A model generated the notes under the pieces. The model did no database searches. It was not told the origin of the DNA and saw only the letters and a list, made by a program, of their open reading frames with translations. From IMG/VR virus record IMGVR_UViG_3300038462_000040, positions 91,853 to 155,852 of that record: a stretch of 64,000 bases of DNA; one strand, given 5' to 3'. The stretch is from a virus. Positions within the stretch are counted from its first letter, which is position 1. Each line of letters starts with the position of its first letter. Both the position numbers and the translations under genes were made by a program. Of this stretch, positions 1 to 64,000 are shown in pieces.

Positions 1-204
1 CTTGCTTTGGCATTATATCAATTTTCAAAAAAGGGAATTTATTTATCAGATAAAGAAAAAGAATATATATTATTCACATTTTCAATATTTTCAGAATATG
101 GTGATGATTTAGGTATTCAATCAAAAGAACAACATAAAAAACTTTGTGAAGAACTTGAAAAAATAAAAAATAAACACTTTAAAAAATCAAATAAAGAAGT
201 TTAA
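1..204 (+). CDS. C-terminal part of a hypothetical protein (cut by window edge)
   Basis: The frame is open to the left edge, so this is the 3' end of a longer gene; a TTG at position 7 is not needed as a start. The visible 67 codons give a charged, Lys/Glu-rich helical tail ending in KSNKEV and a TAA stop. No family is recognised. It converges on the minus-strand gene that ends 20 bases downstream. Confidence 0.6.
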   Translation, partial: LALALYQFSKKGIYLSDKEKEYILFTFSIFSEYGDDLGIQSKEQHKKLCEELEKIKNKHFKKSNKEV

Positions 205-223
205 TTCCCTTATTTATTAATAA

Positions 224-949
224 TTATCTCTTTACGCTTTCAAGTGTAAATATGCTTTGGTCTTTATTCCAATTATCAAAATTAAATGGGTCAATTCCCA
301 ATTTTTGTAAATATTTTGTTGTAACTACTTTAGTAATTTTAGGGTCAATTTGCATATCTTTAATATCATCATAAAAATAATGTCTTTTATCTGCTTTAAG
401 TTCTTCTGAATCATAACCATGATAATCCCATCCATTTAAAATTTTATTATTTGATTTCAAAACAGCAAAATGTGTATATTTTGGATTAACACCTCGTGCT
501 ACTTCATTAATTGGTTTATCTTGTACTTTATCATATAAATTACTCACAATTAAGTTAAATTCATCTTTAGCTAATTCCAAATCTTTTTCATTGGTAATCC
601 AGAAATAATCAGTGCCTTCTTCGCTATCATTCTCCATTTGAATACCACTACTTCTTAAATCATTAATAATCTGTAATTTTAACTTATCATTAGCACCAAC
701 AACAGTTGTACCTTCTCCAGTGAATAAATCATTATACATTGCATCAGTAATTTGTTTTATTTTTTCACTTTCTTGACTTGAAACAATAATTTTTTGTTCT
801 GGTTTATTATAATATCCACCATCAGATGCTACTGCAAGTTCCTCATTTACTGATTCACTATTAGATACTGTTAAAAGTTCCTCATTTAATTTAAATTCGG
901 GATTAACTTTATGCATGACTTCAAAAAGTCTTTGTTTATTATTTGCCAT
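224..949 (-). CDS. Hypothetical virion protein with capsid-targeting-like N-terminus
   Basis: 241 aa, no recognised enzymatic domain. Residues 5-23 read KQRLFEVMHKVNPEFKLNE. The same pattern (RLFEVM...F-K-x-L-x-E) opens two other head-region proteins here (starts at 31591 and 31068). It ends in L21-N22-E23, which matches the L/I-x-E cleavage rule of T4 prohead protease. I infer an internal head protein packaged by this tag and then trimmed. A GTATTTATA promoter-like motif lies 15 bases upstream of the ATG. The function of the mature part is unknown. Confidence 0.7.
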   Translation of the reverse strand: MANNKQRLFEVMHKVNPEFKLNEELLTVSNSESVNEELAVASDGGYYNKPEQKIIVSSQESEKIKQITDAMYNDLFTGEGTTVVGANDKLKLQIINDLRSSGIQMENDSEEGTDYFWITNEKDLELAKDEFNLIVSNLYDKVQDKPINEVARGVNPKYTHFAVLKSNNKILNGWDYHGYDSEELKADKRHYFYDDIKDMQIDPKITKVVTTKYLQKLGIDPFNFDNWNKDQSIFTLESVKR

Positions 950-963
950 TATATTAATTTTTA

Positions 964-972
964 TATAAATAC
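964..972 (-). promoter_or_regulatory. GTATTTATA promoter-like motif
   Basis: On the minus strand the box reads GTATTTATA followed by TAAAA, 15 bases before the ATG of the gene starting at 949. It is one of about 30 copies of this motif placed just upstream of phage genes. Confidence 0.6.
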
Positions 973-1001
973 GTAATTAATTTCCTTTTGTTTCATTTAT
1001 C

Positions 1002-1565
1002 TTAAACAATAGAAGTACCTTTTTCACCACCCTCAAAAAATTTGATTGTATCAGAAATTACCGGAACACCAGTTACTCTTTTCCAATATGGAAAAAATCC
1101 TCCAATTGTTTTTTTTGTTTCATCTGTAACATTATTTGCACTTTCAACTTCATAATATCTATTCTTTTCACCACTCATATTATATTCAATAATATCACCT
1201 CTATTGATTTCTACTTGTTTTTCTTCAAGTTCTTTAAGATATACACCAAAACTAATATTACCAGTATTATCACGAGCAATACCACTTGGATTATTACCAT
1301 AATTTTCCTGTTTACCTTCTTCGATAGTAACCATAACTTTTAATCTAACTGGTGACATAAACTTTTTATCATTTGCTTTGGTTTGACCATATAAATTATG
1401 TGTTTTGGTTTCTATTAAGTTAATTCTATGCAAAATAACTTCTTGCGCATTATCAGTTTCTAAAAATTGTCTACCATACATAATATCTAAATCAATTGAA
1501 CTTTGAGTTACAAATAATCCATATCGCTGAGATTCAAGGTCAACTATTTGTTTTTTCTTTTTCAT
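1002..1565 (-). CDS. Putative neck / head-completion protein (gp14-like)
   Basis: 187 aa. The stretch R-G-D-I-I-E-Y near residue 123, followed by a YYEVES segment and a G-G-F-F-P-Y-W tail, resembles phage head-completion proteins in which a 'GD-I-EY' turn precedes a YEI strand. It lies close to a gp13-like neck gene (2948-4066), the same order as T4 genes 13-14. The family assignment rests on context and weak motif similarity, so it could be another connector or tail-completion protein. A GTATTTATA motif lies 22 bases upstream of the start. Confidence 0.5.
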   Translation of the reverse strand: MKKKKQIVDLESQRYGLFVTQSSIDLDIMYGRQFLETDNAQEVILHRINLIETKTHNLYGQTKANDKKFMSPVRLKVMVTIEEGKQENYGNNPSGIARDNTGNISFGVYLKELEEKQVEINRGDIIEYNMSGEKNRYYEVESANNVTDETKKTIGGFFPYWKRVTGVPVISDTIKFFEGGEKGTSIV

Positions 1566-1586
1566 TAATAATATTAATTATTTTTA

Positions 1587-1595
1587 TATAAATAC
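1587..1595 (-). promoter_or_regulatory. GTATTTATA promoter-like motif
   Basis: Minus-strand copy of the recurrent motif, followed by TAAAAA, upstream of the gp14-like gene starting at 1565. Confidence 0.6.
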
Positions 1596-1615
1596 TGTTG
1601 TTTATTAACTTTAAA

Positions 1616-1624
1616 GTATTTATA
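1616..1624 (+). promoter_or_regulatory. GTATTTATA promoter-like motif
   Basis: Plus-strand copy 27 bases before the ATG at 1652. Because it overlaps the extra N-terminal codons of the longer reading frame (from 1598), it argues for the 1652 start. Confidence 0.55.
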
Positions 1625-1651
1625 TTTGTAATTAATTTAAAATACAAAGCT

Positions 1652-1804
1652 ATGAGATACGATAAAGATAAAAATGATGTTCTTAATATTAGATTAAGTA
1701 TTGGTTTAAAAGAACAATATTTAAAATTTGTAAAAGATAATGGATATTGTCTATCCAAAAGAATAAGAATTTTGCTTGAAAATGATATGAAAAATGGAAA
1801 GTGA
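1652..1804 (+). CDS. Small ribbon-helix-helix-like protein
   Basis: 50 aa. The segment DVLNIRLSIGLKEQYLKFVK followed by a basic helix looks like a ribbon-helix-helix DNA-binding fold: a short beta strand N-I-R-L and then two helices. I chose the ATG at 1652 because the upstream codons are overlapped by a promoter-like motif. The gene overlaps the endonuclease gene that follows by 11 bases. Such pairs are common, with the small protein probably repressing or accompanying the endonuclease. Function is inferred from fold only. Confidence 0.6.
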   Translation: MRYDKDKNDVLNIRLSIGLKEQYLKFVKDNGYCLSKRIRILLENDMKNGK

Positions 1805-2942
1805 AGAATTAAAAGTATATTTAGAAACCAATAATAAATCTGGATATAAAACAAGAGAAATACACATAAAAAATAATTTTCCTGACCTATACAATAAAAT
1901 TATTGAATTCTCTAATTCAAATAGTTGGCATGAATTATTATATAATTACATTAATAATTTATTTGAAAACCCTAAATGTATATCTTGTAACAAAATATTA
2001 CATTTAAAAAAATATAATATTGGATATCACAAATATTGTTCAATTAATTGTTTAAATAAATCAGAACAACATAAAGATAAAATAAAACAAACTTGTTTAA
2101 ATACATTTGGTGTAGATAATCCATCAAAATCAAACGAAATTAAGAAAAAAATAAAAAATAAATTATATAAAAATGGAAAATGGTATAATCAAACGGATGA
2201 ATGCAAAAATAAAACAAAACAAACTAATTTAAAAAAATATGGTGTTGACCATTTTTCAAAAACAAAAGAATTTCATAATAAAAGAATTCAAACTAATATT
2301 AGAAGATATGGTATGGATTCATATAATAAAACAGAAAAATCAAAAAATGAAACAAAAAAAAGAAATTTGGAAAAGTATAATACTGAATGGTTTTTATCAA
2401 CAAATGAATTTAAAAAAAAATCAAAAAAAACTTGTTTAATTAAATATGGTGTTGACCATCACACAAAAACTGAAGAATATAAAAATAAAATGAAAATTTA
2501 TTATTTGAAAAAATATGGTGTTGAATATGCTACACAAAATAAAAGGGTTTCCGAAAAAATTGCAGCAACCATGATTGAGAGATATGGCGAATTATGGTTA
2601 AAACATGCCCCAAAATATAATCCTAATTCAATAATATATTTAGATTTATTATCAGAAAAATTAGGGATAGAAATTCAACATGCATTAAATGGTGGTGAAA
2701 AGAAATTTATAAGATATTGGGTTGATGGTTTTATTGCGAAATATAATATATGTATTGAATGGGATGAAAAACATCATAATGCTAAACGACAAAAAGAACG
2801 TGATTTAATTAAAGAAAATTATCTTAAGGAAATGCATAATTGTCATATTATAAGAATAAATGAAAAAGAATTTTTAAAAAATATTGAAGAAAATATAAAA
2901 CTAATCTCTAATCAAATTAATTCTATAATTTCTTCAACATAA
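1794..2942 (+). CDS. Vsr-like homing endonuclease with repeated DNA-binding modules
   Basis: 382 aa. A C-x2-C...C-x3-C zinc cluster lies near residues 62-84. It is followed by about six repeats of roughly 28-33 residues built on T-x-L-K-K-Y-G-V-D-H-x-x-K-T-x-E (about residues 95-245), a pattern seen in phage homing endonucleases as tandem DNA-contacting units. The C-terminus has a Vsr/EDxHD-like nuclease core: YWVDGF, then C-I-E-W-D-E-K-H-H, then a late I-I-R-I-N-E-K-E-F. It sits on the opposite strand between the gp14-like and gp13-like structural genes, a typical homing site. Confidence 0.8.
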   Translation: MESEELKVYLETNNKSGYKTREIHIKNNFPDLYNKIIEFSNSNSWHELLYNYINNLFENPKCISCNKILHLKKYNIGYHKYCSINCLNKSEQHKDKIKQTCLNTFGVDNPSKSNEIKKKIKNKLYKNGKWYNQTDECKNKTKQTNLKKYGVDHFSKTKEFHNKRIQTNIRRYGMDSYNKTEKSKNETKKRNLEKYNTEWFLSTNEFKKKSKKTCLIKYGVDHHTKTEEYKNKMKIYYLKKYGVEYATQNKRVSEKIAATMIERYGELWLKHAPKYNPNSIIYLDLLSEKLGIEIQHALNGGEKKFIRYWVDGFIAKYNICIEWDEKHHNAKRQKERDLIKENYLKEMHNCHIIRINEKEFLKNIEENIKLISNQINSIISST

Positions 2943-2947
2943 CTTGT

Positions 2948-4066
2948 TTATATCGAGATAATTGGAAATTTTGGAGGTTGGAATTTCATAGCATTGTTAA
3001 CATTTTCAGCAATATCTGCACGAATTTTAGTCATATTTTCTTGACTTAAATATTCTAATTGGTCTAAAATAAGTTTTTCTGTATCTTCTTTTAACTTAAT
3101 ACCTTCATCTAATAAATGACGATAATCCATTGTAAGTTCTTTTTCTGTAACTCCTATCGAACCCGTATAAAATCCACGAATTCCACCAATAACTATTTTT
3201 ACTTGAGCTATCAATAAATTTCTTATTTGTTGTTGTGCGATATCATTCATATTACTCCATTGTAATACTTTTGTTGGTGGGTCTGATGGAAGTTTAATAA
3301 CATCGTTATTTTCTTCTAAACATTTATCTCTACCTTCTTTATTTGTATCATAATACCAATACCAAACCTTTCGACCTGCATAATGTTTTCCCCATACAGA
3401 ACCAATTTCATAACGACTATCTGGTATTGGATATAAATGTAACATTTTTTCACCTGTTGCTAAACCAGTAATACGATATGTTAATATTGATTGTAATACT
3501 CTTTGTTTCATTCTACGGTCTTGTGCAGATAAAAGTGTTGAAAACGTAGGTTGAACGTATAATGCAGGTCTACCTAAATACGACATTCCCATCATACCAG
3601 CACTCCATGCATTTAATGCAAATGGGTCAACTAAACCGCCATCAATTTCTGGTGGTGTTTCCCACAATACTTCATTTACTTCACGATTTTTAGGAATAAT
3701 ATAATGTTGTGTATGTCCACTAGTAATAATAAAATCTCTTTTAAGTTCCCAACCAGTAGCTGCTGGAGCATTAGTTCCTAAACCAACTTGTTTTGAATAA
3801 GCATATGTAAAACTTTCCATATAAGTATTTGGTTTAGTAGTAAAAGCACTAAGAAAATCACTATTTTCTTTACTAAGACCTTCTAATCCAATCCATTGCT
3901 GTTCTATTAACCAAGTATTAACTAATGCAGAATAGTCTTCAACAACCATTTCAAGATATGAATCTAGCATTTCATCTTTAATTTCAAATGGTCGTAATGG
4001 ATACCCTAATGTATGTTTAACTCTAAGATATAATTTATTTTTATCTACTGTTGTAATTAATGCCAT
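2948..4066 (-). CDS. Neck protein (gp13-like)
   Basis: 372 aa. The N-terminus (residues 13-60) has LRVKHTLGYPLRPFEIKDEM, then a helix DSYLEMVVEDYSALVNTWLI. This matches the gp13 pattern 'LG-P--I-I-DEM/EQ-DD-L---V-DY' of T4-like neck proteins. The C-terminal half carries a Q-Q-I-R-N-L-L-I-A helix typical of head-tail connector subunits. The protein should sit at the portal vertex and gate packaged DNA. Its neighbours are a gp14-like gene and, further along the same strand, the capsid genes. A GTATTTATA motif lies 14 bases upstream of the ATG. Confidence 0.7.
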   Translation of the reverse strand: MALITTVDKNKLYLRVKHTLGYPLRPFEIKDEMLDSYLEMVVEDYSALVNTWLIEQQWIGLEGLSKENSDFLSAFTTKPNTYMESFTYAYSKQVGLGTNAPAATGWELKRDFIITSGHTQHYIIPKNREVNEVLWETPPEIDGGLVDPFALNAWSAGMMGMSYLGRPALYVQPTFSTLLSAQDRRMKQRVLQSILTYRITGLATGEKMLHLYPIPDSRYEIGSVWGKHYAGRKVWYWYYDTNKEGRDKCLEENNDVIKLPSDPPTKVLQWSNMNDIAQQQIRNLLIAQVKIVIGGIRGFYTGSIGVTEKELTMDYRHLLDEGIKLKEDTEKLILDQLEYLSQENMTKIRADIAENVNNAMKFQPPKFPIISI

Positions 4067-4079
4067 AATAGTATTTTGA

Positions 4080-4088
4080 TATAAATAC
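4080..4088 (-). promoter_or_regulatory. GTATTTATA promoter-like motif
   Basis: Minus-strand copy 14 bases upstream of the gp13-like start at 4066. Confidence 0.6.
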
Positions 4089-4133
4089 TAAAAACTTTTT
4101 TTAAAAAAACATTTTAATCTCAAAAGATTGTTA

Positions 4134-4141
4134 TATATTTG
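4134..4141 (+). promoter_or_regulatory. Bacteroidota-type -7 box (TATATTTG)
   Basis: TATATTTG matches the TAnnTTTG -7 element of Bacteroidota. It overlaps a GTG that could open the next frame, so it argues for the downstream ATG at 4165 as the real start. Confidence 0.5.
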
Positions 4142-4164
4142 TGGTACTCAAGATTAAAACATAT

Positions 4165-4647
4165 ATGTATAATATTGAATATGAAATCAAATTAAATGAA
4201 CAGGGGAGACCTTGTATTGATTTATCACAAGATTATGAACATAGACCTGAAGATAAATTCTTTGCCATCGAATTAGCACGATATATACTTCAAGAGGTAT
4301 ATGGTCGTAGAAGTACAGAATTTGATAAGGAAGCAGCTAAAGTAATTGAAACAAGCATCAATTTGCTTGGACAAATTGGTGATGAAATAGCTGAGATATT
4401 ATGGAATAATATGAAAAGTATTGGTGATTTTGATTTAATTTTAAAGAAAAAATATCATGTAATGGTTGAAACCATTAAATTGAGAGATGAATTAAATGAA
4501 AAATATATTCATTATAATGACAAAATTTACACAAGACAAGAAGGATTAAGAGTTCTTGTGCTTGAAAATAATATAATTTATGAACTACAAGGTGGAATAA
4601 CAAATGAAAATTGGAAAGAATTAACAAATAATGGAAGCGAGACATAA
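4165..4647 (+). CDS. Hypothetical protein in helicase operon
   Basis: 160 aa from the ATG at 4165; an 8-codon-longer frame from a GTG at 4141 overlaps a -7 promoter box and was rejected. The sequence is mixed alpha/beta and acidic with no recognised domain. It is the first gene of a plus-strand group (4165-6598) with a DUF1653-like protein and a helicase. The stop overlaps the next start by 17 bases, implying translational coupling. Confidence 0.65.
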   Translation: MYNIEYEIKLNEQGRPCIDLSQDYEHRPEDKFFAIELARYILQEVYGRRSTEFDKEAAKVIETSINLLGQIGDEIAEILWNNMKSIGDFDLILKKKYHVMVETIKLRDELNEKYIHYNDKIYTRQEGLRVLVLENNIIYELQGGITNENWKELTNNGSET

Positions 4648-4819
4648 AAAAACTGGAAATAAATATTTAATAATTAATGATAATGTAATTAATGCAACAA
4701 ATATTAATGACGGTCAATTAATGATATTATATTGTGGTAAAAGAAAAAATTCTGATTCAATTGAAATTTTTGTAAGGGAAAGATTAGAATTTCTCGAAAA
4801 ATTTAAAATAATTTCTTAA
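4631..4819 (+). CDS. Small DUF1653-like protein
   Basis: 62 aa. ARHKKTGNKYLIINDNVINA followed by V-R-E-R-L-E-F-L-E-K-F resembles the DUF1653 layout: an N-terminal 'H--G--Y-V' strand and a C-terminal 'R---F--KF'. Role unknown. The start overlaps the upstream gene and the stop is one base from the helicase start, so the three are probably co-translated. Confidence 0.5.
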   Translation: MEARHKKTGNKYLIINDNVINATNINDGQLMILYCGKRKNSDSIEIFVRERLEFLEKFKIIS

Positions 4820-4820
4820 T

Positions 4821-6305
4821 ATGAATCATAAACCAACACCAGAACAAGAAAGAATTTTTCTTTTTACAAAAAAAAGACCCGAAAATATACTTATTAAAGC
4901 CTTCGCAGGATGTGGAAAAACCTCAACTATTGTTGAAGCAGTTAAATTACTACCACAAAATAAAAATATTATGTTTTTAGCATTTAATAAACATATTCAA
5001 GAAGAATTAAAAACCAAACTACCTGAATATGTTAGATGTTATACTACTTATGGTCTTGGTACTTCAGCAATTAAAAGAAAATATGGTGATAAAATTCAAT
5101 TTGATGAATTTAAAGCAGATAAGATAATATTAAAAAAATCAAAAAGTTGGGAATTACATGATGAATTTAAAGATGAAGAAGAAATTGGATTTTATTTAAA
5201 TAACATAAAAAAACTCGCTAATTTATGTAGATTAACACTTACTACAAAATCAGAATATATTCCATATATTTCCGAAAGATATGATATTCCAATAAATAAA
5301 CCAAAAGATATTAAAAGAGTATTAAAAGTCTTGGATGAAATGACAATAGATAGAAAAACATTTGATTATACAGATATGATATATTTACCTGCTGTTGATA
5401 ATAGTATTTGGATGTTTCCTCAAGATTATGTTTTTATTGATGAAATACAGGATTTAAATAGATGCCAAATTAAAATTGTTGAAAAAATATTAAAAAAAGA
5501 TAAAACAAATGGAAAAATTATTGGTAGATTAATTAGTGTCGGAGATTTTTTCCAAGGGGTCTACGGTTTCAACGCAGCAGATGACAAGTCTTTCGAATGG
5601 TTTGAAAAATTTCCAAATACAAAAATACTTCCACTTTCAGTATCATTTAGATGTTCAAAAAATGTGATAAAAAAAGCACAAGAAATTGTTCCTGATATTA
5701 AAGCATTAGATAATGCCCCTGATGGTATAGTAAGAGATGGTAATGTAATTACTGAAGCGCAAAGTGGTGATTTTGTATTATGTAGAACTACAATGCCATT
5801 AGTAAAACTATTTTTTGAATTTCTTACACTACATAGAAAAGCAATTATTAAAGGCTCTGATATTGGTGTACATCTTATTGAATTAATTGGTAAAATTAAT
5901 AATATTGATAAATTAATTAAATTCTGGGAAAAAGAATTAGCAACATTTAGACGTGATTTAATGTCAGAAGGAATATTAAATCCTAATGAACATAGTGGAT
6001 ATACTGCTCTTGAAGATAAGGTGATGACATTATTATTTTTAGCCAGACTTTCTGATAGTATTATTGATTTAAAATATAAAATAAAAACAATATTTACTGA
6101 TGAAATACAAGGAATTTGTTTAAGTACTGTACATAAAATCAAAGGTTTAGAAGCTAATAGAGTTTTTATAATCAGACCTGATTTATTACCGTTACAAAAT
6201 GTTAAATCTTGGCAATATATTCAAGAAAAAAACCTTGAATATGTGGCTTATACAAGAGCTAAACTTGAACTAATATTTGATAGAAATTGGACAGATGAAA
6301 AATAA
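4821..6305 (+). CDS. SF1 DNA helicase (UvrD/Dda-like)
   Basis: 494 aa. Walker A is KAFAGCGKTST (about residues 26-36). Motif II is YVFIDEIQDLN (about 202-212). Motif III-like VGDFFQGVYGFNAAD and motif IV-like LSVSFRC follow. Motif V-like LSTVHKIKGLEA and motif VI VAYTRAK are near the C-terminus. These are the ordered motifs of superfamily 1A helicases. In T4-like phages a Dda-type helicase acts in replication initiation and recombination, and that role is inferred here. It is third in a tightly packed operon. Confidence 0.85.
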   Translation: MNHKPTPEQERIFLFTKKRPENILIKAFAGCGKTSTIVEAVKLLPQNKNIMFLAFNKHIQEELKTKLPEYVRCYTTYGLGTSAIKRKYGDKIQFDEFKADKIILKKSKSWELHDEFKDEEEIGFYLNNIKKLANLCRLTLTTKSEYIPYISERYDIPINKPKDIKRVLKVLDEMTIDRKTFDYTDMIYLPAVDNSIWMFPQDYVFIDEIQDLNRCQIKIVEKILKKDKTNGKIIGRLISVGDFFQGVYGFNAADDKSFEWFEKFPNTKILPLSVSFRCSKNVIKKAQEIVPDIKALDNAPDGIVRDGNVITEAQSGDFVLCRTTMPLVKLFFEFLTLHRKAIIKGSDIGVHLIELIGKINNIDKLIKFWEKELATFRRDLMSEGILNPNEHSGYTALEDKVMTLLFLARLSDSIIDLKYKIKTIFTDEIQGICLSTVHKIKGLEANRVFIIRPDLLPLQNVKSWQYIQEKNLEYVAYTRAKLELIFDRNWTDEK

Positions 6306-6316
6306 TAAATTATAAT

Positions 6317-6598
6317 ATGGAATGGAAAGTTAAAATCGAAAGAAAAGAAAATCAAAGGATTGTTGTAAAATTCAATCCAGAAGCAGAACATTTATATTTT
6401 TATGGTCAATATAAACCTCATAATCAAGAATGGGTGACATTTAGTGAAAATAAATGTAAAATATTTGATATTGATGCAAATACAATTCAAGAAACATTAT
6501 TAAGTACTTATGAAATAATGAAAAAAAGACTTGATAAATATAATGAAATTGCAGAAGGATTTACTTTAATTAAAGTAATCGAAATTCAGGAAAAATAA
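6317..6598 (+). CDS. Hypothetical protein downstream of helicase
   Basis: 93 aa, mixed beta/alpha, no recognised domain. It begins 11 bases after the helicase stop and is last in the operon. It converges with a minus-strand membrane-protein gene 4 bases away. Confidence 0.6.
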   Translation: MEWKVKIERKENQRIVVKFNPEAEHLYFYGQYKPHNQEWVTFSENKCKIFDIDANTIQETLLSTYEIMKKRLDKYNEIAEGFTLIKVIEIQEK

Positions 6599-6602
6599 AT
6601 TA

Positions 6603-6968
6603 TTATTTAGTGTTTGCACCCATATTGCTTCCAAGTGAACCGCCAGTATTAGCAATAGGTTTTTCGTGATTTTGATTTTCTTTATTCATTGCTTCAATCG
6701 TTGCATTTAATGAACCAATCGAAGAATTAATATTACCAAGTTTATCATAAAATATTTGATTTTGTGATTTTTGGTCTTCAAACATTTTGCTATAAACCTT
6801 TTCAGTATTATCAACTTTTGGTACTATAACAATTTGATAAAACCCATAGAAAATTCCTAATATTGTACCTATTGTAGCAAAAAAACTTTTTAAAGTAAAC
6901 ACTATTTGAGTATTTGCATTTATTTGTACTTTAGTATTTATATCTGTTGTAGTTACTTTCTTTCTCAT
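6603..6968 (-). CDS. Small membrane protein with coiled-coil tail
   Basis: 121 aa from the ATG at 6968 (MRKKVTTTD). A frame extended to 7046 would run into the preceding gene. One hydrophobic segment (FFATIGTILGIFYGFYQIVI, about residues 26-45) is followed by a soluble helical segment and a Gly/Asn-rich tail. Topology suggests an inner-membrane protein with one span. Holin or spanin accessory roles are possible but unsupported. Confidence 0.6.
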   Translation of the reverse strand: MRKKVTTTDINTKVQINANTQIVFTLKSFFATIGTILGIFYGFYQIVIVPKVDNTEKVYSKMFEDQKSQNQIFYDKLGNINSSIGSLNATIEAMNKENQNHEKPIANTGGSLGSNMGANTK

Positions 6969-6975
6969 TATTTCT

Positions 6976-7458
6976 TTATTTATTTTGAAAATAATTAGAA
7001 CTTTCCCAAGAAATTTTAATATTAATTGTATCATTGCTTGTTTCATACCAGTAAATTATTGTTGGTTTAGTATCAATTATTGCAGTAAATCCATTTGGAA
7101 ATTGTTCATGTGTAACTTCAATGTCATTAATAAATACTTTTGCATTATATATCCATGTCTTTACTAAAATATTATTTCTTTTTGATTCACTAATTAAAAC
7201 TAATTCATATCTATATTTAGGTAAATTAGCTACTGTTTTTTGTGTAATATTATAATTAGCATATGTTAAAACTTTTTGTTTTGTTATATAAGATGAAATA
7301 ATAATTTTATCTACATATACATTATCTATAGATTTATCCACTGCCACATTACTCCAAGTACCAAGAGTATCATAAACAATTTTTTTATCATAAGATTGTG
7401 CTTTTAATGTTAAAATTGGAATAAACATTAAAAATAACAAAAAATATAATTTTTTCAT
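6976..7458 (-). CDS. Secreted/periplasmic hypothetical protein
   Basis: 160 aa. The N-terminus is a clear signal peptide: MKKLYFLLFLMFIPILTLKA, then Q|S, a signal-peptidase-I site of the kind common in Bacteroidota. The mature part is beta-rich with no recognised domain. It lies 7 bases upstream of the single-span protein gene on the same strand, so the two may act together at the envelope. A TATAAATAC box (GTATTTATA on the coding strand) lies 18 bases upstream. Confidence 0.7.
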   Translation of the reverse strand: MKKLYFLLFLMFIPILTLKAQSYDKKIVYDTLGTWSNVAVDKSIDNVYVDKIIISSYITKQKVLTYANYNITQKTVANLPKYRYELVLISESKRNNILVKTWIYNAKVFINDIEVTHEQFPNGFTAIIDTKPTIIYWYETSNDTINIKISWESSNYFQNK

Positions 7459-7475
7459 AGTATTACTATTATTGC

Positions 7476-7484
7476 TATAAATAC
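7476..7484 (-). promoter_or_regulatory. GTATTTATA promoter-like motif
   Basis: Minus-strand copy upstream of the secreted-protein gene starting at 7458. Confidence 0.55.
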
Positions 7485-7496
7485 TTCAATATAAAT

Positions 7497-7527
7497 AAAA
7501 AAAGGGATTGAATTCAATCCCTTTTTT
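7497..7527. terminator. Bidirectional intrinsic terminator
   Basis: Perfect palindrome AGGGATTGAATTCAATCCCT flanked by A7 and T6 runs, so it can terminate in both directions. It ends the capsid gene transcript on the minus strand. Confidence 0.85.
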
Positions 7528-7548
7528 CTTTATTTATTACTTAATTGA

Positions 7549-9234
7549 TTACTGTAAGTCACCAATTCCAAATGTCTGTAAACCATCACAGTAAATTCTA
7601 CCATAATATCTGTTCAATACCATTTTCTTTGCATAACGAGTCATGATACCACGAATCGGTGTAAAGTCAAATGGATTGTACATTACAGGAGTTAACTGCA
7701 TTGGTACGTATGGAGCATATATGTAACCTGTTTCCAAGATACTTGTTCCTTTATGACCAATTAATACTGTATTAGCTGGTGAATAAGGGTCACGATATAC
7801 TAAATATCTTCCACTAAGAGTACCGATTTTTTCAATACCCATGTTATACTTATCCTGTTCAGGAGCAGCATTACTTACATGGAAATATTCAAGGTCATCG
7901 AATACTGCACTTACTTCAGGAGATACAACTACCCATGATGCACCACCACGCAATGTCGATTTGTGGATTTGAGCAGAAATTTGGTTAATCTTTGTTACCA
8001 AAGTTTGATTCCAGTCTTTCTGTACACCATAGTAAGTGTTAGTTCCTTTACGAAGTCCGTTATAGTCCCAACGAGCAGTCCAAGCAGCACCTCTACGTAA
8101 ATCACGAAGAATTTCACGGTCAATTTCAGCAGCCATTTGTTCTGACAATAAAGCTGTTAATTCAGCTTCAGCGTCAATGTTATGGAATGCACTAACGTCC
8201 TGTGCCAATTCAGGTGTCCACATAGCACGCATTTTACGTGTTTCTACAGATACTGTTACTTGGTCAAGTACGAAAGTTACTTCAGCCATTCTTGAATCTT
8301 CTTCAAGGTCGCTGTAAGTTCTATAAATTGCTTTAAATGTAGTTGTGCCAGTTGTGCCAGACAATGGTTGATAACCATTTGCGCCCGGATATTGAAGGTC
8401 AACAACAAAAACAATTTGTCCTAATTTATTAACAATACCTTGTCCATATTTCTGAACTTTTACGTTGAAAGGAATAGGATTACCAGCTACAATAGTTTCA
8501 CTTGCATAAGGAGCAGGTGCGGTTAAAGTCTTATTTGATATGATATGTAAACCAGCAAGGAAAGATTCAGTATCAATCTGAACACCAGCAGGACCGATTA
8601 ATTTACCATCATTAGTAGTTGAAAAACCGCTAAGTGTTATTGTTGCAAATTTGTCAGTACCAAGTGTGAATGCTGCAACTGTAGTTGCACCAGTAGCTAC
8701 ACTCATTGTACCTTTTGAACGGTCAAATAATGAAGTACCTTCATCGTTATATGAAGTTGCATAGAATGCATCATACAATGAACGTGTTTCAAATTGTGTT
8801 AAACTTGTGGTTGGTTTTTCAGCAGCGTTGCCATAAGCACCGTCTGGTGATGTGTGTAAATTACCCGGAGTGGTTGTTGTAGTAGAGCTATCTACTCTAA
8901 CACTTGTTTTTGGGTTAATATAGTACAATTTACCAATAGGTAAGTTAAGTGCTTGTACAGACACGATATCATTTGCTAACAATTTAGCAAATACTCTTCG
9001 GATTACAGGGAATGCAACAGTTTCGAACTGACCACTTGAAGAAGAATCACTTGATTCATTAATCATATGTGACAATTGATTTTCAAACAATTGTGCGCAG
9101 TTTTCTTTTACGTTACCTTCCAAACCTTCTAACAAACCGATTTTTTCCCATCTGTTAGTAGTTATTTCTCTTTGTTCACGGAGTTGTTTTAATCCAATAT
9201 TACCAACTTCCGCAGATTCCATTAAAAATCCCAT
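7549..9234 (-). CDS. Major capsid protein (gp23-like)
   Basis: 561 aa. The N-terminal region up to about residue 60 is helical and charged and ends H-M-I-N-E|S-S-D, an L/I-x-E site for gp21-type protease. The body then shows gp23-family features: VAFPVIRRVFAKLLANDIVS (about 73-92), TRKMRAMWTPELAQDVSAFH, and DREILRDLRRGAAWTARWDY. A near-C-terminal VPMQLTPVMYNPFDFTPIRG also fits. I infer that the first 60 residues are removed at maturation, as in T4. It is flanked by the scaffold gene upstream and a strong terminator downstream. Codons are less AT-biased than in neighbours, consistent with high expression. Confidence 0.9.
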   Translation of the reverse strand: MGFLMESAEVGNIGLKQLREQREITTNRWEKIGLLEGLEGNVKENCAQLFENQLSHMINESSDSSSSGQFETVAFPVIRRVFAKLLANDIVSVQALNLPIGKLYYINPKTSVRVDSSTTTTTPGNLHTSPDGAYGNAAEKPTTSLTQFETRSLYDAFYATSYNDEGTSLFDRSKGTMSVATGATTVAAFTLGTDKFATITLSGFSTTNDGKLIGPAGVQIDTESFLAGLHIISNKTLTAPAPYASETIVAGNPIPFNVKVQKYGQGIVNKLGQIVFVVDLQYPGANGYQPLSGTTGTTTFKAIYRTYSDLEEDSRMAEVTFVLDQVTVSVETRKMRAMWTPELAQDVSAFHNIDAEAELTALLSEQMAAEIDREILRDLRRGAAWTARWDYNGLRKGTNTYYGVQKDWNQTLVTKINQISAQIHKSTLRGGASWVVVSPEVSAVFDDLEYFHVSNAAPEQDKYNMGIEKIGTLSGRYLVYRDPYSPANTVLIGHKGTSILETGYIYAPYVPMQLTPVMYNPFDFTPIRGIMTRYAKKMVLNRYYGRIYCDGLQTFGIGDLQ

Positions 9235-9258
9235 TTTATTTATTTATTTAATTTTTTT

Positions 9259-10899
9259 TTAATTAATTATTTTTTTGCTTCTTGATTTTTCTACATACTC
9301 AATTAAATGTTTCATTCTATTAATGTGTTCATTATTTTCGTATGCCGTTTTTTCAACTACTTCATCAAGTTTTTGTTTTGAAGACGGTTGTATCGAAGCA
9401 GATACTTTGTTTTCAATGTTTTCAGTTAAAGTTTTACGGCTACCTTTCATTTCAGTAAGGATTGCTTTATACTTTTTCTGTGATTCAGCAATTGTATCAA
9501 TTTTTTTAAATTCATTGATAATTTTAATTTTATCATCTTGCGTTAATGCCAATGTTTCATTTACCAAAAGGTTATTTACATGAGCCAAATTGGTATTGAA
9601 TGTTGCCATTTCTTTCAATTGATTGCGATATTTTTCCAATGCAGATTTATATTGTTCCACTAATGTAGTTACTGATTGTTTGTATTTCTTAGTTTCATTT
9701 AATTGTTTTGTTAATTTCTTATTTTCATCAATTAAACCACCAAGTTTTTTATCAGATTCGGTTTGAAGACCACTACGCATTTTGTTTGCTGCAGCAGTAT
9801 CTCTATATCCTTTACCGGGTATAGTTGCTGTTACTTTTTTCATATTTGCAAGTGTTTGTGTTTTACTTTCTTCAATTTCACTTTCTGAAACACCACTACC
9901 ACCTAATACGGCTTCAACGTCTTTGTCAGTAATTGGTTCTTCATCAATAAGTTTGTCAGTAGGACCTTGTGCATGCTGTGTATTTATTTGACTGTCCGTG
10001 CCATAAGTTTGAGCACCATCAGTTGCACCACCAGCGTGCATTTCTTCTATGTTTTTTTCGTCAATAAGTTTATCAGTAGGACCTTGTGCGTGTTGTGTAT
10101 TTATTTGACTGTCAGTGCCATAAGTTTGAGCACCATCAGTTGCACCACCAGCATGCATTTCTTCCATATTATTACCCATTGATTTAATCATTTCATCAAT
10201 TTGACTTCTCATATTAACTAATTGATTAAATGCAATTCCTTTATTGCCTTTTTCCATATATGAAGGTGATTCTGGTGCGATACCTTTCAGTTCCTCACCA
10301 AGTCCTTGCATAGTTGAAATTTCTTGTTCGATTTCATCCATTGTAATGACTTCATCTTCATTTCCTGCACCTTCTAAAGCAGAACCTACTCCATCAACAT
10401 CAAGTTCTGTTATGTTAAATTCTTCAGTTTGAAGTGGTTTTTTTGCTTTTTCATCGAAAGGTTTGCCGTCACCAGCAGTTTCTTCGACTTTTTGAACACC
10501 CTTTGCTTTTTCTTTATAAGGGTCACTTTTGCCTACAGTATCAGTGATTTTTACATCTTCTTCAACTTTTGCCACTTTTTTTGCTGGTTCTGTGAATACA
10601 CCATCTTTTCCAGCAATTTCTTCAACCTTTTTGGTCTCTTTTACTTCTTTTTTCATATCAGATTCTTTATTTGATTCGGTTTCACCTACAACTATAGGTT
10701 CTTTTGTTTCGTCAAGTTTTTTATATGACTCTTTTGTTTTTTTATTTTTATTTTGTAATTCTTCCTTTAATAAGTTATTAAACTTTTCAGGAAATTCTTC
10801 AGCTAATTTTTGTTTAGCATTAGCTTCCGCAGATTCCTTGATTGCATTATAATCAGTTAATGCTTCTTTGATTATCGATGATTTCTTATCGTCTTTCAT
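9259..10899 (-). CDS. Prohead scaffold/core protein (gp22-like)
   Basis: 546 aa from the ATG at 10899. A frame extended by 15 codons to 10944 begins inside the GTATTTATA promoter-like motif and was rejected. The protein is highly charged and helical, with several 'K-V/A-E-E...K-D' repeats (about residues 70-180) and a perfect 39-residue tandem duplication. A long coiled coil fills the C-terminal third. Position between prohead protease and capsid gene matches T4 gene 22. Multiple L-x-E sites would let the protease degrade the core. Confidence 0.8.
   Translation of the reverse strand: MKDDKKSSIIKEALTDYNAIKESAEANAKQKLAEEFPEKFNNLLKEELQNKNKKTKESYKKLDETKEPIVVGETESNKESDMKKEVKETKKVEEIAGKDGVFTEPAKKVAKVEEDVKITDTVGKSDPYKEKAKGVQKVEETAGDGKPFDEKAKKPLQTEEFNITELDVDGVGSALEGAGNEDEVITMDEIEQEISTMQGLGEELKGIAPESPSYMEKGNKGIAFNQLVNMRSQIDEMIKSMGNNMEEMHAGGATDGAQTYGTDSQINTQHAQGPTDKLIDEKNIEEMHAGGATDGAQTYGTDSQINTQHAQGPTDKLIDEEPITDKDVEAVLGGSGVSESEIEESKTQTLANMKKVTATIPGKGYRDTAAANKMRSGLQTESDKKLGGLIDENKKLTKQLNETKKYKQSVTTLVEQYKSALEKYRNQLKEMATFNTNLAHVNNLLVNETLALTQDDKIKIINEFKKIDTIAESQKKYKAILTEMKGSRKTLTENIENKVSASIQPSSKQKLDEVVEKTAYENNEHINRMKHLIEYVEKSRSKKIIN
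9941..10174 (-). repeat. Tandem 117-bp in-frame duplication in scaffold gene
   Basis: Two head-to-tail copies of 117 bp (39 codons) differing by a few silent or conservative bases. Each encodes EEMHAGGATDGAQTYGTDSQ followed by an I-N-T-Q-H-A-Q-G-P-T-D-K-L-I-D-E stretch. This is a recent internal duplication. Confidence 0.9.
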
Positions 10900-10933
10900 A
10901 TTATTAATGTCGTAACTAATACCATAATTTTTA

Positions 10934-10942
10934 TATAAATAC
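10934..10942 (-). promoter_or_regulatory. GTATTTATA promoter-like motif (decides scaffold start)
   Basis: On the minus strand GTATTTATATAAAA would encode Y-L-Y-K in the extended scaffold frame. Treating it as promoter places the start at 10899. Confidence 0.65.
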
Positions 10943-10998
10943 ATTCTCTTTACGAAAAAGTGTAATTACATACTAAAATTCTTATTTGTAAGTCTTTT

Positions 10999-12927
10999 TT
11001 ATAATAAGAAATTATTAATTGCTTTTATTATTTTACCTTCTTCTTCCTTAATAAGAATACCATTTTTGTTTATATAATTCTCACCAAAACTTTTATCACC
11101 ACGTTTTTCTGGAAATAAATATGCACCCGGAGTACTTGGAGTTGAAACTAAATCGAAACCAATTAATTCAAAATCTCCTTGAACTAAATTTTCACCATTT
11201 ATTTCTTTAAGTGTTCCAACACCACGACTTGAAATTCCTAATTTAATTTTGTTTTGCAAATACAAAACAATTTTATCACCAATTACAGAAACAACACCAT
11301 ATCTAATATATCCGGGACTAACAATTATTTTTAATTGACCATATAACACATTTTCTTGTTCACCAGTACCCCACCACATTTTAGTAATCATATGAGAAAT
11401 ATTTTGAAGTGATATGATACTGGAATTACCTGTCCAATGTGATTTACCATTTACTTTAATTAAAAAATTTCCATTTTTTACTCTTACACAAGCAATATTA
11501 TCATCGAAATTTATTTCACTTATTTTTATACTTCTTTTATCTAAATAAATATGTTTTGTTTTTGAAATATTTAAATTATATTGTAAATGACTATTTTCTA
11601 ATTTAATTAATCTTTTTTTATTTGCGTCTTCAGTAATATACTCAACAGTACCATCAGAAAGAATCATTTCCCTTTTTAATATTTTATGGTCAATAATTTC
11701 TCTATCTTTTGGTTGATAAGTAGTAATATTACCACAGCCACCAATCTTAATTAAAACTTCATGTAAATCTTCAATTAATTGTTTTGATATCGAAAAAACT
11801 GATTCTTTACGTATTTTATTGATAGTTTTATTTTTTATTAATCTTCCATCACCTAATTCAAACCATCTAAACAATATTTTCAATAAATCGGAAGATGCTT
11901 GTTTTAATTCAATAGGAATATATTTATTAAATGAATCACCTAAAACATATAAATAATCATATAATCTAGCATCATTTATGTGATATTGACATTTACCATC
12001 ATTATGTTCATCCTTCCAATATTTAAAAGGTAATTTTTTTAATAAATTTTCGATTATTATTTTCTTTTCAATATTCTTTTGTGTTATAACAACATCGTAT
12101 CCCTTTAATTTATATTGATTTGATTTAGTTCCACCACAATGACCTTCAGCTAAATATATTCCTATAAATGCAAACCAATCTTCAGATTTAATATTTATTG
12201 ATTTTGTGTATTTTTCGATTAAGTCATGTTTATAGTTAAAACTTAAAGTATTTTTATTTACACCGTTTAAAGTAAAATATTCCAAATATTGACCATTCCA
12301 TTTAGCAGTTTTTAATATTTTATATTTACCTGACGATAAAATATTATTTTTATTATCATAAATATCTTTAGCATAATAATATTCTTGTTTACGTTTAGAA
12401 TCTTCTAATAAAAATCTATGATTTGCAGTAACCGTTAAATCAATATTAGTTCCCAAAAATTTATACATTTTGCCTTCATATGGCATATATATTTTTTTAT
12501 CGATTTTTTGAATCTCAATTTGATTAGTATCTATATTAAGTGTTAAAATTTCTTCATTGTCTGAAATATCTTTAAACCATTTCCAACCACTCTTTGTAAG
12601 TATTTGAGAATTAGATGCTTGCACACAATCGGGATGGTCTGCTTCTGATACTGCACTATTTGTATTAACTAATTCCTGATATATTTTAACTTGTGGTATT
12701 AAAACATCTTTGGGATAAATTCGACCATTTTTGTTTTTAACACCCCATTTTTGTAATATACAATTAACTAAAACTGGTTCATTAGGTTTAAGTTCAAAAT
12801 TTTCATTAAGAATATCTTTATTAATTTCAGAACTAATATATCCTGCGTCATGTTCTATAAGAATCCCAAATCCTGTTTGACCTGCTTGTATTATTTTACT
12901 TTCGTTTAAAGGAAATATCATACTCAT
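10999..12927 (-). CDS. Prohead protease (gp21-like) interrupted by an intein
   Basis: 642 aa. Extein residues 1-100 and 502-642 join into a gp21-type assemblin protease. The conserved core is E-A-D-H-P-D | S-S-I-I-S-L-Q-N-I-S-H, and the C-terminal half has SSRGVGTL and FELIGFDLVSTPSTPGAYLF. The intein (residues 101-501) splits the H-P-D/S-S block, next to the likely catalytic region. The mature enzyme should cleave scaffold, capsid and internal proteins at L/I-x-E. The gene precedes scaffold and capsid genes as in T4. Without splicing the protease should be inactive. Confidence 0.88.
   Translation of the reverse strand: MSMIFPLNESKIIQAGQTGFGILIEHDAGYISSEINKDILNENFELKPNEPVLVNCILQKWGVKNKNGRIYPKDVLIPQVKIYQELVNTNSAVSEADHPDCVQASNSQILTKSGWKWFKDISDNEEILTLNIDTNQIEIQKIDKKIYMPYEGKMYKFLGTNIDLTVTANHRFLLEDSKRKQEYYYAKDIYDNKNNILSSGKYKILKTAKWNGQYLEYFTLNGVNKNTLSFNYKHDLIEKYTKSINIKSEDWFAFIGIYLAEGHCGGTKSNQYKLKGYDVVITQKNIEKKIIIENLLKKLPFKYWKDEHNDGKCQYHINDARLYDYLYVLGDSFNKYIPIELKQASSDLLKILFRWFELGDGRLIKNKTINKIRKESVFSISKQLIEDLHEVLIKIGGCGNITTYQPKDREIIDHKILKREMILSDGTVEYITEDANKKRLIKLENSHLQYNLNISKTKHIYLDKRSIKISEINFDDNIACVRVKNGNFLIKVNGKSHWTGNSSIISLQNISHMITKMWWGTGEQENVLYGQLKIIVSPGYIRYGVVSVIGDKIVLYLQNKIKLGISSRGVGTLKEINGENLVQGDFELIGFDLVSTPSTPGAYLFPEKRGDKSFGENYINKNGILIKEEEGKIIKAINNFLL
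11425..12627 (-). other. Intein with LAGLIDADG-type endonuclease region (in prohead protease)
   Basis: 401 residues, C101 to N501. Block A starts C-V-Q-A-S-N-S-Q-I-L. Block B is LTVTANHRFL (His170). Two LAGLIDADG-like motifs, FIGIYLAEGH (about 254-263) and FRWFELGDGR (about 353-362), mark the homing endonuclease. Block F/G ends H-W-T-G-N, followed by Ser+1. The usual penultimate His is replaced by Gly, a variation known in some active inteins. Confidence 0.9.
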
Positions 12928-12943
12928 TATTAAATGTCTTTTA

Positions 12944-12952
12944 TATAAATAG
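12944..12952 (-). promoter_or_regulatory. CTATTTATA promoter-like motif
   Basis: One-base variant of the recurrent box, followed by TAAAAG, 17 bases upstream of the prohead protease start. Confidence 0.55.
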
Positions 12953-12961
12953 TTTCAAATG

Positions 12962-13117
12962 CTATTTTATTTCAACAGCTATTTTAGGTTTTTCTTCTTT
13001 AATTATATTTTCTTTATAATCATTTGTATTTTCAATAAATATCTGAGTTTCTAATTCTGCTAATATATTATTAAGCAATAAATTAATTTCCTTGAGTTTA
13101 TCTAATTTTTTTTGCAT
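12962..13117 (-). CDS. 51-aa hypothetical protein
   Basis: Starts MQKKLDKLKEINLLLNNILA and ends E-K-P-K-I-A-V-E-I-K with a TAG stop. It is an amphipathic helical peptide. It fills the gap between the membrane coiled-coil gene (12 bases upstream) and the protease promoter with an uninterrupted frame and phage-like codons. Function unknown. Confidence 0.55.
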   Translation of the reverse strand: MQKKLDKLKEINLLLNNILAELETQIFIENTNDYKENIIKEEKPKIAVEIK

Positions 13118-13129
13118 AAAACATAAGGA

Positions 13130-13543
13130 TTATTCTGGGATTGTTATTTTTCTTACTTGCAATTGAATTTCATCAAGTTTTTTTAAGATTTTTTCAGATT
13201 CTACTCTACCAATTTTTTCACTTAAATCTAATAATATTGAAACGCCATTTAATACATGTAATGTTTCTTTTTCAGATTCCATCCATTGACGATTTCTTTC
13301 TTCTTCACGCTTAAGCATTTCAATTCTAATTTTTTCTAAAGTATCTGAATGTTCTTTTCTGATAATATCAACCTTTGCAACATGTTGTTGTTGTATTAAT
13401 TTTATTTCTGCACTTTTTTTCTTTAATGCTCTCATCATAACCAATGTTATTGGAAAAAATAATATTCCTGAAACAATAAATAAATAAAAAAATATATTTT
13501 GCCATATTTGCACTTGTAATAATATTGATTGAAATAACATCAT
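13130..13543 (-). CDS. Membrane-anchored coiled-coil protein
   Basis: 137 aa. An N-terminal hydrophobic span (about residues 13-38, IFFYLFIVSGILFFPITLVM) is followed by a long charged helix (about 42-130). The layout fits an inner-membrane-anchored coiled coil; an i-spanin-like role is conceivable but no partner is seen. A TATAAATAA box lies about 20 bases upstream. Confidence 0.6.
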   Translation of the reverse strand: MMLFQSILLQVQIWQNIFFYLFIVSGILFFPITLVMMRALKKKSAEIKLIQQQHVAKVDIIRKEHSDTLEKIRIEMLKREEERNRQWMESEKETLHVLNGVSILLDLSEKIGRVESEKILKKLDEIQLQVRKITIPE

Positions 13544-13612
13544 TTTCGTTTTCTAATAAATAGTATAAATAACTCGATTGTCTTTACTAATTTTTATATT
13601 TTTTGTTATTCT

Positions 13613-13621
13613 GTATTTATA
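13613..13621 (+). promoter_or_regulatory. GTATTTATA promoter-like motif
   Basis: Plus-strand copy followed by TAAAAAA, 14 bases before the ATG at 13636. It sits divergently to a similar minus-strand box at 13564-13572. Confidence 0.65.
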
Positions 13622-13635
13622 TAAAAAATTGATAG

Positions 13636-16600
13636 ATGGTAAATGACCCTACAATAACAAAAGGTGCACATTCAATTATTAATGGTAATGTAATTCTTGT
13701 AGAACCTAATGATATAAATATAAATAATAATTTAATTGATGGTGTTCCATTCGTTAATGGTATACCACAATATCAAGATATGTTTATTTTTGCAGAATTA
13801 ACTGCGGTAAGTAAAGGAAGGTCAGTTATTATTAATTCAACAGTAACAAGTGATAATGGTAAAAAAATAAATTTAATGGGACCAAATCAAGATAAAACAT
13901 CTGATAATCCCGATTATTTAAATTTTACCACAAATTATTATGACGGTAGTATGGGTAATAAAGATGTTCTTGAAAGTTTTGGTATTACCAGTATTAAAAT
14001 AACAGTTAATTCATCCTATGTCCCACAAGTTACTATTCAATTTGTAGATATAAGAGGATTATCATTTTTTAATACTAAAAATTCACCATATAGAGCATTA
14101 TTTGATTTTCCACCACCAATGTTCATGTTAACAGTTAAAGGATATTATGGTAAAGCATTAACATATAAATTACATCTCGTTAAATATACAACAGAATTTC
14201 AAGCAGAAAATGGTAATTTTATAATTAATGCTGATTTTGTTGCAATGACATTTGCGCCATTAAGCGATATATTATTTAGATATATTGTAAATGTACCATT
14301 AATTACGCATAATGAATCAATAAATCCTGAAGCAAAAAATCCACCAAGAACTACATATGAATTAATAATTAAATTAAGAAATTTATATTCAGATATTGAT
14401 AAAAAATTTAAGGCACAACCAGTAAGTCATGATTATGATGTAGTACTTAATAAATTAACCGAAATTAATAATGCAATACTAACAATAAATGAATTTAATA
14501 AAAATGATAAATTAATAAGTAAAGGAAAAATACATTTAATAGTACAAATGGTACAATCCATAGTACCTAATGCAAAACAAATTCCAACAACGCAACCAAA
14601 TCAAAATTCTGATTATCAAGAAATTAATAATTTGAATCAATTTGATGATATGTTAAAAAAACAATCAACATCTGGAACTGAAATTAATTCAAATATGAGA
14701 TTATGTATTGGATATGTTGCAGGAACTAATATACCGACACCTGATGCAAGTACTGGATATACTGCAAATGTAAGTCGTATTAATGGATTAATAAATACTT
14801 TAAATGCGTATCGTGATAGTCTTATTAAACCAGTATCAATAACAAATAAAAACATTCCAAATGCTGTTTATAAATATGGTAAATATAATATAGAATCAGG
14901 AACATATCAATCAACAAGATATGTTATGCTTGATATTACTGATTATTATACTGAATTATACAAAACAAATATTAATTTAAATAAACAAAAAAATGACCTT
15001 GCATTAGATATAAACAATAAAGTCAATGATATTGTTATCAATGATTTAGGCATGATACCAACTGTATATAATATATTTAAAATAATTTTAAATGATGTTG
15101 ATACCTTTTTTGATACGCTCAGAGATACATCAAATTTAGCAGAAAATTATCATAATAGAATTCCAGATAAAACAATTATTGGTGGTAATAAATTATATGC
15201 GGATAATTTACAACAAATTTATTCGTTTCCATTAGTTATTCGACAATCTCAAGTAGCTGGTGGTACAAAAGAAGAAAGAATTGCACCAATTGAATTACAA
15301 AAACAAGGTGCTGATTTTCCCGAATTAACACTTGTACAAAATTTTATTGATAGTTTCCAAAAACAACACAATATTCAAGCACAACTTGATATGAGAGCCG
15401 AACAAAATGATGATGGTAGTTATAAGTGGATACCAGTATCCCCATTTGACTCAATACTTGGTGGTGCATCTCCAGTAAGTCCATATATTGGAACAATTAA
15501 TTCTTCTTCCGATAAATTAACACAAATTTATCAAATTTTATTAAGAAGGTATTACATATTATCTCAAGGTACAATTCCTAATGTATATGTAAATAATAAT
15601 GATGTAACTAATCAATATATTAATTTATATGCAGCTTCAGAAGCAGCAAATTTAGCTGCATCACTTGGAACACAATCAAATCCAGATTTTATTGATGCTG
15701 TAAAAAGTTCTATAGAAAATTATGCAAAAACTAATGGACTTGTTACATTTTATAATGATATGTCAAAAGTTTCTGAAAATGGTATTAATTTATATAATTT
15801 AAATAATATTCCTAATGGAGTAAAAGAATTTCCAATAACACCAACAGATGATACAAATGGACTTGTATATGTAAATAAAAATAATATTGGTTTTGAAGGA
15901 ATTAATTTATATCCATCTCCTATTATTATGAGAACTGCAAATGATACTCAAAATACAAATAATCCTATTGATAAATTTACTTCTGGTGTAGAAGGTCCTT
16001 GGTATAAAACATTATTTGTTGGCAGTCCTCGTGAATTTTGGTATAACTTTACTCAAGAAAATGTATTATATATTAAAGATGTTGAAGATAAAGATGGTGA
16101 TTTTACTAATGACAATACTGTATATAAATCAAGATATTTAGGTGGTTTAGTTACAGCAGCAATTATAAATAATGGTGATGTAATAACAACATTTAATAAT
16201 TCATTAGCAAATGGTAACACATTTGGTGATTCTTCACATTTTTATGCCAGTGGTAATCTTGAAAATGCTACAAGTATTGTTGATGTATGGAGAGATTGTT
16301 TATCATTTAGAGTAACAAATATTGAAAAATCTATAGAAAATTCTGTTGATAAATTAATATATAATAAAATAATTAATATCAATTTATATCCAAATAATGC
16401 ACGTTTAAGTGCATTATTATTGATATCAAATTTTGGATTTGCATTAGGACCTTTTAATTTATTTCCTAATGGCTTAAATGAATTAGTATTCACCACACCA
16501 GCAGTAATTGAAGTTCCAACATACTTACCATTATATATTGGAGCATTAATTGATGCAATCGAAGGTGGTGATACATATGTTCCTTGGATTAATACAATTA

Positions 16601-18255
16601 TAGATTTTTATACAAATGACGTTGGTCAATATTTACCTAATGGTGGTAATTTTATTGCAGCAGATTTGCATGATGTTAAATTATATTTATCAGTAAAAGA
16701 TAAAGCAAAATTTAAAGAAGCATTTAATAACTATTATAATGATTCTTTAGGTTTTCCTGCATTATTAAATAATGTTAATAATCTATATAATGAAGTACAT
16801 AAGAAAGTAAAAGACTTACCATTACCAATAAATTATGGTAATGATACATATGATAATGCTTTAAATACTTATTATAATGATTTAAATATTGCATATGATA
16901 TATATTTGAATCCAAAATCTACAAATACTACTACAAGTGCTATTGGATATTTTTATCCTGATGTACTTAATTCATTAATTTTTAGAAAAAATATTATTGT
17001 TTTTAGTGAACTTACTTTTGAAAAGAAAACAACATATAATGCTGGATATACATCACTTGCAACAAGACAAACAAATAAAATATATCAAAAATTAGATAAT
17101 AGTTTTTTTAACATTTTTTTTGTAAAATTAAATGAAGAACTTCTTGCAATGAATAAAAAAACAAAAGAAGAAAAAAATAAAATAGATAAAATAAAGGGTG
17201 ATGTTGACATTATAACACAAACATATTATTCTTTTAAAAATATAAATGATAAATGGTTAACAAGTCCTACAGAAACAATTAAAGGATATCCATATAATGA
17301 TGCAGGAAAAAACTTAATAGATTCATTTGTATTTGTTGATAGAGCAATGAATCCTATTGGTGATACAATAATTAATGCAGAATTACTTCCACAATTGTTT
17401 GAAGATACTAATGTTTCTGTTTTTAGTGTATTATCACAATTATTATCAGCAAATGGTTTCGAATTTTTTCCACTTCAAAATTTTATGTCATTTGATAATC
17501 CCGCTAATTGGGAAGATTCATTTAAAATACTTACAGGAGTTCCTGCCTTAAATCCATCAAGTGCTTTTGTATGTATGTATATAGGTGGTTCATCGAGCTA
17601 TCCATCAACATCAAGTTCAGAAACCAATGGATTTATAAATGATGGTATTATTGATTTAAGTAATCCACAAGTTAAGGATTTCAATACAACTCCAAATGAT
17701 ACCAAACAAGAACAAGAAATAAATTCAAATTTTCAATTTAGACAAGTACGTGCATTTAGAGTTAGATTTGGTGAACAAAATCAATCAATGTTTACTAACA
17801 TAAAAATTGATAGTAAAGAATATACAGATACAAATGAATCAATTAATATACTTGCAAGACTTGCTGGTGATAATAAAATAGATGCACCAACACCAAAAGG
17901 TCAAAATCTTTATAATTTATATGAAAATAGGTCATATAAAGCAACAATTACTTCTATGGGAAATGCAACAATTCAACCCACACAATATTTTCAAATTGAA
18001 AACGTTCCATTATTTAATGGTGCTTATATTATATTAAGTGTTGAACATACAATTACTGCAAATAAAATGATGACTGAATTTTCTGGAACTAAAATATTAA
18101 AATATCCTGTACCTCGTGTACTAAATCCAGTAGCATTTGTAGGTATTGATGAAGATATTAGTAATTTATCTGCTGGTCAAATTGTACAAGGAGCACTTTT
18201 AACAAATTATCCACAAACGCAATATAATTCAATGTATACATTTAAACTAATATAA
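13636..18255 (+). CDS. Large baseplate-hub-like structural protein
   Basis: 1,539 aa. The N-terminal 250 residues include VPQVTIQFVDIRGLSFFNTK, a S-P-Y-R-A-L-F-D-F-P-P-P-M-F-M-L-T-V-K-G stretch and a beta-rich domain ending M-T-F-A-P-L-S-D-I-L. The C-terminal 150 residues read like a tail-hub barrel: NATIQPTQYFQIENVPLFNG, then Y-I-I-L-S-V-E-H-T-I-T and T-E-F-S-G-T-K-I-L. The long middle is Asn-rich and poorly conserved in appearance. A transglycosylase gene follows one base later, consistent with a cell-wall-piercing hub. The exact T4 equivalent is uncertain. Confidence 0.65.
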   Translation: MVNDPTITKGAHSIINGNVILVEPNDININNNLIDGVPFVNGIPQYQDMFIFAELTAVSKGRSVIINSTVTSDNGKKINLMGPNQDKTSDNPDYLNFTTNYYDGSMGNKDVLESFGITSIKITVNSSYVPQVTIQFVDIRGLSFFNTKNSPYRALFDFPPPMFMLTVKGYYGKALTYKLHLVKYTTEFQAENGNFIINADFVAMTFAPLSDILFRYIVNVPLITHNESINPEAKNPPRTTYELIIKLRNLYSDIDKKFKAQPVSHDYDVVLNKLTEINNAILTINEFNKNDKLISKGKIHLIVQMVQSIVPNAKQIPTTQPNQNSDYQEINNLNQFDDMLKKQSTSGTEINSNMRLCIGYVAGTNIPTPDASTGYTANVSRINGLINTLNAYRDSLIKPVSITNKNIPNAVYKYGKYNIESGTYQSTRYVMLDITDYYTELYKTNINLNKQKNDLALDINNKVNDIVINDLGMIPTVYNIFKIILNDVDTFFDTLRDTSNLAENYHNRIPDKTIIGGNKLYADNLQQIYSFPLVIRQSQVAGGTKEERIAPIELQKQGADFPELTLVQNFIDSFQKQHNIQAQLDMRAEQNDDGSYKWIPVSPFDSILGGASPVSPYIGTINSSSDKLTQIYQILLRRYYILSQGTIPNVYVNNNDVTNQYINLYAASEAANLAASLGTQSNPDFIDAVKSSIENYAKTNGLVTFYNDMSKVSENGINLYNLNNIPNGVKEFPITPTDDTNGLVYVNKNNIGFEGINLYPSPIIMRTANDTQNTNNPIDKFTSGVEGPWYKTLFVGSPREFWYNFTQENVLYIKDVEDKDGDFTNDNTVYKSRYLGGLVTAAIINNGDVITTFNNSLANGNTFGDSSHFYASGNLENATSIVDVWRDCLSFRVTNIEKSIENSVDKLIYNKIININLYPNNARLSALLLISNFGFALGPFNLFPNGLNELVFTTPAVIEVPTYLPLYIGALIDAIEGGDTYVPWINTIIDFYTNDVGQYLPNGGNFIAADLHDVKLYLSVKDKAKFKEAFNNYYNDSLGFPALLNNVNNLYNEVHKKVKDLPLPINYGNDTYDNALNTYYNDLNIAYDIYLNPKSTNTTTSAIGYFYPDVLNSLIFRKNIIVFSELTFEKKTTYNAGYTSLATRQTNKIYQKLDNSFFNIFFVKLNEELLAMNKKTKEEKNKIDKIKGDVDIITQTYYSFKNINDKWLTSPTETIKGYPYNDAGKNLIDSFVFVDRAMNPIGDTIINAELLPQLFEDTNVSVFSVLSQLLSANGFEFFPLQNFMSFDNPANWEDSFKILTGVPALNPSSAFVCMYIGGSSSYPSTSSSETNGFINDGIIDLSNPQVKDFNTTPNDTKQEQEINSNFQFRQVRAFRVRFGEQNQSMFTNIKIDSKEYTDTNESINILARLAGDNKIDAPTPKGQNLYNLYENRSYKATITSMGNATIQPTQYFQIENVPLFNGAYIILSVEHTITANKMMTEFSGTKILKYPVPRVLNPVAFVGIDEDISNLSAGQIVQGALLTNYPQTQYNSMYTFKLI

Positions 18256-18256
18256 T

Positions 18257-19108
18257 ATGGCAATTACATCAATAACAGAACAAGGTAAAGCATTTATTCG
18301 CAGTGTATGCGAAGGTATTGGTTCTTCATTATTAAATGGTAAAAATAATGAAGGTTCTTTACCTTATTGTTATCCTGAAACATCACCATCAAAAGTCTGG
18401 TATTCTCAAGCAAAATATAATGGAACATTAATTAAAACTAATCAAGAATTAGGTGAAGCACTTATTGTATGGTTTAATAAATATGGACAACAATATCAAA
18501 TGGACCCAAATGTAATAGCAGCACAAGCATATGCAGAATCTGGATATAAATTATGGAATTATCCTCTAACAAGTACTGCATCAGGAATTAATCAATTTAT
18601 TGCAACAACAGTATATAGTATGATTATAAATAATAGTAATTTTACACAAGCTGAAAAAAATGCACTTACTGTTGGTTGGTCTGGAAATACAATGGATATG
18701 GATACATTTCGTGTCGATAAACCATTAGGAAGTAGAAATAGACCATATGGACATCAAAATATTTGTAATAATCCTGAAATAATGATTAAAGCACAATTTG
18801 TATATCTAAAATATATTTCAGATAAATATACTAAAGGTATTACAAGTAGTACATTATTTGGTTATAGTAGAGGTGAAGGACTTTGTACCCCCTCATATAG
18901 CACATCAATACAAAAAGCAGCAAAATATAAATCTGGTTATGAATTAGAAGGTGTTAATTATGTATTAAGAATATTTAATCTTCTCGGTAAAAAACCAACA
19001 CAAAAAGGTGGTAATCCTCATGGATATTTTGGCTATGATGATTTGGGAATGAATTTACCTTTTGATTCATATAAAGCTGAAGTAGATGAAACAAATCTTA
19101 GAACTTAA
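18257..19108 (+). CDS. Phage lytic transglycosylase (SLT-like)
   Basis: 283 aa. The catalytic segment is V-I-A-A-Q-A-Y-A-E-S-G-Y-K (Glu near residue 94), followed by T-S-T-A-S-G-I-N-Q-F, the E-S-x-x...S-x-x-G-x-x-Q-F order of SLT transglycosylases. The later P-E-I-M-I-K-A-Q-F-V-Y-L-K-Y fits the family's last helix. It should cleave peptidoglycan during DNA entry. Its start is one base after the hub gene stop, and no signal peptide is visible, consistent with a virion-borne rather than secreted enzyme. Confidence 0.8.
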   Translation: MAITSITEQGKAFIRSVCEGIGSSLLNGKNNEGSLPYCYPETSPSKVWYSQAKYNGTLIKTNQELGEALIVWFNKYGQQYQMDPNVIAAQAYAESGYKLWNYPLTSTASGINQFIATTVYSMIINNSNFTQAEKNALTVGWSGNTMDMDTFRVDKPLGSRNRPYGHQNICNNPEIMIKAQFVYLKYISDKYTKGITSSTLFGYSRGEGLCTPSYSTSIQKAAKYKSGYELEGVNYVLRIFNLLGKKPTQKGGNPHGYFGYDDLGMNLPFDSYKAEVDETNLRT

Positions 19109-19902
19109 AGTAATTCTTTTTTTAGTTCATATAAACTGATAATATTATCATCAACATCTTTTTGCTTATAAACCATTTCTTTTATTTTTTGAATAGCTTT
19201 TACAACGCTATCTTTAGTATTATCTTTATTTATACTTTCTAAAATTGTAAGAGTTTCGGTTCTATAAGTTTCAAGAAGTGCTTGTTTTTCACTATCATTT
19301 GATTTAATAAGAGTAGTAAGTAAATTTTTATCATCTTCATTTAATGATTCATATTTTTCATTAAATTTATTTACTGCAATTTCAATAACATCTTCATTAA
19401 TAGGTTTCACATCAACATTTTCAATTAATGATTTTCTTGGTGTTTTTATATGATTTAAAACTAAAGTAAATGATTCATGTATATTATCAACATTAATATT
19501 ATCATAATCTTGAAGAGATTCTCTAATTAGATTATCTATTGCTTCATATAATTTAAGTTTATCTTGTTCTATTTGACTATAAAATGCGGGAACTTCTTCA
19601 TATAATGAAGTTAATTTTTCGTGTTCTTTATCAATTTCTTGAATTGTATAAACTTCAAATAATTTTATATTATTATCTATATAACGAGTTGCAGCAATAT
19701 CACTTTCAATACATTTATTTTCTATATTATTAAACACTTTAAATTCTAATTCTAAAATTGGAGAACTTTTAATTATATCAAGAAAATCAAAAGCAATTTT
19801 CTTAGATTCTTCAATAAATTTATTATTGAAATATGAATCTTTTAATTTATTTGAAATTATCAAATTAACAATTCCTATATTGGCATTTTTCATATGATAC
19901 AA
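19105..19902 (-). CDS. Hypothetical helical protein downstream of portal
   Basis: 265 aa, acidic and mostly helical; start at 19902, or Met4 at 19893. Several L/I-x-E sites (for example S-L-I-E-N and P-I-N-E-D) are present. It is the next minus-strand gene after the portal, where T4 has small head-core genes, so a prohead core role is plausible. No family recognised. The 3' end overlaps the transglycosylase stop by 4 bases on the opposite strand. Confidence 0.6.
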   Translation of the reverse strand: MYHMKNANIGIVNLIISNKLKDSYFNNKFIEESKKIAFDFLDIIKSSPILELEFKVFNNIENKCIESDIAATRYIDNNIKLFEVYTIQEIDKEHEKLTSLYEEVPAFYSQIEQDKLKLYEAIDNLIRESLQDYDNINVDNIHESFTLVLNHIKTPRKSLIENVDVKPINEDVIEIAVNKFNEKYESLNEDDKNLLTTLIKSNDSEKQALLETYRTETLTILESINKDNTKDSVVKAIQKIKEMVYKQKDVDDNIISLYELKKELL

Positions 19903-19974
19903 TTCGATTTATAATAAATACTCTAATTAGTTATAAATGTTATTATCGTACAATATATAAATAATACATCTAAA

Positions 19975-22023
19975 TTATTCGGGTAAATCAATGTTCTCAA
20001 TATCCATAATTTCAGTATCTTGTATTTCAATAATTTTTTGTCCAGTGTTTATACTTTCACGATTTTCCAATAAATTATTTATTTCATTAATCATATCTAA
20101 TGCTTTGTTATTCAAAGAATCATTAATTTTATTGTTTTCTTGAATAATTTGTGTATGTTCTGATTCTTTTTTAATTTCTGTTTCTTTACTACTACCATAT
20201 ACTAATTTTTCAATATGTTTATTATATTCTTCTTCACTTAATTTAGGTTCTTTATTTTCCATCATTGCTTCAGCACCACCCCCCCCAGCAGGAGCACCAC
20301 CAATAGGTGGAGCACCAGCACCTGCGCCACCACCAGTAGGTAATGCTCCACCTGTTGGAGCAGGAGCACCACCAGTAGGTAATGCTCCACCTGTTGGAGC
20401 AGGAGCACCACCAATAGGTGGAGCACCAGCTTCACCACCAGTAGTACCAGACATTGACATTCCTTCTTCTGGTGAACCAAAACGTTTATCAATATCAGTA
20501 AATAAACCAGATTTTTTAATTGTAACTGGAGAATCTTGAAGTTCTTGCATAACAACCTTTTCCATTTTTTGTTGTTTCAAATCTTCAACAATTTCTCTAT
20601 CAGTCATATTGAAAAGTACTCGTTTAGCGGTAGTATGTGACATAGCTGCAATACCACCTTCAGCACGAGTTAATTCTGTATATGTTTGTGCTTTATCACG
20701 CATTAATTCAGATTTCAATAATTCTTGTTGAGTACTTGGATTTGTAAGTGTAAGAGTGAAACTACTTAAATCTTCACCAGTATATCCTAATAAATATAAA
20801 TGAATCATTGCCATTTTATTCAATTCTTGAATTATGGCTTGTTGAATACGATTTATTTTTTTAGAAAATCTAATATCATATTGTGCCATATTCTTACCAG
20901 CACCAGCAGAATCTTGAAATGATAAAAAGGGTTTTGGAATACCTAAACCTATAAATAAATTATCTCTTAAATATTCTATATCCTGTATAGCATCTAAATT
21001 ACTTGCACCGGGAAGTGTATCAATACCAGTTTCAGTATTTGCATTTCTAACAGGAATAAAATAATCTTCATCATTACCAAGTATATTAAAACGATAATCA
21101 ATTTGACCATCATTCGGATTTACTTGTGCAGTTTTTTTGAATTTAGTTGCAACTTTATAAATATATTCTTCAATATCATCTTCATCAATATTTCCAACAT
21201 CTATTTTAAATACCTTCTTTTCACCAGCACGGATAATACGATATGTAAGCATAGCATCTTCAGCCATTACAAGTTGTCTGAACACTCTACGTATTTTATT
21301 TAAAACCGAACTACCATATGGTAAATATTTATCATCACCAAGTAATCTGAAATGAGCTATTTCAAAAACATTAAATTCATCACCAGTCATTCTTTCTTTA
21401 AATTTAACCAGTGGTTTACCATTTTGAATTCTTTCAAACCTTTCAATTTCATAATTTACCAATTGCTTTACATGTGTAATACCTTTTTTACGTTCGCCAT
21501 AAAGTAATACAAAATTATCTCCATATTTACATGTATTTCTTACCCAAAAAGGTAAATTAACATTAACATTTACTATATCATAGAAAAATTCTTCCAACAA
21601 CATTTTTATTCTTTCTTTGTTAGAATATATATTTAACATTTTACCATTTAAACCAATAGTAGTTGCTTCTTCCATAAATAAATCCAATGCACTACTAATA
21701 ATTGGATAATATTCCATACCCTCATAATCAATATATGCTGGTAGTCTTGCTGCTTCATATTGAAGTGCTTTTTGAAAACCCCTATCAGTTGTTCTAAAAA
21801 ATTTATTTTGAAGTTCTCTTTTTTGTTCCAACTCCAAACCCTTTTTTTGAATTTCTTCAGGACTATTACCTTTAATTATTATTTTTGCTCTTTCAGGTGG
21901 TGGTGTAGATGCTTGTAGCATTACACTTGTAGATTGATTATCTTGAAAGCCAAAACCATCAAGATTCATCATTTTATTAAGTTCTTGATATATTGTTCCT
22001 TTATTTTTTGTTGGTTCAGCCAT
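19975..22023 (-). CDS. Portal protein (gp20-like)
   Basis: 682 aa. Diagnostic segments: LPAYIDYEGMEYYPIISSAL (about 54-73), DNFVLLYGERKKG, and TLPGASNLDAIQDIEYLRDN followed by L-F-I-G-L-G-I-P-K-P-F-L (about 335-365), close to the T4 gp20 signature. K-N-M-A-Q-Y-D-I-R-F-S follows. The last 200 residues carry a Gly/Pro/Ala-rich linker with a 13-residue tandem repeat, and a charged tail, which is unusual for portals. Twelve copies should form the packaging ring and dock the terminase encoded just upstream. Confidence 0.9.
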   Translation of the reverse strand: MAEPTKNKGTIYQELNKMMNLDGFGFQDNQSTSVMLQASTPPPERAKIIIKGNSPEEIQKKGLELEQKRELQNKFFRTTDRGFQKALQYEAARLPAYIDYEGMEYYPIISSALDLFMEEATTIGLNGKMLNIYSNKERIKMLLEEFFYDIVNVNVNLPFWVRNTCKYGDNFVLLYGERKKGITHVKQLVNYEIERFERIQNGKPLVKFKERMTGDEFNVFEIAHFRLLGDDKYLPYGSSVLNKIRRVFRQLVMAEDAMLTYRIIRAGEKKVFKIDVGNIDEDDIEEYIYKVATKFKKTAQVNPNDGQIDYRFNILGNDEDYFIPVRNANTETGIDTLPGASNLDAIQDIEYLRDNLFIGLGIPKPFLSFQDSAGAGKNMAQYDIRFSKKINRIQQAIIQELNKMAMIHLYLLGYTGEDLSSFTLTLTNPSTQQELLKSELMRDKAQTYTELTRAEGGIAAMSHTTAKRVLFNMTDREIVEDLKQQKMEKVVMQELQDSPVTIKKSGLFTDIDKRFGSPEEGMSMSGTTGGEAGAPPIGGAPAPTGGALPTGGAPAPTGGALPTGGGAGAGAPPIGGAPAGGGGAEAMMENKEPKLSEEEYNKHIEKLVYGSSKETEIKKESEHTQIIQENNKINDSLNNKALDMINEINNLLENRESINTGQKIIEIQDTEIMDIENIDLPE
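20332..20409 (-). repeat. Two tandem 39-bp repeats in portal C-terminal linker
   Basis: Identical 39-bp units encode G-G-A-P-A-P-T-G-G-A-L-P-T twice, inside a longer Gly/Pro/Ala tract (20271-20430) that also holds an 8-base C run. Confidence 0.85.
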
Positions 22024-22046
22024 TTTTATAATTTTTTATATTTTTT

Positions 22047-22055
22047 TATAAATAC
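22047..22055 (-). promoter_or_regulatory. GTATTTATA promoter-like motif
   Basis: Minus-strand copy 24 bases upstream of the portal start at 22023. Confidence 0.55.
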
Positions 22056-22094
22056 TTCGATTTTTTTAAAAAGTCATTTAAATATAAATACATA

Positions 22095-23402
22095 CTATAT
22101 TTTCTTTTTATCTTTAATACCATCAAATAACCATGCATTTGCTCCATATGGATTTAATGGTGATACACTATTAGGTGAAATCATTGGTCTGTTTTTTATA
22201 TCAATTTTTCTTCCCATTTCATTTATATCATTATTGGTTATTATGGCATTAAGCATATGTTCAGTTATTCCTTTACTTTGTTTATATCTCGCCATATCAA
22301 AATTAAGAACATACAAACCAATTGATAATCCCATAATTGAATCATCATGAAATGTACGTTTATGGTCTGCAACCCTATTACCAGCAACAGTTACAAATGT
22401 TTTTAATTCTTCTAATAATCTAATTGACCTAATAATAACATCTTCTAAATGAATAGCTCTTTGTAATTCCAAAATAACTGATGCACGATTATTACCTATA
22501 AAAAATCCAGGAATTAAATCAACATTAATTACTGTACCATCTGGCATTATTTTTTGACCTTTTTTTATATATCCTTGTAATCTATCTCTACTTGGTTTAT
22601 GTGTTACTTCAGCATAATGAACATGTTCATTACCATAACCAAATTCTAATAATTTTTCAACACTTTGTACACCATAACCACCAGTAATATCAACAACACA
22701 ATATGCATTATTATATTTTCTACCATATTGATATGCTATTTCTGCAAGCATTTGTGGTGTAACTTTACCATAATATTCAGCAACTTGTTCAACTTTATGC
22801 CTTTTTATTTTAATTTTTTTTGTTTTACCACCTTTTTCTATTATTTTTTCTTCAATAGTTTCTATGGTTTTAAGTATATTTATTGTTGAATTATCTTCTC
22901 CATGACCCGGAGAGGCATCTAATGCCATAATATATTCTTCACCTGCTTCAGGGTCTTTCCAAATCCACATATTACCATCAACATATTCTTGACGAATTGG
23001 AATTAGTTTTTCATTTTCTTCAATTCGTTTTAAATATTCTTTAGCAATAAAATTATCACCAGACCCCAAAAAAGAACAATTATGATTTAAGATTCCATTT
23101 GCAAAATATTCACACCCTTCGCTATCAACAATATCATAAAATTCACAATCATTTATCGGTTCAACAGATTTAACATAAAAATCTCCTTCTGTTGTTGTTA
23201 AATATGCAACATTTGGTATTAATGATTTGGCATACATATCAACATTATTTGTAATGAATATATGGTCTTCACTAACAATAATTGACATATCATTTTCTAA
23301 AGTTATTTTTAATCCATTTTTTTTGTTCGATTTTTCCACTCCCAAAAAATCCACAAAATTTCCTGAATTATTTAATATTTCATATTCAGTATTAATTAAC
23401 AT
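22095..23402 (-). CDS. Split-intein C-piece + terminase large subunit C-terminal part (gp17-like nuclease)
   Basis: 435 aa. Residues 1-108 are the C-terminal piece of a split intein ending G-I-L-N-H-N. Cys109 starts the extein: C-S-F-L-G-S-G-D-N-F-I. The extein is the TerL nuclease half, with E-Y-I-M-A-L-D-A-S-P-G-H-G-E-D (first Asp), CVVDITGGYGVQSVEKLLEF and D-H-K-R-T-F-H-D-D-S-I-M-G-L-S-I-G (late acidic pair). Joined to the product of 24568-25764 by trans-splicing it gives a full gp17-like terminase. The ATG overlaps the end of the endonuclease gene by 7 bases, suggesting coupled translation. Confidence 0.9.
   Translation of the reverse strand: MLINTEYEILNNSGNFVDFLGVEKSNKKNGLKITLENDMSIIVSEDHIFITNNVDMYAKSLIPNVAYLTTTEGDFYVKSVEPINDCEFYDIVDSEGCEYFANGILNHNCSFLGSGDNFIAKEYLKRIEENEKLIPIRQEYVDGNMWIWKDPEAGEEYIMALDASPGHGEDNSTINILKTIETIEEKIIEKGGKTKKIKIKRHKVEQVAEYYGKVTPQMLAEIAYQYGRKYNNAYCVVDITGGYGVQSVEKLLEFGYGNEHVHYAEVTHKPSRDRLQGYIKKGQKIMPDGTVINVDLIPGFFIGNNRASVILELQRAIHLEDVIIRSIRLLEELKTFVTVAGNRVADHKRTFHDDSIMGLSIGLYVLNFDMARYKQSKGITEHMLNAIITNNDINEMGRKIDIKNRPMISPNSVSPLNPYGANAWLFDGIKDKKKI
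23079..23402 (-). other. IntC of an atypically split TerL intein
   Basis: 108 residues. Block-B-like V-S-E-D-H-I-F-I-T lies at about 43-51, block-F-like E-F-Y-D-I-V-D-S-E-G-C-E-Y-F-A-N at about 87-102, and the terminus L-N-H-N precedes Cys+1. Because block B is in this piece, the split lies between blocks A and B, the N-terminal ('atypical') position. Confidence 0.9.
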
Positions 23403-24556
23403 TGTAAAAATTTAACACATTTATTAATGATTTCATTATTTTTATTATTTCTATTATATTCTTCTGAAGTTACAAACATAATTTCAAATCCCATATCTTT
23501 CAATATGGAATATCTAATATCATCAATATCATTCGAATGCCAATAAGTACCGTTATATTCAATAACTTTATTGTTTTGTTTAAAATCTAACATCATTACT
23601 GTTTTATCATAATTAAATTTTTCTGGTATTCTTAATACAAATTCTTTATTTAATTCGGTAAAATATATATTATTCTTATTATCTATATTATCATATATAT
23701 TCCAAAACAATTCTTGAGAAATTTTACTATATCTATTTGCTTTTAATATTGATAATTTATTCATTTTAATATTTACATGTTCCTTATATTTTATAATTCC
23801 TAATTCAGTACCAAATTTACGTTGAAACCATTCAATACTATTTGTTTTATTTATTTTAACATTTTCTTTTCGTTCATTATAATAATAATTCCAATTATCA
23901 CAATATGTTTTTTTAAACCAATTAATTGATGGATATTTGGGTTCACATTTTCCACAAATAATACTAAATTCACCCTTATTTATTCTCCAAAATTTTAATA
24001 CATTATGCTTGTGACAATAAATATCAATATTATTAATTAATATATATAATCTCATTGATAATTTATTTAAATTTTTATTAAGTAAATTCAAATGAGATGT
24101 ATAGTATAATAAACTTAAATATAATTTTTTATCATCTCTTAATAATTTTCTATTTCCAGATTTTCCATAATAAATTTTATATTTATTTTTTAATAAATTT
24201 ATTGTTTCTATTTTAGAATACAATTCAACAATTTTCGATAATTCATCATTACATAAATCCCATTGTTTTTTTGCTGCATTTAAATTATATTTCTTAAAAT
24301 CGCATAATTTTGAGTCATAAATCATTAATTTGTTATCAATCTTAATTTTGTTAATGTCACCATTATATTTTTGTAAAAATAAAATTTTTGCTGGTAATTT
24401 TTTGTTTGACGGATATATTTGAATTTCCTTAGTATATTCGTTAATATATTTTAATAGATTTGGAAACAGCTTATTAAAATGTGCAACACCGCCCATAATA
24501 CTAAAATTTTTTATATTTACATTATTTAAATTTTTAATTAATATTTCTTTTTTCAT
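23396..24556 (-). CDS. Free-standing Vsr-like homing endonuclease inside fractured terminase
   Basis: 386 aa. The C-terminal nuclease core reads K-V-I-E-Y-N-G-T-Y-W-H-S-N-D followed by D-I-R-Y-S-I-L-K-D-M-G-F and M-F-V-T-S-E-E-Y-N. This is the E-Y-n-G-x-Y-W-H pattern of the Vsr-type endonucleases known from fractured genes with split inteins. A His/Cys group (C-H-K-H, then C-G-K-C, about residues 175-200) may bind zinc. It starts 11 bases after the IntN stop and overlaps the IntC start by 7 bases, so it sits exactly between the intein halves. It probably targets intein-less terminase alleles. Confidence 0.88.
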   Translation of the reverse strand: MKKEILIKNLNNVNIKNFSIMGGVAHFNKLFPNLLKYINEYTKEIQIYPSNKKLPAKILFLQKYNGDINKIKIDNKLMIYDSKLCDFKKYNLNAAKKQWDLCNDELSKIVELYSKIETINLLKNKYKIYYGKSGNRKLLRDDKKLYLSLLYYTSHLNLLNKNLNKLSMRLYILINNIDIYCHKHNVLKFWRINKGEFSIICGKCEPKYPSINWFKKTYCDNWNYYYNERKENVKINKTNSIEWFQRKFGTELGIIKYKEHVNIKMNKLSILKANRYSKISQELFWNIYDNIDNKNNIYFTELNKEFVLRIPEKFNYDKTVMMLDFKQNNKVIEYNGTYWHSNDIDDIRYSILKDMGFEIMFVTSEEYNRNNKNNEIINKCVKFLQC

Positions 24557-24567
24557 ATTATATTTTA

Positions 24568-25764
24568 TTATAAATACTCACAAGAATTATTTTGTTCATT
24601 AAGTTTATCATAAAATTTAAAAATTTCTAATGTTTCAATAATACCAGTTTTTTTATTTTTAATTGTAATTAATGAATCTTTTCCAACGCACATAAGTTCC
24701 TGCGCTATCTTACGCATATCACCATTGGCATTACGAATTTGTTCTTCAAACCAAGGACTACTTGCTTCCCAGCCATCGTCCATCATTTTAATTCTCTGTT
24801 CCTTACTCCAATTTGTATCAATTATTTTATTTTCAGTGGTTTTACCTTTATTTTTTAGCCAAACCAATTCTTTATTATAACGAGGGTCATTATACCACCA
24901 TAATTCAACCGCTTTAAAATTATTTTTTCCTTTTCTTGCAGTATTAAATGTTTGATAAAAAACAGCATCAAGACCAGAAGGTGTACTTACCATAATAGCA
25001 TTACCACCAGTTTGTAATGTTGGCTGTGCTGAAGTCCAGAATTTATCACCCTTTTCTGCCCATGCTGTTTCATCCCAAAACAATAAAGTTGGTGTCATAC
25101 CACGTAATGTTTTAGATGCAAATGCTCCTAATTTTGAATCATTATCATAATATTTCAATTTCTGTGTATCTTTTAAATTTTTTTCTGTATCTCTACCAGT
25201 TTTTGGTCTAAGCCATACAGGACAATTTTCAATAAAATCAACAACATCACTCATTAATTCATCACGTGCGGTTTCAAGTTTATCTGCAACAATAGCTACT
25301 TGTCTATTACGATTAAACATTACATACCAAGCAATATATGCACAAGTTGTTGTTGAAATACCTGCTTGACGATATTTATTAGCAATAACAAAACGGTTTT
25401 CTAAATATGATTGAATTAATTCTTTTTGAAATTCAAATAATTTGAAAGGAACAATAAGACCAGCCTTACCTTGAGTTTGGTCAAAAATTGTCAAATAAGT
25501 TTCAATAAAATAAATTGGATTTGAAGCACAACGAATAATTTCATCTTCTTGTTCATGAAGAGTTAATTCACTTGCTTTTTTTATTAGACCTGATTTTGCA
25601 ACAATAATGGGTTCAATATTTCCAGATTTTTTTCGAAGTTCTTTTGCTAATTTTCTTTGTTCTTCTTTTTCTATTTCCTTTTGAGCATCAAATGGAATGA
25701 CTGGAATATGGTCAGGAAATTGTTCTTCTTCTTTATCTTTTAATTTGTCAATATCTTCAGACAT
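24568..25764 (-). CDS. Terminase large subunit N-terminal ATPase + split-intein N-piece
   Basis: 398 aa. The ATPase motor shows an adenine/Walker-A-like segment ANKYRQAGISTTTCAYIAWY (about 146-165), Walker B L-L-F-W-D-E-T-A-W-A and a coupling motif M-V-S-T-P-S-G. The extein ends Q-E-L-M. Cys359 then begins a 40-residue intein N-piece that stops at E-Y-L-TAA. The downstream half and a homing endonuclease follow on the same strand. The final codons G-A-G-TAT-TTA-TAA double as a GAGTATTTATAA promoter-like box for the endonuclease gene. Confidence 0.9.
   Translation of the reverse strand: MSEDIDKLKDKEEEQFPDHIPVIPFDAQKEIEKEEQRKLAKELRKKSGNIEPIIVAKSGLIKKASELTLHEQEDEIIRCASNPIYFIETYLTIFDQTQGKAGLIVPFKLFEFQKELIQSYLENRFVIANKYRQAGISTTTCAYIAWYVMFNRNRQVAIVADKLETARDELMSDVVDFIENCPVWLRPKTGRDTEKNLKDTQKLKYYDNDSKLGAFASKTLRGMTPTLLFWDETAWAEKGDKFWTSAQPTLQTGGNAIMVSTPSGLDAVFYQTFNTARKGKNNFKAVELWWYNDPRYNKELVWLKNKGKTTENKIIDTNWSKEQRIKMMDDGWEASSPWFEEQIRNANGDMRKIAQELMCVGKDSLITIKNKKTGIIETLEIFKFYDKLNEQNNSCEYL
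24569..24577 (-). promoter_or_regulatory. GTATTTATA motif overlapping IntN stop
   Basis: Reads GTATTTATAATAAAA on the coding strand, 12 bases upstream of the endonuclease ATG. It encodes the last two IntN codons and the stop. Confidence 0.6.
24571..24690 (-). other. IntN (40 aa) of atypically split TerL intein
   Basis: Starts C-V-G-K-D-S-L-I-T-I-K (block A) and ends at the stop codon after only 40 residues. No block B is present. The very short N-piece is like the AceL-TerL class of split inteins described from environmental phage terminases. Confidence 0.88.
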
Positions 25765-25778
25765 TTATAAATATTTAT

Positions 25779-25787
25779 AATAAATAC
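25779..25787 (-). promoter_or_regulatory. GTATTTATT promoter-like motif
   Basis: Variant copy followed by a second ATTTATAAAT, 14 bases upstream of the terminase N-half start. Confidence 0.5.
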
Positions 25788-25792
25788 TATCC

Positions 25793-25948
25793 TTGATTAA
25801 AACCGCAAAGCTCGGTACATTCCTAAATGATGTATCGAACTTCGAAATCTTTTCTTCCTAATATGGTAAGATAGACAAAAAAACCAAAAACGCATAAATA
25901 CGTTTTCTTAACTGTTTTACCTCATGGGTAATCAGATATTATAAATAC
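25793..25948 (-). ncRNA. Candidate structured RNA between terminase and upstream gene
   Basis: A GTATTTATA box (25940-25948 on the minus strand) opens a 150-base stretch without a convincing ORF. It contains a hairpin GATACAT...ATGTACC (about 25827-25849) and AAAACG-8-CGTTTT (25887-25906) followed on the minus strand by a T7 run. It is visibly less AT-rich than its surroundings. A 32-codon frame exists but has no family features. Promoter, hairpins and U-run suggest a small RNA or leader. Confidence 0.35.
25876..25906 (-). terminator. Possible intrinsic terminator
   Basis: Stem AAAACG/CGTTTT with an 8-base loop, then GG and a run of seven T on the minus strand. It would end a short transcript begun at the 25940 box. 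Confidence 0.4.
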
Positions 25949-26436
25949 TATAATTTAATCGAAGAAGTTTCAACAAATTCATTATTTTTTAAAATAATTT
26001 TTCTGGCATTAAGTAAATCTTTGACTTTACTTAATGTCATACCATAATGAAATACTAATAATGGAAATTCTTCATTATCATCTTTTTCAAACATTTTTTC
26101 ATAATCACCAAAATTACCATTTTCATCAGCTTGTTTTTCAATTTCATATGCTAAAGCATGTATTGTATGATAACCATGCATATATTCTCTATCAACTGCT
26201 TCATGTAGGCAAAATAAATCAAATGAACTGGTTTTTAAATTAAAAATTGCATTAATATATTCTTCTGTTGGTGGAGTTGCATTATCACAAGCAGGACTTA
26301 AATCCCAACACCAACCTTCCATATCAATATTTGTTGGGTCTAATGAAAAGATAAATTCATATAGACCTTCACCCTTTGCATTATAACCAATTTTTAAAAT
26401 AAAAATTAGTTTTAATTTATTATCTTCGTAGTCCAT
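25948..26436 (-). CDS. Hypothetical acidic protein
   Basis: 162 aa, acidic, with a W-C-W-D-L-S-P-A-C-D segment (about 42-51) and a helical C-terminus. No family recognised. A GTATTTATA box precedes it by 14 bases, and its stop abuts another such box (25940) that would serve the downstream RNA/terminase transcript. Confidence 0.65.
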   Translation of the reverse strand: MDYEDNKLKLIFILKIGYNAKGEGLYEFIFSLDPTNIDMEGWCWDLSPACDNATPPTEEYINAIFNLKTSSFDLFCLHEAVDREYMHGYHTIHALAYEIEKQADENGNFGDYEKMFEKDDNEEFPLLVFHYGMTLSKVKDLLNARKIILKNNEFVETSSIKL

Positions 26437-26449
26437 AATGTAATTTTAT

Positions 26450-26458
26450 TATAAATAC
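26450..26458 (-). promoter_or_regulatory. GTATTTATA promoter-like motif
   Basis: Minus-strand copy upstream of the gene starting at 26436. Confidence 0.6.
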
Positions 26459-26466
26459 TTTTAATA

Positions 26467-26491
26467 AAAAAAGCCACTGGCGTGGCTTTAA
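26467..26491 (-). terminator. Intrinsic terminator
   Basis: Stem AAAGCCAC/GTGGCTTT with loop TGGC, followed by a U run on the minus strand. It begins within the stop codon of the upstream 2-TM protein gene. Confidence 0.85.
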
Positions 26492-26910
26492 TTTTTATTG
26501 AATTCAAAACCTGTTTGTTCCTTTATTTCGCATAATATTATTGTTAGACACATATTATAATCATTTAATCTTTTTCTTATTTTATTTTTTAAATATAAAT
26601 ATAATATTTGAAATATAATTGATATTAAAAAAATAATTATTGATATTAGTGGACTTTTTGATAATAAAAATATTGGAAGGATGGCAAATATATAGCTTAA
26701 ATTTTTTAATAATATTTTCCAACTAAAAATAACGTTAAGTAAATCGTCAAAATATTGAATAAATATTCTCCTATATTCAAACCAATCACAATCTGAATTA
26801 TCTTCTTTACTGCCTTGAACTTTTTTAAATATTTCAAGTTCGTGTTTCTTTGAACCACCACCAATAAATGTTCTAAAAAATTTATATTTTAAAAATGTTC
26901 TATCTATCAT
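26488..26910 (-). CDS. Two-span membrane protein
   Basis: 140 aa. A soluble N-terminal part (residues 1-60) is followed by two adjacent hydrophobic sp spans (about 68-85 and 88-106, separated by a short turn K-S-P) and a basic C-terminal helix. The hairpin topology resembles small 2-TM effector or accessory membrane proteins, but no family can be named with confidence. It has its own bipartite TTGTAAC/CGTATA promoter and its own terminator, so it is expressed independently of the late head genes. Confidence 0.65.
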   Translation of the reverse strand: MIDRTFLKYKFFRTFIGGGSKKHELEIFKKVQGSKEDNSDCDWFEYRRIFIQYFDDLLNVIFSWKILLKNLSYIFAILPIFLLSKSPLISIIIFLISIIFQILYLYLKNKIRKRLNDYNMCLTIILCEIKEQTGFEFNKN

Positions 26911-26929
26911 AATAATATAATTTAATTAT

Positions 26930-26958
26930 TATACGATAATGATATAAAAATGTTACAA
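26930..26958 (-). promoter_or_regulatory. Bipartite promoter-like motif TTGTAAC-N16-CGTATA
   Basis: On the minus strand TTGTAAC is followed after exactly 16 bases by CGTATA, 20 bases before the ATG at 26910. The same pair and spacing recur upstream of genes at 44072, 48544, 52981 and 62687. Confidence 0.65.
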
Positions 26959-26982
26959 AAAAACCCGAATAATTTCGGGTTT
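26957..26982 (-). terminator. Intrinsic terminator
   Basis: Stem AAACCCGAA/TTCGGGTTT with a short loop, then a U run on the minus strand, 17 bases after the stop of the 785-aa gene. Confidence 0.85.
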
Positions 26983-26998
26983 TTAATTTTATGTGTTT

Positions 26999-29356
26999 TT
27001 ACACTGTTCCTGCTACACTTCCACCAACAGCAGAATAATCATTTTTTGTTGCAGCATTTTTTATAGATTGTGGCGCATATTTTACGGTTTTGCTATCAGC
27101 AAGTCTTAATGTACCACCATTATTATCAACATATTGTTTTAATATATCATACTTAATATTAATTGGAGTTGTTTTTGATGCTCTACCAATTGCACCCATA
27201 GTAGGATTAATTAATATGTTTTTAAATACTGAAGTAAATAATGCTTCAACACTCGCTGCATTATTGGGGTCAAGTTTTGCAAATTTTTCTTTAATACCAA
27301 GTCCAAAAATTTCATTTACATTATCTTTTTTTTTTAATACAGCAGATTCATATAATTTGTATTGTTTATCAATTATAGAATCAAGTTTTTTTAATGCTGG
27401 AGATTTTTTACTTTCAGTTAATATTGGTTTTCTTAAACCAGCATGTTCTTCAAGTCTGTTACGAATATATTTTCTAAGTTTTTTTTCGGATTCATTCATT
27501 GAAATGTCAATACTTTTATCAGGTTCTATTCTAATTTCAACGCCAGCACCTTCTGGTTTAATAACACCACCACCTAATGTATCAGCAGCAGGGGCAATAT
27601 TTATTTCTGGTTTTTCTTCAGTAGTATCATCTTTAACTTCAGGTTCTTCTTCTTCTTTAATTTGTTTTATTGGTGCAGTTGCACTAAGTTTTTGACCTGC
27701 TTTTGGTTCAGGCACTTTTATTTCTTCAATAGGTTGTGTTTCAATTTTTGCTGGGTCATCAAGACTTTCAGCAACTGGATTTAAACCAGCAATTCCAGCA
27801 CCTTTACCAGTAACTTGTTGTGATATTGCTTTTATTATATTTTTAATATCAATAGGTTGTTGACCTGATTTAGTTAATCTTGTATTTAATGATTGAACTT
27901 GTTTACCTAAATTAGCAGCAATACCTTCAAGTTTTTTTACTTCACCGGGTACTTCACCAGCATGATATGCTTGTTGTACTCCTGTAGCATATTGACCAAC
28001 CGCTTGTGCACCCTTTTGAACTGTACTACCAACAGCATTACTAACTGCTTGTGCACCTTTTTTAATATCACCACCAACTTTTTTAAATGCACTACCAATA
28101 CCACCAAAAAGTTCTTCAATTTGTTGTTTTTTAGATGCTTCATCACATTCACCTAATTCATTAGTATAAGGAGTTAATTTTTCACTGTATTCATCATGAC
28201 CATAATCAGATTTCAATTTACCAAGAATTTCAGGAGTAATAAACAATGCAACTGCTTTAAAATCACCATCATTTTGTCCATCATTATGTGCATTTGCATA
28301 ACCACTAACTAAGTTAGTCATTTCTTCTTCACCACATTCTTGAATTGATTGTGCATTATATCCTCTTGATTCTGCGAATTTAGCAAAACTACTACATTCT
28401 GCACATTGTCCTTCTTCTACTTCAGCAGGTTCAGTTTTTTCAACATTTTGTCCCAAGTCTTCAATATCTTCATCAGGAACAACTTTAGTGATTTTTTCTG
28501 CCATTGCTTTTCTATCTTCAATTTCAACATCAGGGAATTTATCTTTAAATGCTGCAAGAAATGAATTAACATATGACTTAACTTGAGAATCTGTCATTTC
28601 TGTTTTTCTTATTTTTTCTGTCAATTTACCAAGAGATTTTTCAATTTCTTTTGTAGTAATATTTTTTTGGTCTTCTGGATTACCTTCTGTATTATCTTCT
28701 GGAGCAGGAATTTCTTCACCAGATTTATCATCAGTAGGTACTTCTGCAGGTATTTCACCAGTTTCATCACCAGCAGGTGCTCCATCAGTTGCAATATCAG
28801 TAGGTGGTGTTTGTTCTTCAGCACCTGTATTAGAAATAGGTTCTTCAGTAGGAGCAGGAGTTTCTAAACCACTTTCTGGTTCACCACTTAAATCAGGAAT
28901 AGGTTCTGAAGTAGGAGTTGTATCTTTTGCAGCATCTAATCCAGCAGCCATTTCTTGACTTGCTTTAATTTCTTCACCAGCTTTATCTTCATTTAATCTT
29001 TTTTTACTACCAGTTTTATTTGATTTTAATGAAACTGCTTCATTAATTGTACGAAACAACATATTTCTTTGTTTTTCAGCTTCTGATAATTTTTTATATT
29101 GAAATTCGGTAATATTCGCCAATCCACCAATATATGCAAAATCAGCAACATTTGGGTCTTCCTTAAGACCTGCTTTCTTAATGTAATAATTATGACTTTC
29201 TTTAATAATGCCATAAGCAACGCCATCTGCTGCTCTTTTATAATCAATTAAAGTGCCTAAATTACGATTCTGAGATTCTTTTACAATTGTTTTATTAACA
29301 ACTGCCAAATTTCTCATTCTTTCATAATATGCTTCTTCTGATGTGTGTTTTTTCAT
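26999..29356 (-). CDS. Large acidic head-region protein
   Basis: 785 aa. The first 120 residues are basic and contain several L/I-x-E sites (I-I-K-E, T-I-N-E-A, R-L-N-E-D). A long Pro/Glu/Thr-rich low-complexity segment (about 130-230) follows, then mixed helical regions with G-A-Q-A-V-G repeats (about 430-460), a second acidic linker, and a compact C-terminal domain ending S-A-V-G-G-S-V-A-G-T-V. Position beside the tagged internal proteins and the L-x-E sites suggest an internal head protein processed during maturation. No enzymatic motif is seen. Confidence 0.65.
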   Translation of the reverse strand: MKKHTSEEAYYERMRNLAVVNKTIVKESQNRNLGTLIDYKRAADGVAYGIIKESHNYYIKKAGLKEDPNVADFAYIGGLANITEFQYKKLSEAEKQRNMLFRTINEAVSLKSNKTGSKKRLNEDKAGEEIKASQEMAAGLDAAKDTTPTSEPIPDLSGEPESGLETPAPTEEPISNTGAEEQTPPTDIATDGAPAGDETGEIPAEVPTDDKSGEEIPAPEDNTEGNPEDQKNITTKEIEKSLGKLTEKIRKTEMTDSQVKSYVNSFLAAFKDKFPDVEIEDRKAMAEKITKVVPDEDIEDLGQNVEKTEPAEVEEGQCAECSSFAKFAESRGYNAQSIQECGEEEMTNLVSGYANAHNDGQNDGDFKAVALFITPEILGKLKSDYGHDEYSEKLTPYTNELGECDEASKKQQIEELFGGIGSAFKKVGGDIKKGAQAVSNAVGSTVQKGAQAVGQYATGVQQAYHAGEVPGEVKKLEGIAANLGKQVQSLNTRLTKSGQQPIDIKNIIKAISQQVTGKGAGIAGLNPVAESLDDPAKIETQPIEEIKVPEPKAGQKLSATAPIKQIKEEEEPEVKDDTTEEKPEINIAPAADTLGGGVIKPEGAGVEIRIEPDKSIDISMNESEKKLRKYIRNRLEEHAGLRKPILTESKKSPALKKLDSIIDKQYKLYESAVLKKKDNVNEIFGLGIKEKFAKLDPNNAASVEALFTSVFKNILINPTMGAIGRASKTTPINIKYDILKQYVDNNGGTLRLADSKTVKYAPQSIKNAATKNDYSAVGGSVAGTV

Positions 29357-29398
29357 TTGAATATTATTTAATATCTTATTATTTATCTTATATTTTTT

Positions 29399-29407
29399 TA
29401 TAAATAC
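29399..29407 (-). promoter_or_regulatory. GTATTTATA promoter-like motif
   Basis: Minus-strand copy about 43 bases upstream of the 785-aa gene start. Confidence 0.5.
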
Positions 29408-29434
29408 TTAATTAAGAACAAAAAAATAGGAATC

Positions 29435-29683
29435 TTATATTATTTCATGTTTTTCATCTATTATTTTGTATTTCATCAACATTTCGTATATACTTGGAGT
29501 TATTAAATTTTTTCTTTGAAAATCATCAATAACTGTTTGGTTTGCTTTTTTATGTGAAATACCTTCATTCAAATATTTTGAATTTTTATGCAAACATTCT
29601 AATATGTCATAGAATACTTTTTCAGATTTTTTTCTTTCAATGTATTCTTTTAATTGTTCTTTTGTTATTATAAATCTTTTCAT
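29435..29683 (-). CDS. Small hypothetical head-region protein
   Basis: 82 aa. It begins M-K-R-F-I-I-T-K-E-Q-L-K-E-Y-I-E and contains K-Y-L-N-E-G near residue 37-42, again an L-x-E site after a helical N-terminus. It starts 3 bases after the nucleotidyltransferase stop and is probably co-transcribed with it. Function unknown. Confidence 0.6.
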   Translation of the reverse strand: MKRFIITKEQLKEYIERKKSEKVFYDILECLHKNSKYLNEGISHKKANQTVIDDFQRKNLITPSIYEMLMKYKIIDEKHEII

Positions 29684-29686
29684 AAC

Positions 29687-30499
29687 TTAATTCATGAATT
29701 CATCAAGGCTTAATTCTTGTGTTAAATAATCATTTTTTAATTCAATCATTTTTTCAAGATAACCAGTATTTCTCAGTAATTTAAATACCAGATTTTCAGT
29801 TGAATATTCTCCACCAGTATTAAGTCCTGATTGTCTATATTTTTTTATTTTTTCTTTTAATATTTCATGCTTTTTTAAAAAATCTTTTTGATTTTCATGT
29901 GTTTCTAAATCATCAATAGAATTCATAATATCTGCTGCTTTCAATTGTACATCAGCACTATCAATATTTACAATTTTTTTTATTGGTTTTCTAATCCAAT
30001 CATTTTTAATAAGTGAATATGTTCCAGAAGAATAATGTGGTTCGGCACTATCTTGGAAATACATTTCAACATCATGTCCTTTTACTTGAATTGGTAAATT
30101 TTCTGCCCATAATTGCTTTTTCATCTTAAAAAAATCACCCACAAATTCTTTATTTTCTGATATTTGACTAAAATCAAGAATAACATGAACATCTAAATCA
30201 GAATTTTCATTATAATTATAATTTGCAAGACTTCCTGTCAATATAATATCATTAAATTTAAGATTTTCAGCATCACAAAATTCAATAAATCTTTTAGCAT
30301 TCATTAATAAAATTTTTCTAACTTCTGGTTTTATTTTTTCTTCTGAATCCCAAATAAAAGGTGATAATGTATCATGCATTTGAATTGATGATACATCAAT
30401 ATTATCAGGTTCGACCACTTCTTTTAAAGTATCAGAAATATTATGATTTTTCCAATATCTACCAGACCAAAAACGTGGTGTTTTTTTTTCTTCAATCAT
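29687..30499 (-). CDS. Nucleotidyltransferase-fold protein
   Basis: 270 aa. The core motif I-L-T-G-S-L-A-N-Y-N-Y-N-E-N-S-D-L-D-V-H (about residues 86-105) is the G-S...D-x-D signature of the polymerase-beta-like nucleotidyltransferases. A later Asp in V-E-M-Y-F-Q-D-S would be a candidate third carboxylate. Substrate is unknown. It lies among tagged head proteins, and similar proteins occur in T4-like virion clusters, so it may be packaged. No tag is evident at its own N-terminus. Confidence 0.8.
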   Translation of the reverse strand: MIEEKKTPRFWSGRYWKNHNISDTLKEVVEPDNIDVSSIQMHDTLSPFIWDSEEKIKPEVRKILLMNAKRFIEFCDAENLKFNDIILTGSLANYNYNENSDLDVHVILDFSQISENKEFVGDFFKMKKQLWAENLPIQVKGHDVEMYFQDSAEPHYSSGTYSLIKNDWIRKPIKKIVNIDSADVQLKAADIMNSIDDLETHENQKDFLKKHEILKEKIKKYRQSGLNTGGEYSTENLVFKLLRNTGYLEKMIELKNDYLTQELSLDEFMN

Positions 30500-30513
30500 A
30501 TTTTATTAATATC

Positions 30514-31068
30514 TTAAGCTAATTCTGCTGCAAGTTCTTCATCACTAATCGGAAATAATTTCGAAATTATATCATCAATTTTATCAAGAATATCATAATG
30601 ATTAGTATCAAAAAGATAATCAATTTTACCTTTAAGATGTTCAACTTTTTCCAAATATTCAGATGAATTATCTTCATTAACATTAACTGGTACTGAAATA
30701 TGTTTATTTTTTCTATCAATTAATAATCTATATAAAGTATCAATAACTTCAAGCTCACCCTGATTTAATAATAAATCTATAAATTCTTTTATTTTTGTAA
30801 TTCTTGTTTTATATAGATTAATATCAGGAAAATTAATATTTTCTTTAAAAATTATCTTTGATTCTTCAATACCCTTTTTAAAACGTTTTGCTAATGCTTT
30901 ACGTCTTGGAGTACATGTAGGTTTTGACATGGGTGTACAATAACCTTTATGTTCTGGATTAACAGCTTTTTGAATCCATTTTTTATCGGTTTCAGTTAGT
31001 TTAAAATCTGGATTTAATTTTGCCATATTTTCCAAAAGCAATGATTTAGTATCAAATACTTTTTTCAT
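30514..31068 (-). CDS. Internal head protein candidate with capsid-targeting-like tag
   Basis: 184 aa. The N-terminus S-L-L-L-E-N-M-A-K-L-N-P-D-F-K-L-T-E (residues 9-26) matches the tag of the proteins starting at 949 and 31591, ending in L24-T25-E26, a gp21-type site. A C-T-P-M-S-K-P-T-C-T-P-R-R-K-A-L-A-K-R-F segment (about 42-61) is strongly basic and could bind DNA or RNA. The rest is helical and acidic. I infer packaging into the prohead and cleavage after E26. Confidence 0.65.
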   Translation of the reverse strand: MKKVFDTKSLLLENMAKLNPDFKLTETDKKWIQKAVNPEHKGYCTPMSKPTCTPRRKALAKRFKKGIEESKIIFKENINFPDINLYKTRITKIKEFIDLLLNQGELEVIDTLYRLLIDRKNKHISVPVNVNEDNSSEYLEKVEHLKGKIDYLFDTNHYDILDKIDDIISKLFPISDEELAAELA

Positions 31069-31093
31069 TTCAATTGTAATATATCAAATTTAA

Positions 31094-31591
31094 TTATTTA
31101 CCAGTTTTTGCTTTATCCCAAGCAGCAACAGGAACTTTTTTTCCGTCATTATCTTCTACTTCTTTTAACTCTTTCTTTTCTTTATGTTCTTTTTTTTCTT
31201 CAGAAGGAATTTCAGATTCTTCATGTTCTTTAGATTCTTTTTCTTCAGCTTTTTCAAATTTCTTTTCTTTAGATTCTTCACCCTTTTTTTTATCAAAATT
31301 CCATTCTTGAAGATTTTCAGGATTTTCTTCACCAGTTTCTTCAGCAGGAACTTCTTCCTCTTCTTCACCATGAAGCATAGCATAAAGTTCATCAACTTTT
31401 GCTGTTAATTCTGCAAGTTTTTCTTCGGGAGTTTTTTCTTCGGAAGTTTCTTCACCTGATGGTAATGCTGCTACGGGTTCTTCTGGACTTACTTCAGCAC
31501 CCATTTCAACATCTTCATTTAATTTTGGCTTGAATGTTTTGTCGAGCCTACTCATGACCTCAAAAAGTCTTTTTTTATCATTTTTTTTCAT
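31094..31591 (-). CDS. Acidic internal head protein candidate with capsid-targeting-like tag
   Basis: 165 aa. Residues 7-26 (KRLFEVMSRLDKTFKPKLNE) repeat the tag seen at two other loci and end in L-N-E. The remainder is extremely Glu/Lys-rich with little hydrophobic core, so it is probably disordered. It is first in a minus-strand group with the 184-aa tagged protein and the nucleotidyltransferase. Confidence 0.65.
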   Translation of the reverse strand: MKKNDKKRLFEVMSRLDKTFKPKLNEDVEMGAEVSPEEPVAALPSGEETSEEKTPEEKLAELTAKVDELYAMLHGEEEEEVPAEETGEENPENLQEWNFDKKKGEESKEKKFEKAEEKESKEHEESEIPSEEKKEHKEKKELKEVEDNDGKKVPVAAWDKAKTGK

Positions 31592-31622
31592 GTTCTTGAT
31601 TTTTATAATTTATTTTATTTTA

Positions 31623-31631
31623 TATAAATAC
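31623..31631 (-). promoter_or_regulatory. GTATTTATA promoter-like motif
   Basis: Minus-strand copy followed by TAAAAT, 32 bases upstream of the tagged gene start at 31591. Confidence 0.55.
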
Positions 31632-31699
31632 TTTATATGAAGCAATACGTTTAATTTTATCATTTTTAATAAATACTCAACTATATTTAAATGGGTTTA

Positions 31700-31708
31700 G
31701 TATTTATA
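31700..31708 (+). promoter_or_regulatory. GTATTTATA promoter-like motif (decides start)
   Basis: Lies inside the first codons of a longer frame beginning at 31691, so it supports the ATG at 31727 as start of the LamG-like protein gene. Confidence 0.6.
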
Positions 31709-31726
31709 ATTAAATTCTTATACAAA

Positions 31727-33757
31727 ATGAGTTTAGAATGTTTAAATGATATAATTCCCAATAATTTGGCAATACACATTGATTTAACTAATATAAAATC
31801 ATGGAAAAATTGGAATACAGGATTAACTGCTTTCAGTTTAACCAAATGGAATGGTGCTGTTTCTGATAATATTAATTTAATTGATTTTGGTCTTACTTCT
31901 TTTGATAATGGTAGAACTAATATTATGTGGAGTGGAATTACACTTACACCAAAAGATACATTATTTTCTATGTATAGAGTTGGTTATAATATAGTTTATA
32001 ATCCTTTATCAGGAGAAACAAGTGGCGTTATAGCAATAACACAATTTCTTCCAATAACTGGTATTACAAGTGGTATAACAGGTAATTATTTCAAACTTAA
32101 TGGTGGATATTTACAAGGTTTTTTTAAATTAAATGATTATAAATATGAATTATTACCAGCACGATATAATAATGGTATAACTATTGAAAATTTATTGTAT
32201 TTGCAACCTGATTCACAAGGTATATTTTATATGATGGGTGCACGTGCAGAAGATAAATATAATCCATATTTTAGTGGTGAAACTATAACAGGAAAAACTT
32301 CATTTACAGGTGTAACAACAAGTTTTGAAAATTATTTGGATGCAATTATAGAAAAACAAATAATTAAAAAAGGTTTTAAAGTACCAGAAGATAATAAAGA
32401 AAATATATTTAATGAAGCTCCTGAAATTAATAATATTAAAAATAATGTAATTGCATTTGAAATAACACAAGATAAAAGATTAACTTATAAATATATTAAT
32501 ACAAATGGTAATATTATTACAAATCAATCTACACAAGTTTTAAGTGGAATTACTGGTTTAACTATAATTACAATTGTATTTACCCCTAATAATACAATTG
32601 ATGACCCAGATTTAATTGATTGTACAGAACAAAGATTAGGTAAATTAATTTTTTATGCTAATGGTCGTGCAGTTTGGATACTACATGATTTTCCTGAATT
32701 TTATTTTAAATCATTTTCTAATGATAAAGAAAAGCAATTAGGTGTACCATATTCTATAAGTTGGGGTGGTGGTAGTTTTGGTTTGAAACATTCATGGCAT
32801 TACGATTATCAAACTTATGTGATATATAGTGGTCAAAATACAAATTATATTAATAACAAATTTTTGGTAGAATCCAATCCTATTTCAACAGATTGTTATA
32901 CTGCACCAACAGGTGATACATATTTAGCAGGATTATCATTAAGTGCTGATAGTACAACATTTACATATATTGATAAATGTAATCCTAATGTAAAACATCC
33001 ATTAACAGTAATGCGCATACAATATACTGGTGGAACTGGAAATACATATTTTATAAAATTCAATCAACCGATTTCAGTATTATCAAATAGAGATTATATT
33101 ACTAATTTATCATTATTTAATAATAGTTTTTTTAGTGGTGGCAGTATTAATAAAATATCAGTAATAATGTATAGTGATAATGTTGATATTGATATTATTA
33201 ATAGTACTGAATATATATATCCATTAACTAATGAATATATATTAAGTCTTCAAAATCTTGGATTACATCCATTTATGGATAGATGTGAATATGAATATGA
33301 ATTGGATAAAGTAATGTATTATGGTATAAATGGAATTCCTGTTACTCCAGAAAACGCATTAACTGTCGGATTTGGTAATGAAAATCCTAATATTATATTA
33401 ACGGGAGAAAATGGCTGGTTACCAATAAAAACTACATTTAGAACAAAAGATAATTCAGGAAAAAATATTGTATATGTGGGAATATTAATCGAAACAGATG
33501 GATTATTCAATACTGGTGGCACATTATATATTAATAATTTTACATATACTGCTTCAGATATTTTAGTACAAGATGAAAGAAAAAATAATTTAACTATAGA
33601 ACAAAATTTTGATTCTGGATTTATTGGTGGAATTCAAAAACTTAGAATATATGATAAAGCGTTTACTTCACCAGAAGTACTTCATAATGCATTAATAGAA
33701 TCAAAAAAGAATCCAAGTATTGTTGTGAATAAGGGTGGTAGAATTATTTATCGTTAA
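31727..33757 (+). CDS. LamG-like tail or surface structural protein
   Basis: 676 aa from the ATG at 31727. The beginning (N-N-L-A-I-H-I-D-L-T-N-I-K-S-W) and end (G-F-I-G-G-I-Q-K-L-R-I-Y-D-K-A-F) have the strand pattern of concanavalin/LamG-like jelly rolls. Between them is Gly/Thr/Asn-rich beta sequence. Many phage fibre or decoration proteins look like this, and receptor or glycan binding is an inference. A small zinc-finger protein gene follows 2 bases later. Confidence 0.6.
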   Translation: MSLECLNDIIPNNLAIHIDLTNIKSWKNWNTGLTAFSLTKWNGAVSDNINLIDFGLTSFDNGRTNIMWSGITLTPKDTLFSMYRVGYNIVYNPLSGETSGVIAITQFLPITGITSGITGNYFKLNGGYLQGFFKLNDYKYELLPARYNNGITIENLLYLQPDSQGIFYMMGARAEDKYNPYFSGETITGKTSFTGVTTSFENYLDAIIEKQIIKKGFKVPEDNKENIFNEAPEINNIKNNVIAFEITQDKRLTYKYINTNGNIITNQSTQVLSGITGLTIITIVFTPNNTIDDPDLIDCTEQRLGKLIFYANGRAVWILHDFPEFYFKSFSNDKEKQLGVPYSISWGGGSFGLKHSWHYDYQTYVIYSGQNTNYINNKFLVESNPISTDCYTAPTGDTYLAGLSLSADSTTFTYIDKCNPNVKHPLTVMRIQYTGGTGNTYFIKFNQPISVLSNRDYITNLSLFNNSFFSGGSINKISVIMYSDNVDIDIINSTEYIYPLTNEYILSLQNLGLHPFMDRCEYEYELDKVMYYGINGIPVTPENALTVGFGNENPNIILTGENGWLPIKTTFRTKDNSGKNIVYVGILIETDGLFNTGGTLYINNFTYTASDILVQDERKNNLTIEQNFDSGFIGGIQKLRIYDKAFTSPEVLHNALIESKKNPSIVVNKGGRIIYR

Positions 33758-33759
33758 AT

Positions 33760-33966
33760 ATGAGTAAATTATCAGAAATTTATACTGGGTGGAAAAATTT
33801 CACTTTTCCAAATCTTAAAACAGAAGAATTAGCAAAAAAAAGAATTGAAATTTGTGTTAACAATTGTGATAAATTAAATAAAAGAAATTTCTGTAAACTT
33901 TGTGGCTGTTATATGCCCGCAAAAGTAAGAAGTCCTAAATCGCATTGTTTTTTAAAAAAATGGTAA
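33760..33966 (+). CDS. Small zinc-ribbon protein (DUF6171-like)
   Basis: 68 aa. Cysteines at C-V-N-N-C, then N-F-C-K-L-C-G-C-Y-M-P-A-K and a final S-H-C-F-L-K-K-W form a treble cluster typical of the small phage family with 'C-x2-C-G-C-(F/Y)-(M/I)-x-(A)-K'. Role unknown. It is directly downstream of the LamG-like gene and abuts a minus-strand small gene. Confidence 0.65.
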   Translation: MSKLSEIYTGWKNFTFPNLKTEELAKKRIEICVNNCDKLNKRNFCKLCGCYMPAKVRSPKSHCFLKKW

Positions 33967-34107
33967 TTAAATAGTATTTGTTGTAACTACATATGAATCA
34001 TCTAATTCTAATACATTGTTTTTTGATAATTCATTAAGTAACTCATTTTTTCTTTTATCAATTAATTCATTAACTTTATTTAATATTTTTTTTCTCTCAT
34101 TTGTCAT
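33967..34107 (-). CDS. 46-aa hypothetical protein
   Basis: Starts M-T-N-E-R-K-K-I-L-N-K-V-N-E-L-I-D and is helical and charged. It begins 2 bases after the stop of the 204-aa gene on the same strand and ends exactly where the convergent zinc-ribbon gene ends. Conserved-looking frame, unknown function. Confidence 0.5.
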   Translation of the reverse strand: MTNERKKILNKVNELIDKRKNELLNELSKNNVLELDDSYVVTTNTI

Positions 34108-34109
34108 GA

Positions 34110-34724
34110 TTAGCAATAAGGAATATTTTGAATCTTATCATTCATTTCTCTTGTACGGATATCCAATTTAGTTTCTGTTCCAATAAAGTCTGCAGTATAT
34201 TCCCTAATAAATAACATTTGTATTTTTTGTGGTGCTTTTTTGAATGCAATAAATTCTATTTCATCACCGTCTTCAGTAGATAATGTAACATTTATATCAT
34301 TCCAATTTAATGAGTTAAACCATGATTCACCATATGGTGCAACATCATTACCACCCTTATCATAAAAACCATCTTTACTAATTGAAATATTATCGCTATC
34401 GAAATTTAAATAAAATATAATTGGTTTTTTTTGTAGGTCATAAGTATATTGAATTTTCAAGTAATATTCAATTGTAAGTTTATTTGCATCATCTAAATCC
34501 TCGTCCCAATTTCCACCAATACGAGCATCAGCAACTTCTACAATTTTTATTTTATTTTTTTTACTTAAAAGTGAATCACAAATAAATTGTTTTTGCATAT
34601 CTTCATTTTTTAGCAAAGTAATGTCTTCCTGTCCTTTAAGATGTTCATCATTACCTAAAAAATCGAATTCTGTAATTACTTCATTAATTATTTTTATGAT
34701 TTTTTTATTCTTCATCAAAATCAT
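34110..34724 (-). CDS. Hypothetical packaged protein candidate
   Basis: 204 aa. Residues 4-20 (M-K-N-K-K-I-I-K-I-I-N-E-V-I-T-E-F) resemble a second type of amphipathic N-terminal tag here (compare the starts at 43958 and 46109). The body is mixed beta with E-V-A-D-A-R-I-G-G-N-W-D-E near residue 62 and a C-terminal D-I-R-T-R-E-M. A GTATTTATA box lies 6 bases upstream. The overall layout is like the 148-aa protein at 43512, so the two may be distant paralogues. Confidence 0.6.
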   Translation of the reverse strand: MILMKNKKIIKIINEVITEFDFLGNDEHLKGQEDITLLKNEDMQKQFICDSLLSKKNKIKIVEVADARIGGNWDEDLDDANKLTIEYYLKIQYTYDLQKKPIIFYLNFDSDNISISKDGFYDKGGNDVAPYGESWFNSLNWNDINVTLSTEDGDEIEFIAFKKAPQKIQMLFIREYTADFIGTETKLDIRTREMNDKIQNIPYC

Positions 34725-34729
34725 TTTTT

Positions 34730-34738
34730 TATAAATAC
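34730..34738 (-). promoter_or_regulatory. GTATTTATA promoter-like motif
   Basis: Minus-strand copy immediately upstream of the 204-aa gene. Confidence 0.55.
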
Positions 34739-34802
34739 TAAATATATTATTTAAAAGTTGATGAATATCATCAAAAATATTGAAATTATATTTACAATCT
34801 AT

Positions 34803-34966
34803 GTATTTATGAACAGAGAATCATTGCTTAATTAGTAATTAAGTTAGCTCTGAGAACAGGAATGATTTTTAAAAATTTATTGCCAGAAAGTGGTTATGTA
34901 AATTTTTAAGACTTGACTAAGAATTTTAAAAGTAATTGCATCACAATAAAAGTGATGCAATTTTTT
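34803..34966 (+). ncRNA. Candidate small structured RNA with own promoter and terminator
   Basis: A GTATTTATG box starts a 160-base unit without an ORF, ending in a strong intrinsic terminator. CAGAG (34814-34818) can pair with CTCTG, enclosing a perfect hairpin CTTAATT-AGT-AATTAAG. AATCATT in the loop side can also pair with AATGATT downstream, giving a possible pseudoknot. The stretch 34725-35057 holds only this unit and the promoter of the next leader. Confidence 0.5.
34936..34966 (+). terminator. Intrinsic terminator
   Basis: Nine-bp stem TTGCATCAC/GTGATGCAA, 7-base loop, then T6. Confidence 0.9.
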
Positions 34967-34990
34967 ATAAAAATATTTTTCAATTTTTAT

Positions 34991-35020
34991 TTGTATTTAT
35001 AATTTTATTGCATATATTTG
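34991..35020 (+). promoter_or_regulatory. Promoter of leader A (TTG-N19-TATATTTG)
   Basis: TTG at 34991 and TATATTTG at 35013-35020 are separated by 19 bases, the Bacteroidota -33/-7 spacing. A GTATTTATA box (34993-35001) overlaps it. The leader ATG follows 37 bases later. Confidence 0.65.
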
Positions 35021-35057
35021 TAGTCATTTTGTTATTCATATTATGGATTTTTAGATT

Positions 35058-35132
35058 ATGAAAAATTTAATACATATTCAACCCCAACCACAGCAACATC
35101 CACAGATGTCTGAATGGGGAAATTATGCTTAA
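35058..35132 (+). CDS. Leader peptide A (Gln/Pro/His-rich), tRNA-array attenuator
   Basis: 24 codons. Residues 6-16 read H-I-Q-P-Q-P-Q-Q-H-P-Q: ten of eleven are Gln, Pro or His. The next three tRNAs downstream are exactly Pro(TGG), His(GTG) and Gln(TTG). The codons include CAA, CAG, CCC, CCA and CAT. The ORF ends just before the competing hairpin. By analogy with amino-acid-operon attenuators, ribosome stalling at these codons would favour read-through into the tRNAs. The peptide itself probably has no other function. Confidence 0.8.
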   Translation: MKNLIHIQPQPQQHPQMSEWGNYA

Positions 35133-35191
35133 ATTTTTCGAAAGAAGTTTTAGGTTAATGTTGACCCCATTCGTAAGAGTGGGGTTTTTTT
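35112..35191 (+). promoter_or_regulatory. Attenuator A (antiterminator/terminator switch)
   Basis: Segment 1 GAATGGGG (35112-35119, in the leader ORF) is complementary over 8 bp to segment 2 CCCCATTC (35165-35172). Segment 2 also forms the terminator stem ACCCCA/TGGGGT (35164-35169 with 35180-35185), followed by T7. The two pairings exclude each other. Confidence 0.8.
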
Positions 35192-35202
35192 ATTATATAT
35201 AT

Positions 35203-35287
35203 CGGGGTGTAGGTCTGTAGTTGGTAGCAGTCCTGCCTTGGAAGCAGGTGGAGAAATCCCTCGCACGTTCGAACCGTGTCACCCCGA
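35203..35287 (+). tRNA. tRNA-Pro(TGG)
   Basis: Acceptor CGGGGTG/CACCCCG with the Pro-type C1-G72 pair and A73. Anticodon arm CCTGC-CTTGGAA-GCAGG. T-loop TTCGAAC. The variable region is about 14 nt, unusually long for tRNA-Pro. First tRNA of array A. No CCA encoded. Confidence 0.92.
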
Positions 35288-35325
35288 AGTGATTGATGTT
35301 AAATTACTTGCACGTAGTAATCACT
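35288..35325 (+). repeat. Inverted repeat after tRNA-Pro
   Basis: AGTGATT (35288-35294) and AATCACT (35319-35325) can form a hairpin directly after the tRNA, with an inner TTACT/AGTAA extension. It may be a processing or stability element. Confidence 0.5.
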
Positions 35326-35359
35326 GCATAACCAAAAGGTTAACTAAAAATTTAGCAAA

Positions 35360-35369
35360 GTTCTTTGAA
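35360..35369 (+). promoter_or_regulatory. boxA-like element GTTCTTTGAA
   Basis: Resembles the boxA antitermination sequence of rRNA operons. Located 29 bases before tRNA-His. Similar elements precede other RNA genes here. Confidence 0.45.
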
Positions 35370-35397
35370 ATACCTAATAATAATATATAATTTATAT

Positions 35398-35469
35398 GGG
35401 ATGATTGGTGTAGCGGTAGCATGCCAGATTGTGGTTCTGTCGGGGAGGTTTCAAATACCTCATCACCCC
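35398..35469 (+). tRNA. tRNA-His(GTG)
   Basis: G-1 with C73, as in tRNA-His. Anticodon loop TTGTGGT, T-arm GAGGT-TTCAAAT-ACCTC. The acceptor has one A-C mismatch at 3:70. Array A. Confidence 0.88.
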
Positions 35470-35528
35470 CAAATTCTCTAGTGATGTAATTAATATATTG
35501 CTGGTTTGAATATATTGAAACAATAAAT

Positions 35529-35615
35529 TGTTCTGTGATGAAATTGGCTAAACATGTCAGACTTTGACTCTGATGCTCTTTAGTGAGTTTGTAAGTTCGA
35601 ATCTTACCAGAACAG
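35529..35615 (+). tRNA. tRNA-Gln(TTG) with long variable arm
   Basis: Acceptor TGTTCTG/CAGAACA with G73 (U1-A72 and G73 are Gln features). Anticodon arm TCAGA-CTTTGAC-TCTGA. A variable region of about 17 nt is atypical for Gln. Third tRNA of array A. Confidence 0.87.
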
Positions 35616-35664
35616 CAATATTAATTTTTTTAATTATCTTTGTTAAAATTTTAAATTAATTATT

Positions 35665-36618
35665 ATGTCATATAATTTATTTCTTGATGACTTCCGCAGT
35701 CCTATCGATTCTTTTTATTATTTAGGGAATCCAATATATAATATTCTTGATTGGAAAATTGTACGAAATTATGATGAATTTGTGAAAACGATTCAAGAAA
35801 ATGGTATTCCAGAAACTATTAGTTTTGACCATGATTTGGAAAATTCTGAAGAGTGGATGGATATTATTGGATATGAAGGAATTTACATGGTTTCAAATTT
35901 TGGTCGTATTTTAAGAACAAAAAAATCAAAAGGTACAACAGGTAATAATATTTTAACTCCATTAAAAAACATATCTGGATTATATGTAACATTATATAAT
36001 TGCGGTAAAAATATACACAAAAAAATTCATAGATTAGTTTTAGAATCATTTATGGGTATTAATAATGAAAAATCACAAGTTAATCATATTGATGGAAATA
36101 GATGGAATAATCATATTAATAATTTAGAGTGGTGTACATCATCTGAAAATATATGGCATTCACATAATGTATTATATAGAGATTTTTCTGCATATGGTGA
36201 AAACCATAAAAATAGTATGACAGTATCTCAATATGATATAAATAATAATCTAATTAATATTTATGGTTCAGTTAATGAAGCAGGAAGGCAATTAAATATT
36301 AGTTTTTCGAACATTGCAAAATGTGCTAGAGGTGAAAGAAAAATTGCTGGTGGATTTATTTGGAAATATGAAAATCTCAAAGTAACAATAAATACAAAAA
36401 TTTCACACATTGAATATAAAGATTATGCTAAGAATTTCTTTATACCTAAATATGAAGAAAAAACTGGTTATCATTGTGCTAAATGGTTAATAGATTATTG
36501 CATTGACAATAAATTAGAATTACCAAAAACAATTTTAATACACTCAATGAATCCAGTTGGAAGTCGAAATATTAAATCATTATTTGATAGTTATTTCAAA
36601 TCACTTAATTTATCTTAA
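35665..36618 (+). CDS. cREC (cyclic-phosphate processing receiver-like) protein with in-frame HNH endonuclease insertion
   Basis: 317 aa. Residues 1-59 (Y-N-L-F-L-D-D-F-R-S-P ... T-I-S-F-D-H-D-L-E) and about 245-317 (E-K-T-G-Y-H-C-A-K-W-L-I-D-Y-C ... I-H-S-M-N-P-V-G-S-R-N-I) together form a phage cREC-type receiver domain. Between them, residues about 60-240 are a complete NUMOD4-HNH-NUMOD1 endonuclease: E-W-M-D-I-I-G-Y-E-G-I-Y-M-V-S-N, then V-N-H-I-D-G-N-R-W-N-N, then V-S-Q-Y-D-I-N. There are no intein blocks. The endonuclease therefore interrupts the host domain in frame. Confidence 0.8.
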   Translation: MSYNLFLDDFRSPIDSFYYLGNPIYNILDWKIVRNYDEFVKTIQENGIPETISFDHDLENSEEWMDIIGYEGIYMVSNFGRILRTKKSKGTTGNNILTPLKNISGLYVTLYNCGKNIHKKIHRLVLESFMGINNEKSQVNHIDGNRWNNHINNLEWCTSSENIWHSHNVLYRDFSAYGENHKNSMTVSQYDINNNLINIYGSVNEAGRQLNISFSNIAKCARGERKIAGGFIWKYENLKVTINTKISHIEYKDYAKNFFIPKYEEKTGYHCAKWLIDYCIDNKLELPKTILIHSMNPVGSRNIKSLFDSYFKSLNLS

Positions 36619-36621
36619 TTT

Positions 36622-37038
36622 TTATTTAACCCAAAATTTTCCTAATAATGTAATAATTGTGATTAGTATTGATATTCCCGCAACAATGTATGCAATCATA
36701 GCATTTCCACCTGCTTTTATATTTTCAGATTTTTCGACTTTAATTGTAAGTGCATCAATTTTATCATTAGCATTTTTTAACAATACTTCTGTCTCAATAC
36801 GTGGCATTAATGTTCTCGACTGGTCACCAAGTTGTGCACGAAATTCATTAACACATTCAAAACGTTTTTCTGTTGCAACCTCTGCCTTATTAACAGCTAA
36901 TTCCATTGCTTGATACCTTTGAGTTACACGTTCGTCTCTTTCAGCAAGCAATATTTTATAATGTTCATATTGATTTTTTAATACAACATCATAATGCTCT
37001 TTAAGAGCTTCAAGCGTCCAAATTGTGTTATTTTCCAT
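36622..37038 (-). CDS. Coiled-coil protein with C-terminal membrane span
   Basis: 138 aa. A long charged helix (about residues 8-105) leads to one hydrophobic segment (A-M-I-A-Y-I-V-A-G-I-S-I-L-I-T-I-I-T-L-L, about 112-131) and a short basic tail. Tail-anchored topology. No family named. A GTATTTATT box lies about 40 bases upstream. It converges with the cREC/HNH gene 3 bases away. Confidence 0.65.
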   Translation of the reverse strand: MENNTIWTLEALKEHYDVVLKNQYEHYKILLAERDERVTQRYQAMELAVNKAEVATEKRFECVNEFRAQLGDQSRTLMPRIETEVLLKNANDKIDALTIKVEKSENIKAGGNAMIAYIVAGISILITIITLLGKFWVK

Positions 37039-37078
37039 TAATTTATTAGTGTTAGATATTTATTAGCCATTTAATGTT

Positions 37079-37087
37079 AATAAATAC
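37079..37087 (-). promoter_or_regulatory. GTATTTATT promoter-like motif
   Basis: Minus-strand variant of the recurrent box, upstream of the tail-anchored protein gene. Confidence 0.45.
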
Positions 37088-37136
37088 TTTTTAGAACGTC
37101 TAAAAATATTGTATATAAAAAATAATTTAAAAAAAG

Positions 37137-37167
37137 TTTGTATATATTGTAACATTTTATATCTTTG
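37137..37167 (+). promoter_or_regulatory. Promoter of leader B (TTTG-N19-TATCTTTG)
   Basis: Perfect Bacteroidota-type -33/-7 pair with 19-base spacing. The 45 bases 37136-37180 are identical to 55343-55387 upstream of leader D. Confidence 0.85.
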
Positions 37168-37207
37168 CAACGTATTTAGAATAAAAGAAACTATTTTTAA
37201 TTTTAAA

Positions 37208-37300
37208 ATGATGAAAAAAGTACTCGACATATTGGTATCAGAGATGGCAGTTGTCCTATTATGGGCAGATGCAGAAGATACATTATATTCAGTCGGGTAA
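37208..37300 (+). CDS. Leader peptide B (Val/Leu/Asp/Glu/Ala/Trp), tRNA-array attenuator
   Basis: 30 codons, from MMKKVLDILVSEMAVVLLWA to the end A-D-A-E-D-T-L-Y-S-V-G. Val (5), Leu (5), Asp (3), Ala (3), Glu (2), Trp (1) and Met (3) make 22 of 30. The tRNAs that follow are Asp, Glu(TTC), Glu(CTC), Val, Leu(AAG), Leu(TAG), Ala, Leu(TAA), Trp, then Leu, Leu(CAA), Met. Leu codons include CTC, TTG, CTA and TTA, and Glu codons GAG and GAA, matching the isoacceptors. No Pro, His, Gln, Cys, Asn, Phe or Arg is present. Confidence 0.82.
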   Translation: MMKKVLDILVSEMAVVLLWADAEDTLYSVG

Positions 37301-37373
37301 TATTTATTACAAATAACACCTCCTTTCTTAAATGAAAAATCCCGACTGCTAAAATGGTCGGGATTTTTTTTTA
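37290..37373 (+). promoter_or_regulatory. Attenuator B
   Basis: CAGTCGGG (37290-37297, last leader codons) is complementary to CCCGACTG (37341-37348). The latter also forms the 9-bp terminator stem AATCCCGAC/GTCGGGATT (37338-37346 with 37357-37365), followed by a T9-type run. Confidence 0.85.
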
Positions 37374-37408
37374 GAATTTGTAACAAATAAAATTTTTCTT
37401 TGTATACT

Positions 37409-37427
37409 GTTCTTTGACATGTTGGAA
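37409..37427 (+). promoter_or_regulatory. boxA-like 19-bp repeat before tRNA-Asp
   Basis: GTTCTTTGACATGTTGGAA is identical to 55776-55794 before tRNA-Cys, and both lie 4-5 bases from a tRNA start. Similar to rRNA-operon boxA. Confidence 0.6.
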
Positions 37428-37431
37428 ATTC

Positions 37432-37501
37432 GTTCTCGTAGTATAATGGTTAGTATGTATCACTGTCTATGATAAGGAGGGGTTCGAATCCCACGGGGAC
37501 G
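37432..37501 (+). tRNA. tRNA-Asp(GTC)
   Basis: Acceptor GTTCTCG/CGGGGAC with G73. Anticodon arm TATCA-CTGTCTA-TGATA. The T-stem is imperfect (GGGG TTCGAAT CCCA). First tRNA of array B. Confidence 0.85.
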
Positions 37502-37572
37502 GCAATGATTATTAATGTGTTATAATAATTATCTGTTATATTAAATTATATTAAAAATGAAATAATTAATTT

Positions 37573-37656
37573 GCTGCATTATACAAGTGGTTAAAGTGGC
37601 TTGCCCTTCAAGCAAGTGCCGAAAGGCTTCGCAGGATTCGAATTCCTCATGCAGTA
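37573..37656 (+). tRNA. tRNA-Glu(TTC) with C33 and long variable arm
   Basis: Acceptor GCTGCAT/ATGCAGT. Anticodon arm CTTGC-CCTTCAA-GCAAG places C at position 33. The variable arm TGCC-GAAA-GGC forms a stem, unusual for Glu. Identity could be debated because of C33. Array B. Confidence 0.8.
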
Positions 37657-37683
37657 CTGAAATATAAATTTAAAATTTAAATT

Positions 37684-38073
37684 ATGAAAAATTTGTATAT
37701 TAATGCAACTCACAGTACACCCGCAGTTTTTTTTAATATTAATAAAGGTATTCTTACAATAACAGGAAAATCATTTCCTGAGAATTCCTCAATGTTTTTT
37801 GATGATATTGATAAAGCATTAGATGAATTTATTAAAGAACATTCTAATGTTGATTTAACAATTACTTGTGAATTTGAATATATTAATTCATTATCAAATA
37901 AAGCAGTTTTTAATATATTAGAAAAAGCAGCAAAATCTCTTAATAATGTTATAGTTGTTTGGAAATATGAAGAAAACGATGAAGATATGAAAGAGCAGGG
38001 AGAATTTTTTGAAACATCTTTTAAAACTAAAATTCATTTTCATTATAAACATTTTTTAATACAACCAGAATGA
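37684..38073 (+). CDS. DUF1987 / SiaC-like protein
   Basis: 129 aa. I-N-A-T-H-S-T-P-A-V-F-F-N at the start, G-K-S-F-P-E-N-S-S-M-F-F (about 34-45), F-E-Y-I-N-S-L-S-N-K-A (about 68-78) and V-V-W-K-Y-E-E-N-D-E-D-M-K-E-Q-G (near 95-110) follow the DUF1987 pattern of the SiaC family. SiaC proteins are small phospho-switch partners in bacterial signalling. A phage copy could titrate or mimic a host regulator, which is inference. It lies alone between tRNAs of array B. Confidence 0.75.
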   Translation: MKNLYINATHSTPAVFFNINKGILTITGKSFPENSSMFFDDIDKALDEFIKEHSNVDLTITCEFEYINSLSNKAVFNILEKAAKSLNNVIVVWKYEENDEDMKEQGEFFETSFKTKIHFHYKHFLIQPE

Positions 38074-38078
38074 TAAAT

Positions 38079-38151
38079 GCTCGGTTCGTCTAATGGTTAG
38101 GACAAAAGATTCTCATTCTTTTAAATATGTTTTCGATTAACATACCGAGTA
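38079..38151 (+). tRNA. tRNA-Glu(CTC)
   Basis: Acceptor GCTCGGT/ACCGAGT, anticodon arm AAAGA-TTCTCAT-TCTTT, T-arm ATGTT-TTCGATT-AACAT. Array B; starts 5 bases after the SiaC-like stop. Confidence 0.9.
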
Positions 38152-38229
38152 CAGAAATAAATATGATGTTGGAAATACTAACATTATCATATAAAATTTG
38201 ATTTAATGCTGGCTTTTATCAACAAATAT

Positions 38230-38304
38230 ATTCCCTTAACTCAGATGGGTCAGAGTGTTTGCCTTACAAGCAAAATGTCGTAGGTTCGAAGCCTACAGGG
38301 AATA
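38230..38304 (+). tRNA. tRNA-Val(TAC)
   Basis: Acceptor ATTCCCT/AGGGAAT with A73, anticodon arm TTTGC-CTTACAA-GCAAA, T-arm GTAGG-TTCGAAG-CCTAC. Array B. Confidence 0.92.
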
Positions 38305-38389
38305 CAAAAGATTGTAGTGCCAAATACAATCATAATATCGCCTTAATTACCGATATTTAATATTTATCGGTTAAAAAGGTGATACCTTT

Positions 38390-38477
38390 CTCTCAGTGTT
38401 GTAACTGGTAGCCAAGCTGGTTTAAGAAACCAGTGCGAAATAATAGTAGCGTGTCGGTTCGAGTCCGACTTGAGAGA
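38390..38477 (+). tRNA. tRNA-Leu(AAG)
   Basis: Acceptor CTCTCAG/TTGAGAG, anticodon arm CTGGT-TTAAGAA-ACCAG, long type II variable arm, T-arm GTCGG-TTCGAGT-CCGAC. AAG (read as I34) is rare among bacterial Leu tRNAs. Array B. Confidence 0.9.
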
Positions 38478-38485
38478 CAATAAAC

Positions 38486-38560
38486 GTGAATGTAGCCAAA
38501 TGGTTAATAGGCAATCGATTTAGACTCGAAAATTTGCTGGTTCGACTCCAGTCATTCACA
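38486..38560 (+). tRNA. tRNA-Leu(TAG), short variable loop
   Basis: Acceptor GTGAATG/CATTCAC, anticodon loop TTTAGAC on a 4-bp stem TCGA/TCGA, T-arm GCTGG-TTCGACT-CCAGT. The variable loop is short, unusual for Leu. Array B. Confidence 0.85.
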
Positions 38561-38604
38561 CAAAGATATTTTTTAAAAAACAATAATCTTTCCTAATATT
38601 TCAT

Positions 38605-38613
38605 GTATTTATA
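38605..38613 (+). promoter_or_regulatory. GTATTTATA promoter-like motif
   Basis: Plus-strand copy 13 bases before the HNH gene ATG at 38627. Confidence 0.6.
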
Positions 38614-38626
38614 TTAAATATAATAT

Positions 38627-39355
38627 ATGAAATATACAAAAGAATTTTTAGAACCAATTGTTCTTAAAAGCAAAGCAATTAGTGAAGTATTACGTTATTT
38701 AAAATTAAATGCTAATGGTGGTAATCATGCACATATTTCAAAAACCATAAAAAAATATAATATTGATACATCACATTTTCTTGGACAAAGTTGGAATAGA
38801 GGTAAATCGCCACGAAATAGACATACCATAGAAAGTTTCATTAAACTTGTTTTAAAATTAAATGGTATGGGATGGCAAAGTCATCAAATAAAATTAAAAT
38901 TATTTGAATTAAATTTAAAAGAAAGAAAATGTGGAATTTGTGGACAAAATGAAATATGGAATAATAATAAACTTGGTTTAGAGTTAGACCATATTAATGG
39001 AATACACAATGATAATAGATTAGAAAATTTAAGAATTTTATGTCCAAATTGTCATTCACAAATGCCAACACAAGGTGTTAGAAATATTCATAATGGAAAA
39101 ATAATTAACATTAAAGTTCATAAAGAAAAAATAATAAAAAATAAAATAATTAATATTTGTAATTGTGGTAAAAAAATAAAAAATAATTCTAAAACATGTG
39201 TTAATTGCTATTCATTAAAACAAAGAAAAGTTAATAGACCATCATTTGAAACACTTCAAGAAGAAGTTAAAACATTAGGATATACTGGAACTGGAAGAAA
39301 ATATGGTGTGAGTGATAATACGATAAGAAAATGGATTAAATTTTACACGAAATAA
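38627..39355 (+). CDS. HNH homing endonuclease in tRNA array B
   Basis: 242 aa. The HNH core is C-G-I-C-G-Q-N-E ... L-E-L-D-H-I-N-G-I-H-N-D-N-R-L-E-N-L-R, then L-C-P-N-C-H-S-Q (about residues 104-150). A second zinc cluster C-N-C-G-K...C-V-N-C follows. The C-terminus G-Y-T-G-T-G-R-K-Y-G-V-S-D-N-T-I-R-K-W-I is a helix-turn-helix. The product of 60281-60946 is a close paralogue. The gene is inserted between tRNA-Leu and tRNA-Ala with its own promoter-like box. Confidence 0.85.
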   Translation: MKYTKEFLEPIVLKSKAISEVLRYLKLNANGGNHAHISKTIKKYNIDTSHFLGQSWNRGKSPRNRHTIESFIKLVLKLNGMGWQSHQIKLKLFELNLKERKCGICGQNEIWNNNKLGLELDHINGIHNDNRLENLRILCPNCHSQMPTQGVRNIHNGKIINIKVHKEKIIKNKIINICNCGKKIKNNSKTCVNCYSLKQRKVNRPSFETLQEEVKTLGYTGTGRKYGVSDNTIRKWIKFYTK

Positions 39356-39358
39356 AAT

Positions 39359-39434
39359 GGGGTATGGGACTGCTAGGGTTGGTCATCTCGTCTGCACCGA
39401 GAAAATCAGGAGGATTCGAATTCCTCATGCTCCA
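39359..39434 (+). tRNA. tRNA-Ala(TGC) with C33
   Basis: Acceptor GGGGTAT/ATGCTCC includes the Ala identity pair G3-U70; A73. Anticodon arm CTCG-TCTGCAC-CGAG has C33. Starts 4 bases after the HNH stop. Array B. Confidence 0.88.
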
Positions 39435-39473
39435 CATTATCAAATAGTTATATAGATAATCACAATAAAATAT

Positions 39474-39547
39474 GGCACAGTACTCCAATTGGTAGAGAGA
39501 AACGGCTTAAACCCGTTAAAGTGTGAATTCGAATTTCACTTGTGCTA
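39474..39547 (+). tRNA. tRNA-Leu(TAA), short variable loop
   Basis: Acceptor GGCACAG/TTGTGCT, anticodon arm AACGG-CTTAAAC-CCGTT, T-arm GTGAA-TTCGAAT-TTCAC. Short variable loop. Array B. Confidence 0.87.
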
Positions 39548-39569
39548 CAAAATAAATTAATTATAATAT

Positions 39570-39641
39570 ACGTCTGTCGTCTAATGGTTAAGATAACGGC
39601 TTCCAACCCCGTGGATGAGGTTTCGATTACTTCCAGACGTG
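39570..39641 (+). tRNA. tRNA-Trp(CCA)
   Basis: Acceptor ACGTCTG/CAGACGT with G73 (bacterial Trp features). Anticodon loop TTCCAAC on stem ACGG/CCGT with a C31-C39 mismatch. T-arm GAGGT-TTCGATT-ACTTC. Array B. Confidence 0.87.
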
Positions 39642-39707
39642 CTAAAATAAAAAATAAATATTATATTATTTGCATATATTTATATAATAAACTAAATTTG
39701 TCAAATT

Positions 39708-40436
39708 ATGTTAATAATAAATTACAATAAAAAAGATTATTACGATGGTGTTGTTGGTACGATGGGTATCGATAAAACACTTGTTTATGACCGTAAAATA
39801 ATTGAGGTTGAAGAAAAAAAAATTCCATCAATATTTCAAAGAAAGGGATTTTCTTGGAAAAAAAGTAAAGATTCACCTTTTTTAAATATTGAAAATCATA
39901 CAATAAAAAATGAACAACATAAAAATTATCAAAATTGTAGTTCTTTTATTATTGGATTTTGTGGAAAACTATATATTGGTTGGAAATTATATAGCGAAAA
40001 CAGAAAAGTTTATCCAGAAAAACTTACAACTACAATTACATATGATTTTGATTTAATAAAAACAATTATTGATAATAAAGGTTGGTATGGAAACCTTGAA
40101 GAGCAGTATAATTATATTAAAAATTATAATTCACTTCAATTATTTAGAGATTTTAAAGCACCTGTTTTTATTTATGATAGTGATTATAATAGAATAAATA
40201 TTGGTCATTATCATAAACGTAATGAAAAACTTTTTATTAATCCAATTTTAAGCGATTATCATTTTTATAAAATATTTGATAGTTTTCAAGCATTTCAAGA
40301 AATAAGTATGTTTATGGGTGGTGTGCTTGGTAAAGGCGAAAAAGAAATTATTGAAGTGGCTGATAAATATAAAATTACTCAACATGGTTTTGATTATAAA
40401 TGGAGTTTTAGAAAAAAATCTGAAAAGAATAAATGA
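39708..40436 (+). CDS. Conserved-looking phage hypothetical protein
   Basis: 242 aa. N-terminal K-D-Y-Y-D-G-V-V-G-T-M-G-I-D-K-T-L-V-Y-D-R (about 9-29) is a distinctive pattern I associate with phage hypothetical proteins, but no function is known to me. No signal peptide or membrane span. Its stop overlaps the next start by 4 bases, forming a small operon with two further genes upstream of the tmRNA. Confidence 0.7.
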   Translation: MLIINYNKKDYYDGVVGTMGIDKTLVYDRKIIEVEEKKIPSIFQRKGFSWKKSKDSPFLNIENHTIKNEQHKNYQNCSSFIIGFCGKLYIGWKLYSENRKVYPEKLTTTITYDFDLIKTIIDNKGWYGNLEEQYNYIKNYNSLQLFRDFKAPVFIYDSDYNRINIGHYHKRNEKLFINPILSDYHFYKIFDSFQAFQEISMFMGGVLGKGEKEIIEVADKYKITQHGFDYKWSFRKKSEKNK

Positions 40437-40699
40437 AACAAGAATTGCATAAAATATTTATAATTCCTGCTCGATTTATTAAACAAACTAAAGATAATAA
40501 ATATGTTATTCGATGTCTAATTGAAAAAAATATTACTGAAGACCGTATATTTGATGATAATTCACTTAAAGGATTAATAAATCCTAAGTATTTATTAATC
40601 GGAATAATGACAGGAGTTGGATATATGCAAATAAATTTTGTTGATGCTAATGATTATGAAAAAATGTTTAATGTAAAATGGAAAATTTTAGTAAAATAA
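40433..40699 (+). CDS. Hypothetical protein
   Basis: 88 aa, beta-rich, basic. Overlaps the genes on both sides (4 and 22 bases), so it is translationally coupled in the 39708-40872 operon. Not recognised. Confidence 0.6.
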   Translation: MKQELHKIFIIPARFIKQTKDNKYVIRCLIEKNITEDRIFDDNSLKGLINPKYLLIGIMTGVGYMQINFVDANDYEKMFNVKWKILVK

Positions 40700-40872
40700 G
40701 CGATGAAATAATATCACAACTTAAATCTATATGTTATAGTGGTGATTTATCTGATATTGGTAATGAAATTGGTATTGTAATTGCTAAATATTTTGATAAA
40801 GATAATACTGTTGATGATTTCATTCATGGTTTAAAACATGGAATATCATTAACTGATGGAACACATGGTTAA
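40678..40872 (+). CDS. Small acidic hypothetical protein
   Basis: 64 aa, helical and acidic, starting M-E-N-F-S-K-I-S-D-E-I-I. Overlaps the preceding gene by 22 bases and ends 23 bases before the tmRNA. Not recognised. Confidence 0.6.
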   Translation: MENFSKISDEIISQLKSICYSGDLSDIGNEIGIVIAKYFDKDNTVDDFIHGLKHGISLTDGTHG

Positions 40873-40880
40873 TATAATAA

Positions 40881-40890
40881 GTTCTTTAAA
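40881..40890 (+). promoter_or_regulatory. boxA-like element GTTCTTTAAA before tmRNA
   Basis: Matches the boxA core CTTTAA and lies 5 bases from the tmRNA 5' end. Confidence 0.45.
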
Positions 40891-40895
40891 ATAAT

Positions 40896-41258
40896 GGGGA
40901 TGAATGGATTTGACTGTATGTAGAAAAATGATGTAAGCAAGTAGTAGTTGAATCGGACTACTTTTAAAAAGGTTCAAAACAATAAATGCAGAAGACATTA
41001 TGTCTATTCCTACTTCCTTGACAAAAGGAAATAGCGTATTTGTAAAGAGTGCTGAACTTGCAATTGCGTAATAGGAAAAAAATAAACAGCAAAAAACTTC
41101 CAAGTCAGAAGGGAAGTAAAAACAATTCTGGACAGTTTTGTAGTTGTTCTGGAAAAATACAATTAACATTTTGCTGATTTAGGAAAATCAAATAAACTTG
41201 TAGAAAACTTATTAATCACATTGCAACACCGGGGAATCGATGCCCCGCATCTCCACCA
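40896..41258 (+). ncRNA. ssrA: tmRNA
   Basis: The 5' end GGGGATGAATGGATTTGAC and the 3' end CATCTCC-A-CCA form the tRNA-like acceptor with the G3-U70 alanine pair; CCA is encoded. A tag frame starts at GCA (40988, nt 93 of the RNA, near the usual resume position) and reads A-E-D-I-M ... S-A-E-L-A-I-A before TAA at 41069-41071. That is 27 codons, longer than typical tags, and the end is AIA instead of LAA. The resume codon is inferred, not proven. It would rescue stalled ribosomes during infection. Confidence 0.9.
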
Positions 41259-41277
41259 AATATTTTTCATCTCCACA

Positions 41278-41286
41278 GTATTTATA
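41278..41286 (+). promoter_or_regulatory. GTATTTATA promoter-like motif
   Basis: Plus-strand copy 11 bases before the ATG at 41298. Confidence 0.55.
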
Positions 41287-41297
41287 TTAAAATATTG

Positions 41298-41846
41298 ATG
41301 GAGATGAAAAATTTAAAAAAAAGAAAAACTAAATTAATTAAATGCGATAATTGTGGAAATGATTTTGAAAAATCGATATCCGAAATAAAAAGAAATAAAA
41401 ATCATTTTTGTTCATTAAGATGTTCAGCAATCCATCGTAATGATATCAATCGAAAAAATTTTGAAGGATATATAGGAAATCCAAAATTTTTAATTGCAAA
41501 TAATCATAAAGATGAATATACAGGTTTTCGTGATTTTATTAGAAGAGCAAAACAAAGAAATAAATTAGGGAATTTAACATTAATTGATTTAAAAGAACAA
41601 TGGCAAAAACAAAATGGAATTTGTCCTTATACTGGAATACAATTAGAATTGCCAAATTATTCTAAAACAAAAAAATTTTCAATACAAGAAGCAGCATCTT
41701 TAGATAGAATAAATTCAAATAAACCATATGAAAAAGATAATATTGTTTTTGTAAGTACACCAATTAATTATATGAAAAATACGATGACAGAAGAAGAAAC
41801 AATTGCATTTTGTAAAAAAATTGCATTATTTTGGAATAATAAATAA
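41298..41846 (+). CDS. HNH-type endonuclease
   Basis: 182 aa from the ATG at 41298; the TTG one codon earlier is less likely. An N-terminal C-D-N-C-G...F-C-S-L-R-C zinc ribbon (about 16-38) precedes a nuclease region with N-G-I-C-P-Y-T-G-I-Q-L-E-L (about 110-122), S-L-D-R-I-N-S-N-K-P-Y and N-I-V-F-V-S-T-P-I-N-Y-M-K. This layout is common in phage HNH homing endonucleases. It follows the tmRNA and ends 1 base before a tRNA-Leu. Confidence 0.75.
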   Translation: MEMKNLKKRKTKLIKCDNCGNDFEKSISEIKRNKNHFCSLRCSAIHRNDINRKNFEGYIGNPKFLIANNHKDEYTGFRDFIRRAKQRNKLGNLTLIDLKEQWQKQNGICPYTGIQLELPNYSKTKKFSIQEAASLDRINSNKPYEKDNIVFVSTPINYMKNTMTEEETIAFCKKIALFWNNK

Positions 41847-41847
41847 T

Positions 41848-41934
41848 GGCGAAGTGATGAAATAGGTAGTACATGCAGGTCTTAAAAACCTGTGAACAGT
41901 AATGTTCGTGTGGGTTCGATTCCCATCTTCGCTA
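41848..41934 (+). tRNA. tRNA-Leu(TAA)
   Basis: Acceptor GGCGAAG/CTTCGCT, anticodon arm CAGGT-CTTAAAA-ACCTG, long type II variable arm, T-arm GTGGG-TTCGATT-CCCAT. Second Leu(TAA) in the window. Confidence 0.92.
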
Positions 41935-41951
41935 CGAATAAATTAATTAAA

Positions 41952-41960
41952 GTATTTATA
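41952..41960 (+). promoter_or_regulatory. GTATTTATA promoter-like motif
   Basis: Followed by TAAAAAC, 18 bases before the ATG at 41979. Confidence 0.6.
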
Positions 41961-41978
41961 TAAAAACTTATAATAACA

Positions 41979-42143
41979 ATGAATATATTAATTATAAATC
42001 AATCAACACCAATTAACTATCCAATAATAATTGTACCTGTTGGTTGTCAATTTAATATACCTAATAGAATAATGTGTAGTGGTGGTTTTCTTGTTTATAA
42101 TAAACCATCTGAAAAAATATTAATTAATTATGGCAAATATTAG
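41979..42143 (+). CDS. 54-aa hypothetical protein
   Basis: Starts M-N-I-L-I-I-N-Q-S-T-P-I-N and contains V-P-V-G-C and C-S-G-G-F. A promoter-like box sits at the right distance upstream. Overlaps the next small gene by 14 bases. Function unknown. Confidence 0.55.
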   Translation: MNILIINQSTPINYPIIIVPVGCQFNIPNRIMCSGGFLVYNKPSEKILINYGKY

Positions 42144-42246
42144 AAAACCACATCCAAAAGAAGATGATTGTGGATGTGGAAAATCAGTTAAAATAACTGA
42201 AAGAAAAAAAATTGAATATAGACGAATTATAAAGAAAAGAGGATAA
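42130..42246 (+). CDS. 38-aa basic peptide with CGCG motif
   Basis: Starts M-A-N-I-R-K-P-H-P-K-E-D-D-C-G-C-G-K and is strongly basic after the cysteines. It overlaps the previous small ORF and its TAA is immediately followed by tRNA-Leu(CAA). Function unknown. Confidence 0.5.
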   Translation: MANIRKPHPKEDDCGCGKSVKITERKKIEYRRIIKKRG

Positions 42247-42329
42247 CTCCTTGTGATGAAATTGGTAGCACGTGCTCGCCTCAAAAGCGAGTGCCTTCGG
42301 GCGTGTCGGTTCGACTCCGACCAAGGAGA
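42247..42329 (+). tRNA. tRNA-Leu(CAA)
   Basis: Acceptor CTCCTTG/CAAGGAG, anticodon arm CTCGC-CTCAAAA-GCGAG, type II variable arm, T-arm GTCGG-TTCGACT-CCGAC. Begins at the base after a stop codon. Confidence 0.93.
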
Positions 42330-42348
42330 CAAATAGAAGGGAAATTTT

Positions 42349-42843
42349 ATGTATATGGTATTACAGATTCCCATGCGTGAACAGAATTATGATTTTGATT
42401 GTAGTCTTGCAGTAGCATGGTCGTACTTAAAACATTCTAAAATAAAAGTTGATTATAATACACTTTTAAAAATATCAAAAATTTCACCAATTGATGGATT
42501 ATGTCCAGAAAAATTAGTTATTTTACTAAAAAAATTTGGTTTAGAAACCAATTTAGAAGAACGTAAAAATATTAAATATTTAAAAAATCAAATAATTACT
42601 AAAAAACCAGTAATTGTTCTTTTACAAGCAAATAAAGAATATAAGAAATCTTGGAAAAATACTTGGACTCACGGACATTATTGCATTATATTTGGTTTTG
42701 ATGACTTTCGGGTATTTATTTATGACCCATATATTGGTGGAATTAAATTATTCGCATATGACCAATTTAATAATCGTTGGCATGATGAATGGAATGGTAA
42801 AAAATATATTAAGTCAGTAATAATAAAAAATGAAAATTTATGA
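42349..42843 (+). CDS. C39-like cysteine peptidase
   Basis: 164 aa. Q-N-Y-D-F-D-C-S-L-A-V-A-W (Cys18) is the catalytic-Cys block. D-G-L-C-P-E-K-L and the F-G-L segment follow the C39 pattern. The His block is W-T-H-G-H-Y-C-I-I-F-G-F-D-D, and I-Y-D-P-Y-I-G supplies the Asp. The family cleaves leader peptides or peptidoglycan cross-links; the target here is unknown. No signal peptide or transporter domain is attached. The stop overlaps the next ATG. Confidence 0.75.
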   Translation: MYMVLQIPMREQNYDFDCSLAVAWSYLKHSKIKVDYNTLLKISKISPIDGLCPEKLVILLKKFGLETNLEERKNIKYLKNQIITKKPVIVLLQANKEYKKSWKNTWTHGHYCIIFGFDDFRVFIYDPYIGGIKLFAYDQFNNRWHDEWNGKKYIKSVIIKNENL

Positions 42844-43004
42844 ATTTTGGATTAAGAAAAAATAGTAAAATAAAATTCAAAGAAATACCTGAAGAAATTG
42901 ATGAATCTGAAATTGATTTAGATAATCCAGAAGCAATGGAATTAACATGGAAAAGCATTGAATGGTCATTGAAAAAACATAAAGATATAATCTCAAAAAT
43001 ATAA
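42840..43004 (+). CDS. 54-aa acidic hypothetical protein
   Basis: ATG overlaps the peptidase stop (ATGA), so it is coupled. Sequence starts M-N-F-G-L-R-K-N-S-K-I-K-F and is Glu/Lys-rich. Could be an adaptor or inhibitor of the peptidase, but nothing in it proves this. Confidence 0.55.
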   Translation: MNFGLRKNSKIKFKEIPEEIDESEIDLDNPEAMELTWKSIEWSLKKHKDIISKI

Positions 43005-43056
43005 AATATGAAAAAAATTTTGAATTCTTGTAACGCACTAAAGCGTAACAAGAAAA

Positions 43057-43386
43057 ATGGGAAATAAAAATTTAGTAAAAACAACCACAAATCGTGGCGA
43101 ATTCAATCGTGCATATAAATTGCATCTTGAACGAATAGGAAAAATTCATTGTTCATACTGTGGTTTTCATCTTGGTGAAAATAATGGCAAAAAATGGTAT
43201 GGTGGAATTATTTACGATGACATGGAAACTTGTCATGGTAAAAGAAAAGGAAATAATACAAGATTTCCAAACTGGAAATTGGTTTCTAAAAATAGAAAAC
43301 AATGGATGCGAAAACCAATTAAAATTGTTGAAGAACATAGAATTGGACACAAAAGAACATATGTTGAGATTAAATTCTCAACATAA
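43057..43386 (+). CDS. Small zinc-finger-like protein
   Basis: 109 aa, basic. H-C-S-Y-C-G-F-H (about 31-38) and a later C-H-G-K-R-K form a possible zinc site. The pattern H-C-S-Y-C-x2-H...T-C-H resembles a minimal HNH-like or zinc-ribbon fold. An imperfect inverted repeat (43024-43050) lies just upstream and could affect its translation. Confidence 0.55.
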   Translation: MGNKNLVKTTTNRGEFNRAYKLHLERIGKIHCSYCGFHLGENNGKKWYGGIIYDDMETCHGKRKGNNTRFPNWKLVSKNRKQWMRKPIKIVEEHRIGHKRTYVEIKFST

Positions 43387-43389
43387 TTT

Positions 43390-43460
43390 AGCGATGTCAT
43401 TCAACGGTAGGATATCTCTCTCATAAGGAGCAAATACGAGTCCGATTCTCGTCATCGCTA
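43390..43460 (+). tRNA. tRNA-Met/Ile2(CAT)
   Basis: Acceptor AGCGATG/CATCGCT, anticodon loop CTCATAA, T-arm ACGAG-TCCGATT-CTCGT. Whether it is elongator Met or lysidine-modified Ile cannot be told from sequence alone. Confidence 0.88.
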
Positions 43461-43465
43461 CAAAT

Positions 43466-43490
43466 AAAAAAATTCGTCATTTGACGAATT
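43466..43490 (-). terminator. Intrinsic terminator
   Basis: Stem AATTCGTC/GACGAATT with a 4-base loop and a T7 run on the minus strand, after the 148-aa gene. Confidence 0.75.
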
Positions 43491-43511
43491 CAGAATTCCA
43501 ACATGTTTATT

Positions 43512-43958
43512 TTATTGAAAATTTACTTTGCAAGTTTGATTTTTGAAATCAAATTCTAAATCCTTAACATATAATGATTTACCTAATATAAGTGAAGTTT
43601 TTTCGTTAATAACGAATTTCCATTTAGTTTCTTCGATATTTTTTTGCGATTTTTGTTCTATTTCATCTGAATGAATATTATGCATTTCCATATTATAAGT
43701 TCCTTCAAGTTTTTCTATACTAATAATAAAATTTTCAATACCCATATCATTTAACCAAAATGAAACTTGCCATGTGATTATAATATTACTTTCTGTAACA
43801 TCAGCATCAAATTCTGTTGAAAAACCACTATAATTATAAAAATACACATTTTTTACGAGTTGTTTAAAATTAAAATTATCACCACCTATAACATATGATT
43901 CATTAATTACATTCTTTTCAATTTCTTCATTTACCACTTTTTTTATAGAACTCACCAT
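43512..43958 (-). CDS. Hypothetical packaged protein candidate
   Basis: 148 aa. Starts V-S-S-I-K-K-V-V-N-E-E-I-E-K-N-V-I-N-E-S, an amphipathic helix ending in I-N-E|S, similar in type to the starts at 34724 and 46109. The rest is beta-rich. It has a GTATTTATA box 16 bases upstream and its own terminator, and is the only minus-strand late-type gene in this plus-strand region. Confidence 0.6.
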   Translation of the reverse strand: MVSSIKKVVNEEIEKNVINESYVIGGDNFNFKQLVKNVYFYNYSGFSTEFDADVTESNIIITWQVSFWLNDMGIENFIISIEKLEGTYNMEMHNIHSDEIEQKSQKNIEETKWKFVINEKTSLILGKSLYVKDLEFDFKNQTCKVNFQ

Positions 43959-43973
43959 AAAAACACAATTTTA

Positions 43974-43982
43974 TATAAATAC
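43974..43982 (-). promoter_or_regulatory. GTATTTATA promoter-like motif
   Basis: Minus-strand copy upstream of the gene starting at 43958, divergent from the bipartite promoter at 44033-44059. Confidence 0.6.
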
Positions 43983-44034
43983 TCTATGTTTTCTTAAATT
44001 TCTTTTATACATTTGCACATATTAAAACAAAAGA

Positions 44035-44062
44035 TTTGTAACATTATTACAAAAAATTCGTA
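44035..44062 (+). promoter_or_regulatory. Bipartite promoter-like motif TTGTAAC-N16-CGTATA
   Basis: TTGTAAC and CGTATA with 16 bases between them, about 10 bases before the ATG at 44072. Confidence 0.65.
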
Positions 44063-44071
44063 TAAATTAAA

Positions 44072-44935
44072 ATGGTTTATAATTATAATAAACAACATTG
44101 TTGGCAATATGATATTAGGTTAAATAATTTAACCAATGATTTAAAACAAGCAAATATAACTCTTGATGAATCGAAAAATTTAAAAGTATCTGATTTTAAA
44201 TTTCAATTTGAAGAAAAAGATTTATGTTTTCAAGAAATTAAAAGTTTTATTGAAAAACATGAATGGTTGGGTAGAGTAAGTTTATATCCAACACATATTT
44301 TTACTGCACGATATAATGGAATTTTAGCAGGTGTAGTAATTATTGATATGCCAAGTGTGTTTTCGAAATTATTGGGAGAAGAAACAAAAAAGATTGAAAG
44401 ATTAATAAGCAGAGGTGCTTGTATTAGTTGGTCGCCCAAAAATTTAGGTAGTTCTTTGATTATGTTTGCAATTAATTGGATGGTAAAAAATACACAATAT
44501 CGTTTATTTGTTGCTTATTCAGATGTTGAAGCTAAAGAATTAGGCACAATTTATCAAGCATGTAATTTTTATTATTTGGGTAAGAAATCTGGTGCAAAAA
44601 ATCAATATAAAATTGAAACCGGAAGATGGGTATCCGATAGATATTTTAGAGCAAGGTCTGTTTATAAAAGACTTGCAAAAGAAAATGAAATTATTTGGCA
44701 TGATGAATGGCAAAACGGAGATAGTGTAATGTTTGATAAAATGCCGGAAGAAATTGCATTACAAATAAGAAAACTTTCAAAGGACTATTTATTGTCCTGT
44801 GAAAGTAGAGAAATGAAACCAAAACATAAATATGCATATGTTTTGGGTAAAAATAATACTGAAACAAAAAAATTAAGAAGAATATTTATAGAAAGAAACA
44901 AAATTTATTCATATCCAAAAGAAAGGGGAAATTAA
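44072..44935 (+). CDS. Mom-like GNAT-fold protein
   Basis: 287 aa. The central block R-L-I-S-R-G-A-C-I-S-W-S-P-K-N-L-G-S-S-L (about 110-129), then F-V-A-Y-S-D-V-E-A-K-E-L-G and T-I-Y-Q-A-C-N-F-Y-Y-L-G-K, follow the pattern of phage Mu Mom and related acyltransferase-fold proteins that make hypermodified adenine. DNA modification against host restriction is an inference from family. The gene is followed after 1 base by the RNA ligase gene. Confidence 0.7.
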   Translation: MVYNYNKQHCWQYDIRLNNLTNDLKQANITLDESKNLKVSDFKFQFEEKDLCFQEIKSFIEKHEWLGRVSLYPTHIFTARYNGILAGVVIIDMPSVFSKLLGEETKKIERLISRGACISWSPKNLGSSLIMFAINWMVKNTQYRLFVAYSDVEAKELGTIYQACNFYYLGKKSGAKNQYKIETGRWVSDRYFRARSVYKRLAKENEIIWHDEWQNGDSVMFDKMPEEIALQIRKLSKDYLLSCESREMKPKHKYAYVLGKNNTETKKLRRIFIERNKIYSYPKERGN

Positions 44936-44936
44936 A

Positions 44937-46028
44937 GTGAAATTACTTGAAAAAGTTGATTGGAAAATATTAAATAACTATATTGATAATAGTCTCATTA
45001 TAGCAAATAAACACCCAAATTATGAAATTTGGATTTTGAACTATTCAGTAAAAGCTCAATCAAAAAAATTTTGGGACGAATATACTATGTCTTGTCGTGG
45101 ATTGGTTGTTGATGTTGAAGGTAATATTTTAGCACGTCCATTTATGAAATTTAAAAATTATGAAGAATATGATTCTTCTGAAATTGATTTATATATGACT
45201 CAAGAATTTGAAATATTTGAAAAAGTCGATGGTTCACCTATTATCTTATTTTACTATGCACCACGTATGGAATGGATTGTGGCAAGTAGAGGTTCATTTA
45301 TTTCAGAACAATGTATTGAAGCACAAAAAATGATTGATATTAACATATACGATAAATTGAATAAAAATTGTACTTTTTTATTTGAAGTATTATATCCAGA
45401 AAATCGTATTGTTGTTGATTATGGTGATAGAAGAGAACTTGTATTACTTGGAAGAATTGTAACTGAAACCGGAATTGAAGCATATTATAATGAATTAGTT
45501 GCACAATATTCAAATTATTTTTCAATTGTTAAGAAATATGATATAAATAATATTAAAAATCTTAAAGATTTACAAAAACTTGAAGAAGAAAATCGTGAAG
45601 GATTTGTTGTAAGATTTAAAGATGGTTTTAGAGTTAAAGTTAAGTTTGCAGAATATTGTAGATTACATGTTATTTTAACAAATGTTTCAAACTTAACAAT
45701 TTGGGAACATTTAATGAATAATTATGATTTTGATTCATTACTTGACAGAGTTCCAGATGAATTTTATAATTGGTTAAAGAAAACAACAAAAATTATACAA
45801 ACTGATTTTAATGAAATTGAAAGATTGTCATTAAAAGAATTTGTAAGAATTTACCATGTTAATGGAATTACAAATCGTAGAGAATTTGCTATGGAAGCAT
45901 TAAAGACAGAATATCGTTCAATATTGTTTAAGTTATATGACAAAAAAAACTACGATGATATTATTTGGAAACAAGTAAGACCCGTTTACAGCAAACCATT
46001 TAAAGATGGTTTTGAATATAGTGTTTAA
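44937..46028 (+). CDS. RNA ligase (T4 Rnl1-like)
   Basis: 363 aa from a GTG start with a GGGG ribosome-binding-like stretch 8-11 bases upstream. Motif I is F-E-K-V-D-G-S-P-I-I (Lys about 97). C-R-G-L-V-V-D precedes it. Later come F-L-F-E-V-L-Y-P-E-N-R-I-V (motif IIIa), E-G-F-V-V-R-F (IV) and V-K-V-K-F-A-E-Y (V). This is a nucleotidyltransferase RNA ligase. In T4 the enzyme repairs host-nuclease-cut tRNAs, which would fit a phage with so many tRNAs. Confidence 0.85.
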   Translation: MKLLEKVDWKILNNYIDNSLIIANKHPNYEIWILNYSVKAQSKKFWDEYTMSCRGLVVDVEGNILARPFMKFKNYEEYDSSEIDLYMTQEFEIFEKVDGSPIILFYYAPRMEWIVASRGSFISEQCIEAQKMIDINIYDKLNKNCTFLFEVLYPENRIVVDYGDRRELVLLGRIVTETGIEAYYNELVAQYSNYFSIVKKYDINNIKNLKDLQKLEEENREGFVVRFKDGFRVKVKFAEYCRLHVILTNVSNLTIWEHLMNNYDFDSLLDRVPDEFYNWLKKTTKIIQTDFNEIERLSLKEFVRIYHVNGITNRREFAMEALKTEYRSILFKLYDKKNYDDIIWKQVRPVYSKPFKDGFEYSV

Positions 46029-46056
46029 AAAGCGAAGAATTTTCTTCGCTTTTTTT
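46028..46056 (+). terminator. Intrinsic terminator
   Basis: Nine-bp stem AGCGAAGAA/TTCTTCGCT followed by T7, directly after the ligase stop. Confidence 0.9.
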
Positions 46057-46075
46057 GTATTTATTTGTATTTATT
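46057..46075 (+). promoter_or_regulatory. Two adjacent GTATTTATT boxes
   Basis: Direct repeat of the promoter-like motif at 46057 and 46067, upstream of the frameshifted gene at 46109. Confidence 0.5.
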
Positions 46076-46108
46076 GTAAATGTTATTAAGTGAATTAATC
46101 GTATAATC

Positions 46109-47157
46109 ATGAATATCATTCAAATAATTAAAGAAGAAGTTAAAAATTATTTAGCTGAATCTAAACAAACAGAACAACAAGCTATTGCTATTTTAAAAAA
46201 AATGGTATAGATGATAATAATATAAATAATTTAATAAATAAATTTCGAGGTATTGATAAGTCAAAAAATCAAATTCTTATTCCTATTATGTCTAAAGCAT
46301 ATCTTGAAGTTGGTGATAGAGGATTAAATGATATATTACGTTTATTTACAACAGTATCTGAATTGCTTAATACAAATAAAATTACTACACCACAAATATC
46401 CGATGTAGGATATATTATTAATAATAAAACATTTTCTAATTATCTAAAATTTGCTGAATTTATTCATGGATTAGAATCTATGTCTAAAGGTCTCGAACAA
46501 TGGAAAGGCAAAATTAATGTAGACACCAACGAATCACCAATTTGGGAAGGTAATAACATTAAAATTTATGATGGTAATGATGTTGGTAAATGTATTCATT
46601 ATACTACTGGTGCACTTACTGGACAACATTATGGTTTTTGTATTGGGCAACCAGCAAATACTATGTGGCAAAGTTATCGTGATACTAAAACAAGTACATT
46701 TTATTATGTTATTGATAGTAATCGTGATTTAAGTGACCCATTACATATTGTTGTTGTTGATGCTACTGATAGAGGAATTGAATTAACTGATGCAAATAAT
46801 ACTACAGGTAATATTGAAAAATATGGTAATAAGATTCAAAGTTATTTTAAATATTTAAAAAATAAAAAAGTTCCAGTAGAAAAATTATTTATTAATAAAC
46901 CGAAAACACCTGACGAAGAGCAAGAAACCGAAAAATTAGGTACAAAAAATCAAAGTTTAGATTGGTTTAATAACCTTACATTTGAAGAAAAATCAAAATA
47001 TATTGGTCGAGGACATTTACTTAGCAATGAACAATTTGAATATTTATGGCAGTATAAAAATGATAAAGGTGGTTATCATTTACTTCATCAATATCTTGAT
47101 ACGGGACAACCAATGCCAGAAAAACAATTTAATGTATTAATGGGAGAAGAAATTTAA
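46109..47157 (+). CDS. Phage structural-type protein read through a probable -1 frameshift
   Basis: The ATG at 46109 opens a 33-codon frame beginning M-N-I-I-Q-I-I-K-E-E-V-K-N-Y-L-A-E|S, a tag-like helix ending L-A-E. It stops at 46210. The downstream frame is coding without a break upstream of its first ATG (46288): after A8 at 46195-46202 it reads K-N-G-I-D-D-N-N. A -1 slip at A-AAA-AAA fuses the frames. The body has C-I-G-Q-P-A-N-T-M-W-Q-S-Y-R-D-T-K and F-Y-Y-V-I-D, a pattern I associate with large phage virion proteins. A sequencing or real deletion in the homopolymer is the alternative. Confidence 0.65.
46195..46202 (+). promoter_or_regulatory. Putative -1 slippery site (A8)
   Basis: T-TTA-AAA-AAA-ATG in the zero frame; a one-base backward slip continues into the long downstream frame, which has no nearby start of its own for 77 bases. 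Confidence 0.5.
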
Positions 47158-47163
47158 TTTTTT

Positions 47164-48432
47164 ATGGATAAAGCACAGAAGTCACTAATTGACACATATT
47201 ATCGTAAAAGGGCAATAGCTGCAAGCCAAAGTCCAAGATATAAATATTTACCATATGAATATAGTAAATATGCATTGGAAAATAAAATTATGGATTTTAG
47301 TAAATTAAGTATTGGTGATGTTTATGAAATTTATTCTACAAATCCCGATGTTCAACAATATGTTAAACCAATAATAGATACATATAATAAAAAAAGTACA
47401 GGATTTTTAAAAATTTTATTAAATTATGAAAATTCTGACAATTATAAAGAATTAGAAAATTTTATTACAAATAGTAATTTTTATAAAGAAAATTGTAAAG
47501 GAATTTATTTTCATAGCAATTATTTTATAATTAAAGTAGATAATAGTACTATTCTTAATATACTTAATTTAGAAGATAATTATGATTATGTTACTGCAAC
47601 TGCTAATGGATATTATAATGATAGAAATGTCGATACTGATGAATTAAATTATATGCAACGCACATTATCGAATACTAATATGTCTAAAATAAATAAAATT
47701 GCTAAAATGATGGGTGCAGATGATGAAACTATATCTGAATTTTATGAAGAAAGTAATCTTACTGATTTTTTAAATGAACACAAATTAGATGTAATTAATG
47801 ATGTTTATTTATCAGAATATAGTCAATCTTTTGGTGAAGCAGAAGCAGCAGCAGCAAACGAACAATTAGAAACATTTCCATTAGTAATTGATAATAATGA
47901 AACATCAATAGATATTAATAAAATATTGCACTATATATATAAAAATAATTTAAAAAATATTTCAACATTTGACCAATTTTTAGAAAATTTAAAAACAAAA
48001 AATAACATTAATTATGAAAACATAAATAATGATGCATATAATCATATGGATTTAACTGAACTTAATCAAGCAATTGATGATAAATTAGTTGATATTATTA
48101 ATGGATTTGATGACCCTGATAGTGATTATTATGGACTTGTTAAAGGATATACAGAATTACAAGAATATATTTCTAAATATAAATTTACACCTGTTAATAA
48201 GAAAGGAATAATTGCTACATATAAACAACAAGATAAAACAATTAATATCACCGAATTTAAATATGACGAAAATGAAGAAGATAATAAAAAACTAAAATTT
48301 AAAATTCATTTTATTTATAATGGTGGTAAAACTCCATTTGAAAGGTCGGGTTGGATATTTGCTTCTAATTTAGGTAATTATATTAAACAACAAGAAATTA
48401 AAATAATGAGAGAAGCAATACAAATTTCATAA
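47164..48432 (+). CDS. Hypothetical phage protein downstream of frameshifted gene
   Basis: 422 aa, acidic, Asn/Tyr-rich. Begins M-D-K-A-Q-K-S-L-I-D-T-Y-Y-R-K-R and has an A-E-A-A-A-A-N-E segment near 230. No recognised domain. It starts 6 bases after the preceding gene, so the two are probably a functional pair, perhaps both virion-associated. Confidence 0.6.
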   Translation: MDKAQKSLIDTYYRKRAIAASQSPRYKYLPYEYSKYALENKIMDFSKLSIGDVYEIYSTNPDVQQYVKPIIDTYNKKSTGFLKILLNYENSDNYKELENFITNSNFYKENCKGIYFHSNYFIIKVDNSTILNILNLEDNYDYVTATANGYYNDRNVDTDELNYMQRTLSNTNMSKINKIAKMMGADDETISEFYEESNLTDFLNEHKLDVINDVYLSEYSQSFGEAEAAAANEQLETFPLVIDNNETSIDINKILHYIYKNNLKNISTFDQFLENLKTKNNINYENINNDAYNHMDLTELNQAIDDKLVDIINGFDDPDSDYYGLVKGYTELQEYISKYKFTPVNKKGIIATYKQQDKTINITEFKYDENEEDNKKLKFKIHFIYNGGKTPFERSGWIFASNLGNYIKQQEIKIMREAIQIS

Positions 48433-48466
48433 ATCACACATTAATTTAAAATAATTTAATTTTTTG

Positions 48467-48492
48467 TAACATTTATTTGTTTTATTCGTATT
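48467..48492 (+). promoter_or_regulatory. Promoter region of leader C
   Basis: TTGTAAC-N16-CGTAT (the bipartite motif), overlapped by a GTATTTATG box (48488-48496) and followed by TACATTTG (48500-48507), a -7-like element. The leader ATG is at 48544. Confidence 0.6.
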
Positions 48493-48543
48493 TATGATAT
48501 ACATTTGCAAAAGAAATTAATAATTAAAATAAAAAATAAAGCA

Positions 48544-48636
48544 ATGTTTACATTTGGAACATATTATTACGGTAAAAAATCTTATAAGAAACAACTTATG
48601 AGAATCGGGAATGCTGTGTTCAAAATACAATGCTAA
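48544..48636 (+). CDS. Leader peptide C (Tyr/Lys-rich), tRNA-array attenuator
   Basis: 30 codons. Residues 7-16 read Y-Y-Y-G-K-K-S-Y-K-K. Codons include TAT, TAC, AAA and AAG. The array that follows encodes Lys(TTT), Tyr(GTA) and Lys(CTT), matching both the amino acids and the two Lys codons. The control block ends 10 bases before segment 1 of the attenuator. As with leader A, stalling there would leave segment 1 free. Confidence 0.82.
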   Translation: MFTFGTYYYGKKSYKKQLMRIGNAVFKIQC

Positions 48637-48689
48637 TAAATTACAAAGTATAAATAACATAAACCCGATTCGAAAGTTTCGGGTTTTTT
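48602..48689 (+). promoter_or_regulatory. Attenuator C
   Basis: GAATCGGG (48602-48609) in the leader ORF is complementary to CCCGATTC (48664-48671). The latter overlaps the terminator stem AAACCCGA/TCGGGTTT (48661-48668 with 48679-48686), followed by T6. Confidence 0.83.
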
Positions 48690-48700
48690 GCTTTTAATAT

Positions 48701-48774
48701 GCATTCGTGGCAGAGTGGTTTATGCCCCCGCCCTTTAAGCGGTGACCACGTGGGTCCGACTCCCACCGAATGCA
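48701..48774 (+). tRNA. tRNA-Lys(TTT) with C33
   Basis: Acceptor GCATTCG/CGAATGC, anticodon arm CCGC-CCTTTAA-GCGG (C33), T-arm GTGGG-TCCGACT-CCCAC. Starts 11 bases after the attenuator U-run. Array C. Confidence 0.88.
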
Positions 48775-48783
48775 CAAAATTTT

Positions 48784-48862
48784 GGAAGTACTGAACATAG
48801 GTGGGTTCAAGACTCTGTAAAAGTCCCGCTTCGGCATGGGGGTTCAACTCCCTCTACTTCCA
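48784..48862 (+). tRNA. tRNA-Tyr(GTA)
   Basis: Acceptor GGAAGTA/TACTTCC, anticodon arm GACT-CTGTAAA-AGTC, type II variable arm with CCG-CTT-CGG, T-arm GGGGG-TTCAACT-CCCTC. Array C. Confidence 0.93.
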
Positions 48863-48867
48863 CAACA

Positions 48868-49018
48868 TGGGTAGTCTTTCGGTGTGATGAACCGAGCCGT
48901 CAAGAAAGACGGTGCTCGAAAGGATAAGGTTAAAAAATGAAGAAATGCTACTGTACATAATAGATGCGCATAAAAGTACTAGAAAGGTCTTCGATTGGTT
49001 TGAATCCCCTACTACCCA
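48868..49018 (+). ncRNA. tRNA-like RNA of unknown type
   Basis: A perfect 8-bp closing stem TGGGTAGT/ACTACCCA encloses about 135 nt. The 3' side has a T-loop-like TTTGAAT at tRNA spacing from the acceptor. Inside are hairpins CGGT-7-ACCG and CCGTC-6-GACGG, and no normal anticodon arm. It lies between tRNA-Tyr and tRNA-Lys. It could be an intron-containing tRNA or an unknown RNA. Confidence 0.45.
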
Positions 49019-49024
49019 CAAATT

Positions 49025-49098
49025 GACTTCGTATCCGTAGAGGCATTCGGACTTGACCCTTAATCAAGGATACGTGGGTTCGACCCCCACCGGAGTCA
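49025..49098 (+). tRNA. tRNA-Lys(CTT) with C33
   Basis: Acceptor GACTTCG/CGGAGTC, anticodon arm CTTGA-CCCTTAA-TCAAG (C33), T-arm GTGGG-TTCGACC-CCCAC. Last tRNA of array C. Confidence 0.88.
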
Positions 49099-49100
49099 CA

Positions 49101-49132
49101 AAACCTGTTAGAATTAACTAGCAGGTTTTTTT
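49101..49132 (+). terminator. Intrinsic terminator ending array C
   Basis: AAACCTG/CAGGTTT stem with inner TAG/CTA extension and T7. Confidence 0.88.
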
Positions 49133-49139
49133 ATTTAAT

Positions 49140-49148
49140 GTATTTATA
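49140..49148 (+). promoter_or_regulatory. GTATTTATA promoter-like motif
   Basis: Plus-strand copy just after the array C terminator. A host-type TATATTTG (49214-49221) with TTG at 49191 lies closer to the VWA gene start at 49257. Confidence 0.5.
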
Positions 49149-49256
49149 TTCCCATACTTATTATTTTTATTTGGATTAAATAAAAATAACTTGCATTTTT
49201 GATAAAAAGATGTTATATTTGGGATAAAATAATTTTATGCTTAAGTAATATGAAAA

Positions 49257-50066
49257 ATGGCAAACAAAAAAATTAAAAAAACAACTACAACCACCGTCAC
49301 TGAAGAAATAGTTGACGTTCCTACAAATGAAAAAACTCAAATTATCTGTATACTTGACCAAAGTGGTTCAATGTCAACGATTATATCGGATAGTATTGGC
49401 GGATTTAATACTTTTTTAAGAAAACAAAAAGAATTAAAAGATGAGGCAACAATAACAGTTGCATTGTTTGATGATAAATACAATTTACTTTATGACAATA
49501 TTGACATAAAGAAAGCTGAAGAACTTACAAGTGAAATTTGGATTCCAAGAGGAATGACTGCTCTTTATGATGCTATTGGTAAAACAATTAATAATGTTAG
49601 AAGTACACATACACGTCTCGGCAACGAAAAACCTTCAAAAGTTTTAGTTTGTATTGTAACTGATGGTGAAGAAAACCATAGCCGTGAATACAAACTTGAT
49701 GACATTAAAACTCTTATAAAGAAATGTGAAAAAGATGATTGGAATTTTATTTATTTGGCTGCAAATCAAGATGCATTTTCTGTTGGTCAATCATTTGGTG
49801 TAAGTGCTGGAAATACTTTTACTTATATGGCAACAACTGATGGAGTAGTTAGTATGTCAAATACATTGAATAATGCATCAGTATCATATAGAAGTATGAA
49901 CACAACAGATGGTAATTTTCAAAAATTGTCAAAATCTTTAATTACTACTGATGATGAAAATAAAAAAGATGTTAAAGATAATGGGAATTTGAGTTTATTC
50001 AGCACTGCAGATGGAAATTCAGTAACATCAACCAATACTTTAATAGTTACTAAAGACGATAAATAA
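49257..50066 (+). CDS. VWA-domain protein
   Basis: 269 aa. The MIDAS motif is C-I-L-D-Q-S-G-S-M-S (about 32-41). R-G-M-T-A-L-Y-D-A-I and V-T-D-G-E-E-N-H-S complete the von Willebrand factor A metal site. The C-terminal 80 residues are Ser/Thr/Asn-rich. No signal peptide, so it acts in the cytoplasm. A second, larger VWA gene (52981) flanks the ribonucleotide reductase on the other side. Role in the phage unknown. Confidence 0.8.
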   Translation: MANKKIKKTTTTTVTEEIVDVPTNEKTQIICILDQSGSMSTIISDSIGGFNTFLRKQKELKDEATITVALFDDKYNLLYDNIDIKKAEELTSEIWIPRGMTALYDAIGKTINNVRSTHTRLGNEKPSKVLVCIVTDGEENHSREYKLDDIKTLIKKCEKDDWNFIYLAANQDAFSVGQSFGVSAGNTFTYMATTDGVVSMSNTLNNASVSYRSMNTTDGNFQKLSKSLITTDDENKKDVKDNGNLSLFSTADGNSVTSTNTLIVTKDDK

Positions 50067-50100
50067 TTTCTGTTTTTTTGTATCTAATTTCGTTTTATTT

Positions 50101-50125
50101 GGGGGCAAATTTGCTCCCTTTTTTT
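50101..50125 (+). terminator. Intrinsic terminator
   Basis: GGGGGCAAATTTGCTCCC hairpin followed by T8, 34 bases after the VWA stop. Confidence 0.8.
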
Positions 50126-50193
50126 GTTAAAAGTTTCAGTATTAAATCATTAAAAAATTTAAAAAAATAATTAATAAAAACTCATATACACTT

Positions 50194-50202
50194 GTATTTA
50201 TA
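50194..50202 (+). promoter_or_regulatory. GTATTTATA promoter-like motif
   Basis: Plus-strand copy 53 bases upstream of the ribonucleotide reductase start. Confidence 0.5.
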
Positions 50203-50255
50203 AATGTTTTTCAATACATTTATAAAATAAAATATTATAAAAAATTATTATTCTC

Positions 50256-52805
50256 ATGATAGAAAAATCTCAAAAAGTTTATTCCAAACAAGAAGTAGAA
50301 AAAGCAACATTAAATTATTTTAAAAATGATGAACTTGCAACAGATGTATGGATACGAAAATATTGTTTAAAAGATGAAAAAAATTATTATGAATTAACTC
50401 CAGATGATATGCATCGAAGAATTGCAAAAGAACTCGCAAGAATCGAAGCAAATTATCCAAATCCAATCAATGAAGACCAGATTTATGAAACATTAAAAAA
50501 TTTTCAAAGAATTGTTCCTCAAGGAAGTCCAATGTCAGGTATTGGTAATAATTTTCAAGTTGTATCATTATCAAATTGTTTTGTAATTGGCAATAAAGGT
50601 GATTCTGATTCTTATGGTGGTATTTTAAAAATTGACCAAGAACAGGTTCAACTTATGAAGCGTAGGGGTGGTGTTGGACACGATTTATCTTATATTCGAC
50701 CAGCAGGTAGTCCTGTAAAAAATTCGGCAATTACTTCAACTGGTATTGTTCCTTTCATGGAAAGATATTCCAATAGTACAAGAGAAGTAGCACAAGATGG
50801 TCGCAGGGGTGCATTAATGTTAAGTGTTTCAATAAAACATCCTGATGCCGAAAAATTTATTGATGCAAAATTAACACAAGGAAAAATTACTGGTGCAAAT
50901 ATTTCTGTAAAATTAACAGATGATTTTATGAATGCTGCAATACAAGGAACAACATTTATTCAACAATATCCAATTGATAATCAATCAAAATATACTAATG
51001 AAATTGATGCACAAAAACTTTGGAAAAAAATAATATATAATGCTTGGAAATCTGCTGAACCCGGAATTCTTTTTTGGGATACAGTAATTCGTGAAAGTAT
51101 TCCTGATTGTTATTCGGATTTAGGATTTAAAACTGTAAGTACAAATCCTTGTGGTGAAATACCATTATGTCCAAATGATAGTTGTCGATTATTAGCAATT
51201 AATTTATATGGTTATGTTATAAATCCATTTACAAAAGAAGCACAATTTAATTGGGAATTATTTAAACAAGATGTAATTATTGCACAAAGATATATGGATG
51301 ATATCATAGATTTGGAACTTGAAAAAATTGATGCCATTTTAGAAAAAATAAAATCTGACCCAGAAGACGAATTTATTAAATTATATGAAATAAATCTTTG
51401 GAAAGAAATTAAAGAAATGACATTTAAAGGTCGTAGAACTGGATTAGGTGTTACTGCGGAAGGTGACATGCTTGCAGCATTAGGGCTTATATATGGTACA
51501 GATACTGCAACAAATTTTAGCGAAGAAGTACATGAAACATTAAAATTAGATGCATATCGTTCATCGATAATAATGGCTAAAGAACGTGGTTGTTTTCCAA
51601 TATTCTCCGCAAATCTTGAAGTGAATAATCCTTTCATTCTCCGCATAAAAAATGAAGACTTGCAACTATATGAAGATATGATTACTTATGGTCGAAGAAA
51701 TATTGCTTTACTTACAATCGCACCAACAGGAACAGTATCTCTGATGACACAAACTACTTCAGGTATTGAATGTTGTTACTTACCTGTGTATATGAGAAGA
51801 CGAAAAATTAATCCACAAGAAAAAGATGTTCGTATTGATTTTGTTGATAATGAAGGAATTGCATGGATGGAATATCCAGTCTTTCATCATAAATTTGAGA
51901 TATGGTTGAAAGTAAATGGATATGATGTTAATGTTGTTAAATCAATGAATAAAGAACAAATCGATGAAATTATTAAACAATCACCATATTATAAAGCAAC
52001 ATCAAATGATGTTGATTGGGTTAAAAAAGTCGAAATGCAAGGTAAAATTCAAAAACAAGTAGACCATTCCATTAGTGTTACTGTAAATCTTCCGGAAAAT
52101 GTAACAGAAGAAATTGTTGCTAATGTATATGAAACTGGTTGGCGTAGTGGTTGTAAAGGAATAACTGTTTATCGTGATAAAAGTCGTAATGGGGTGTTAG
52201 TTAGTATCGAAGAAAAAAAAGAAGAATTTCATGACATACATGCAATAAAACGTCCCAAAAGATTAAAAGCCGAAATTCATCGTTTTCAAAATAATTTGGA
52301 AAAATGGATTGCAGTTGTTGGCATAAAAGATAATAGACCTTACGAAATATTCACAGGTAAATTCGAAAATGGATTAAGCAATCTCCCCAATACGGTAAAA
52401 GATTGTGAAGTGGTTAAAAATATTATTGATGGAATTGATATTGATGGAAAACCAAGTAAAATTAAAAGGTATGATATTGAATATATTGATTTAAATGGTG
52501 TAAAACAAACACATATAGGTTTAAATCATGCATTTAATCCCGAATTTTGGAACTATGCTAAACTAATTTCTGGTATAATGCGACATGGAATGCCAATTAT
52601 TAAACAATTTGAATTAGTTGATTCACTTAATTTTAAAGAAGATTATATAAACACTTGGAAAAACGGTGTTGCACGTATTATAAAAAGATATGTTAAAGAT
52701 GGTGAAAAAAGTAAAGGCAATTGTCCGGAATGTGGTGGAACTGATTTTGTATTTGCAGAAGGTTGTATTCGTTGTGTTAAATGCTCTTGGTCAAAATGTA
52801 GTTAA
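50256..52805 (+). CDS. nrdJ: Class II (B12-dependent) ribonucleotide reductase
   Basis: 849 aa. Signature blocks: V-S-L-S-N-C-F-V (about 102-109), MKRRGGVGHDLSYIRPAGSP, N-P-C-G-E-I-P-L-C-P (finger-loop Cys), A-P-T-G-T-V-S-L-M-T, and a C-terminal C-P-E-C-G-G...C-I-R-C-V-K-C zinc ribbon typical of NrdJ. It reduces ribonucleotides using adenosylcobalamin and supplies dNTPs without a separate small subunit. Complete length, no intein. It is flanked by two VWA genes. Confidence 0.9.
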   Translation: MIEKSQKVYSKQEVEKATLNYFKNDELATDVWIRKYCLKDEKNYYELTPDDMHRRIAKELARIEANYPNPINEDQIYETLKNFQRIVPQGSPMSGIGNNFQVVSLSNCFVIGNKGDSDSYGGILKIDQEQVQLMKRRGGVGHDLSYIRPAGSPVKNSAITSTGIVPFMERYSNSTREVAQDGRRGALMLSVSIKHPDAEKFIDAKLTQGKITGANISVKLTDDFMNAAIQGTTFIQQYPIDNQSKYTNEIDAQKLWKKIIYNAWKSAEPGILFWDTVIRESIPDCYSDLGFKTVSTNPCGEIPLCPNDSCRLLAINLYGYVINPFTKEAQFNWELFKQDVIIAQRYMDDIIDLELEKIDAILEKIKSDPEDEFIKLYEINLWKEIKEMTFKGRRTGLGVTAEGDMLAALGLIYGTDTATNFSEEVHETLKLDAYRSSIIMAKERGCFPIFSANLEVNNPFILRIKNEDLQLYEDMITYGRRNIALLTIAPTGTVSLMTQTTSGIECCYLPVYMRRRKINPQEKDVRIDFVDNEGIAWMEYPVFHHKFEIWLKVNGYDVNVVKSMNKEQIDEIIKQSPYYKATSNDVDWVKKVEMQGKIQKQVDHSISVTVNLPENVTEEIVANVYETGWRSGCKGITVYRDKSRNGVLVSIEEKKEEFHDIHAIKRPKRLKAEIHRFQNNLEKWIAVVGIKDNRPYEIFTGKFENGLSNLPNTVKDCEVVKNIIDGIDIDGKPSKIKRYDIEYIDLNGVKQTHIGLNHAFNPEFWNYAKLISGIMRHGMPIIKQFELVDSLNFKEDYINTWKNGVARIIKRYVKDGEKSKGNCPECGGTDFVFAEGCIRCVKCSWSKCS

Positions 52806-52837
52806 TTTAAAAATTATAGTATTTACGTAAAAAGTTC

Positions 52838-52867
52838 TTTGAAATTTAAAAAAATTACATATCTTTG
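52838..52867 (+). promoter_or_regulatory. Host-type promoter plus boxA-like GTTCTTTGAA
   Basis: TTTG (52838-52841) and TATCTTTG (52860-52867), 18 bases apart, the former inside GTTCTTTGAA (52834-52843). A bipartite GTAAC-N16-CGTATA (52912-52938) follows before the VWA gene. Confidence 0.6.
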
Positions 52868-52911
52868 CTTTTTATAAAAAAATAATAAATGAAAATTTAT
52901 TGAAAAAACGT

Positions 52912-52938
52912 AACATCTATAAAAAATGTTCGTATAGA
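52912..52938 (+). promoter_or_regulatory. Bipartite promoter-like motif GTAAC-N16-CGTATA
   Basis: Second promoter-like signal upstream of the 762-aa VWA gene, same spacing as four others. Confidence 0.6.
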
Positions 52939-52980
52939 AAATATTGTACACATAAATAACTGTAATATAAATTAAATTGT

Positions 52981-55269
52981 ATGAAAAAAAATGTAAAATT
53001 TGATGAAAACTATTATCTAACTACTCAAGAAGTTAATAGTAATGCAACTATAGAGGTTGCAAAAAAAACAAACCACATTTTCGTGGTTGACGTGTCTGGC
53101 TCAATGTCAAATGAACTCCCTCTAATCAGAACACAATTAAAAAACAAACTTTCTAATTTAATGAAGGAAGGTGATACTATTTCAATTGTTTGGTTTTCGG
53201 GTAGTAGAGATGCTGGAATACTTAAAGAAGAAGTTGAAGTAAAGTCACTTAAAACCCTCAGTGATTTGAATGATGCTATCGATAAATGGCTTCGTCCTGT
53301 TGGATTAACTGCTTTCTTAAAACCATTAGAATTGGTTAAGGAATTAATTGGTAGAATTAAGAAAAACAGACCTAACGGTGCATTTTCAATGATTTTTCTT
53401 ACAGATGGGTGTAATAATGACTGCTCTTGGAATGAGGTTATTAAAACACTTAAATCACTTGAAAATGACATTGCATCTTCAACATTTGTTGAATATGGAT
53501 TTTATGCAGATTCACGTGCATTAACTCAAATGGCATCAATGCTTGGTGGTGAAAAAATTAGTTGTGATGGTTTTATTGATTTTGAACCAGTTTTTGACAA
53601 TAAAATTTCTTCAAGTATTAAAGGTGGAAAGAAAATTGTTGTTGATATTACTGATAAATATCTTTATGATTTTGCATTTTCTGTTTCAAATGGAAGTGTA
53701 TTGTTATATAATATTGTGGACAGTAAAATCATGGTTGGTTCAGATGTAAAAGAAATTTATTTCTTTAGTTCTAAAGCAATTGGTAATGAAGAATCTGCAT
53801 TAATTAATAATATTGTTCCTCAAGAACAAGTAGCTAAATTATATGCTGCAATTTATGTACTTGCCGATAAACTCATGAATGATGATGCCGAAAAAGTTTT
53901 CTATGCTCTTGGTGACCAACATTATTATCAAATATTAGCTAATGCATTTGGAAAACAAAAACTTAATGCATTTAAAACTGCAATTAAAGAATGCGTTGCT
54001 GATGTATCAAAAAGATTTCCTAATGGTATTAGTGCTATTCAGAAAGTTTCTGATAATGCATACTGCTTGATGAATCTTATTGAAGATTTAGGTAATACTG
54101 AAGGTTGTTTATTCTACCCAAATCATTCGGATTTTCAATATAACAGAATTGGTAGAAAAAAGATTTCTGCAGCAACTGTTCTAACAGAATCAGAAAAAAA
54201 ACAACTTTCTGAAGCAAAAAATGTTGAAGATGCCAACAAACTTCTTAAAGAATTTGAAGAAAAGAAAGTTGATGTGAAATTTGTTAATAGTAATCCTGAC
54301 AGGGGTTATCCATTAACTGATTTGGTTTGGAATGAATCACGTGCAAATTTATCAGTTCGTATCTATATTGAAGGCGAAGCATTACTTCCAAAAAATAAAT
54401 TTAATGTAGATAAAGTCAGTTCTTTCAAATACAATACTTTTACTCTCATAAAAGATGGTATTGTAAATGTTGATAAACTTCCAGTAAGTTATAGTAATGA
54501 ATTACTTACTCTTTTGGCAGAAAATAATGTTAAATATAATTTATGGAGAAGTCCAGTACCTGTACCTCCAAATGAAGATACTAAAATCATTATTGACCTT
54601 ACTTCATTACCTCTTATTAATAGAGGTATGGTAAAATCAGTTTCTGCAACCAGTCTTGCAAAACAGGAATGGGAACTTATAAAATTACAGGGTGATAAAA
54701 AAACATATGATTATTTTAGAAAATCATTATTTCCTAAAACCAGTAAATCATTTGTTGAATTGCTTGGTCAGGAAGCTACAGATTGGCTTAAAGAAGTAGG
54801 AATAACCGATTTTAATGGTTTTGCTCCAAAAGTAACATCTGCAGAAGCAACAGATTTTTACATGTCAGTTAATCTTGAAACCAAAATTAAAGGTTTATCC
54901 TCACTTCCAAAAGTTGAAGATGTTATTGCTAAAATTAAAGCAAAAAAAGAATTAAAGTTGAATGAATGGGTTATGGCTGATGCTATAAAGAAATACATGT
55001 CACAAACTGAATCTGAAATGTACTTATCTCTATCAGAAGAACAACAGAAAGGTGTGTTAAAAACTTATCTTGAAACTAAGTCAGGTATTCTTAATAAACA
55101 AAGAAGAAAAATTTTACAAGAAATCGCAGAGATTAAATTTTCTCTCATCCTCTCAAAAAGATGGTTCGTTGAATTCAAAAGTTTTGATGAAAATAAACTT
55201 GCTTTGAATATTGATGGTCAAGATTTGGATTTTGTTTTTGAATTAAGTGAAAAAGAAGAAAAGATTTAA
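52981..55269 (+). CDS. Large VWA-domain protein
   Basis: 762 aa. MIDAS at F-V-V-D-V-S-G-S-M-S (Asp37). V-G-L-T-A-F-L-K-P-L and I-F-L-T-D-G-C-N-N complete the metal site (about residues 105-150). After the VWA domain (about 1-200) come an all-helical middle and a basic C-terminal region without recognised motifs. It is cytoplasmic, with no signal or membrane span. It has two promoter-like signals of its own and a strong terminator, so is an independent unit. Function unknown; a scaffolding or chaperone-like role is possible. Confidence 0.75.
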   Translation: MKKNVKFDENYYLTTQEVNSNATIEVAKKTNHIFVVDVSGSMSNELPLIRTQLKNKLSNLMKEGDTISIVWFSGSRDAGILKEEVEVKSLKTLSDLNDAIDKWLRPVGLTAFLKPLELVKELIGRIKKNRPNGAFSMIFLTDGCNNDCSWNEVIKTLKSLENDIASSTFVEYGFYADSRALTQMASMLGGEKISCDGFIDFEPVFDNKISSSIKGGKKIVVDITDKYLYDFAFSVSNGSVLLYNIVDSKIMVGSDVKEIYFFSSKAIGNEESALINNIVPQEQVAKLYAAIYVLADKLMNDDAEKVFYALGDQHYYQILANAFGKQKLNAFKTAIKECVADVSKRFPNGISAIQKVSDNAYCLMNLIEDLGNTEGCLFYPNHSDFQYNRIGRKKISAATVLTESEKKQLSEAKNVEDANKLLKEFEEKKVDVKFVNSNPDRGYPLTDLVWNESRANLSVRIYIEGEALLPKNKFNVDKVSSFKYNTFTLIKDGIVNVDKLPVSYSNELLTLLAENNVKYNLWRSPVPVPPNEDTKIIIDLTSLPLINRGMVKSVSATSLAKQEWELIKLQGDKKTYDYFRKSLFPKTSKSFVELLGQEATDWLKEVGITDFNGFAPKVTSAEATDFYMSVNLETKIKGLSSLPKVEDVIAKIKAKKELKLNEWVMADAIKKYMSQTESEMYLSLSEEQQKGVLKTYLETKSGILNKQRRKILQEIAEIKFSLILSKRWFVEFKSFDENKLALNIDGQDLDFVFELSEKEEKI

Positions 55270-55291
55270 AACTCTTTGAATCACATATTTA

Positions 55292-55322
55292 AAAACCTCA
55301 AAAATATTTTTGAGGTTTTTTT
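55292..55322 (+). terminator. Intrinsic terminator
   Basis: AAACCTCAAAAATATTTTTG AGGTTT-type perfect hairpin with T7, 22 bases after the VWA stop. Confidence 0.88.
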
Positions 55323-55343
55323 ATAAAAATAATTTAAAAATTG

Positions 55344-55374
55344 TTTGTATATATTGTAACATTTTATATCTTTG
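55344..55374 (+). promoter_or_regulatory. Promoter of leader D (TTTG-N19-TATCTTTG)
   Basis: Same Bacteroidota-type promoter as leader B; 45 bases (55343-55387) are identical to 37136-37180. Confidence 0.85.
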
Positions 55375-55412
55375 CAACGTATTTAGATAAAAAGGATTTT
55401 ATAATAATAAAA

Positions 55413-55541
55413 ATGATGAAAACTTTAACGACAAATATTTTTAGTTCTATATCGACCACAACAAGTCGCATAGGAAGAACTATATTCTGTTCAAATTTTA
55501 TTGGCAGAAATAGTAACGTGTCGGGGATTTTGTTTTCATAA
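55413..55541 (+). CDS. Leader peptide D (Thr/Ser/Ile/Asn/Phe/Arg/Gly/Cys), tRNA-array attenuator
   Basis: 42 codons. Composition: Ser 8, Thr 7, Ile 6, Asn 4, Phe 4, Arg 3, Gly 3, Met 2, Cys 1, which is 38 of 42, with no Pro, His, Gln, Asp, Glu, Ala, Trp or Tyr. The following array encodes Thr (3), Cys, Asn (2), Ile, Ser (2), Phe, Gly (2), Met and Arg (4). All four Thr codons, CGC and AGA for Arg, and GGA, GGC and GGG for Gly occur. The peptide is predicted to be only a translation sensor. Confidence 0.82.
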   Translation: MMKTLTTNIFSSISTTTSRIGRTIFCSNFIGRNSNVSGILFS

Positions 55542-55599
55542 TGAAGTTAAACAAAAAGAATCAAACCAAACCCGACACAGAAATGAGTCGGGTTTTTTT
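55518..55599 (+). promoter_or_regulatory. Attenuator D
   Basis: GTGTCGGG (55518-55525, in the ORF) is complementary to CCCGACAC (55571-55578). The latter overlaps the 9-bp terminator stem AAACCCGAC/GTCGGGTTT (55568-55576 with 55587-55595), followed by T7. Confidence 0.85.
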
Positions 55600-55617
55600 A
55601 TGCTCTTTTCATAATGT

Positions 55618-55688
55618 GCCGAAATAGTTCAATGGTAGAACATCTGCTCCGTAACCAGATAATGTTGGTTCGATTCCAGTTTTCGGCT
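55618..55688 (+). tRNA. tRNA-Thr(CGT) with C33
   Basis: Acceptor GCCGAAA/TTTCGGC with U73. Anticodon loop TCCGTAA (C33) on stem TCTG/CAGA with C31-C39 mismatch. First tRNA of array D. Confidence 0.87.
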
Positions 55689-55693
55689 CAATT

Positions 55694-55764
55694 GCCAATA
55701 TAGTTCAGTGGTAGAACATTTGTTTGGTATACAAGGAACATCAGTTCGATTCTTATTATTGGCT
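55694..55764 (+). tRNA. tRNA-Thr(GGT)
   Basis: Acceptor GCCAATA/TATTGGC with U73, anticodon arm TTTGT-TTGGTAT-ACAAG. T-stem has one mismatch. Array D. Confidence 0.88.
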
Positions 55765-55775
55765 CAAAAAATAAT

Positions 55776-55794
55776 GTTCTTTGACATGTTGGAA
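55776..55794 (+). promoter_or_regulatory. boxA-like 19-bp repeat before tRNA-Cys
   Basis: GTTCTTTGACATGTTGGAA, identical to 37409-37427, 5 bases upstream of tRNA-Cys. Confidence 0.6.
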
Positions 55795-55799
55795 TTATT

Positions 55800-55874
55800 G
55801 TACGTGTGGTCGAGTGGTCAATGGCAACGGTCTGCAAAACCGTAAAATCGCTGGTTCAAATCCAGCCACGTACT
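55800..55874 (+). tRNA. tRNA-Cys(GCA)
   Basis: Acceptor GTACGTG/CACGTAC with U73, anticodon arm ACGGT-CTGCAAA-ACCGT, T-arm GCTGG-TTCAAAT-CCAGC. Array D. Confidence 0.94.
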
Positions 55875-55881
55875 CAATATT

Positions 55882-55954
55882 GGACTGTAAGCTGACATGG
55901 TGTAGCGGTTGTCTGTTAAACAAAGGGTCGTGGGTTCAAATCCCTCACAGTCCG
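55882..55954 (+). tRNA. tRNA-Asn(GTT)
   Basis: Acceptor GGACTGT/ACAGTCC with G73, anticodon arm TTGT-CTGTTAA-ACAA, T-arm GTGGG-TTCAAAT-CCCTC. Array D. Confidence 0.92.
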
Positions 55955-55993
55955 CAAAAGTATACTATATATCTTATTTTTTGTATATCTTAA

Positions 55994-56002
55994 GTATTTA
56001 TA
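55994..56002 (+). promoter_or_regulatory. GTATTTATA promoter-like motif
   Basis: Plus-strand copy 17 bases before the endonuclease ATG at 56020. Confidence 0.6.
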
Positions 56003-56019
56003 AACAAATTATAAATATT

Positions 56020-56430
56020 ATGAGAGGTAGAAAAATTAAAAAAATATGCAAAAATTGTAATAATGAATTTGAAGTACTTATGATTAAAGTAAGACAAAAT
56101 AAAGGAATTTTTTGTAGTACTAATTGTTATCACGAATTTTTAAGAAAAAATAGTAATGGATATATTTTTGATACTAAATTAGCAAATGTTTTTTATCAAA
56201 AAAAATCTAAATATGGTCTAACTAAAGAAGAATATTTAAAATTATTTGCAAACCAAAATAATAAATGTGCAATATGTGAAATATCATTTGATAAAGTTAG
56301 AGCATGTGTTGACCATTCGCATAAAAATGGTGTAGTTAGAGGATTATTATGCGATAAATGTAATAAAGGTCTCGGTTCATTTAACGACAACATTCCGTTG
56401 CTCAAAAAAGCAATTGAATATTTAAAATAA
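56020..56430 (+). CDS. Endonuclease VII-like HNH protein in tRNA array D
   Basis: 136 aa from the ATG at 56020; a longer frame starts inside tRNA-Asn and was rejected. An N-terminal C-K-N-C...F-C-S-T-N-C ribbon (about 10-35) precedes C-A-I-C...C-V-D-H-S-H-K-N-G-V-V-R-G-L-L-C-D-K-C-N-K-G-L-G-S-F. This is the recombination endonuclease VII (T4 gp49-like) core, often found in phage homing endonucleases. Inserted between tRNA-Asn and tRNA-Ile, so homing is the likelier role. Confidence 0.82.
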   Translation: MRGRKIKKICKNCNNEFEVLMIKVRQNKGIFCSTNCYHEFLRKNSNGYIFDTKLANVFYQKKSKYGLTKEEYLKLFANQNNKCAICEISFDKVRACVDHSHKNGVVRGLLCDKCNKGLGSFNDNIPLLKKAIEYLK

Positions 56431-56431
56431 T

Positions 56432-56504
56432 TGGAATATAACACAGTGGTTAGTGTGCTTTCCTGATAAGAAAGAGGTCGGTGGTTCAAATCCACCTATT
56501 CCAA
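56432..56504 (+). tRNA. tRNA-Ile(GAT)
   Basis: Acceptor TGGAATA/TATTCCA, anticodon arm CTTTC-CTGATAA-GAAAG, T-arm GGTGG-TTCAAAT-CCACC. Starts 1 base after the endonuclease stop. Array D. Confidence 0.93.
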
Positions 56505-56514
56505 CTAAATTTCT

Positions 56515-56603
56515 GGAGAAATGGATGAGTGGATTAAATCAGTAACCTGCTAAGTTACCGTGCGGGGAAACCCGCACCGAGAGTTCGAATCTCTCTTTCT
56601 CCG
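56515..56603 (+). tRNA. tRNA-Ser(GCT)
   Basis: Acceptor GGAGAAA/TTTCTCC with G73, anticodon arm GTAAC-CTGCTAA-GTTAC, long variable arm, T-arm GAGAG-TTCGAAT-CTCTC. Array D. Confidence 0.95.
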
Positions 56604-56645
56604 CTTTTATTTATAATATTAATAATAATGTTTAAATATTTTTAT

Positions 56646-56730
56646 GGTAGAATGGCAGAGTGGTCTATTGCACTTGTCCTGAAAACAAGCGAGGGTAATT
56701 CCTCCGTGGGTCCAAATCCTACTTCTACCG
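56646..56730 (+). tRNA. tRNA-Ser(TGA) with C33
   Basis: Acceptor GGTAGAA/TTCTACC with G73, anticodon arm CTTGT-CCTGAAA-ACAAG (C33), type II variable arm. Array D. Confidence 0.9.
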
Positions 56731-56734
56731 CACT

Positions 56735-56760
56735 ATGAACTGTATTGCAATTCAGTTCAT
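56735..56760 (+). repeat. Inverted repeat after tRNA-Ser
   Basis: ATGAACTG/CAGTTCAT, 8-bp perfect stem with a 10-base loop and no U-run; possibly a 3'-end processing signal. The 56731-56979 gap between tRNAs has no ORF. Confidence 0.55.
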
Positions 56761-56848
56761 AACTCACATAATACTATAAACAATTATGTTTTGCAGAATA
56801 TGATTGATGTAAAATGTGTGAATTCCAGTTGCATAAGAAGCTGTTTCT

Positions 56849-56977
56849 AATGTTCAGTGAAATGTTGTATTGTATTCGTGGTTGGCAACATGAAATTTAA
56901 GAAAATGTTTTGTGAGACATTCATATGCTTGTAATAGTATAGGAAAAACGTAAGTAAAAGGCTTACACTGGAACATT
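56849..56977 (+). ncRNA. Candidate structured RNA in tRNA array D
   Basis: AATGTTCAGTG (56849-56859) pairs with CACTGGAACATT (56966-56977) to close a 129-nt element with an 11-bp stem and one bulged G. Inside is a smaller hairpin GTAAGT-AAA-AGGCTTAC. The element ends 2 bases before tRNA-Phe. Type unknown. Confidence 0.45.
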
Positions 56978-56979
56978 AT

Positions 56980-57054
56980 GGAGATGTAGCTGAGTTGGTA
57001 TAGCGGTGGTTTGAAGCACCACGACAATCACTGGTTCGATTCCAGTCTTCTCCA
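56980..57054 (+). tRNA. tRNA-Phe(GAA)
   Basis: Acceptor GGAGATG/CTTCTCC (one T-T mismatch), A73, anticodon arm GTGGT-TTGAAGC-ACCAC, T-arm ACTGG-TTCGATT-CCAGT. Array D. Confidence 0.93.
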
Positions 57055-57064
57055 CAATATAATT

Positions 57065-57136
57065 GCGAAATAGGTGTTGATGGTTGCACAGGAGTCTTCC
57101 AAACTTCGGGAGTAGGTTCGAATCCTATATTTCGCT
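57065..57136 (+). tRNA. tRNA-Gly(TCC)
   Basis: Acceptor GCGAAAT/ATTTCGC with U73, anticodon arm GGAGT-CTTCCAA-ACTTC, T-arm GTAGG-TTCGAAT-CCTAT. Array D. Confidence 0.93.
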
Positions 57137-57143
57137 CCAAAAT

Positions 57144-57216
57144 TGACCCGTATCTTAATTGGTAGAGAAATTATCTCATAAGTAATAGGTTGAAGGTTCG
57201 AATCCTTCCGGGTCAA
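57144..57216 (+). tRNA. tRNA-Met(CAT)
   Basis: Acceptor TGACCCG/CGGGTCA, anticodon arm ATTAT-CTCATAA-GTAAT, T-arm GAAGG-TTCGAAT-CCTTC. Elongator Met or Ile2. Array D. Confidence 0.9.
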
Positions 57217-57273
57217 CGAAATAAAAACATTTTTAATTACAAATAATTTTATTATATTTGTAAAAAATATTTT

Positions 57274-57498
57274 ATGAAAAATAAAAAAGAAAAACTTATA
57301 ATTGATTTAGAAAATTTTAATGATAAAAACATTAAATTAATAAAAAAAATAAAAAATTCTAATTTTACAAATAATCACAAATATAAACAATGTTATTTCG
57401 AATCTAATAAAATTATTGGAAATACAACAAATTGTTGTTTACCTTGCGATATTTATTGTTTCAATAGAATAAAAAATAATGCATCATTAGCTCAGTGA
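57274..57498 (+). CDS. Small Cys-containing protein overlapping a tRNA
   Basis: 74 aa, basic. A C-terminal half with C-Y-F...C-C-L-P-C-D-I-Y-C-F resembles a small metal- or disulphide-linked motif. The last 18 bases, including the stop, lie inside tRNA-Asn (57481), so the mRNA 3' end and tRNA 5' end cannot both be intact from one transcript. Not recognised. Confidence 0.55.
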   Translation: MKNKKEKLIIDLENFNDKNIKLIKKIKNSNFTNNHKYKQCYFESNKIIGNTTNCCLPCDIYCFNRIKNNASLAQ

Positions 57499-57552
57499 TA
57501 GAGCGTCACGCCGTTAACGTGGGGGTCGGTGGTTTGAATCCATCATGGTGCG
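57481..57552 (+). tRNA. tRNA-Asn(GTT) with C33
   Basis: Acceptor GCATCAT/ATGGTGC with G73, anticodon arm CACG-CCGTTAA-CGTG (C33), T-arm GGTGG-TTTGAAT-CCATC. Second Asn tRNA; the first (55882) has normal U33. Array D. Confidence 0.88.
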
Positions 57553-57623
57553 CTAATTTAAATTAAATATGTATTGTAATTCTAAAAATTTTAACTAAAT
57601 TTGAAATCTAATAATTTTTAAAC

Positions 57624-57854
57624 ATGAATATAATTAATATTTTAAAGAAAATCTGGAAATCATTTTCCAATTATTTTATGGCATATATTATAATAATTGC
57701 AGTTATTGTTGGTTTAATAGTAAATGATTTTGCGGTTGGATTTTATACTTTTTTTGGAGAAGGAATTGTAATTTCAGTATTTATTGGTTTAAGACAATTG
57801 TATTGGTACATAACAAAAACTGGTGATTATGAAAATAAAAATACTAAAAAATAA
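57624..57854 (+). CDS. Small two-span membrane protein
   Basis: 76 aa. Two hydrophobic segments (about 18-36, Y-I-I-I-I-A-V-I-V-G-L-I-V, and about 42-58) with basic ends. Size and topology would fit a holin-like or accessory membrane protein, without further support. Overlaps the next gene start by 26 bases. Confidence 0.55.
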   Translation: MNIINILKKIWKSFSNYFMAYIIIIAVIVGLIVNDFAVGFYTFFGEGIVISVFIGLRQLYWYITKTGDYENKNTKK

Positions 57855-58344
57855 ACATTATCCTTTTCCATATTTTTTTTTAGCATTACCTGTTTGGACT
57901 GGTAAGTTTAAAGAAATTGAAAAAAATTTTATGTTTACTGAATCATGTCTTTATGATTTACAAAATAATGACCAATTTGATGTAAATAAATTATTTGGAT
58001 TTAGTATTGGTTTGCATCATAATATATCATTTAGATTTGGTTGGAGAGCATTACCAAATGAAAAAAAAATTGAAATTCTTACAGATGAATATCATGATGG
58101 TATAAGACAAGAACAAAAATCAATAGGTAAAATAAACATTGATGTGTGGTATAAATTTCAATTAATTTATTATTGGGATAATGTTAACGAAAAAACAATA
58201 TATTATTTATATAACCCATATGAAAGCTATGGTATAACAAACAATTTTAGTATTAAAAAGAAAAGTGGTTTAGGATATACATTAGGACTGTACTTTGGTG
58301 GTAATAAAAAAGCACCTCATGATATTATAATTTATAAAAAATAA
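57829..58344 (+). CDS. Hypothetical protein
   Basis: 171 aa from the ATG at 57829, preferred to a GTG two codons upstream. Beta-rich, aromatic-rich, no recognised domain. Coupled to the membrane protein upstream by overlap and followed after 5 bases by a secreted-type protein gene, so the three may form an envelope-related operon. Confidence 0.6.
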   Translation: MKIKILKNKHYPFPYFFLALPVWTGKFKEIEKNFMFTESCLYDLQNNDQFDVNKLFGFSIGLHHNISFRFGWRALPNEKKIEILTDEYHDGIRQEQKSIGKINIDVWYKFQLIYYWDNVNEKTIYYLYNPYESYGITNNFSIKKKSGLGYTLGLYFGGNKKAPHDIIIYKK

Positions 58345-58349
58345 TTATT

Positions 58350-58658
58350 ATGAAAGCCAAATTTTTATTATTTTTTCTTATTTTTACCTTTAACTGTTCT
58401 ATTTCAAAAAATATTGATGTTTTTAATACAGTAAAAAAGGAATATGCAGGTACAGTAAGTTCTTCATTTTTTATTAAAATACCTTTTAATAATTATACAT
58501 TAATTGAAACAGAAATAAGTTCAATACCAATTAGAGGTAAAATTGAAATAAAAGTGGGAACTAAATGTTATTATTATTATATTATAGATAAAAAAACTGG
58601 AAAAGAAATATTAATGGTAATTTGGGAACATGCCAAAAAAGGTTATGTTGTAATGTAA
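58350..58658 (+). CDS. Small secreted protein / possible lipoprotein
   Basis: 102 aa. N-terminus M-K-A-K-F-L-L-F-F-L-I-F-T-F-N-C-S-I-S-K is a signal peptide with a Cys at position 16 where a lipoprotein Cys would be, though the residues before it are a weak lipobox. The mature part is beta-rich. Ends 6 bases before tRNA-Thr. Confidence 0.6.
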   Translation: MKAKFLLFFLIFTFNCSISKNIDVFNTVKKEYAGTVSSSFFIKIPFNNYTLIETEISSIPIRGKIEIKVGTKCYYYYIIDKKTGKEILMVIWEHAKKGYVVM

Positions 58659-58664
58659 ATAGAT

Positions 58665-58748
58665 GCCTTCTTCGTATAGTGGTCGATTACACCGGATTTG
58701 TAACCCGGTTCTTAACAAGACACGTTGGTTCGAATCCAACAGAAGGCT
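58665..58748 (+). tRNA. tRNA-Thr(TGT) with long variable arm
   Basis: Acceptor GCCTTCT/AGAAGGC with U73, anticodon loop TTTGTAA on stem CCGG/CCGG, T-arm GTTGG-TTCGAAT-CCAAC. A variable region of about 15 nt is unusual for Thr. Array D. Confidence 0.88.
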
Positions 58749-58780
58749 CTAAATGATTGTAACGCAATAAGTTATAAATT

Positions 58781-58853
58781 GCCCCTATAGTATAATGGAT
58801 AAGTGCATAGGTCCTCTAAACCTACAGTCGTGGTTCGATTCCACGTAGGGGTA
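58781..58853 (+). tRNA. tRNA-Arg(TCT) with C33
   Basis: Acceptor GCCCCTA/TAGGGGT, anticodon arm TAGGT-CCTCTAA-ACCTA (C33), T-arm CGTGG-TTCGATT-CCACG. Array D. Confidence 0.9.
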
Positions 58854-58943
58854 CAAAATTTAATTATTTTATAACGCATAATTAATAAATTTTAATTAAT
58901 ATTGTAAAATAATTTATATACATTTAAATAATAACATAAAAAA

Positions 58944-59480
58944 ATGAAGAATTTAAGAATACCTTGTAATTTTTTTGAAACAAAAGGAATTGGTCAAAGT
59001 AATGATTCAGATTATCCATCAAGCTATCATTTAGCATTAATGGATTGTGGTATAGAAACAATGAATATTATGACATATTCATCAATTTTACCTGCAGAAG
59101 CTAGTTTAATTGAAATTCCAGATAAAAGTTGGTTTAATGATAATTTTGGAAGTGTTATGGAAAGTATAATGGCTGTTCATCATGGAACTAGAAGTCAATT
59201 AGTTAGTGCTGGTTTATGCTATAATTGGTTATATGATTCAGAAAACAAAAAAATTGGTGGATTGGTAGTTGAAAGACATGGAAATTTTAGTAAGGAAGCA
59301 ACAGAAGAAAGATTATATCAATCAATTTATGAATTAAAAAATAAATCATTTAGTCATTTTAATTGGAATGAAGATGAATTTAAAATATTAGTTTCATCTT
59401 TTGAAATTGATGAACAATATGGTACTGCAATGGCAGCATTATGTTTTACAAATTATTTTATTAGAGATGAAATAAATTAA
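58944..59480 (+). CDS. Pyruvoyl-dependent arginine decarboxylase
   Basis: 178 aa. K-G-I-G-Q-S-N near residue 14, Y-H-L-A-L-M-D-C-G-I-E-T-M-N, and T-Y-S-S-I-L-P-A-E-A (about 44-53) are the family hallmarks. Self-cleavage at the S-S pair creates the pyruvoyl group. H-H-G-T-R-S and a late D-E-Q-Y-G-T-A complete the fold. The enzyme makes agmatine, a polyamine precursor. Full length for the family. Placed among tRNA genes, its likely phage use is polyamine supply for DNA packaging or translation, which is inference. Confidence 0.85.
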   Translation: MKNLRIPCNFFETKGIGQSNDSDYPSSYHLALMDCGIETMNIMTYSSILPAEASLIEIPDKSWFNDNFGSVMESIMAVHHGTRSQLVSAGLCYNWLYDSENKKIGGLVVERHGNFSKEATEERLYQSIYELKNKSFSHFNWNEDEFKILVSSFEIDEQYGTAMAALCFTNYFIRDEIN

Positions 59481-59484
59481 AAAT

Positions 59485-59631
59485 ATGAATACAGTAATTT
59501 GTCCAAAATGTAAAAATGTTATTATTGTATCAAAAGATAAAGATTTTGTTATTTGTTGTGGTGAAGTAATTTATGAAATAAATAATGCACCTGTAGTTCA
59601 ATTGGATTCGAGCATCACTTTCCTAAAGTGA
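59485..59631 (+). CDS. 48-aa zinc-ribbon-like peptide overlapping tRNA-Arg
   Basis: Starts M-N-T-V-I-C-P-K-C-K and has a second pair I-C-C-G, giving a C-x2-C...C-C zinc-ribbon pattern in the first 27 residues. The C-terminal 15 codons run into tRNA-Arg(CCT). Either the peptide is real and the transcript is cut by tRNA processing, or only the ribbon part matters. Confidence 0.45.
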   Translation: MNTVICPKCKNVIIVSKDKDFVICCGEVIYEINNAPVVQLDSSITFLK

Positions 59632-59661
59632 TTGTTATGAGTTCGAATCTCATCAGGTGTA
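59587..59661 (+). tRNA. tRNA-Arg(CCT)
   Basis: Acceptor GCACCTG/CAGGTGT, anticodon arm TCACT-TTCCTAA-AGTGA, T-arm ATGAG-TTCGAAT-CTCAT. Array D. Confidence 0.92.
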
Positions 59662-59673
59662 CTAAAATAGTAT

Positions 59674-59862
59674 ATGAATAAAGAAAAAAAAGTTATATGT
59701 GTATTATGTGGTAGAGAATGGTTACCTAGAATAAAAAACTTATGTGAATGTGGTGGTTTTTGTACTTGGGGATATGAACCAAATAAACCAGAAAGTTTTA
59801 TTGTTGATGAAAATGGTATTTGGTATTTAAAACCAGTACCTGATAATATAAAAAACATATAG
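59674..59862 (+). CDS. Small zinc-ribbon protein
   Basis: 62 aa. C-V-L-C-G-R-E-W-L...C-E-C-G-G-F-C forms a compact zinc ribbon (about residues 9-31), followed by a short beta tail. Starts 12 bases after tRNA-Arg and is followed 2 bases later by the next gene. Function unknown. Confidence 0.6.
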   Translation: MNKEKKVICVLCGREWLPRIKNLCECGGFCTWGYEPNKPESFIVDENGIWYLKPVPDNIKNI

Positions 59863-59864
59863 TT

Positions 59865-60077
59865 ATGGATTTTTCAAAAATGACGATAGAACTTTATCAA
59901 TCAATTTTGAATGCTCGTACAATAATTAATGAAAGTAAAAAGGGTCTTGCATTATTATTGTTGGAAATTGAAAATATTCAAAATAATATAGAGAAAAAAA
60001 AATTAAAAAAAGAAGTTATTGATTTAATTAAAAATTTTAGTGAACGTGATGAAAATTTAAAACAATTTGAATTTTAA
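59865..60077 (+). CDS. Small helical hypothetical protein
   Basis: 70 aa, one long amphipathic helix pair rich in Lys/Glu/Ile (about 20-60), likely coiled coil. Ends 3 bases before tRNA-Arg(TCG). Not recognised. Confidence 0.55.
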   Translation: MDFSKMTIELYQSILNARTIINESKKGLALLLLEIENIQNNIEKKKLKKEVIDLIKNFSERDENLKQFEF

Positions 60078-60080
60078 TTC

Positions 60081-60152
60081 ACCTCTGTAGTTCAACGGAT
60101 AGAACGGAAGTCCTCGAAACTTAGAATACGGGTTCAAATCCTGTCAGGGGTA
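60081..60152 (+). tRNA. tRNA-Arg(TCG) with C33
   Basis: Acceptor ACCTCTG/CAGGGGT, anticodon stem AAGT/ACTT with loop CCTCGAA (C33), T-arm ACGGG-TTCAAAT-CCTGT. Array D. Confidence 0.88.
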
Positions 60153-60164
60153 CTAAATCAATAT

Positions 60165-60240
60165 ACGTCTGTATCACGCTACGCTACGAACGTAGAGAAG
60201 TGTAATTGGAATCATGAGAGTTCGAATCTCTTCAGACGTA
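60165..60240 (+). tRNA. tRNA-Arg(ACG), D-arm-less form
   Basis: Acceptor ACGTCTG/CAGACGT, anticodon arm CTACG-CTACGAA-CGTAG, T-arm GAGAG-TTCGAAT-CTCTT. Only about 7 nt separate acceptor and anticodon stem, so no normal D-arm fits. About 20 nt, including a D-loop-like TGTAATTGG, lie in the variable region instead. Possibly degenerate or rearranged. Array D. Confidence 0.65.
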
Positions 60241-60280
60241 CTTTTTTACGTTTCGAACGTATTTATTTTAAAAGTTCGAT

Positions 60281-60946
60281 ATGATAAAATATGAAGAAAA
60301 TAAATTACGTAAAATTGTAAATGAATGTTCATTATATAGAGAAGTATTATTAAAATTTGAAAGAAATGATTCAGGTGCTGCATATAAAACACTACATAGA
60401 AGAATAAAAGAATGGAAAATAGATACATCGCATTTTTTAAGTCAAAGTGAAATAATGAAGAATAAAATAAGCAATGGCTTATATCCAAAAAAAACTAATA
60501 ATGAATTGTTTTCCATTAATAACATTACAAGGCATGTAATAAAACGTAGAATAATTGAAGAAAATTTAATTGAATATAAATGTATTTTTTGTGGTCAAAA
60601 TGAATGGTGGTATGGTAAAAAAATATCCTTAATTTTAGACCACATTAATGGAATACATAATGATAATAGATTAGAAAATTTAAGATTTTTATGTCCAAAT
60701 TGTAATGCTACATTAGAAACGCATTGTAAAGGTAGTAAAGGTTTAATACCAAAAATAAAAAAAGAACGAAAATATTCGCCTCATATTAATCAAAGAAAAG
60801 TTAAAGAAAGACCGTCATATGAACAACTTCAACGAGAAATTAAAAAATTAGGTTATGTTGGAACTGGAAAAAAATATGACGTAAGTGATAATGCAATAAG
60901 AAGATGGATAAAATTATACGAAAAAATTAAAATAAACCAAATTTAA
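60281..60946 (+). CDS. HNH homing endonuclease (paralogue)
   Basis: 221 aa. C-I-F-C-G-Q-N-E-W-W ... L-I-L-D-H-I-N-G-I-H-N-D-N-R-L-E-N-L-R, then F-L-C-P-N-C-N-A (about 101-145). The C-terminal G-Y-V-G-T-G-K-K-Y-D-V-S-D-N-A-I-R-R-W-I is a helix-turn-helix. The HNH core and HTH are nearly the same as in the protein at 38627-39355, but the middle zinc cluster is missing. Sits at the end of a tRNA run. Confidence 0.85.
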   Translation: MIKYEENKLRKIVNECSLYREVLLKFERNDSGAAYKTLHRRIKEWKIDTSHFLSQSEIMKNKISNGLYPKKTNNELFSINNITRHVIKRRIIEENLIEYKCIFCGQNEWWYGKKISLILDHINGIHNDNRLENLRFLCPNCNATLETHCKGSKGLIPKIKKERKYSPHINQRKVKERPSYEQLQREIKKLGYVGTGKKYDVSDNAIRRWIKLYEKIKINQI

Positions 60947-60949
60947 AAT

Positions 60950-61606
60950 ATGAACACAAATATTATTCTAACTCCTCAATTAACATCAATGTTAGATATT
61001 TTAAGAACAATTGATTTTGCAATTAAGCATATTGAAGAAAATAAACTTTTTGTTAATATTCATTTATTTGAATCACAAGAATTATTTGTAGAATCTCTTT
61101 TACAATTTAATTTAACTAATGATGGTATTGGTGTTGCTGTAGGTAAAACTTTTTTAAACGGAGATAGAATTCATATTTATTTAAATTTAAATGCTTTTCC
61201 ATTTAAATTTATAATATTTCATGAAATAGGACATGCTTTTTTACTTACTCATTATCCCAATAAACAACCTGATAAATCATTACATCAACAAATTAGAATT
61301 ATTGGAGAAGAATTGTTTTGTGATTTATATGCTTTAAAATTATTAAACGATAAAAATATTAGTAAAGAAATTATGAATAATCATTGTAATAATTATTATG
61401 ATTATTTAAAAGATAATTTATCACCATTTAAAATAAATGGGTCATTGTTAAGAATATGTAATATTGCTAATTATTTTCCAGAACTTAATAATGAATTGAG
61501 TACTATGAATCAAACAAATAATATTTATTGTTTACTAAATGAAAAAAATTTAAATTTCAATAAATTAGATGAAGCAATTATAAAATTTTTTGACTATAAA
61601 ATTTAA
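60950..61606 (+). CDS. Zinc metallopeptidase-like protein (HExxH)
   Basis: 218 aa. I-I-F-H-E-I-G-H-A-F-L-L-T-H (His about 97-101) is a zinc-binding H-E-x-x-H motif, and the downstream G-E-E-L-F-C-D-L-Y-A-L gives the third ligand (Glu or Asp) as in ImmA/IrrE-type or gluzincin peptidases. Starts 3 bases after the HNH gene. Such phage proteins may cleave a host repressor or toxin, but no target is suggested by context. Confidence 0.72.
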   Translation: MNTNIILTPQLTSMLDILRTIDFAIKHIEENKLFVNIHLFESQELFVESLLQFNLTNDGIGVAVGKTFLNGDRIHIYLNLNAFPFKFIIFHEIGHAFLLTHYPNKQPDKSLHQQIRIIGEELFCDLYALKLLNDKNISKEIMNNHCNNYYDYLKDNLSPFKINGSLLRICNIANYFPELNNELSTMNQTNNIYCLLNEKNLNFNKLDEAIIKFFDYKI

Positions 61607-61663
61607 TGTGATATGAAAACTGTACGTATTAATTCTCCGTAGTTTAGGCAATTAGCTTGAATT

Positions 61664-61870
61664 ATGGTTATGGAAAATTCCAATTTTAGTCCGAAACAAC
61701 CAGCTAAATACTGGTTGGTAGAGTTCACCCTTACGAGTGGTGAAGTACTACAGTTTTATGTTAAAACAAAAACTCAATTTGATGCTTATGAAAAAGCAGA
61801 TAGTTATAAGTATTTTGCAAATAACAAAAAATTATTTGATTTATTAAAAACATTTAGGCTTATGCCTTAA
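61664..61870 (+). CDS. Small hypothetical protein
   Basis: 68 aa, beta then alpha: Y-W-L-V-E-F-T-L-T-S-G-E-V-L-Q-F-Y-V followed by a helix. ATG at 61664 or 61670. Followed by a perfect hairpin (61878-61896) without U-run and then tRNA-Gly. Not recognised. Confidence 0.6.
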   Translation: MVMENSNFSPKQPAKYWLVEFTLTSGEVLQFYVKTKTQFDAYEKADSYKYFANNKKLFDLLKTFRLMP

Positions 61871-61877
61871 TGTAAAA

Positions 61878-61896
61878 TGCAGGGTAATGCCCTGCA
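61878..61896 (+). repeat. Perfect hairpin before tRNA-Gly
   Basis: TGCAGGG-TAATG-CCCTGCA, 7-bp stem without U-run, 4 bases before the tRNA; probably an mRNA 3' or processing structure. Confidence 0.6.
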
Positions 61897-61900
61897 ACAT

Positions 61901-61973
61901 GCGAGATTAGCTCAGTTGGTAGAGCGTCTGTTTACCAAACAGAAAGTCGTGAGTCCGAACCCCATATCTCGCT
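61901..61973 (+). tRNA. tRNA-Gly(ACC)
   Basis: Acceptor GCGAGAT/ATCTCGC with U73, anticodon arm TCTGT-TTACCAA-ACAGA, T-loop TCCGAAC with one T-stem mismatch. A34 in Gly is unusual in bacteria. Last tRNA of array D. Confidence 0.88.
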
Positions 61974-62049
61974 CAAATCATAAAATAAATAAATTTTTAT
62001 TATAATATCAATTATTATTTATATCTTTACACATTAAAATAATAAACAT

Positions 62050-62319
62050 ATGCAAGCTAATGATTTAATCAACGGATTATTTGAATGTTGTTCAGGATTT
62101 TTTTGTTGGATAAACATATATAGATTGGTAAAAGATAAATGTTTAAAAGGAGTTTCTTGGATTCCATTATCATTTTTTACTCTTTGGGGTTTTTGGAATT
62201 TATATTATTATCCAAGTTTGCATCAAATGCTAAGTTTTCTTGGTGGTCTATCAATTGTCTTTGCTAATATTGTATGGCTATCATTAGTATTTTATTATAA
62301 ATTTAGAACAAAAAAATAA
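62050..62319 (+). CDS. Small membrane protein, PQ-loop-like
   Basis: 89 aa with three hydrophobic stretches (about 8-25, 35-55, 60-82). K-G-V-S-W-I-P-L-S-F-F-T-L-W-G-F-W-N-L recalls a PQ-loop/SWEET half-transporter, a weak resemblance. The stop overlaps the predicted 5' stem of the RNase P RNA. Confidence 0.6.
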   Translation: MQANDLINGLFECCSGFFCWINIYRLVKDKCLKGVSWIPLSFFTLWGFWNLYYYPSLHQMLSFLGGLSIVFANIVWLSLVFYYKFRTKK

Positions 62320-62591
62320 CACAGAGGATTCATCGCTGTACTTTTTAAAGTATAGAGGAAGTTCAGAACTCAACTGCATAAAACAGGAGACTTAAATTGT
62401 CGTTATTACTGTTGAATGAGCAAGCCATACAGACTTAGACGGATTGCAGGTCTATAATAGTCGGGTTGGTGCACCTGAAAGGGATTTACTTGTTAAAGTA
62501 AATAGACAAATGATGAAATAATTGTTTTTTCTTTTATTTAATATGAAATAAAAGAACAATTAAACAGAATTCTGGCTACGCTCATGTTATT
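62315..62591 (+). ncRNA. rnpB: Divergent RNase P RNA
   Basis: Ordered matches to the bacterial P RNA core: a P3-like hairpin TACTT-TTT-AAAGTA (62338-62352); GAGGAAGTTC (62355-62364), like the universal GAGGAAAGTCC of P4; TAGACAAATGATGA (62503-62516), like the TAGATAAATGATGA of Bacteroidota; a long hairpin; then ACAGAATTCTGGCTA (62564-62578), like the 3' ACAGAAUCCGGCUUA. AATAAC/GTTATT closes the ends. About 277 nt, shorter than typical bacterial RNase P RNA. It would mature the phage tRNAs with the host protein. Confidence 0.78.
62523..62562 (+). repeat. Long AT-rich hairpin inside the RNase P RNA
   Basis: TTGTTTTTTCTTTTATTT pairs with AAATAAAAGAACAA around a 6-base loop; corresponds to a peripheral helix position just before the 3' P4 strand. 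Confidence 0.6.
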
Positions 62592-62604
62592 TTTTATTTC
62601 ATAT

Positions 62605-62630
62605 TGTAACATTCTTAAATAATTTTCGTA
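62605..62630 (+). promoter_or_regulatory. Bipartite promoter-like motif TTGTAAC-N16-CGTATA
   Basis: Upstream of the bL12 gene at 62687, same spacing as at four other loci. Confidence 0.6.
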
Positions 62631-62686
62631 TAATTATTAAAATAATTAAATTAATATTATTATATTTACCCAAAATTTAAAATAAA

Positions 62687-63064
62687 ATGGTAACAAATCC
62701 GAAATTATTCGAAATTGCTGATACATTATCGAAATTAACTGTATTAGAAGCAAAAGAATTACTTAATATTCTTGAAAATGATTATGGTATCAAACCAGAA
62801 GATACTAGTATTTTAATGTTCACACCAATAATTGAAACAAATGTAATAGAACAAACTGAATTCAATGTTTATTTGAAAGAAATTGGTGGACAAAAACTAC
62901 AAATTATTAAAAAAGTAAAAGAACTTCTTAATTTGGAACTTAAAACAGCAAAAGAATTAGTTGATTCTGCACCATGTACTTTATGTGAAAAAACTTCAAA
63001 AATCAATGCTCAAACTTTCAAATCTGAATTAGAAAATTTTGGTGCTATAATTGAAATAAAATAA
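62687..63064 (+). CDS. rplL: Ribosomal protein bL12 homologue
   Basis: 125 aa. The N-terminal helix pair S-K-L-T-V-L-E-A-K-E-L-L-N-I-L-E (about 14-29) is the bL12 dimerisation domain. The C-terminal domain T-E-F-N-V-Y-L-K-E-I-G-G-Q-K-L-Q-I-I-K-K-V, then T-A-K-E-L-V-D-S-A-P and L-E-N-F-G-A-I-I-E-I-K, matches the family throughout, including the factor-binding helices. The hinge (about 35-55) is shortened and not Ala-rich. It may join host ribosomes in place of the host stalk protein. The stop overlaps the next start. Confidence 0.92.
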   Translation: MVTNPKLFEIADTLSKLTVLEAKELLNILENDYGIKPEDTSILMFTPIIETNVIEQTEFNVYLKEIGGQKLQIIKKVKELLNLELKTAKELVDSAPCTLCEKTSKINAQTFKSELENFGAIIEIK

Positions 63065-63381
63065 TGGCAAATGAATTATGGGAAATATTAGTACCTGCTT
63101 CTAACAATAAAGACCAGAAGTTTACTTATGAACATCATAAAGAATGGGATGCATTTGTGAAAAAAATCACAGGTGGTGTAACTATTATGAAAACAGCAAA
63201 AGGTGAATGGGTAAGTCCACATGGTAGAATTTATGTAGATAGAATGATACCATGTAGAATTGTCTGTACCGAAGAACAAATAAATGAAATTATTGATTTT
63301 ACTCTCGAACATTACAATCAAGAAGCAGTATTAGCTTATAGAATTTCAACAAATGTAATTTTACGACATAAAAATAAATAA
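63064..63381 (+). CDS. Hypothetical protein coupled to bL12
   Basis: 105 aa. N-E-L-W-E-I-L-V-P-A-S and H-H-K-E-W-D-A-F-V-K-K-I-T-G-G give a recognisable phage-type pattern of unknown function. Its ATG overlaps the bL12 TAA by one base, so expression is coupled. Confidence 0.65.
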   Translation: MANELWEILVPASNNKDQKFTYEHHKEWDAFVKKITGGVTIMKTAKGEWVSPHGRIYVDRMIPCRIVCTEEQINEIIDFTLEHYNQEAVLAYRISTNVILRHKNK

Positions 63382-63383
63382 CA

Positions 63384-64000
63384 ATGATATCAGAAAGAAG
63401 TGCAAAAGAAGGTCTAACCAAAGAATTAGAAATATTTGATTATTTTGAAATAGACAAAAATTTACCAAAACATAAAAAAATTGACGATAATGATATATAT
63501 GGTAAAAATAGTGTAATGGTAGGTAGTGGAGAATGGGGGGCAGTGCCATCAAATAATTGGAATAATAATAAAATAACGTTAAGAACACGAATTGCAAATT
63601 GGTTGCTTAGAAAATCCCCCAAACATAAAAAAAGCATGACAGTTATTGAGTTCTTTACTGGACTTACCAAATCTTATGAAGAACTTTCACCAATTGGAGA
63701 AATTGCTGAACATTATGAAAATGCACTAAAACAAGCCACAACAATGGGTCAGATTTCATTAGTTGAAAGTCTAAAAAATATTATTGATGTTGCAAGAGGT
63801 GAAGCATATCTTATTGTAATGGGATTAAAAAAATACGTTACAGAAAAACAAGTTATTGATTTTTATGAAAAAGTTGGCAGAGATAAAAATCTTAAATTAA
63901 CTTGGATTAAAAATTTTGGAAGAATTATTCCTGAAAATGTATATAAAATCAAATCAGATATTGATGAAAGGAAAATTTTTGATAATTATGTTATTTTACA
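63384..64000 (+). CDS. Hypothetical protein, cut by window edge
   Basis: Open from the ATG at 63384 to the end of the window (205 codons seen, no stop). Starts M-I-S-E-R-S-A-K-E-G-L-T-K-E-L. Helical, charged, with a G-E-W-G-A-V-P segment near residue 51. It follows the previous gene by 2 bases. Not recognised. Confidence 0.7.
   Translation, partial: MISERSAKEGLTKELEIFDYFEIDKNLPKHKKIDDNDIYGKNSVMVGSGEWGAVPSNNWNNNKITLRTRIANWLLRKSPKHKKSMTVIEFFTGLTKSYEELSPIGEIAEHYENALKQATTMGQISLVESLKNIIDVARGEAYLIVMGLKKYVTEKQVIDFYEKVGRDKNLKLTWIKNFGRIIPENVYKIKSDIDERKIFDNYVIL

Follow-up and report, generated by a model that had tools for sequence, protein, structure and literature searches.

The tRNA arrays of the phage studied here are each preceded by a short leader ORF in which codons for the tRNAs that follow are clustered, and it is very likely, judging from sequence, that each array is under ribosome-mediated transcription attenuation that senses a shortage of the tRNAs it controls. 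The window, as we call the whole stretch analyzed, is 64,000 nt of viral DNA (positions 91,853 to 155,852 of IMGVR_UViG_3300038462_000040) and holds four cassettes, each 5' of a tRNA array and made up of a promoter-like site, an ORF of 24-42 codons, an 8-nt segment (segment 1), and an intrinsic terminator between leader and tRNAs (Table 1). A structure-only scan, which uses no amino-acid composition, returned four matches in the window, the leaders of the four arrays, and none elsewhere, thereby recovering all of the cassettes that an earlier note on this DNA had claimed at 35058, 37208, 48544, and 55413. In all four ORFs, segment 1 offers an alternative pairing predicted to mask the 5' arm of the terminator and to be freed by a stalled ribosome. 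The strict Bacteroidota-type promoter pattern is TTTG, 17-21 nt, TAnnTTTG, and four of its seven plus-strand sites in the window are the leader promoters; the others are at 39669, 52838, and 58011, and those within array B (39669) and array D (58011) could allow bypass of leader control.

Table 1. Leader cassettes, tRNA arrays, and neighboring features, in window coordinates.
Feature	Position	Strand	Detail	Basis
Promoter-like site, leader A	34990..35020	+	TTTG-19-TATATTTG	pattern scan
Leader A ORF	35058..35132	+	24 aa, MKNLIHIQPQPQQHPQMSEWGNYA	structure-only scan
Segment 1 of A	35112..35119	+	GAATGGGG, complementary to terminator 5' arm	structure-only scan
Terminator A	35163..35186	+	fold -13.7 kcal/mol, z -5.1	scan; fold
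tRNA array A	35202..35616	+	Pro-TGG, His-GTG, Gln-TTG	ARAGORN, Infernal
Promoter-like site, leader B	37137..37167	+		pattern scan
Leader B ORF	37208..37300	+	30 aa, MMKKVLDILVSEMAVVLLWADAEDTLYSVG	structure-only scan
Segment 1 of B	37290..37297	+	CAGTCGGG	structure-only scan
Terminator B	37339..37364	+	fold -15.4 kcal/mol, z -5.4	scan; fold
tRNA array B	37431..43460	+	Asp, Glu, Glu, Val, Leu, Leu, Ala, Leu, Trp, tmRNA, Leu, Leu, Met	ARAGORN, Infernal
tmRNA within array B	40896..41258	+		Rfam RF00023
T4 Rnl1-type RNA ligase, between arrays B and C	44937..46028	+		Pfam PF09511, E 5.7e-21
Promoter-like site, leader C	48476..48507	+		pattern scan
Leader C ORF	48544..48636	+	30 aa, MFTFGTYYYGKKSYKKQLMRIGNAVFKIQC	structure-only scan
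Segment 1 of C	48602..48609	+	GAATCGGG	structure-only scan
Terminator C	48661..48686	+	fold -12.1 kcal/mol, z -3.9	scan; fold
tRNA array C	48701..49099	+	Lys-TTT, Tyr-GTA, tRNA-like stretch without assignment, Lys-CTT	ARAGORN, Infernal
Terminator closing array C	49102..49127	+
Promoter-like site, leader D	55344..55374	+		pattern scan
Leader D ORF	55413..55541	+	42 aa, MMKTLTTNIFSSISTTTSRIGRTIFCSNFIGRNSNVSGILFS	structure-only scan
Segment 1 of D	55518..55525	+	GTGTCGGG	structure-only scan
Terminator D	55568..55595	+	fold -14.5 kcal/mol, z -4.8	scan; fold
tRNA array D	55618..61974	+	Thr, Thr, Cys, Asn, Ile, Ser, Ser, Phe, Gly, Met, Asn, Thr, Arg, Arg, Arg, one without assignment (60165-60240), Gly	ARAGORN, Infernal

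The array contents given in the earlier note were confirmed with ARAGORN, at default and relaxed settings, and Infernal. Default ARAGORN accounts for 30 genes in the window, Infernal and relaxed ARAGORN add Met (43390) and Asn (55882), and Glu-TTC (37573) and Ala-TGC (39359) come from relaxed ARAGORN alone, being absent from Infernal at gathering score. Coding genes are interspersed among the tRNAs of array B, as is the tmRNA, which the earlier note did not list. At gathering score, an Rfam scan of the window found tRNA and tmRNA only, with no T-box match.

Residues matching the leader's own array number 77 of 122, compared with a mean of 35.0 (sd 7.4, maximum 67) when amino-acid labels are shuffled, and none of 200,000 label permutations reached 77. 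The earlier note had proposed shuffling the leader-array pairs, and when this was done, the native arrangement was the best of the 24 pairings (77 matches, with the next at 62). For 32 of the 34 array tRNAs, a cognate codon, counted under a wobble rule with A34 taken as inosine, is present in the corresponding leader 5' of segment 1, and the leucine codons of leader B (CTC, TTG, CTA, TTA, TTA) can be paired one-to-one with the Leu anticodons AAG, CAA, TAG, TAA, and TAA. Codons are also rarer in leaders B and D than in the window genes: values as low came up in a fraction 0.0002 and 0.0004 of the simulations, respectively (leader A, 0.046; leader C, 0.11). Leader C has the weakest array match, at 9 of 29 residues. 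Between two and nine amino acids are represented per leader in the window, and most leaders appear to sense several at once.

The matching codons lie mostly 5' of segment 1, which is the placement that the attenuation model needs. Array-matching residues upstream and downstream of segment 1 amount to 249/560 versus 2/179 in the cassettes of family A (leader A and its counterparts in related phages), 375/489 versus 30/99 in family B, 161/370 versus 28/210 in family C, and 308/352 versus 70/97 in family D, where the contrast is weak; some of the downstream codons are fixed by segment 1 itself. Covariation between segments 1 and 2, another check raised in the earlier note, was assessed by comparing the strength of each cassette's own segment 1:2 pairing with pairings swapped within the family. 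Covariation was seen in family B (P 0.006) and family D (P 0.00005), and the comparison was uninformative for family A (P 0.62) and family C (P 0.20). The family B value leaves out L195, a false match to the family B pattern, the inclusion of which gives P 0.00035. The terminator remains the preferred structure in all four cassettes when they are folded from segment 1 onward, which means that any antitermination would have to be kinetic. In leader C, 27 nt separate segment 1 from the end of the stop codon, and a ribosome waiting at that codon would leave segment 1 uncovered. No obvious protector or pause hairpin was seen in folds of the four cassettes begun near segment 1.

In relatives whose marker proteins are 57-77% identical, the leader before the array is retained. 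The scan detected a leader at 67 of 79 array starts in these relatives and reading revealed nine more, while the remaining three are Leu genes within array B and not true array starts; the 79 omit L012-L022 (pattern matches, mostly on the same contigs), 12 distant ligase loci (L089 and L091-L101), and repeats sharing the last 150 nt. Distinct detected cassettes number 30 in family A, 19 each in families B and C, and 11 in family D. Conserved arrays with leaders that do not track them, which the earlier note held would count against attenuation, were looked for among the relatives and not found. In family B, residue order drifts and make-up holds, in that each of the 19 detected leaders contains a single Trp, one or more Glu, and two or more Ala, and the C leader of L085 has its residue order reshuffled (MKKGNTYYKKYYYKHYVCK). 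The single record with an array lacking a Glu tRNA, G011, has a leader-like frame without a Glu codon, which also lacks an ATG; its D leader has no Cys, although the array does. A changed A leader in G004 was at first read as tracking loss of the His tRNA, and this was ruled out by the presence of that tRNA. The distant ligase relative L093 carries a Met-Met-Glu-Leu cluster and has neither a cassette nor a matching ORF. The alignment of a 688-aa protein, scanned against the genome contigs, gave no relative, and tblastn of this protein against phages gave no match.

Translation of the leaders can be inferred from synonymous bias, which is clear in family A and weak in family C. Pairwise counts over 23 distinct family A strings gave 571 synonymous and 161 nonsynonymous single-base codon differences, with a third-position excess, and the coding bias of family C is slight (97 versus 95, with 200, 193, and 268 differences at the three positions).

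It is conceivable, if improbable, that codons are monitored by another route, in which a stalled ribosome shields the transcript against Rho or RNase, or governs processing, instead of acting on intrinsic termination. The poor U tract of the Pro-Met-Phe cassette in G006 and G007 and the Ile-Thr-Gln cassette of G006, which has no clear segment 1, would fit such a route, but the window cassettes combine a hairpin, a U-run, and a complementary segment 1, as do the 67 array starts of the relatives detected by the scan.

The same layout was found in other phages, where the leaders match their own, differently grouped arrays: a pair of metagenomic phages, Caulobacter/Brevundimonas phages, Salicola phage SCTP-2, and Cellulophaga phage phi38:1. 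Bacillus phage G and Agrobacterium phage Atu_ph07 probably follow the same leader-array logic. The sequences show how the cassettes are built and that this build is conserved, and they show leader codons matching the array in several phage groups. In 29 stretches from 19 named phages, the structure scan recognized 11 terminators accompanied by leader-like ORFs, and 7 of these terminators are within 500 nt before tRNAs; S-CRM01, phiCbK, and phiN3 have matches, but none that close to a tRNA. The named panel is a non-random choice, some phages being covered by part of their tRNA regions, and 18 of its phages have arrays of at least three tRNAs in the stretches examined. A leader was found in three of the 18 (CcrColossus, SCTP-2, and phi38:1) and is probable in two (phage G and Atu_ph07); none was found in the other 13 (Karimac, BillNye, XacN1, KVP40, CBB, crAss001, phiCbK, T5, RaK2, S-CRM01, A511, FelixO1, and LP65). 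PTm1 and BONAISHI gave no tRNA match and phiN3 no cluster of three. No leader precedes the second array of phage G or the first of CcrColossus, and no clear segment 1 was seen in phage G or in two of the four leaders of G006. The first ten panel phages were put through a composition test and then the structure scan, from which the Atu_ph07 candidate came.

Segment cuts in the cross-phage composition test were set by the analyst. The set used for phi38:1, its first nine tRNAs, is a post-hoc choice that includes one (Ala) read by eye, and with the whole ARAGORN array, P is 0.067. For Atu_ph07, P is 0.38 for the full leader, 0.044 for the part before segment 1, and 0.0036 with the first 15 of 17 tRNAs, again chosen post hoc. 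The CcrColossus set includes Tyr and Phe, both missed by default ARAGORN, and P for the full leader is 0.023 when the two are left out; the Phe gene passes the Infernal cut-off and shows a GAA anticodon at a relaxed threshold, and the Tyr tRNA, identified by eye, is annotated in Bajun and Kikimora. In CcrColossus, a rho-independent terminator is already marked by GenBank in the interval between leader and tRNAs. Among the candidates rejected, the ORFs of Karimac (P 0.0015) and XacN1 (P 0.024) lie within other genes and have no terminator, that of RaK2 (P 0.013) has no hairpin with a U-run between it and the tRNAs, and Pectobacterium phage CBB has a hairpin after small ORFs in the absence of a composition match (P 0.11 and 0.63).

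Three further explanations were considered. The small ORFs could encode functional peptides, with an amino-acid bias unrelated to control of the tRNA genes, and indeed the annotations of Kabachok and phage G treat the ORF as a protein, and family A appears conserved as a protein. We regard this as quite improbable, as the bias fits the adjoining array in several phage groups, the matching residues mostly end at segment 1, and residue order is unstable in family B and in the L085 C leader. It is highly improbable that ordinary terminators, acting partially to set array dosage, give rise to segment 1 as a by-product, with translated leaders that sense nothing: segment 1 does resemble the terminator 3' arm, and terminators alone would reduce read-through, but the codon-array matches and their position before segment 1 would be left unexplained. 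Chance combined with selection by eye, to which the commonness of small ORFs and the low P values of the terminator-less ORFs in Karimac, RaK2, and XacN1 might point, is close to negligible given the label permutations and a structure-only scan blind to composition.

The attenuation proposed in the earlier note is the reading that we favor, supported by the leader-array codon match, the retention of leaders in relatives, and the matched groupings in other phages. Under this model, transcription, termination, and stalling at the cassettes would proceed as follows. RNA polymerase would start at the leader promoter, with a ribosome following through the leader ORF. With every tRNA of the group in good supply, the ribosome would reach or pass segment 1 and block its pairing, segment 2 (the terminator 5' arm) would pair with segment 3, and transcription would stop before the tRNAs. 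When any one of these tRNAs is scarce, the ribosome would stall at a matching codon upstream of segment 1, the emerging segment 1 would pair with segment 2, and, with no terminator formed, the array would be transcribed; the new tRNAs would then relieve the stall, closing a feedback loop. The signal is presumably the loss of tRNA, through host shut-off or anticodon nucleases, and not amino-acid starvation, since tRNA shortage is the more sensible signal when the product is tRNA.

Ribosome-mediated attenuators of the trp/his/phe/ilv type are found in bacterial amino-acid operons, and the phage cassettes share with them a leader ORF with regulatory codons, a terminator, and an antiterminator pairing with the terminator 5' arm. 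They differ in that they are phage-borne, their leaders appear to sense several amino acids, no protector hairpin was recognized in the folds begun near segment 1, and they would control tRNA itself and not biosynthetic enzymes. In bacterial attenuators, the controlled genes usually supply the sensed amino acid, a trait not required by the mechanism, whereas here, the genes are tRNAs for the sensed codons, a variant target; the cassettes would work as attenuators do, on a new kind of target. T-box riboswitches bind uncharged tRNA directly, without translation, and likewise respond to the state of tRNA through a terminator versus antiterminator decision, but no specifier loop or T-box core was recognized by Rfam in the window. 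Searches of a collection of open-licence papers turned up no description of leader-peptide attenuation of phage tRNA genes. A survey of premature terminators in bacteria likewise looked for 5' terminators, in its case genome-wide (PMC2965389). Phage tRNAs have been presented as an escape from tRNA-cutting defences (PMC10264068, PMC11555353), and the shared purpose would be the replacement of depleted host tRNA; tRNA-Tyr, a reported host target, is present in array C, and no mention of attenuation or a leader peptide was found in the texts of these two papers.

The reason that phages carry tRNA genes is debated, as one of these papers notes (PMC10264068). If the leaders work as their anatomy says, the arrays would be supplied on demand when specific tRNAs are short, and not as a constant supplement, and the choice between codon compensation and escape from tRNA-cutting defences would become directly testable in cultured phages, among them CcrColossus, SCTP-2, and phi38:1. 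Attenuation would also gain a case in which the product relieves the very stall that induces it. The same layout occurs in several other phage groups, and we lean toward the view that large phages possess widespread, partly convergent multi-codon attenuators as a form of inducible tRNA replacement, in which the leader may act as an OR-gate such that the loss of any one tRNA, for example to a host anticodon nuclease, would turn on the whole matching set.

The window is the final 64 kb of a 155,852-base IMG/VR virus record and has a G+C content of 27%; its three marker proteins are present at 100% identity on one 349 kb contig. Between 35 and 62 kb, the plus strand carries four blocks of tRNA genes (arrays A to D), each preceded by a promoter-like site, a small ORF (leaders A to D), and an intrinsic terminator. 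A scan based on structure only, which uses no amino-acid information and seeks a hairpin with a U-run, its 3' arm repeated at most 230 nt upstream, and an ATG ORF of 14-75 codons reaching that repeat, matched these four leader terminators and no others on either strand of the window, confirming the earlier note's claim of four cassettes, each ahead of a tRNA block.

Features of the window and of metagenomic phage G006, with their positions
Feature	Position	Context
HNH/NUMOD homing-endonuclease-like region	window 35665-36618	same ORF as a cREC_REC domain; flanked by arrays A and B
Leader B and D promoters	window 37136-37180 and 55343-55387	same sequence over 45 bases; a 23-base portion also in sister contigs and two relatives
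tRNA-Leu, anticodon AAG (A at position 34)	window 38390-38478	phage G+C 27%
tmRNA	window 40896-41258	in array B, Trp on one side and Leu-TAA on the other; tmRNA within array B also in several relatives (G002, G009, G010, G012)
Mom-family domain gene	window 44072-44935	directly upstream of RNA ligase
T4 Rnl1-type ligase		arrays B and C on either side
tRNA-like stretch	window 48869-49019	array C; 7-bp acceptor GGGTAGT/ACTACCC; not called as tRNA by ARAGORN even at a relaxed threshold; may be a tRNA that has decayed or contains an intron
Infernal tRNA match, 34.5 bits	window 60165-60240	no anticodon could be assigned
Class A RNase P RNA (RF00010, 189 bits)	G006, locus L118 11419-11717	within the Val-Ala-Cys-Asp-Gly-Glu array
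Permuted tmRNA (RF04321)	G006, locus L119 7576-7803

The composition of the leaders tracks their own arrays, as had been proposed. Pro, His, and Gln make up 10/23 residues of leader A; Asp, Glu, Val, Leu, Ala, Trp, and Met 21/29 of leader B; Lys and Tyr 9/29 of leader C; and Thr, Ser, Ile, Asn, Phe, Arg, Gly, Met, and Cys 37/41 of leader D. Together, 77/122 residues match, compared with 35.0 (sd 7.4) when amino-acid labels were shuffled, and none of 200,000 shuffles attained 77; when leader-array pairs were shuffled, the native pairing ranked first among 24. Allowing wobble and reading A34 as inosine, 32 of the 34 array tRNAs can decode at least one codon of their own leader ahead of segment 1, the stretch complementary to the 5' arm of the terminator (segment 2), the exceptions being Arg-CCT and Arg-TCG of array D. 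The Leu codons of leader B (CTC, TTG, CTA, TTA, TTA) are pairable with the anticodons AAG, CAA, TAG, TAA, and TAA, and include CTC and CTA, which occur 17 and 32 times among 991 Leu codons across the counted genes.

Relatives were obtained as loci from viral contigs with the RNA ligase (11), a VWA-protein (7), and a 688-aa protein (45) as queries, and alignment queries added 36 and 14 loci, the sets overlapping. Conserved arrays with leaders that do not track them, which would refute the earlier note's idea, were sought among these, and the refutation was not borne out. With repeats removed and 700 nt upstream present, the scan detected a leader of the expected family at 67 of 79 array starts (A 27/28, B 17/22, C 16/18, D 7/11), and 9 of the remaining 12 show a leader when read by eye, with a terminator hairpin at L005, L008, L035, L084 (its frame without an ATG), L085, L104, and L105 and as an ORF alone at L082 and L106. 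Three loci (L007, L083, L088) were rejected as array starts, as they are Leu-TAA genes downstream of the tmRNA within array B. In one relative, G011, Glu and Ala tRNAs were not found in the array, and the leader-like frame lacks Glu and has one Ala; its D leader lacks Cys despite the presence of a Cys tRNA, which counts against tracking.

The design of the leaders was compared over the 79 different cassettes that had been detected (A 30, B 19, C 19, D 11; ORF from the furthest ATG), a number equal to that of the array starts by coincidence. Matching residues before versus after segment 1 were 249/560 versus 2/179 in family A, 375/489 versus 30/99 in B, 161/370 versus 28/210 in C, and, with a small contrast, 308/352 versus 70/97 in D, some of the later codons being dictated by the sequence of segment 1 itself. 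This upstream placement fits the model, as a stall would free segment 1 only from upstream. In pairwise, non-independent counts, differences in family A fall mostly at third codon positions (1204 versus 584 and 592) and are synonymous in 571 cases versus 161 nonsynonymous, a pattern as for a translated ORF, and the signal in family C is slight (268 versus 200 and 193; 97 synonymous to 95). In family B, residue order varies and composition is constant, all 19 leaders having a single Trp, one or more Glu, and two or more Ala. The covariation of segments that the earlier note had looked to in relatives was found in part: exchanging the terminator arm and loop for those of relatives weakens the pairing with segment 1 in families B (-15.7 native versus -14.4 swapped, P 0.006) and D (-16.5 versus -12.5, P 0.00005), and the native pairing has no advantage in A (P 0.62) and C (P 0.20), where segments are nearly alike, all these P values being understated owing to relatedness.

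Similar cassettes occur in named phages, with no leader in 13 of 18 that have tRNA arrays. The CcrColossus leader reads MMTYRNNVRQIRVRQFN, followed immediately by TTGGCGGGCC, which is complementary to the terminator arm, and precedes Tyr, Phe, Val, Ile, Ile, Val, Gln, Gln, Asn, and Arg. By tblastn it is found in 12 records, namely, eight Brevundimonas phages and four Caulobacter phage records (two phages, two deposits each). All five loci of this type that were read keep the leader, the terminator, and the complementary ORF segment, which is exact over at least 8 nt except in CcrPW, where one position is mismatched, and Bajun shows a joint change of segments 1 and 2 (CGGACGGGCC with GGCCCGTCTG); the structure scan flagged CcrColossus alone among them. 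In Salicola phage SCTP-2, the scan finds four cassettes, ahead of Asp-His-Met-Ile-Met, Lys-Phe-Trp-Val-Ser-Gly, Ser-Glu-Thr, and Leu-Pro-Leu-Tyr-Gln, the last with the leader NQYQLQQLPLVLYPY. The first SCTP-2 leader (locus L204, 6521-6670) is Asn-rich, no Asn tRNA was found in its array, and its match alone falls short (P 0.10); either an Asn tRNA was missed or the mismatch is real. Cellulophaga phage phi38:1 has one cassette. The probable leader of Bacillus phage G (gp86) is rich in Cys-Ser-Trp-Phe-Glu-Asp-Thr-Tyr and precedes Cys, Asp, Phe, Tyr, Glu, Thr, Ser, and Trp, with a terminator and no clear segment 1. Agrobacterium phage Atu_ph07 is a scan match whose probable leader, TNPMQPTTEIIAIERNVFVRAEAAMFWYPI, holds all 11 amino acids of the first 15 tRNAs, plus Thr and Asn; P for the match is 0.38 when the whole leader is used, 0.044 for the part preceding segment 1, and 0.0036 without the last two tRNAs.

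A metagenomic pair, G006 and G007 (G+C 53% and 56%), was reached via an RNA ligase 34% identical. Their tRNA groups differ from those of the window (Val-Ala-Cys-Asp-Gly-Glu, Tyr-Leu, and Pro-Met-Phe, with an additional Ile-Thr-Gln in G006), and their leaders correspond to their own groups. The scan flagged just the first G006 cassette, and on reading, complementary segments are clear in the first two groups and weak or unclear in Pro-Met-Phe and Ile-Thr-Gln. Label shuffles at the level of lineages, for which some sets were picked after the data were seen, gave P values of 5e-6 for the window, 1.5e-5 for G006, 1e-5 for SCTP-2, 0.002 for phi38:1, 0.003 for phage G, and, for CcrColossus, 0.063 with the whole leader and 1.3e-4 before segment 1. 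ARAGORN also called CTA-anticodon tRNAs ('Pyl') in the tRNA regions of G002, G003, G006, and XacN1, which are candidate amber suppressors.

The earlier note knew of no description of such control of phage tRNAs, and none appeared among the papers listed when open-licence literature was searched for attenuation or leader peptides with phage tRNA genes or arrays and with huge and jumbo phages. By word search, neither 'attenuat' nor 'leader' occurs in the phiCbK/CcrColossus genome paper (PMC3556154) or the huge-phage paper (PMC7162821), and neither 'attenuat' nor 'leader peptide' in two papers on how phage tRNAs counter defence (PMC10264068, PMC11555353) or a 2026 preprint about how many tRNAs phages carry (PMC13015707).

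The simplest reading of these sequences would be trp-type attenuation with a changed target: the leader mechanism is alike, whereas the tRNAs that decode the leader are themselves the genes controlled. The model has limits. Leader C has its stop codon ending 27 nt beyond segment 1, and promoter-like sites also lie inside arrays B (39669) and D (58011). Predicted folds starting at segment 1 retain the terminator, so the antiterminator can prevail only if it forms first. An untranslated leader is predicted to give read-through, and a leader serving a group of tRNAs would work as an OR-gate. Loss of tRNA is the likelier inducing signal, as amino-acid starvation would not be cured by more tRNA, and the T4 Rnl1-type ligase between arrays B and C is in keeping with a phage that encounters tRNA cleavage.
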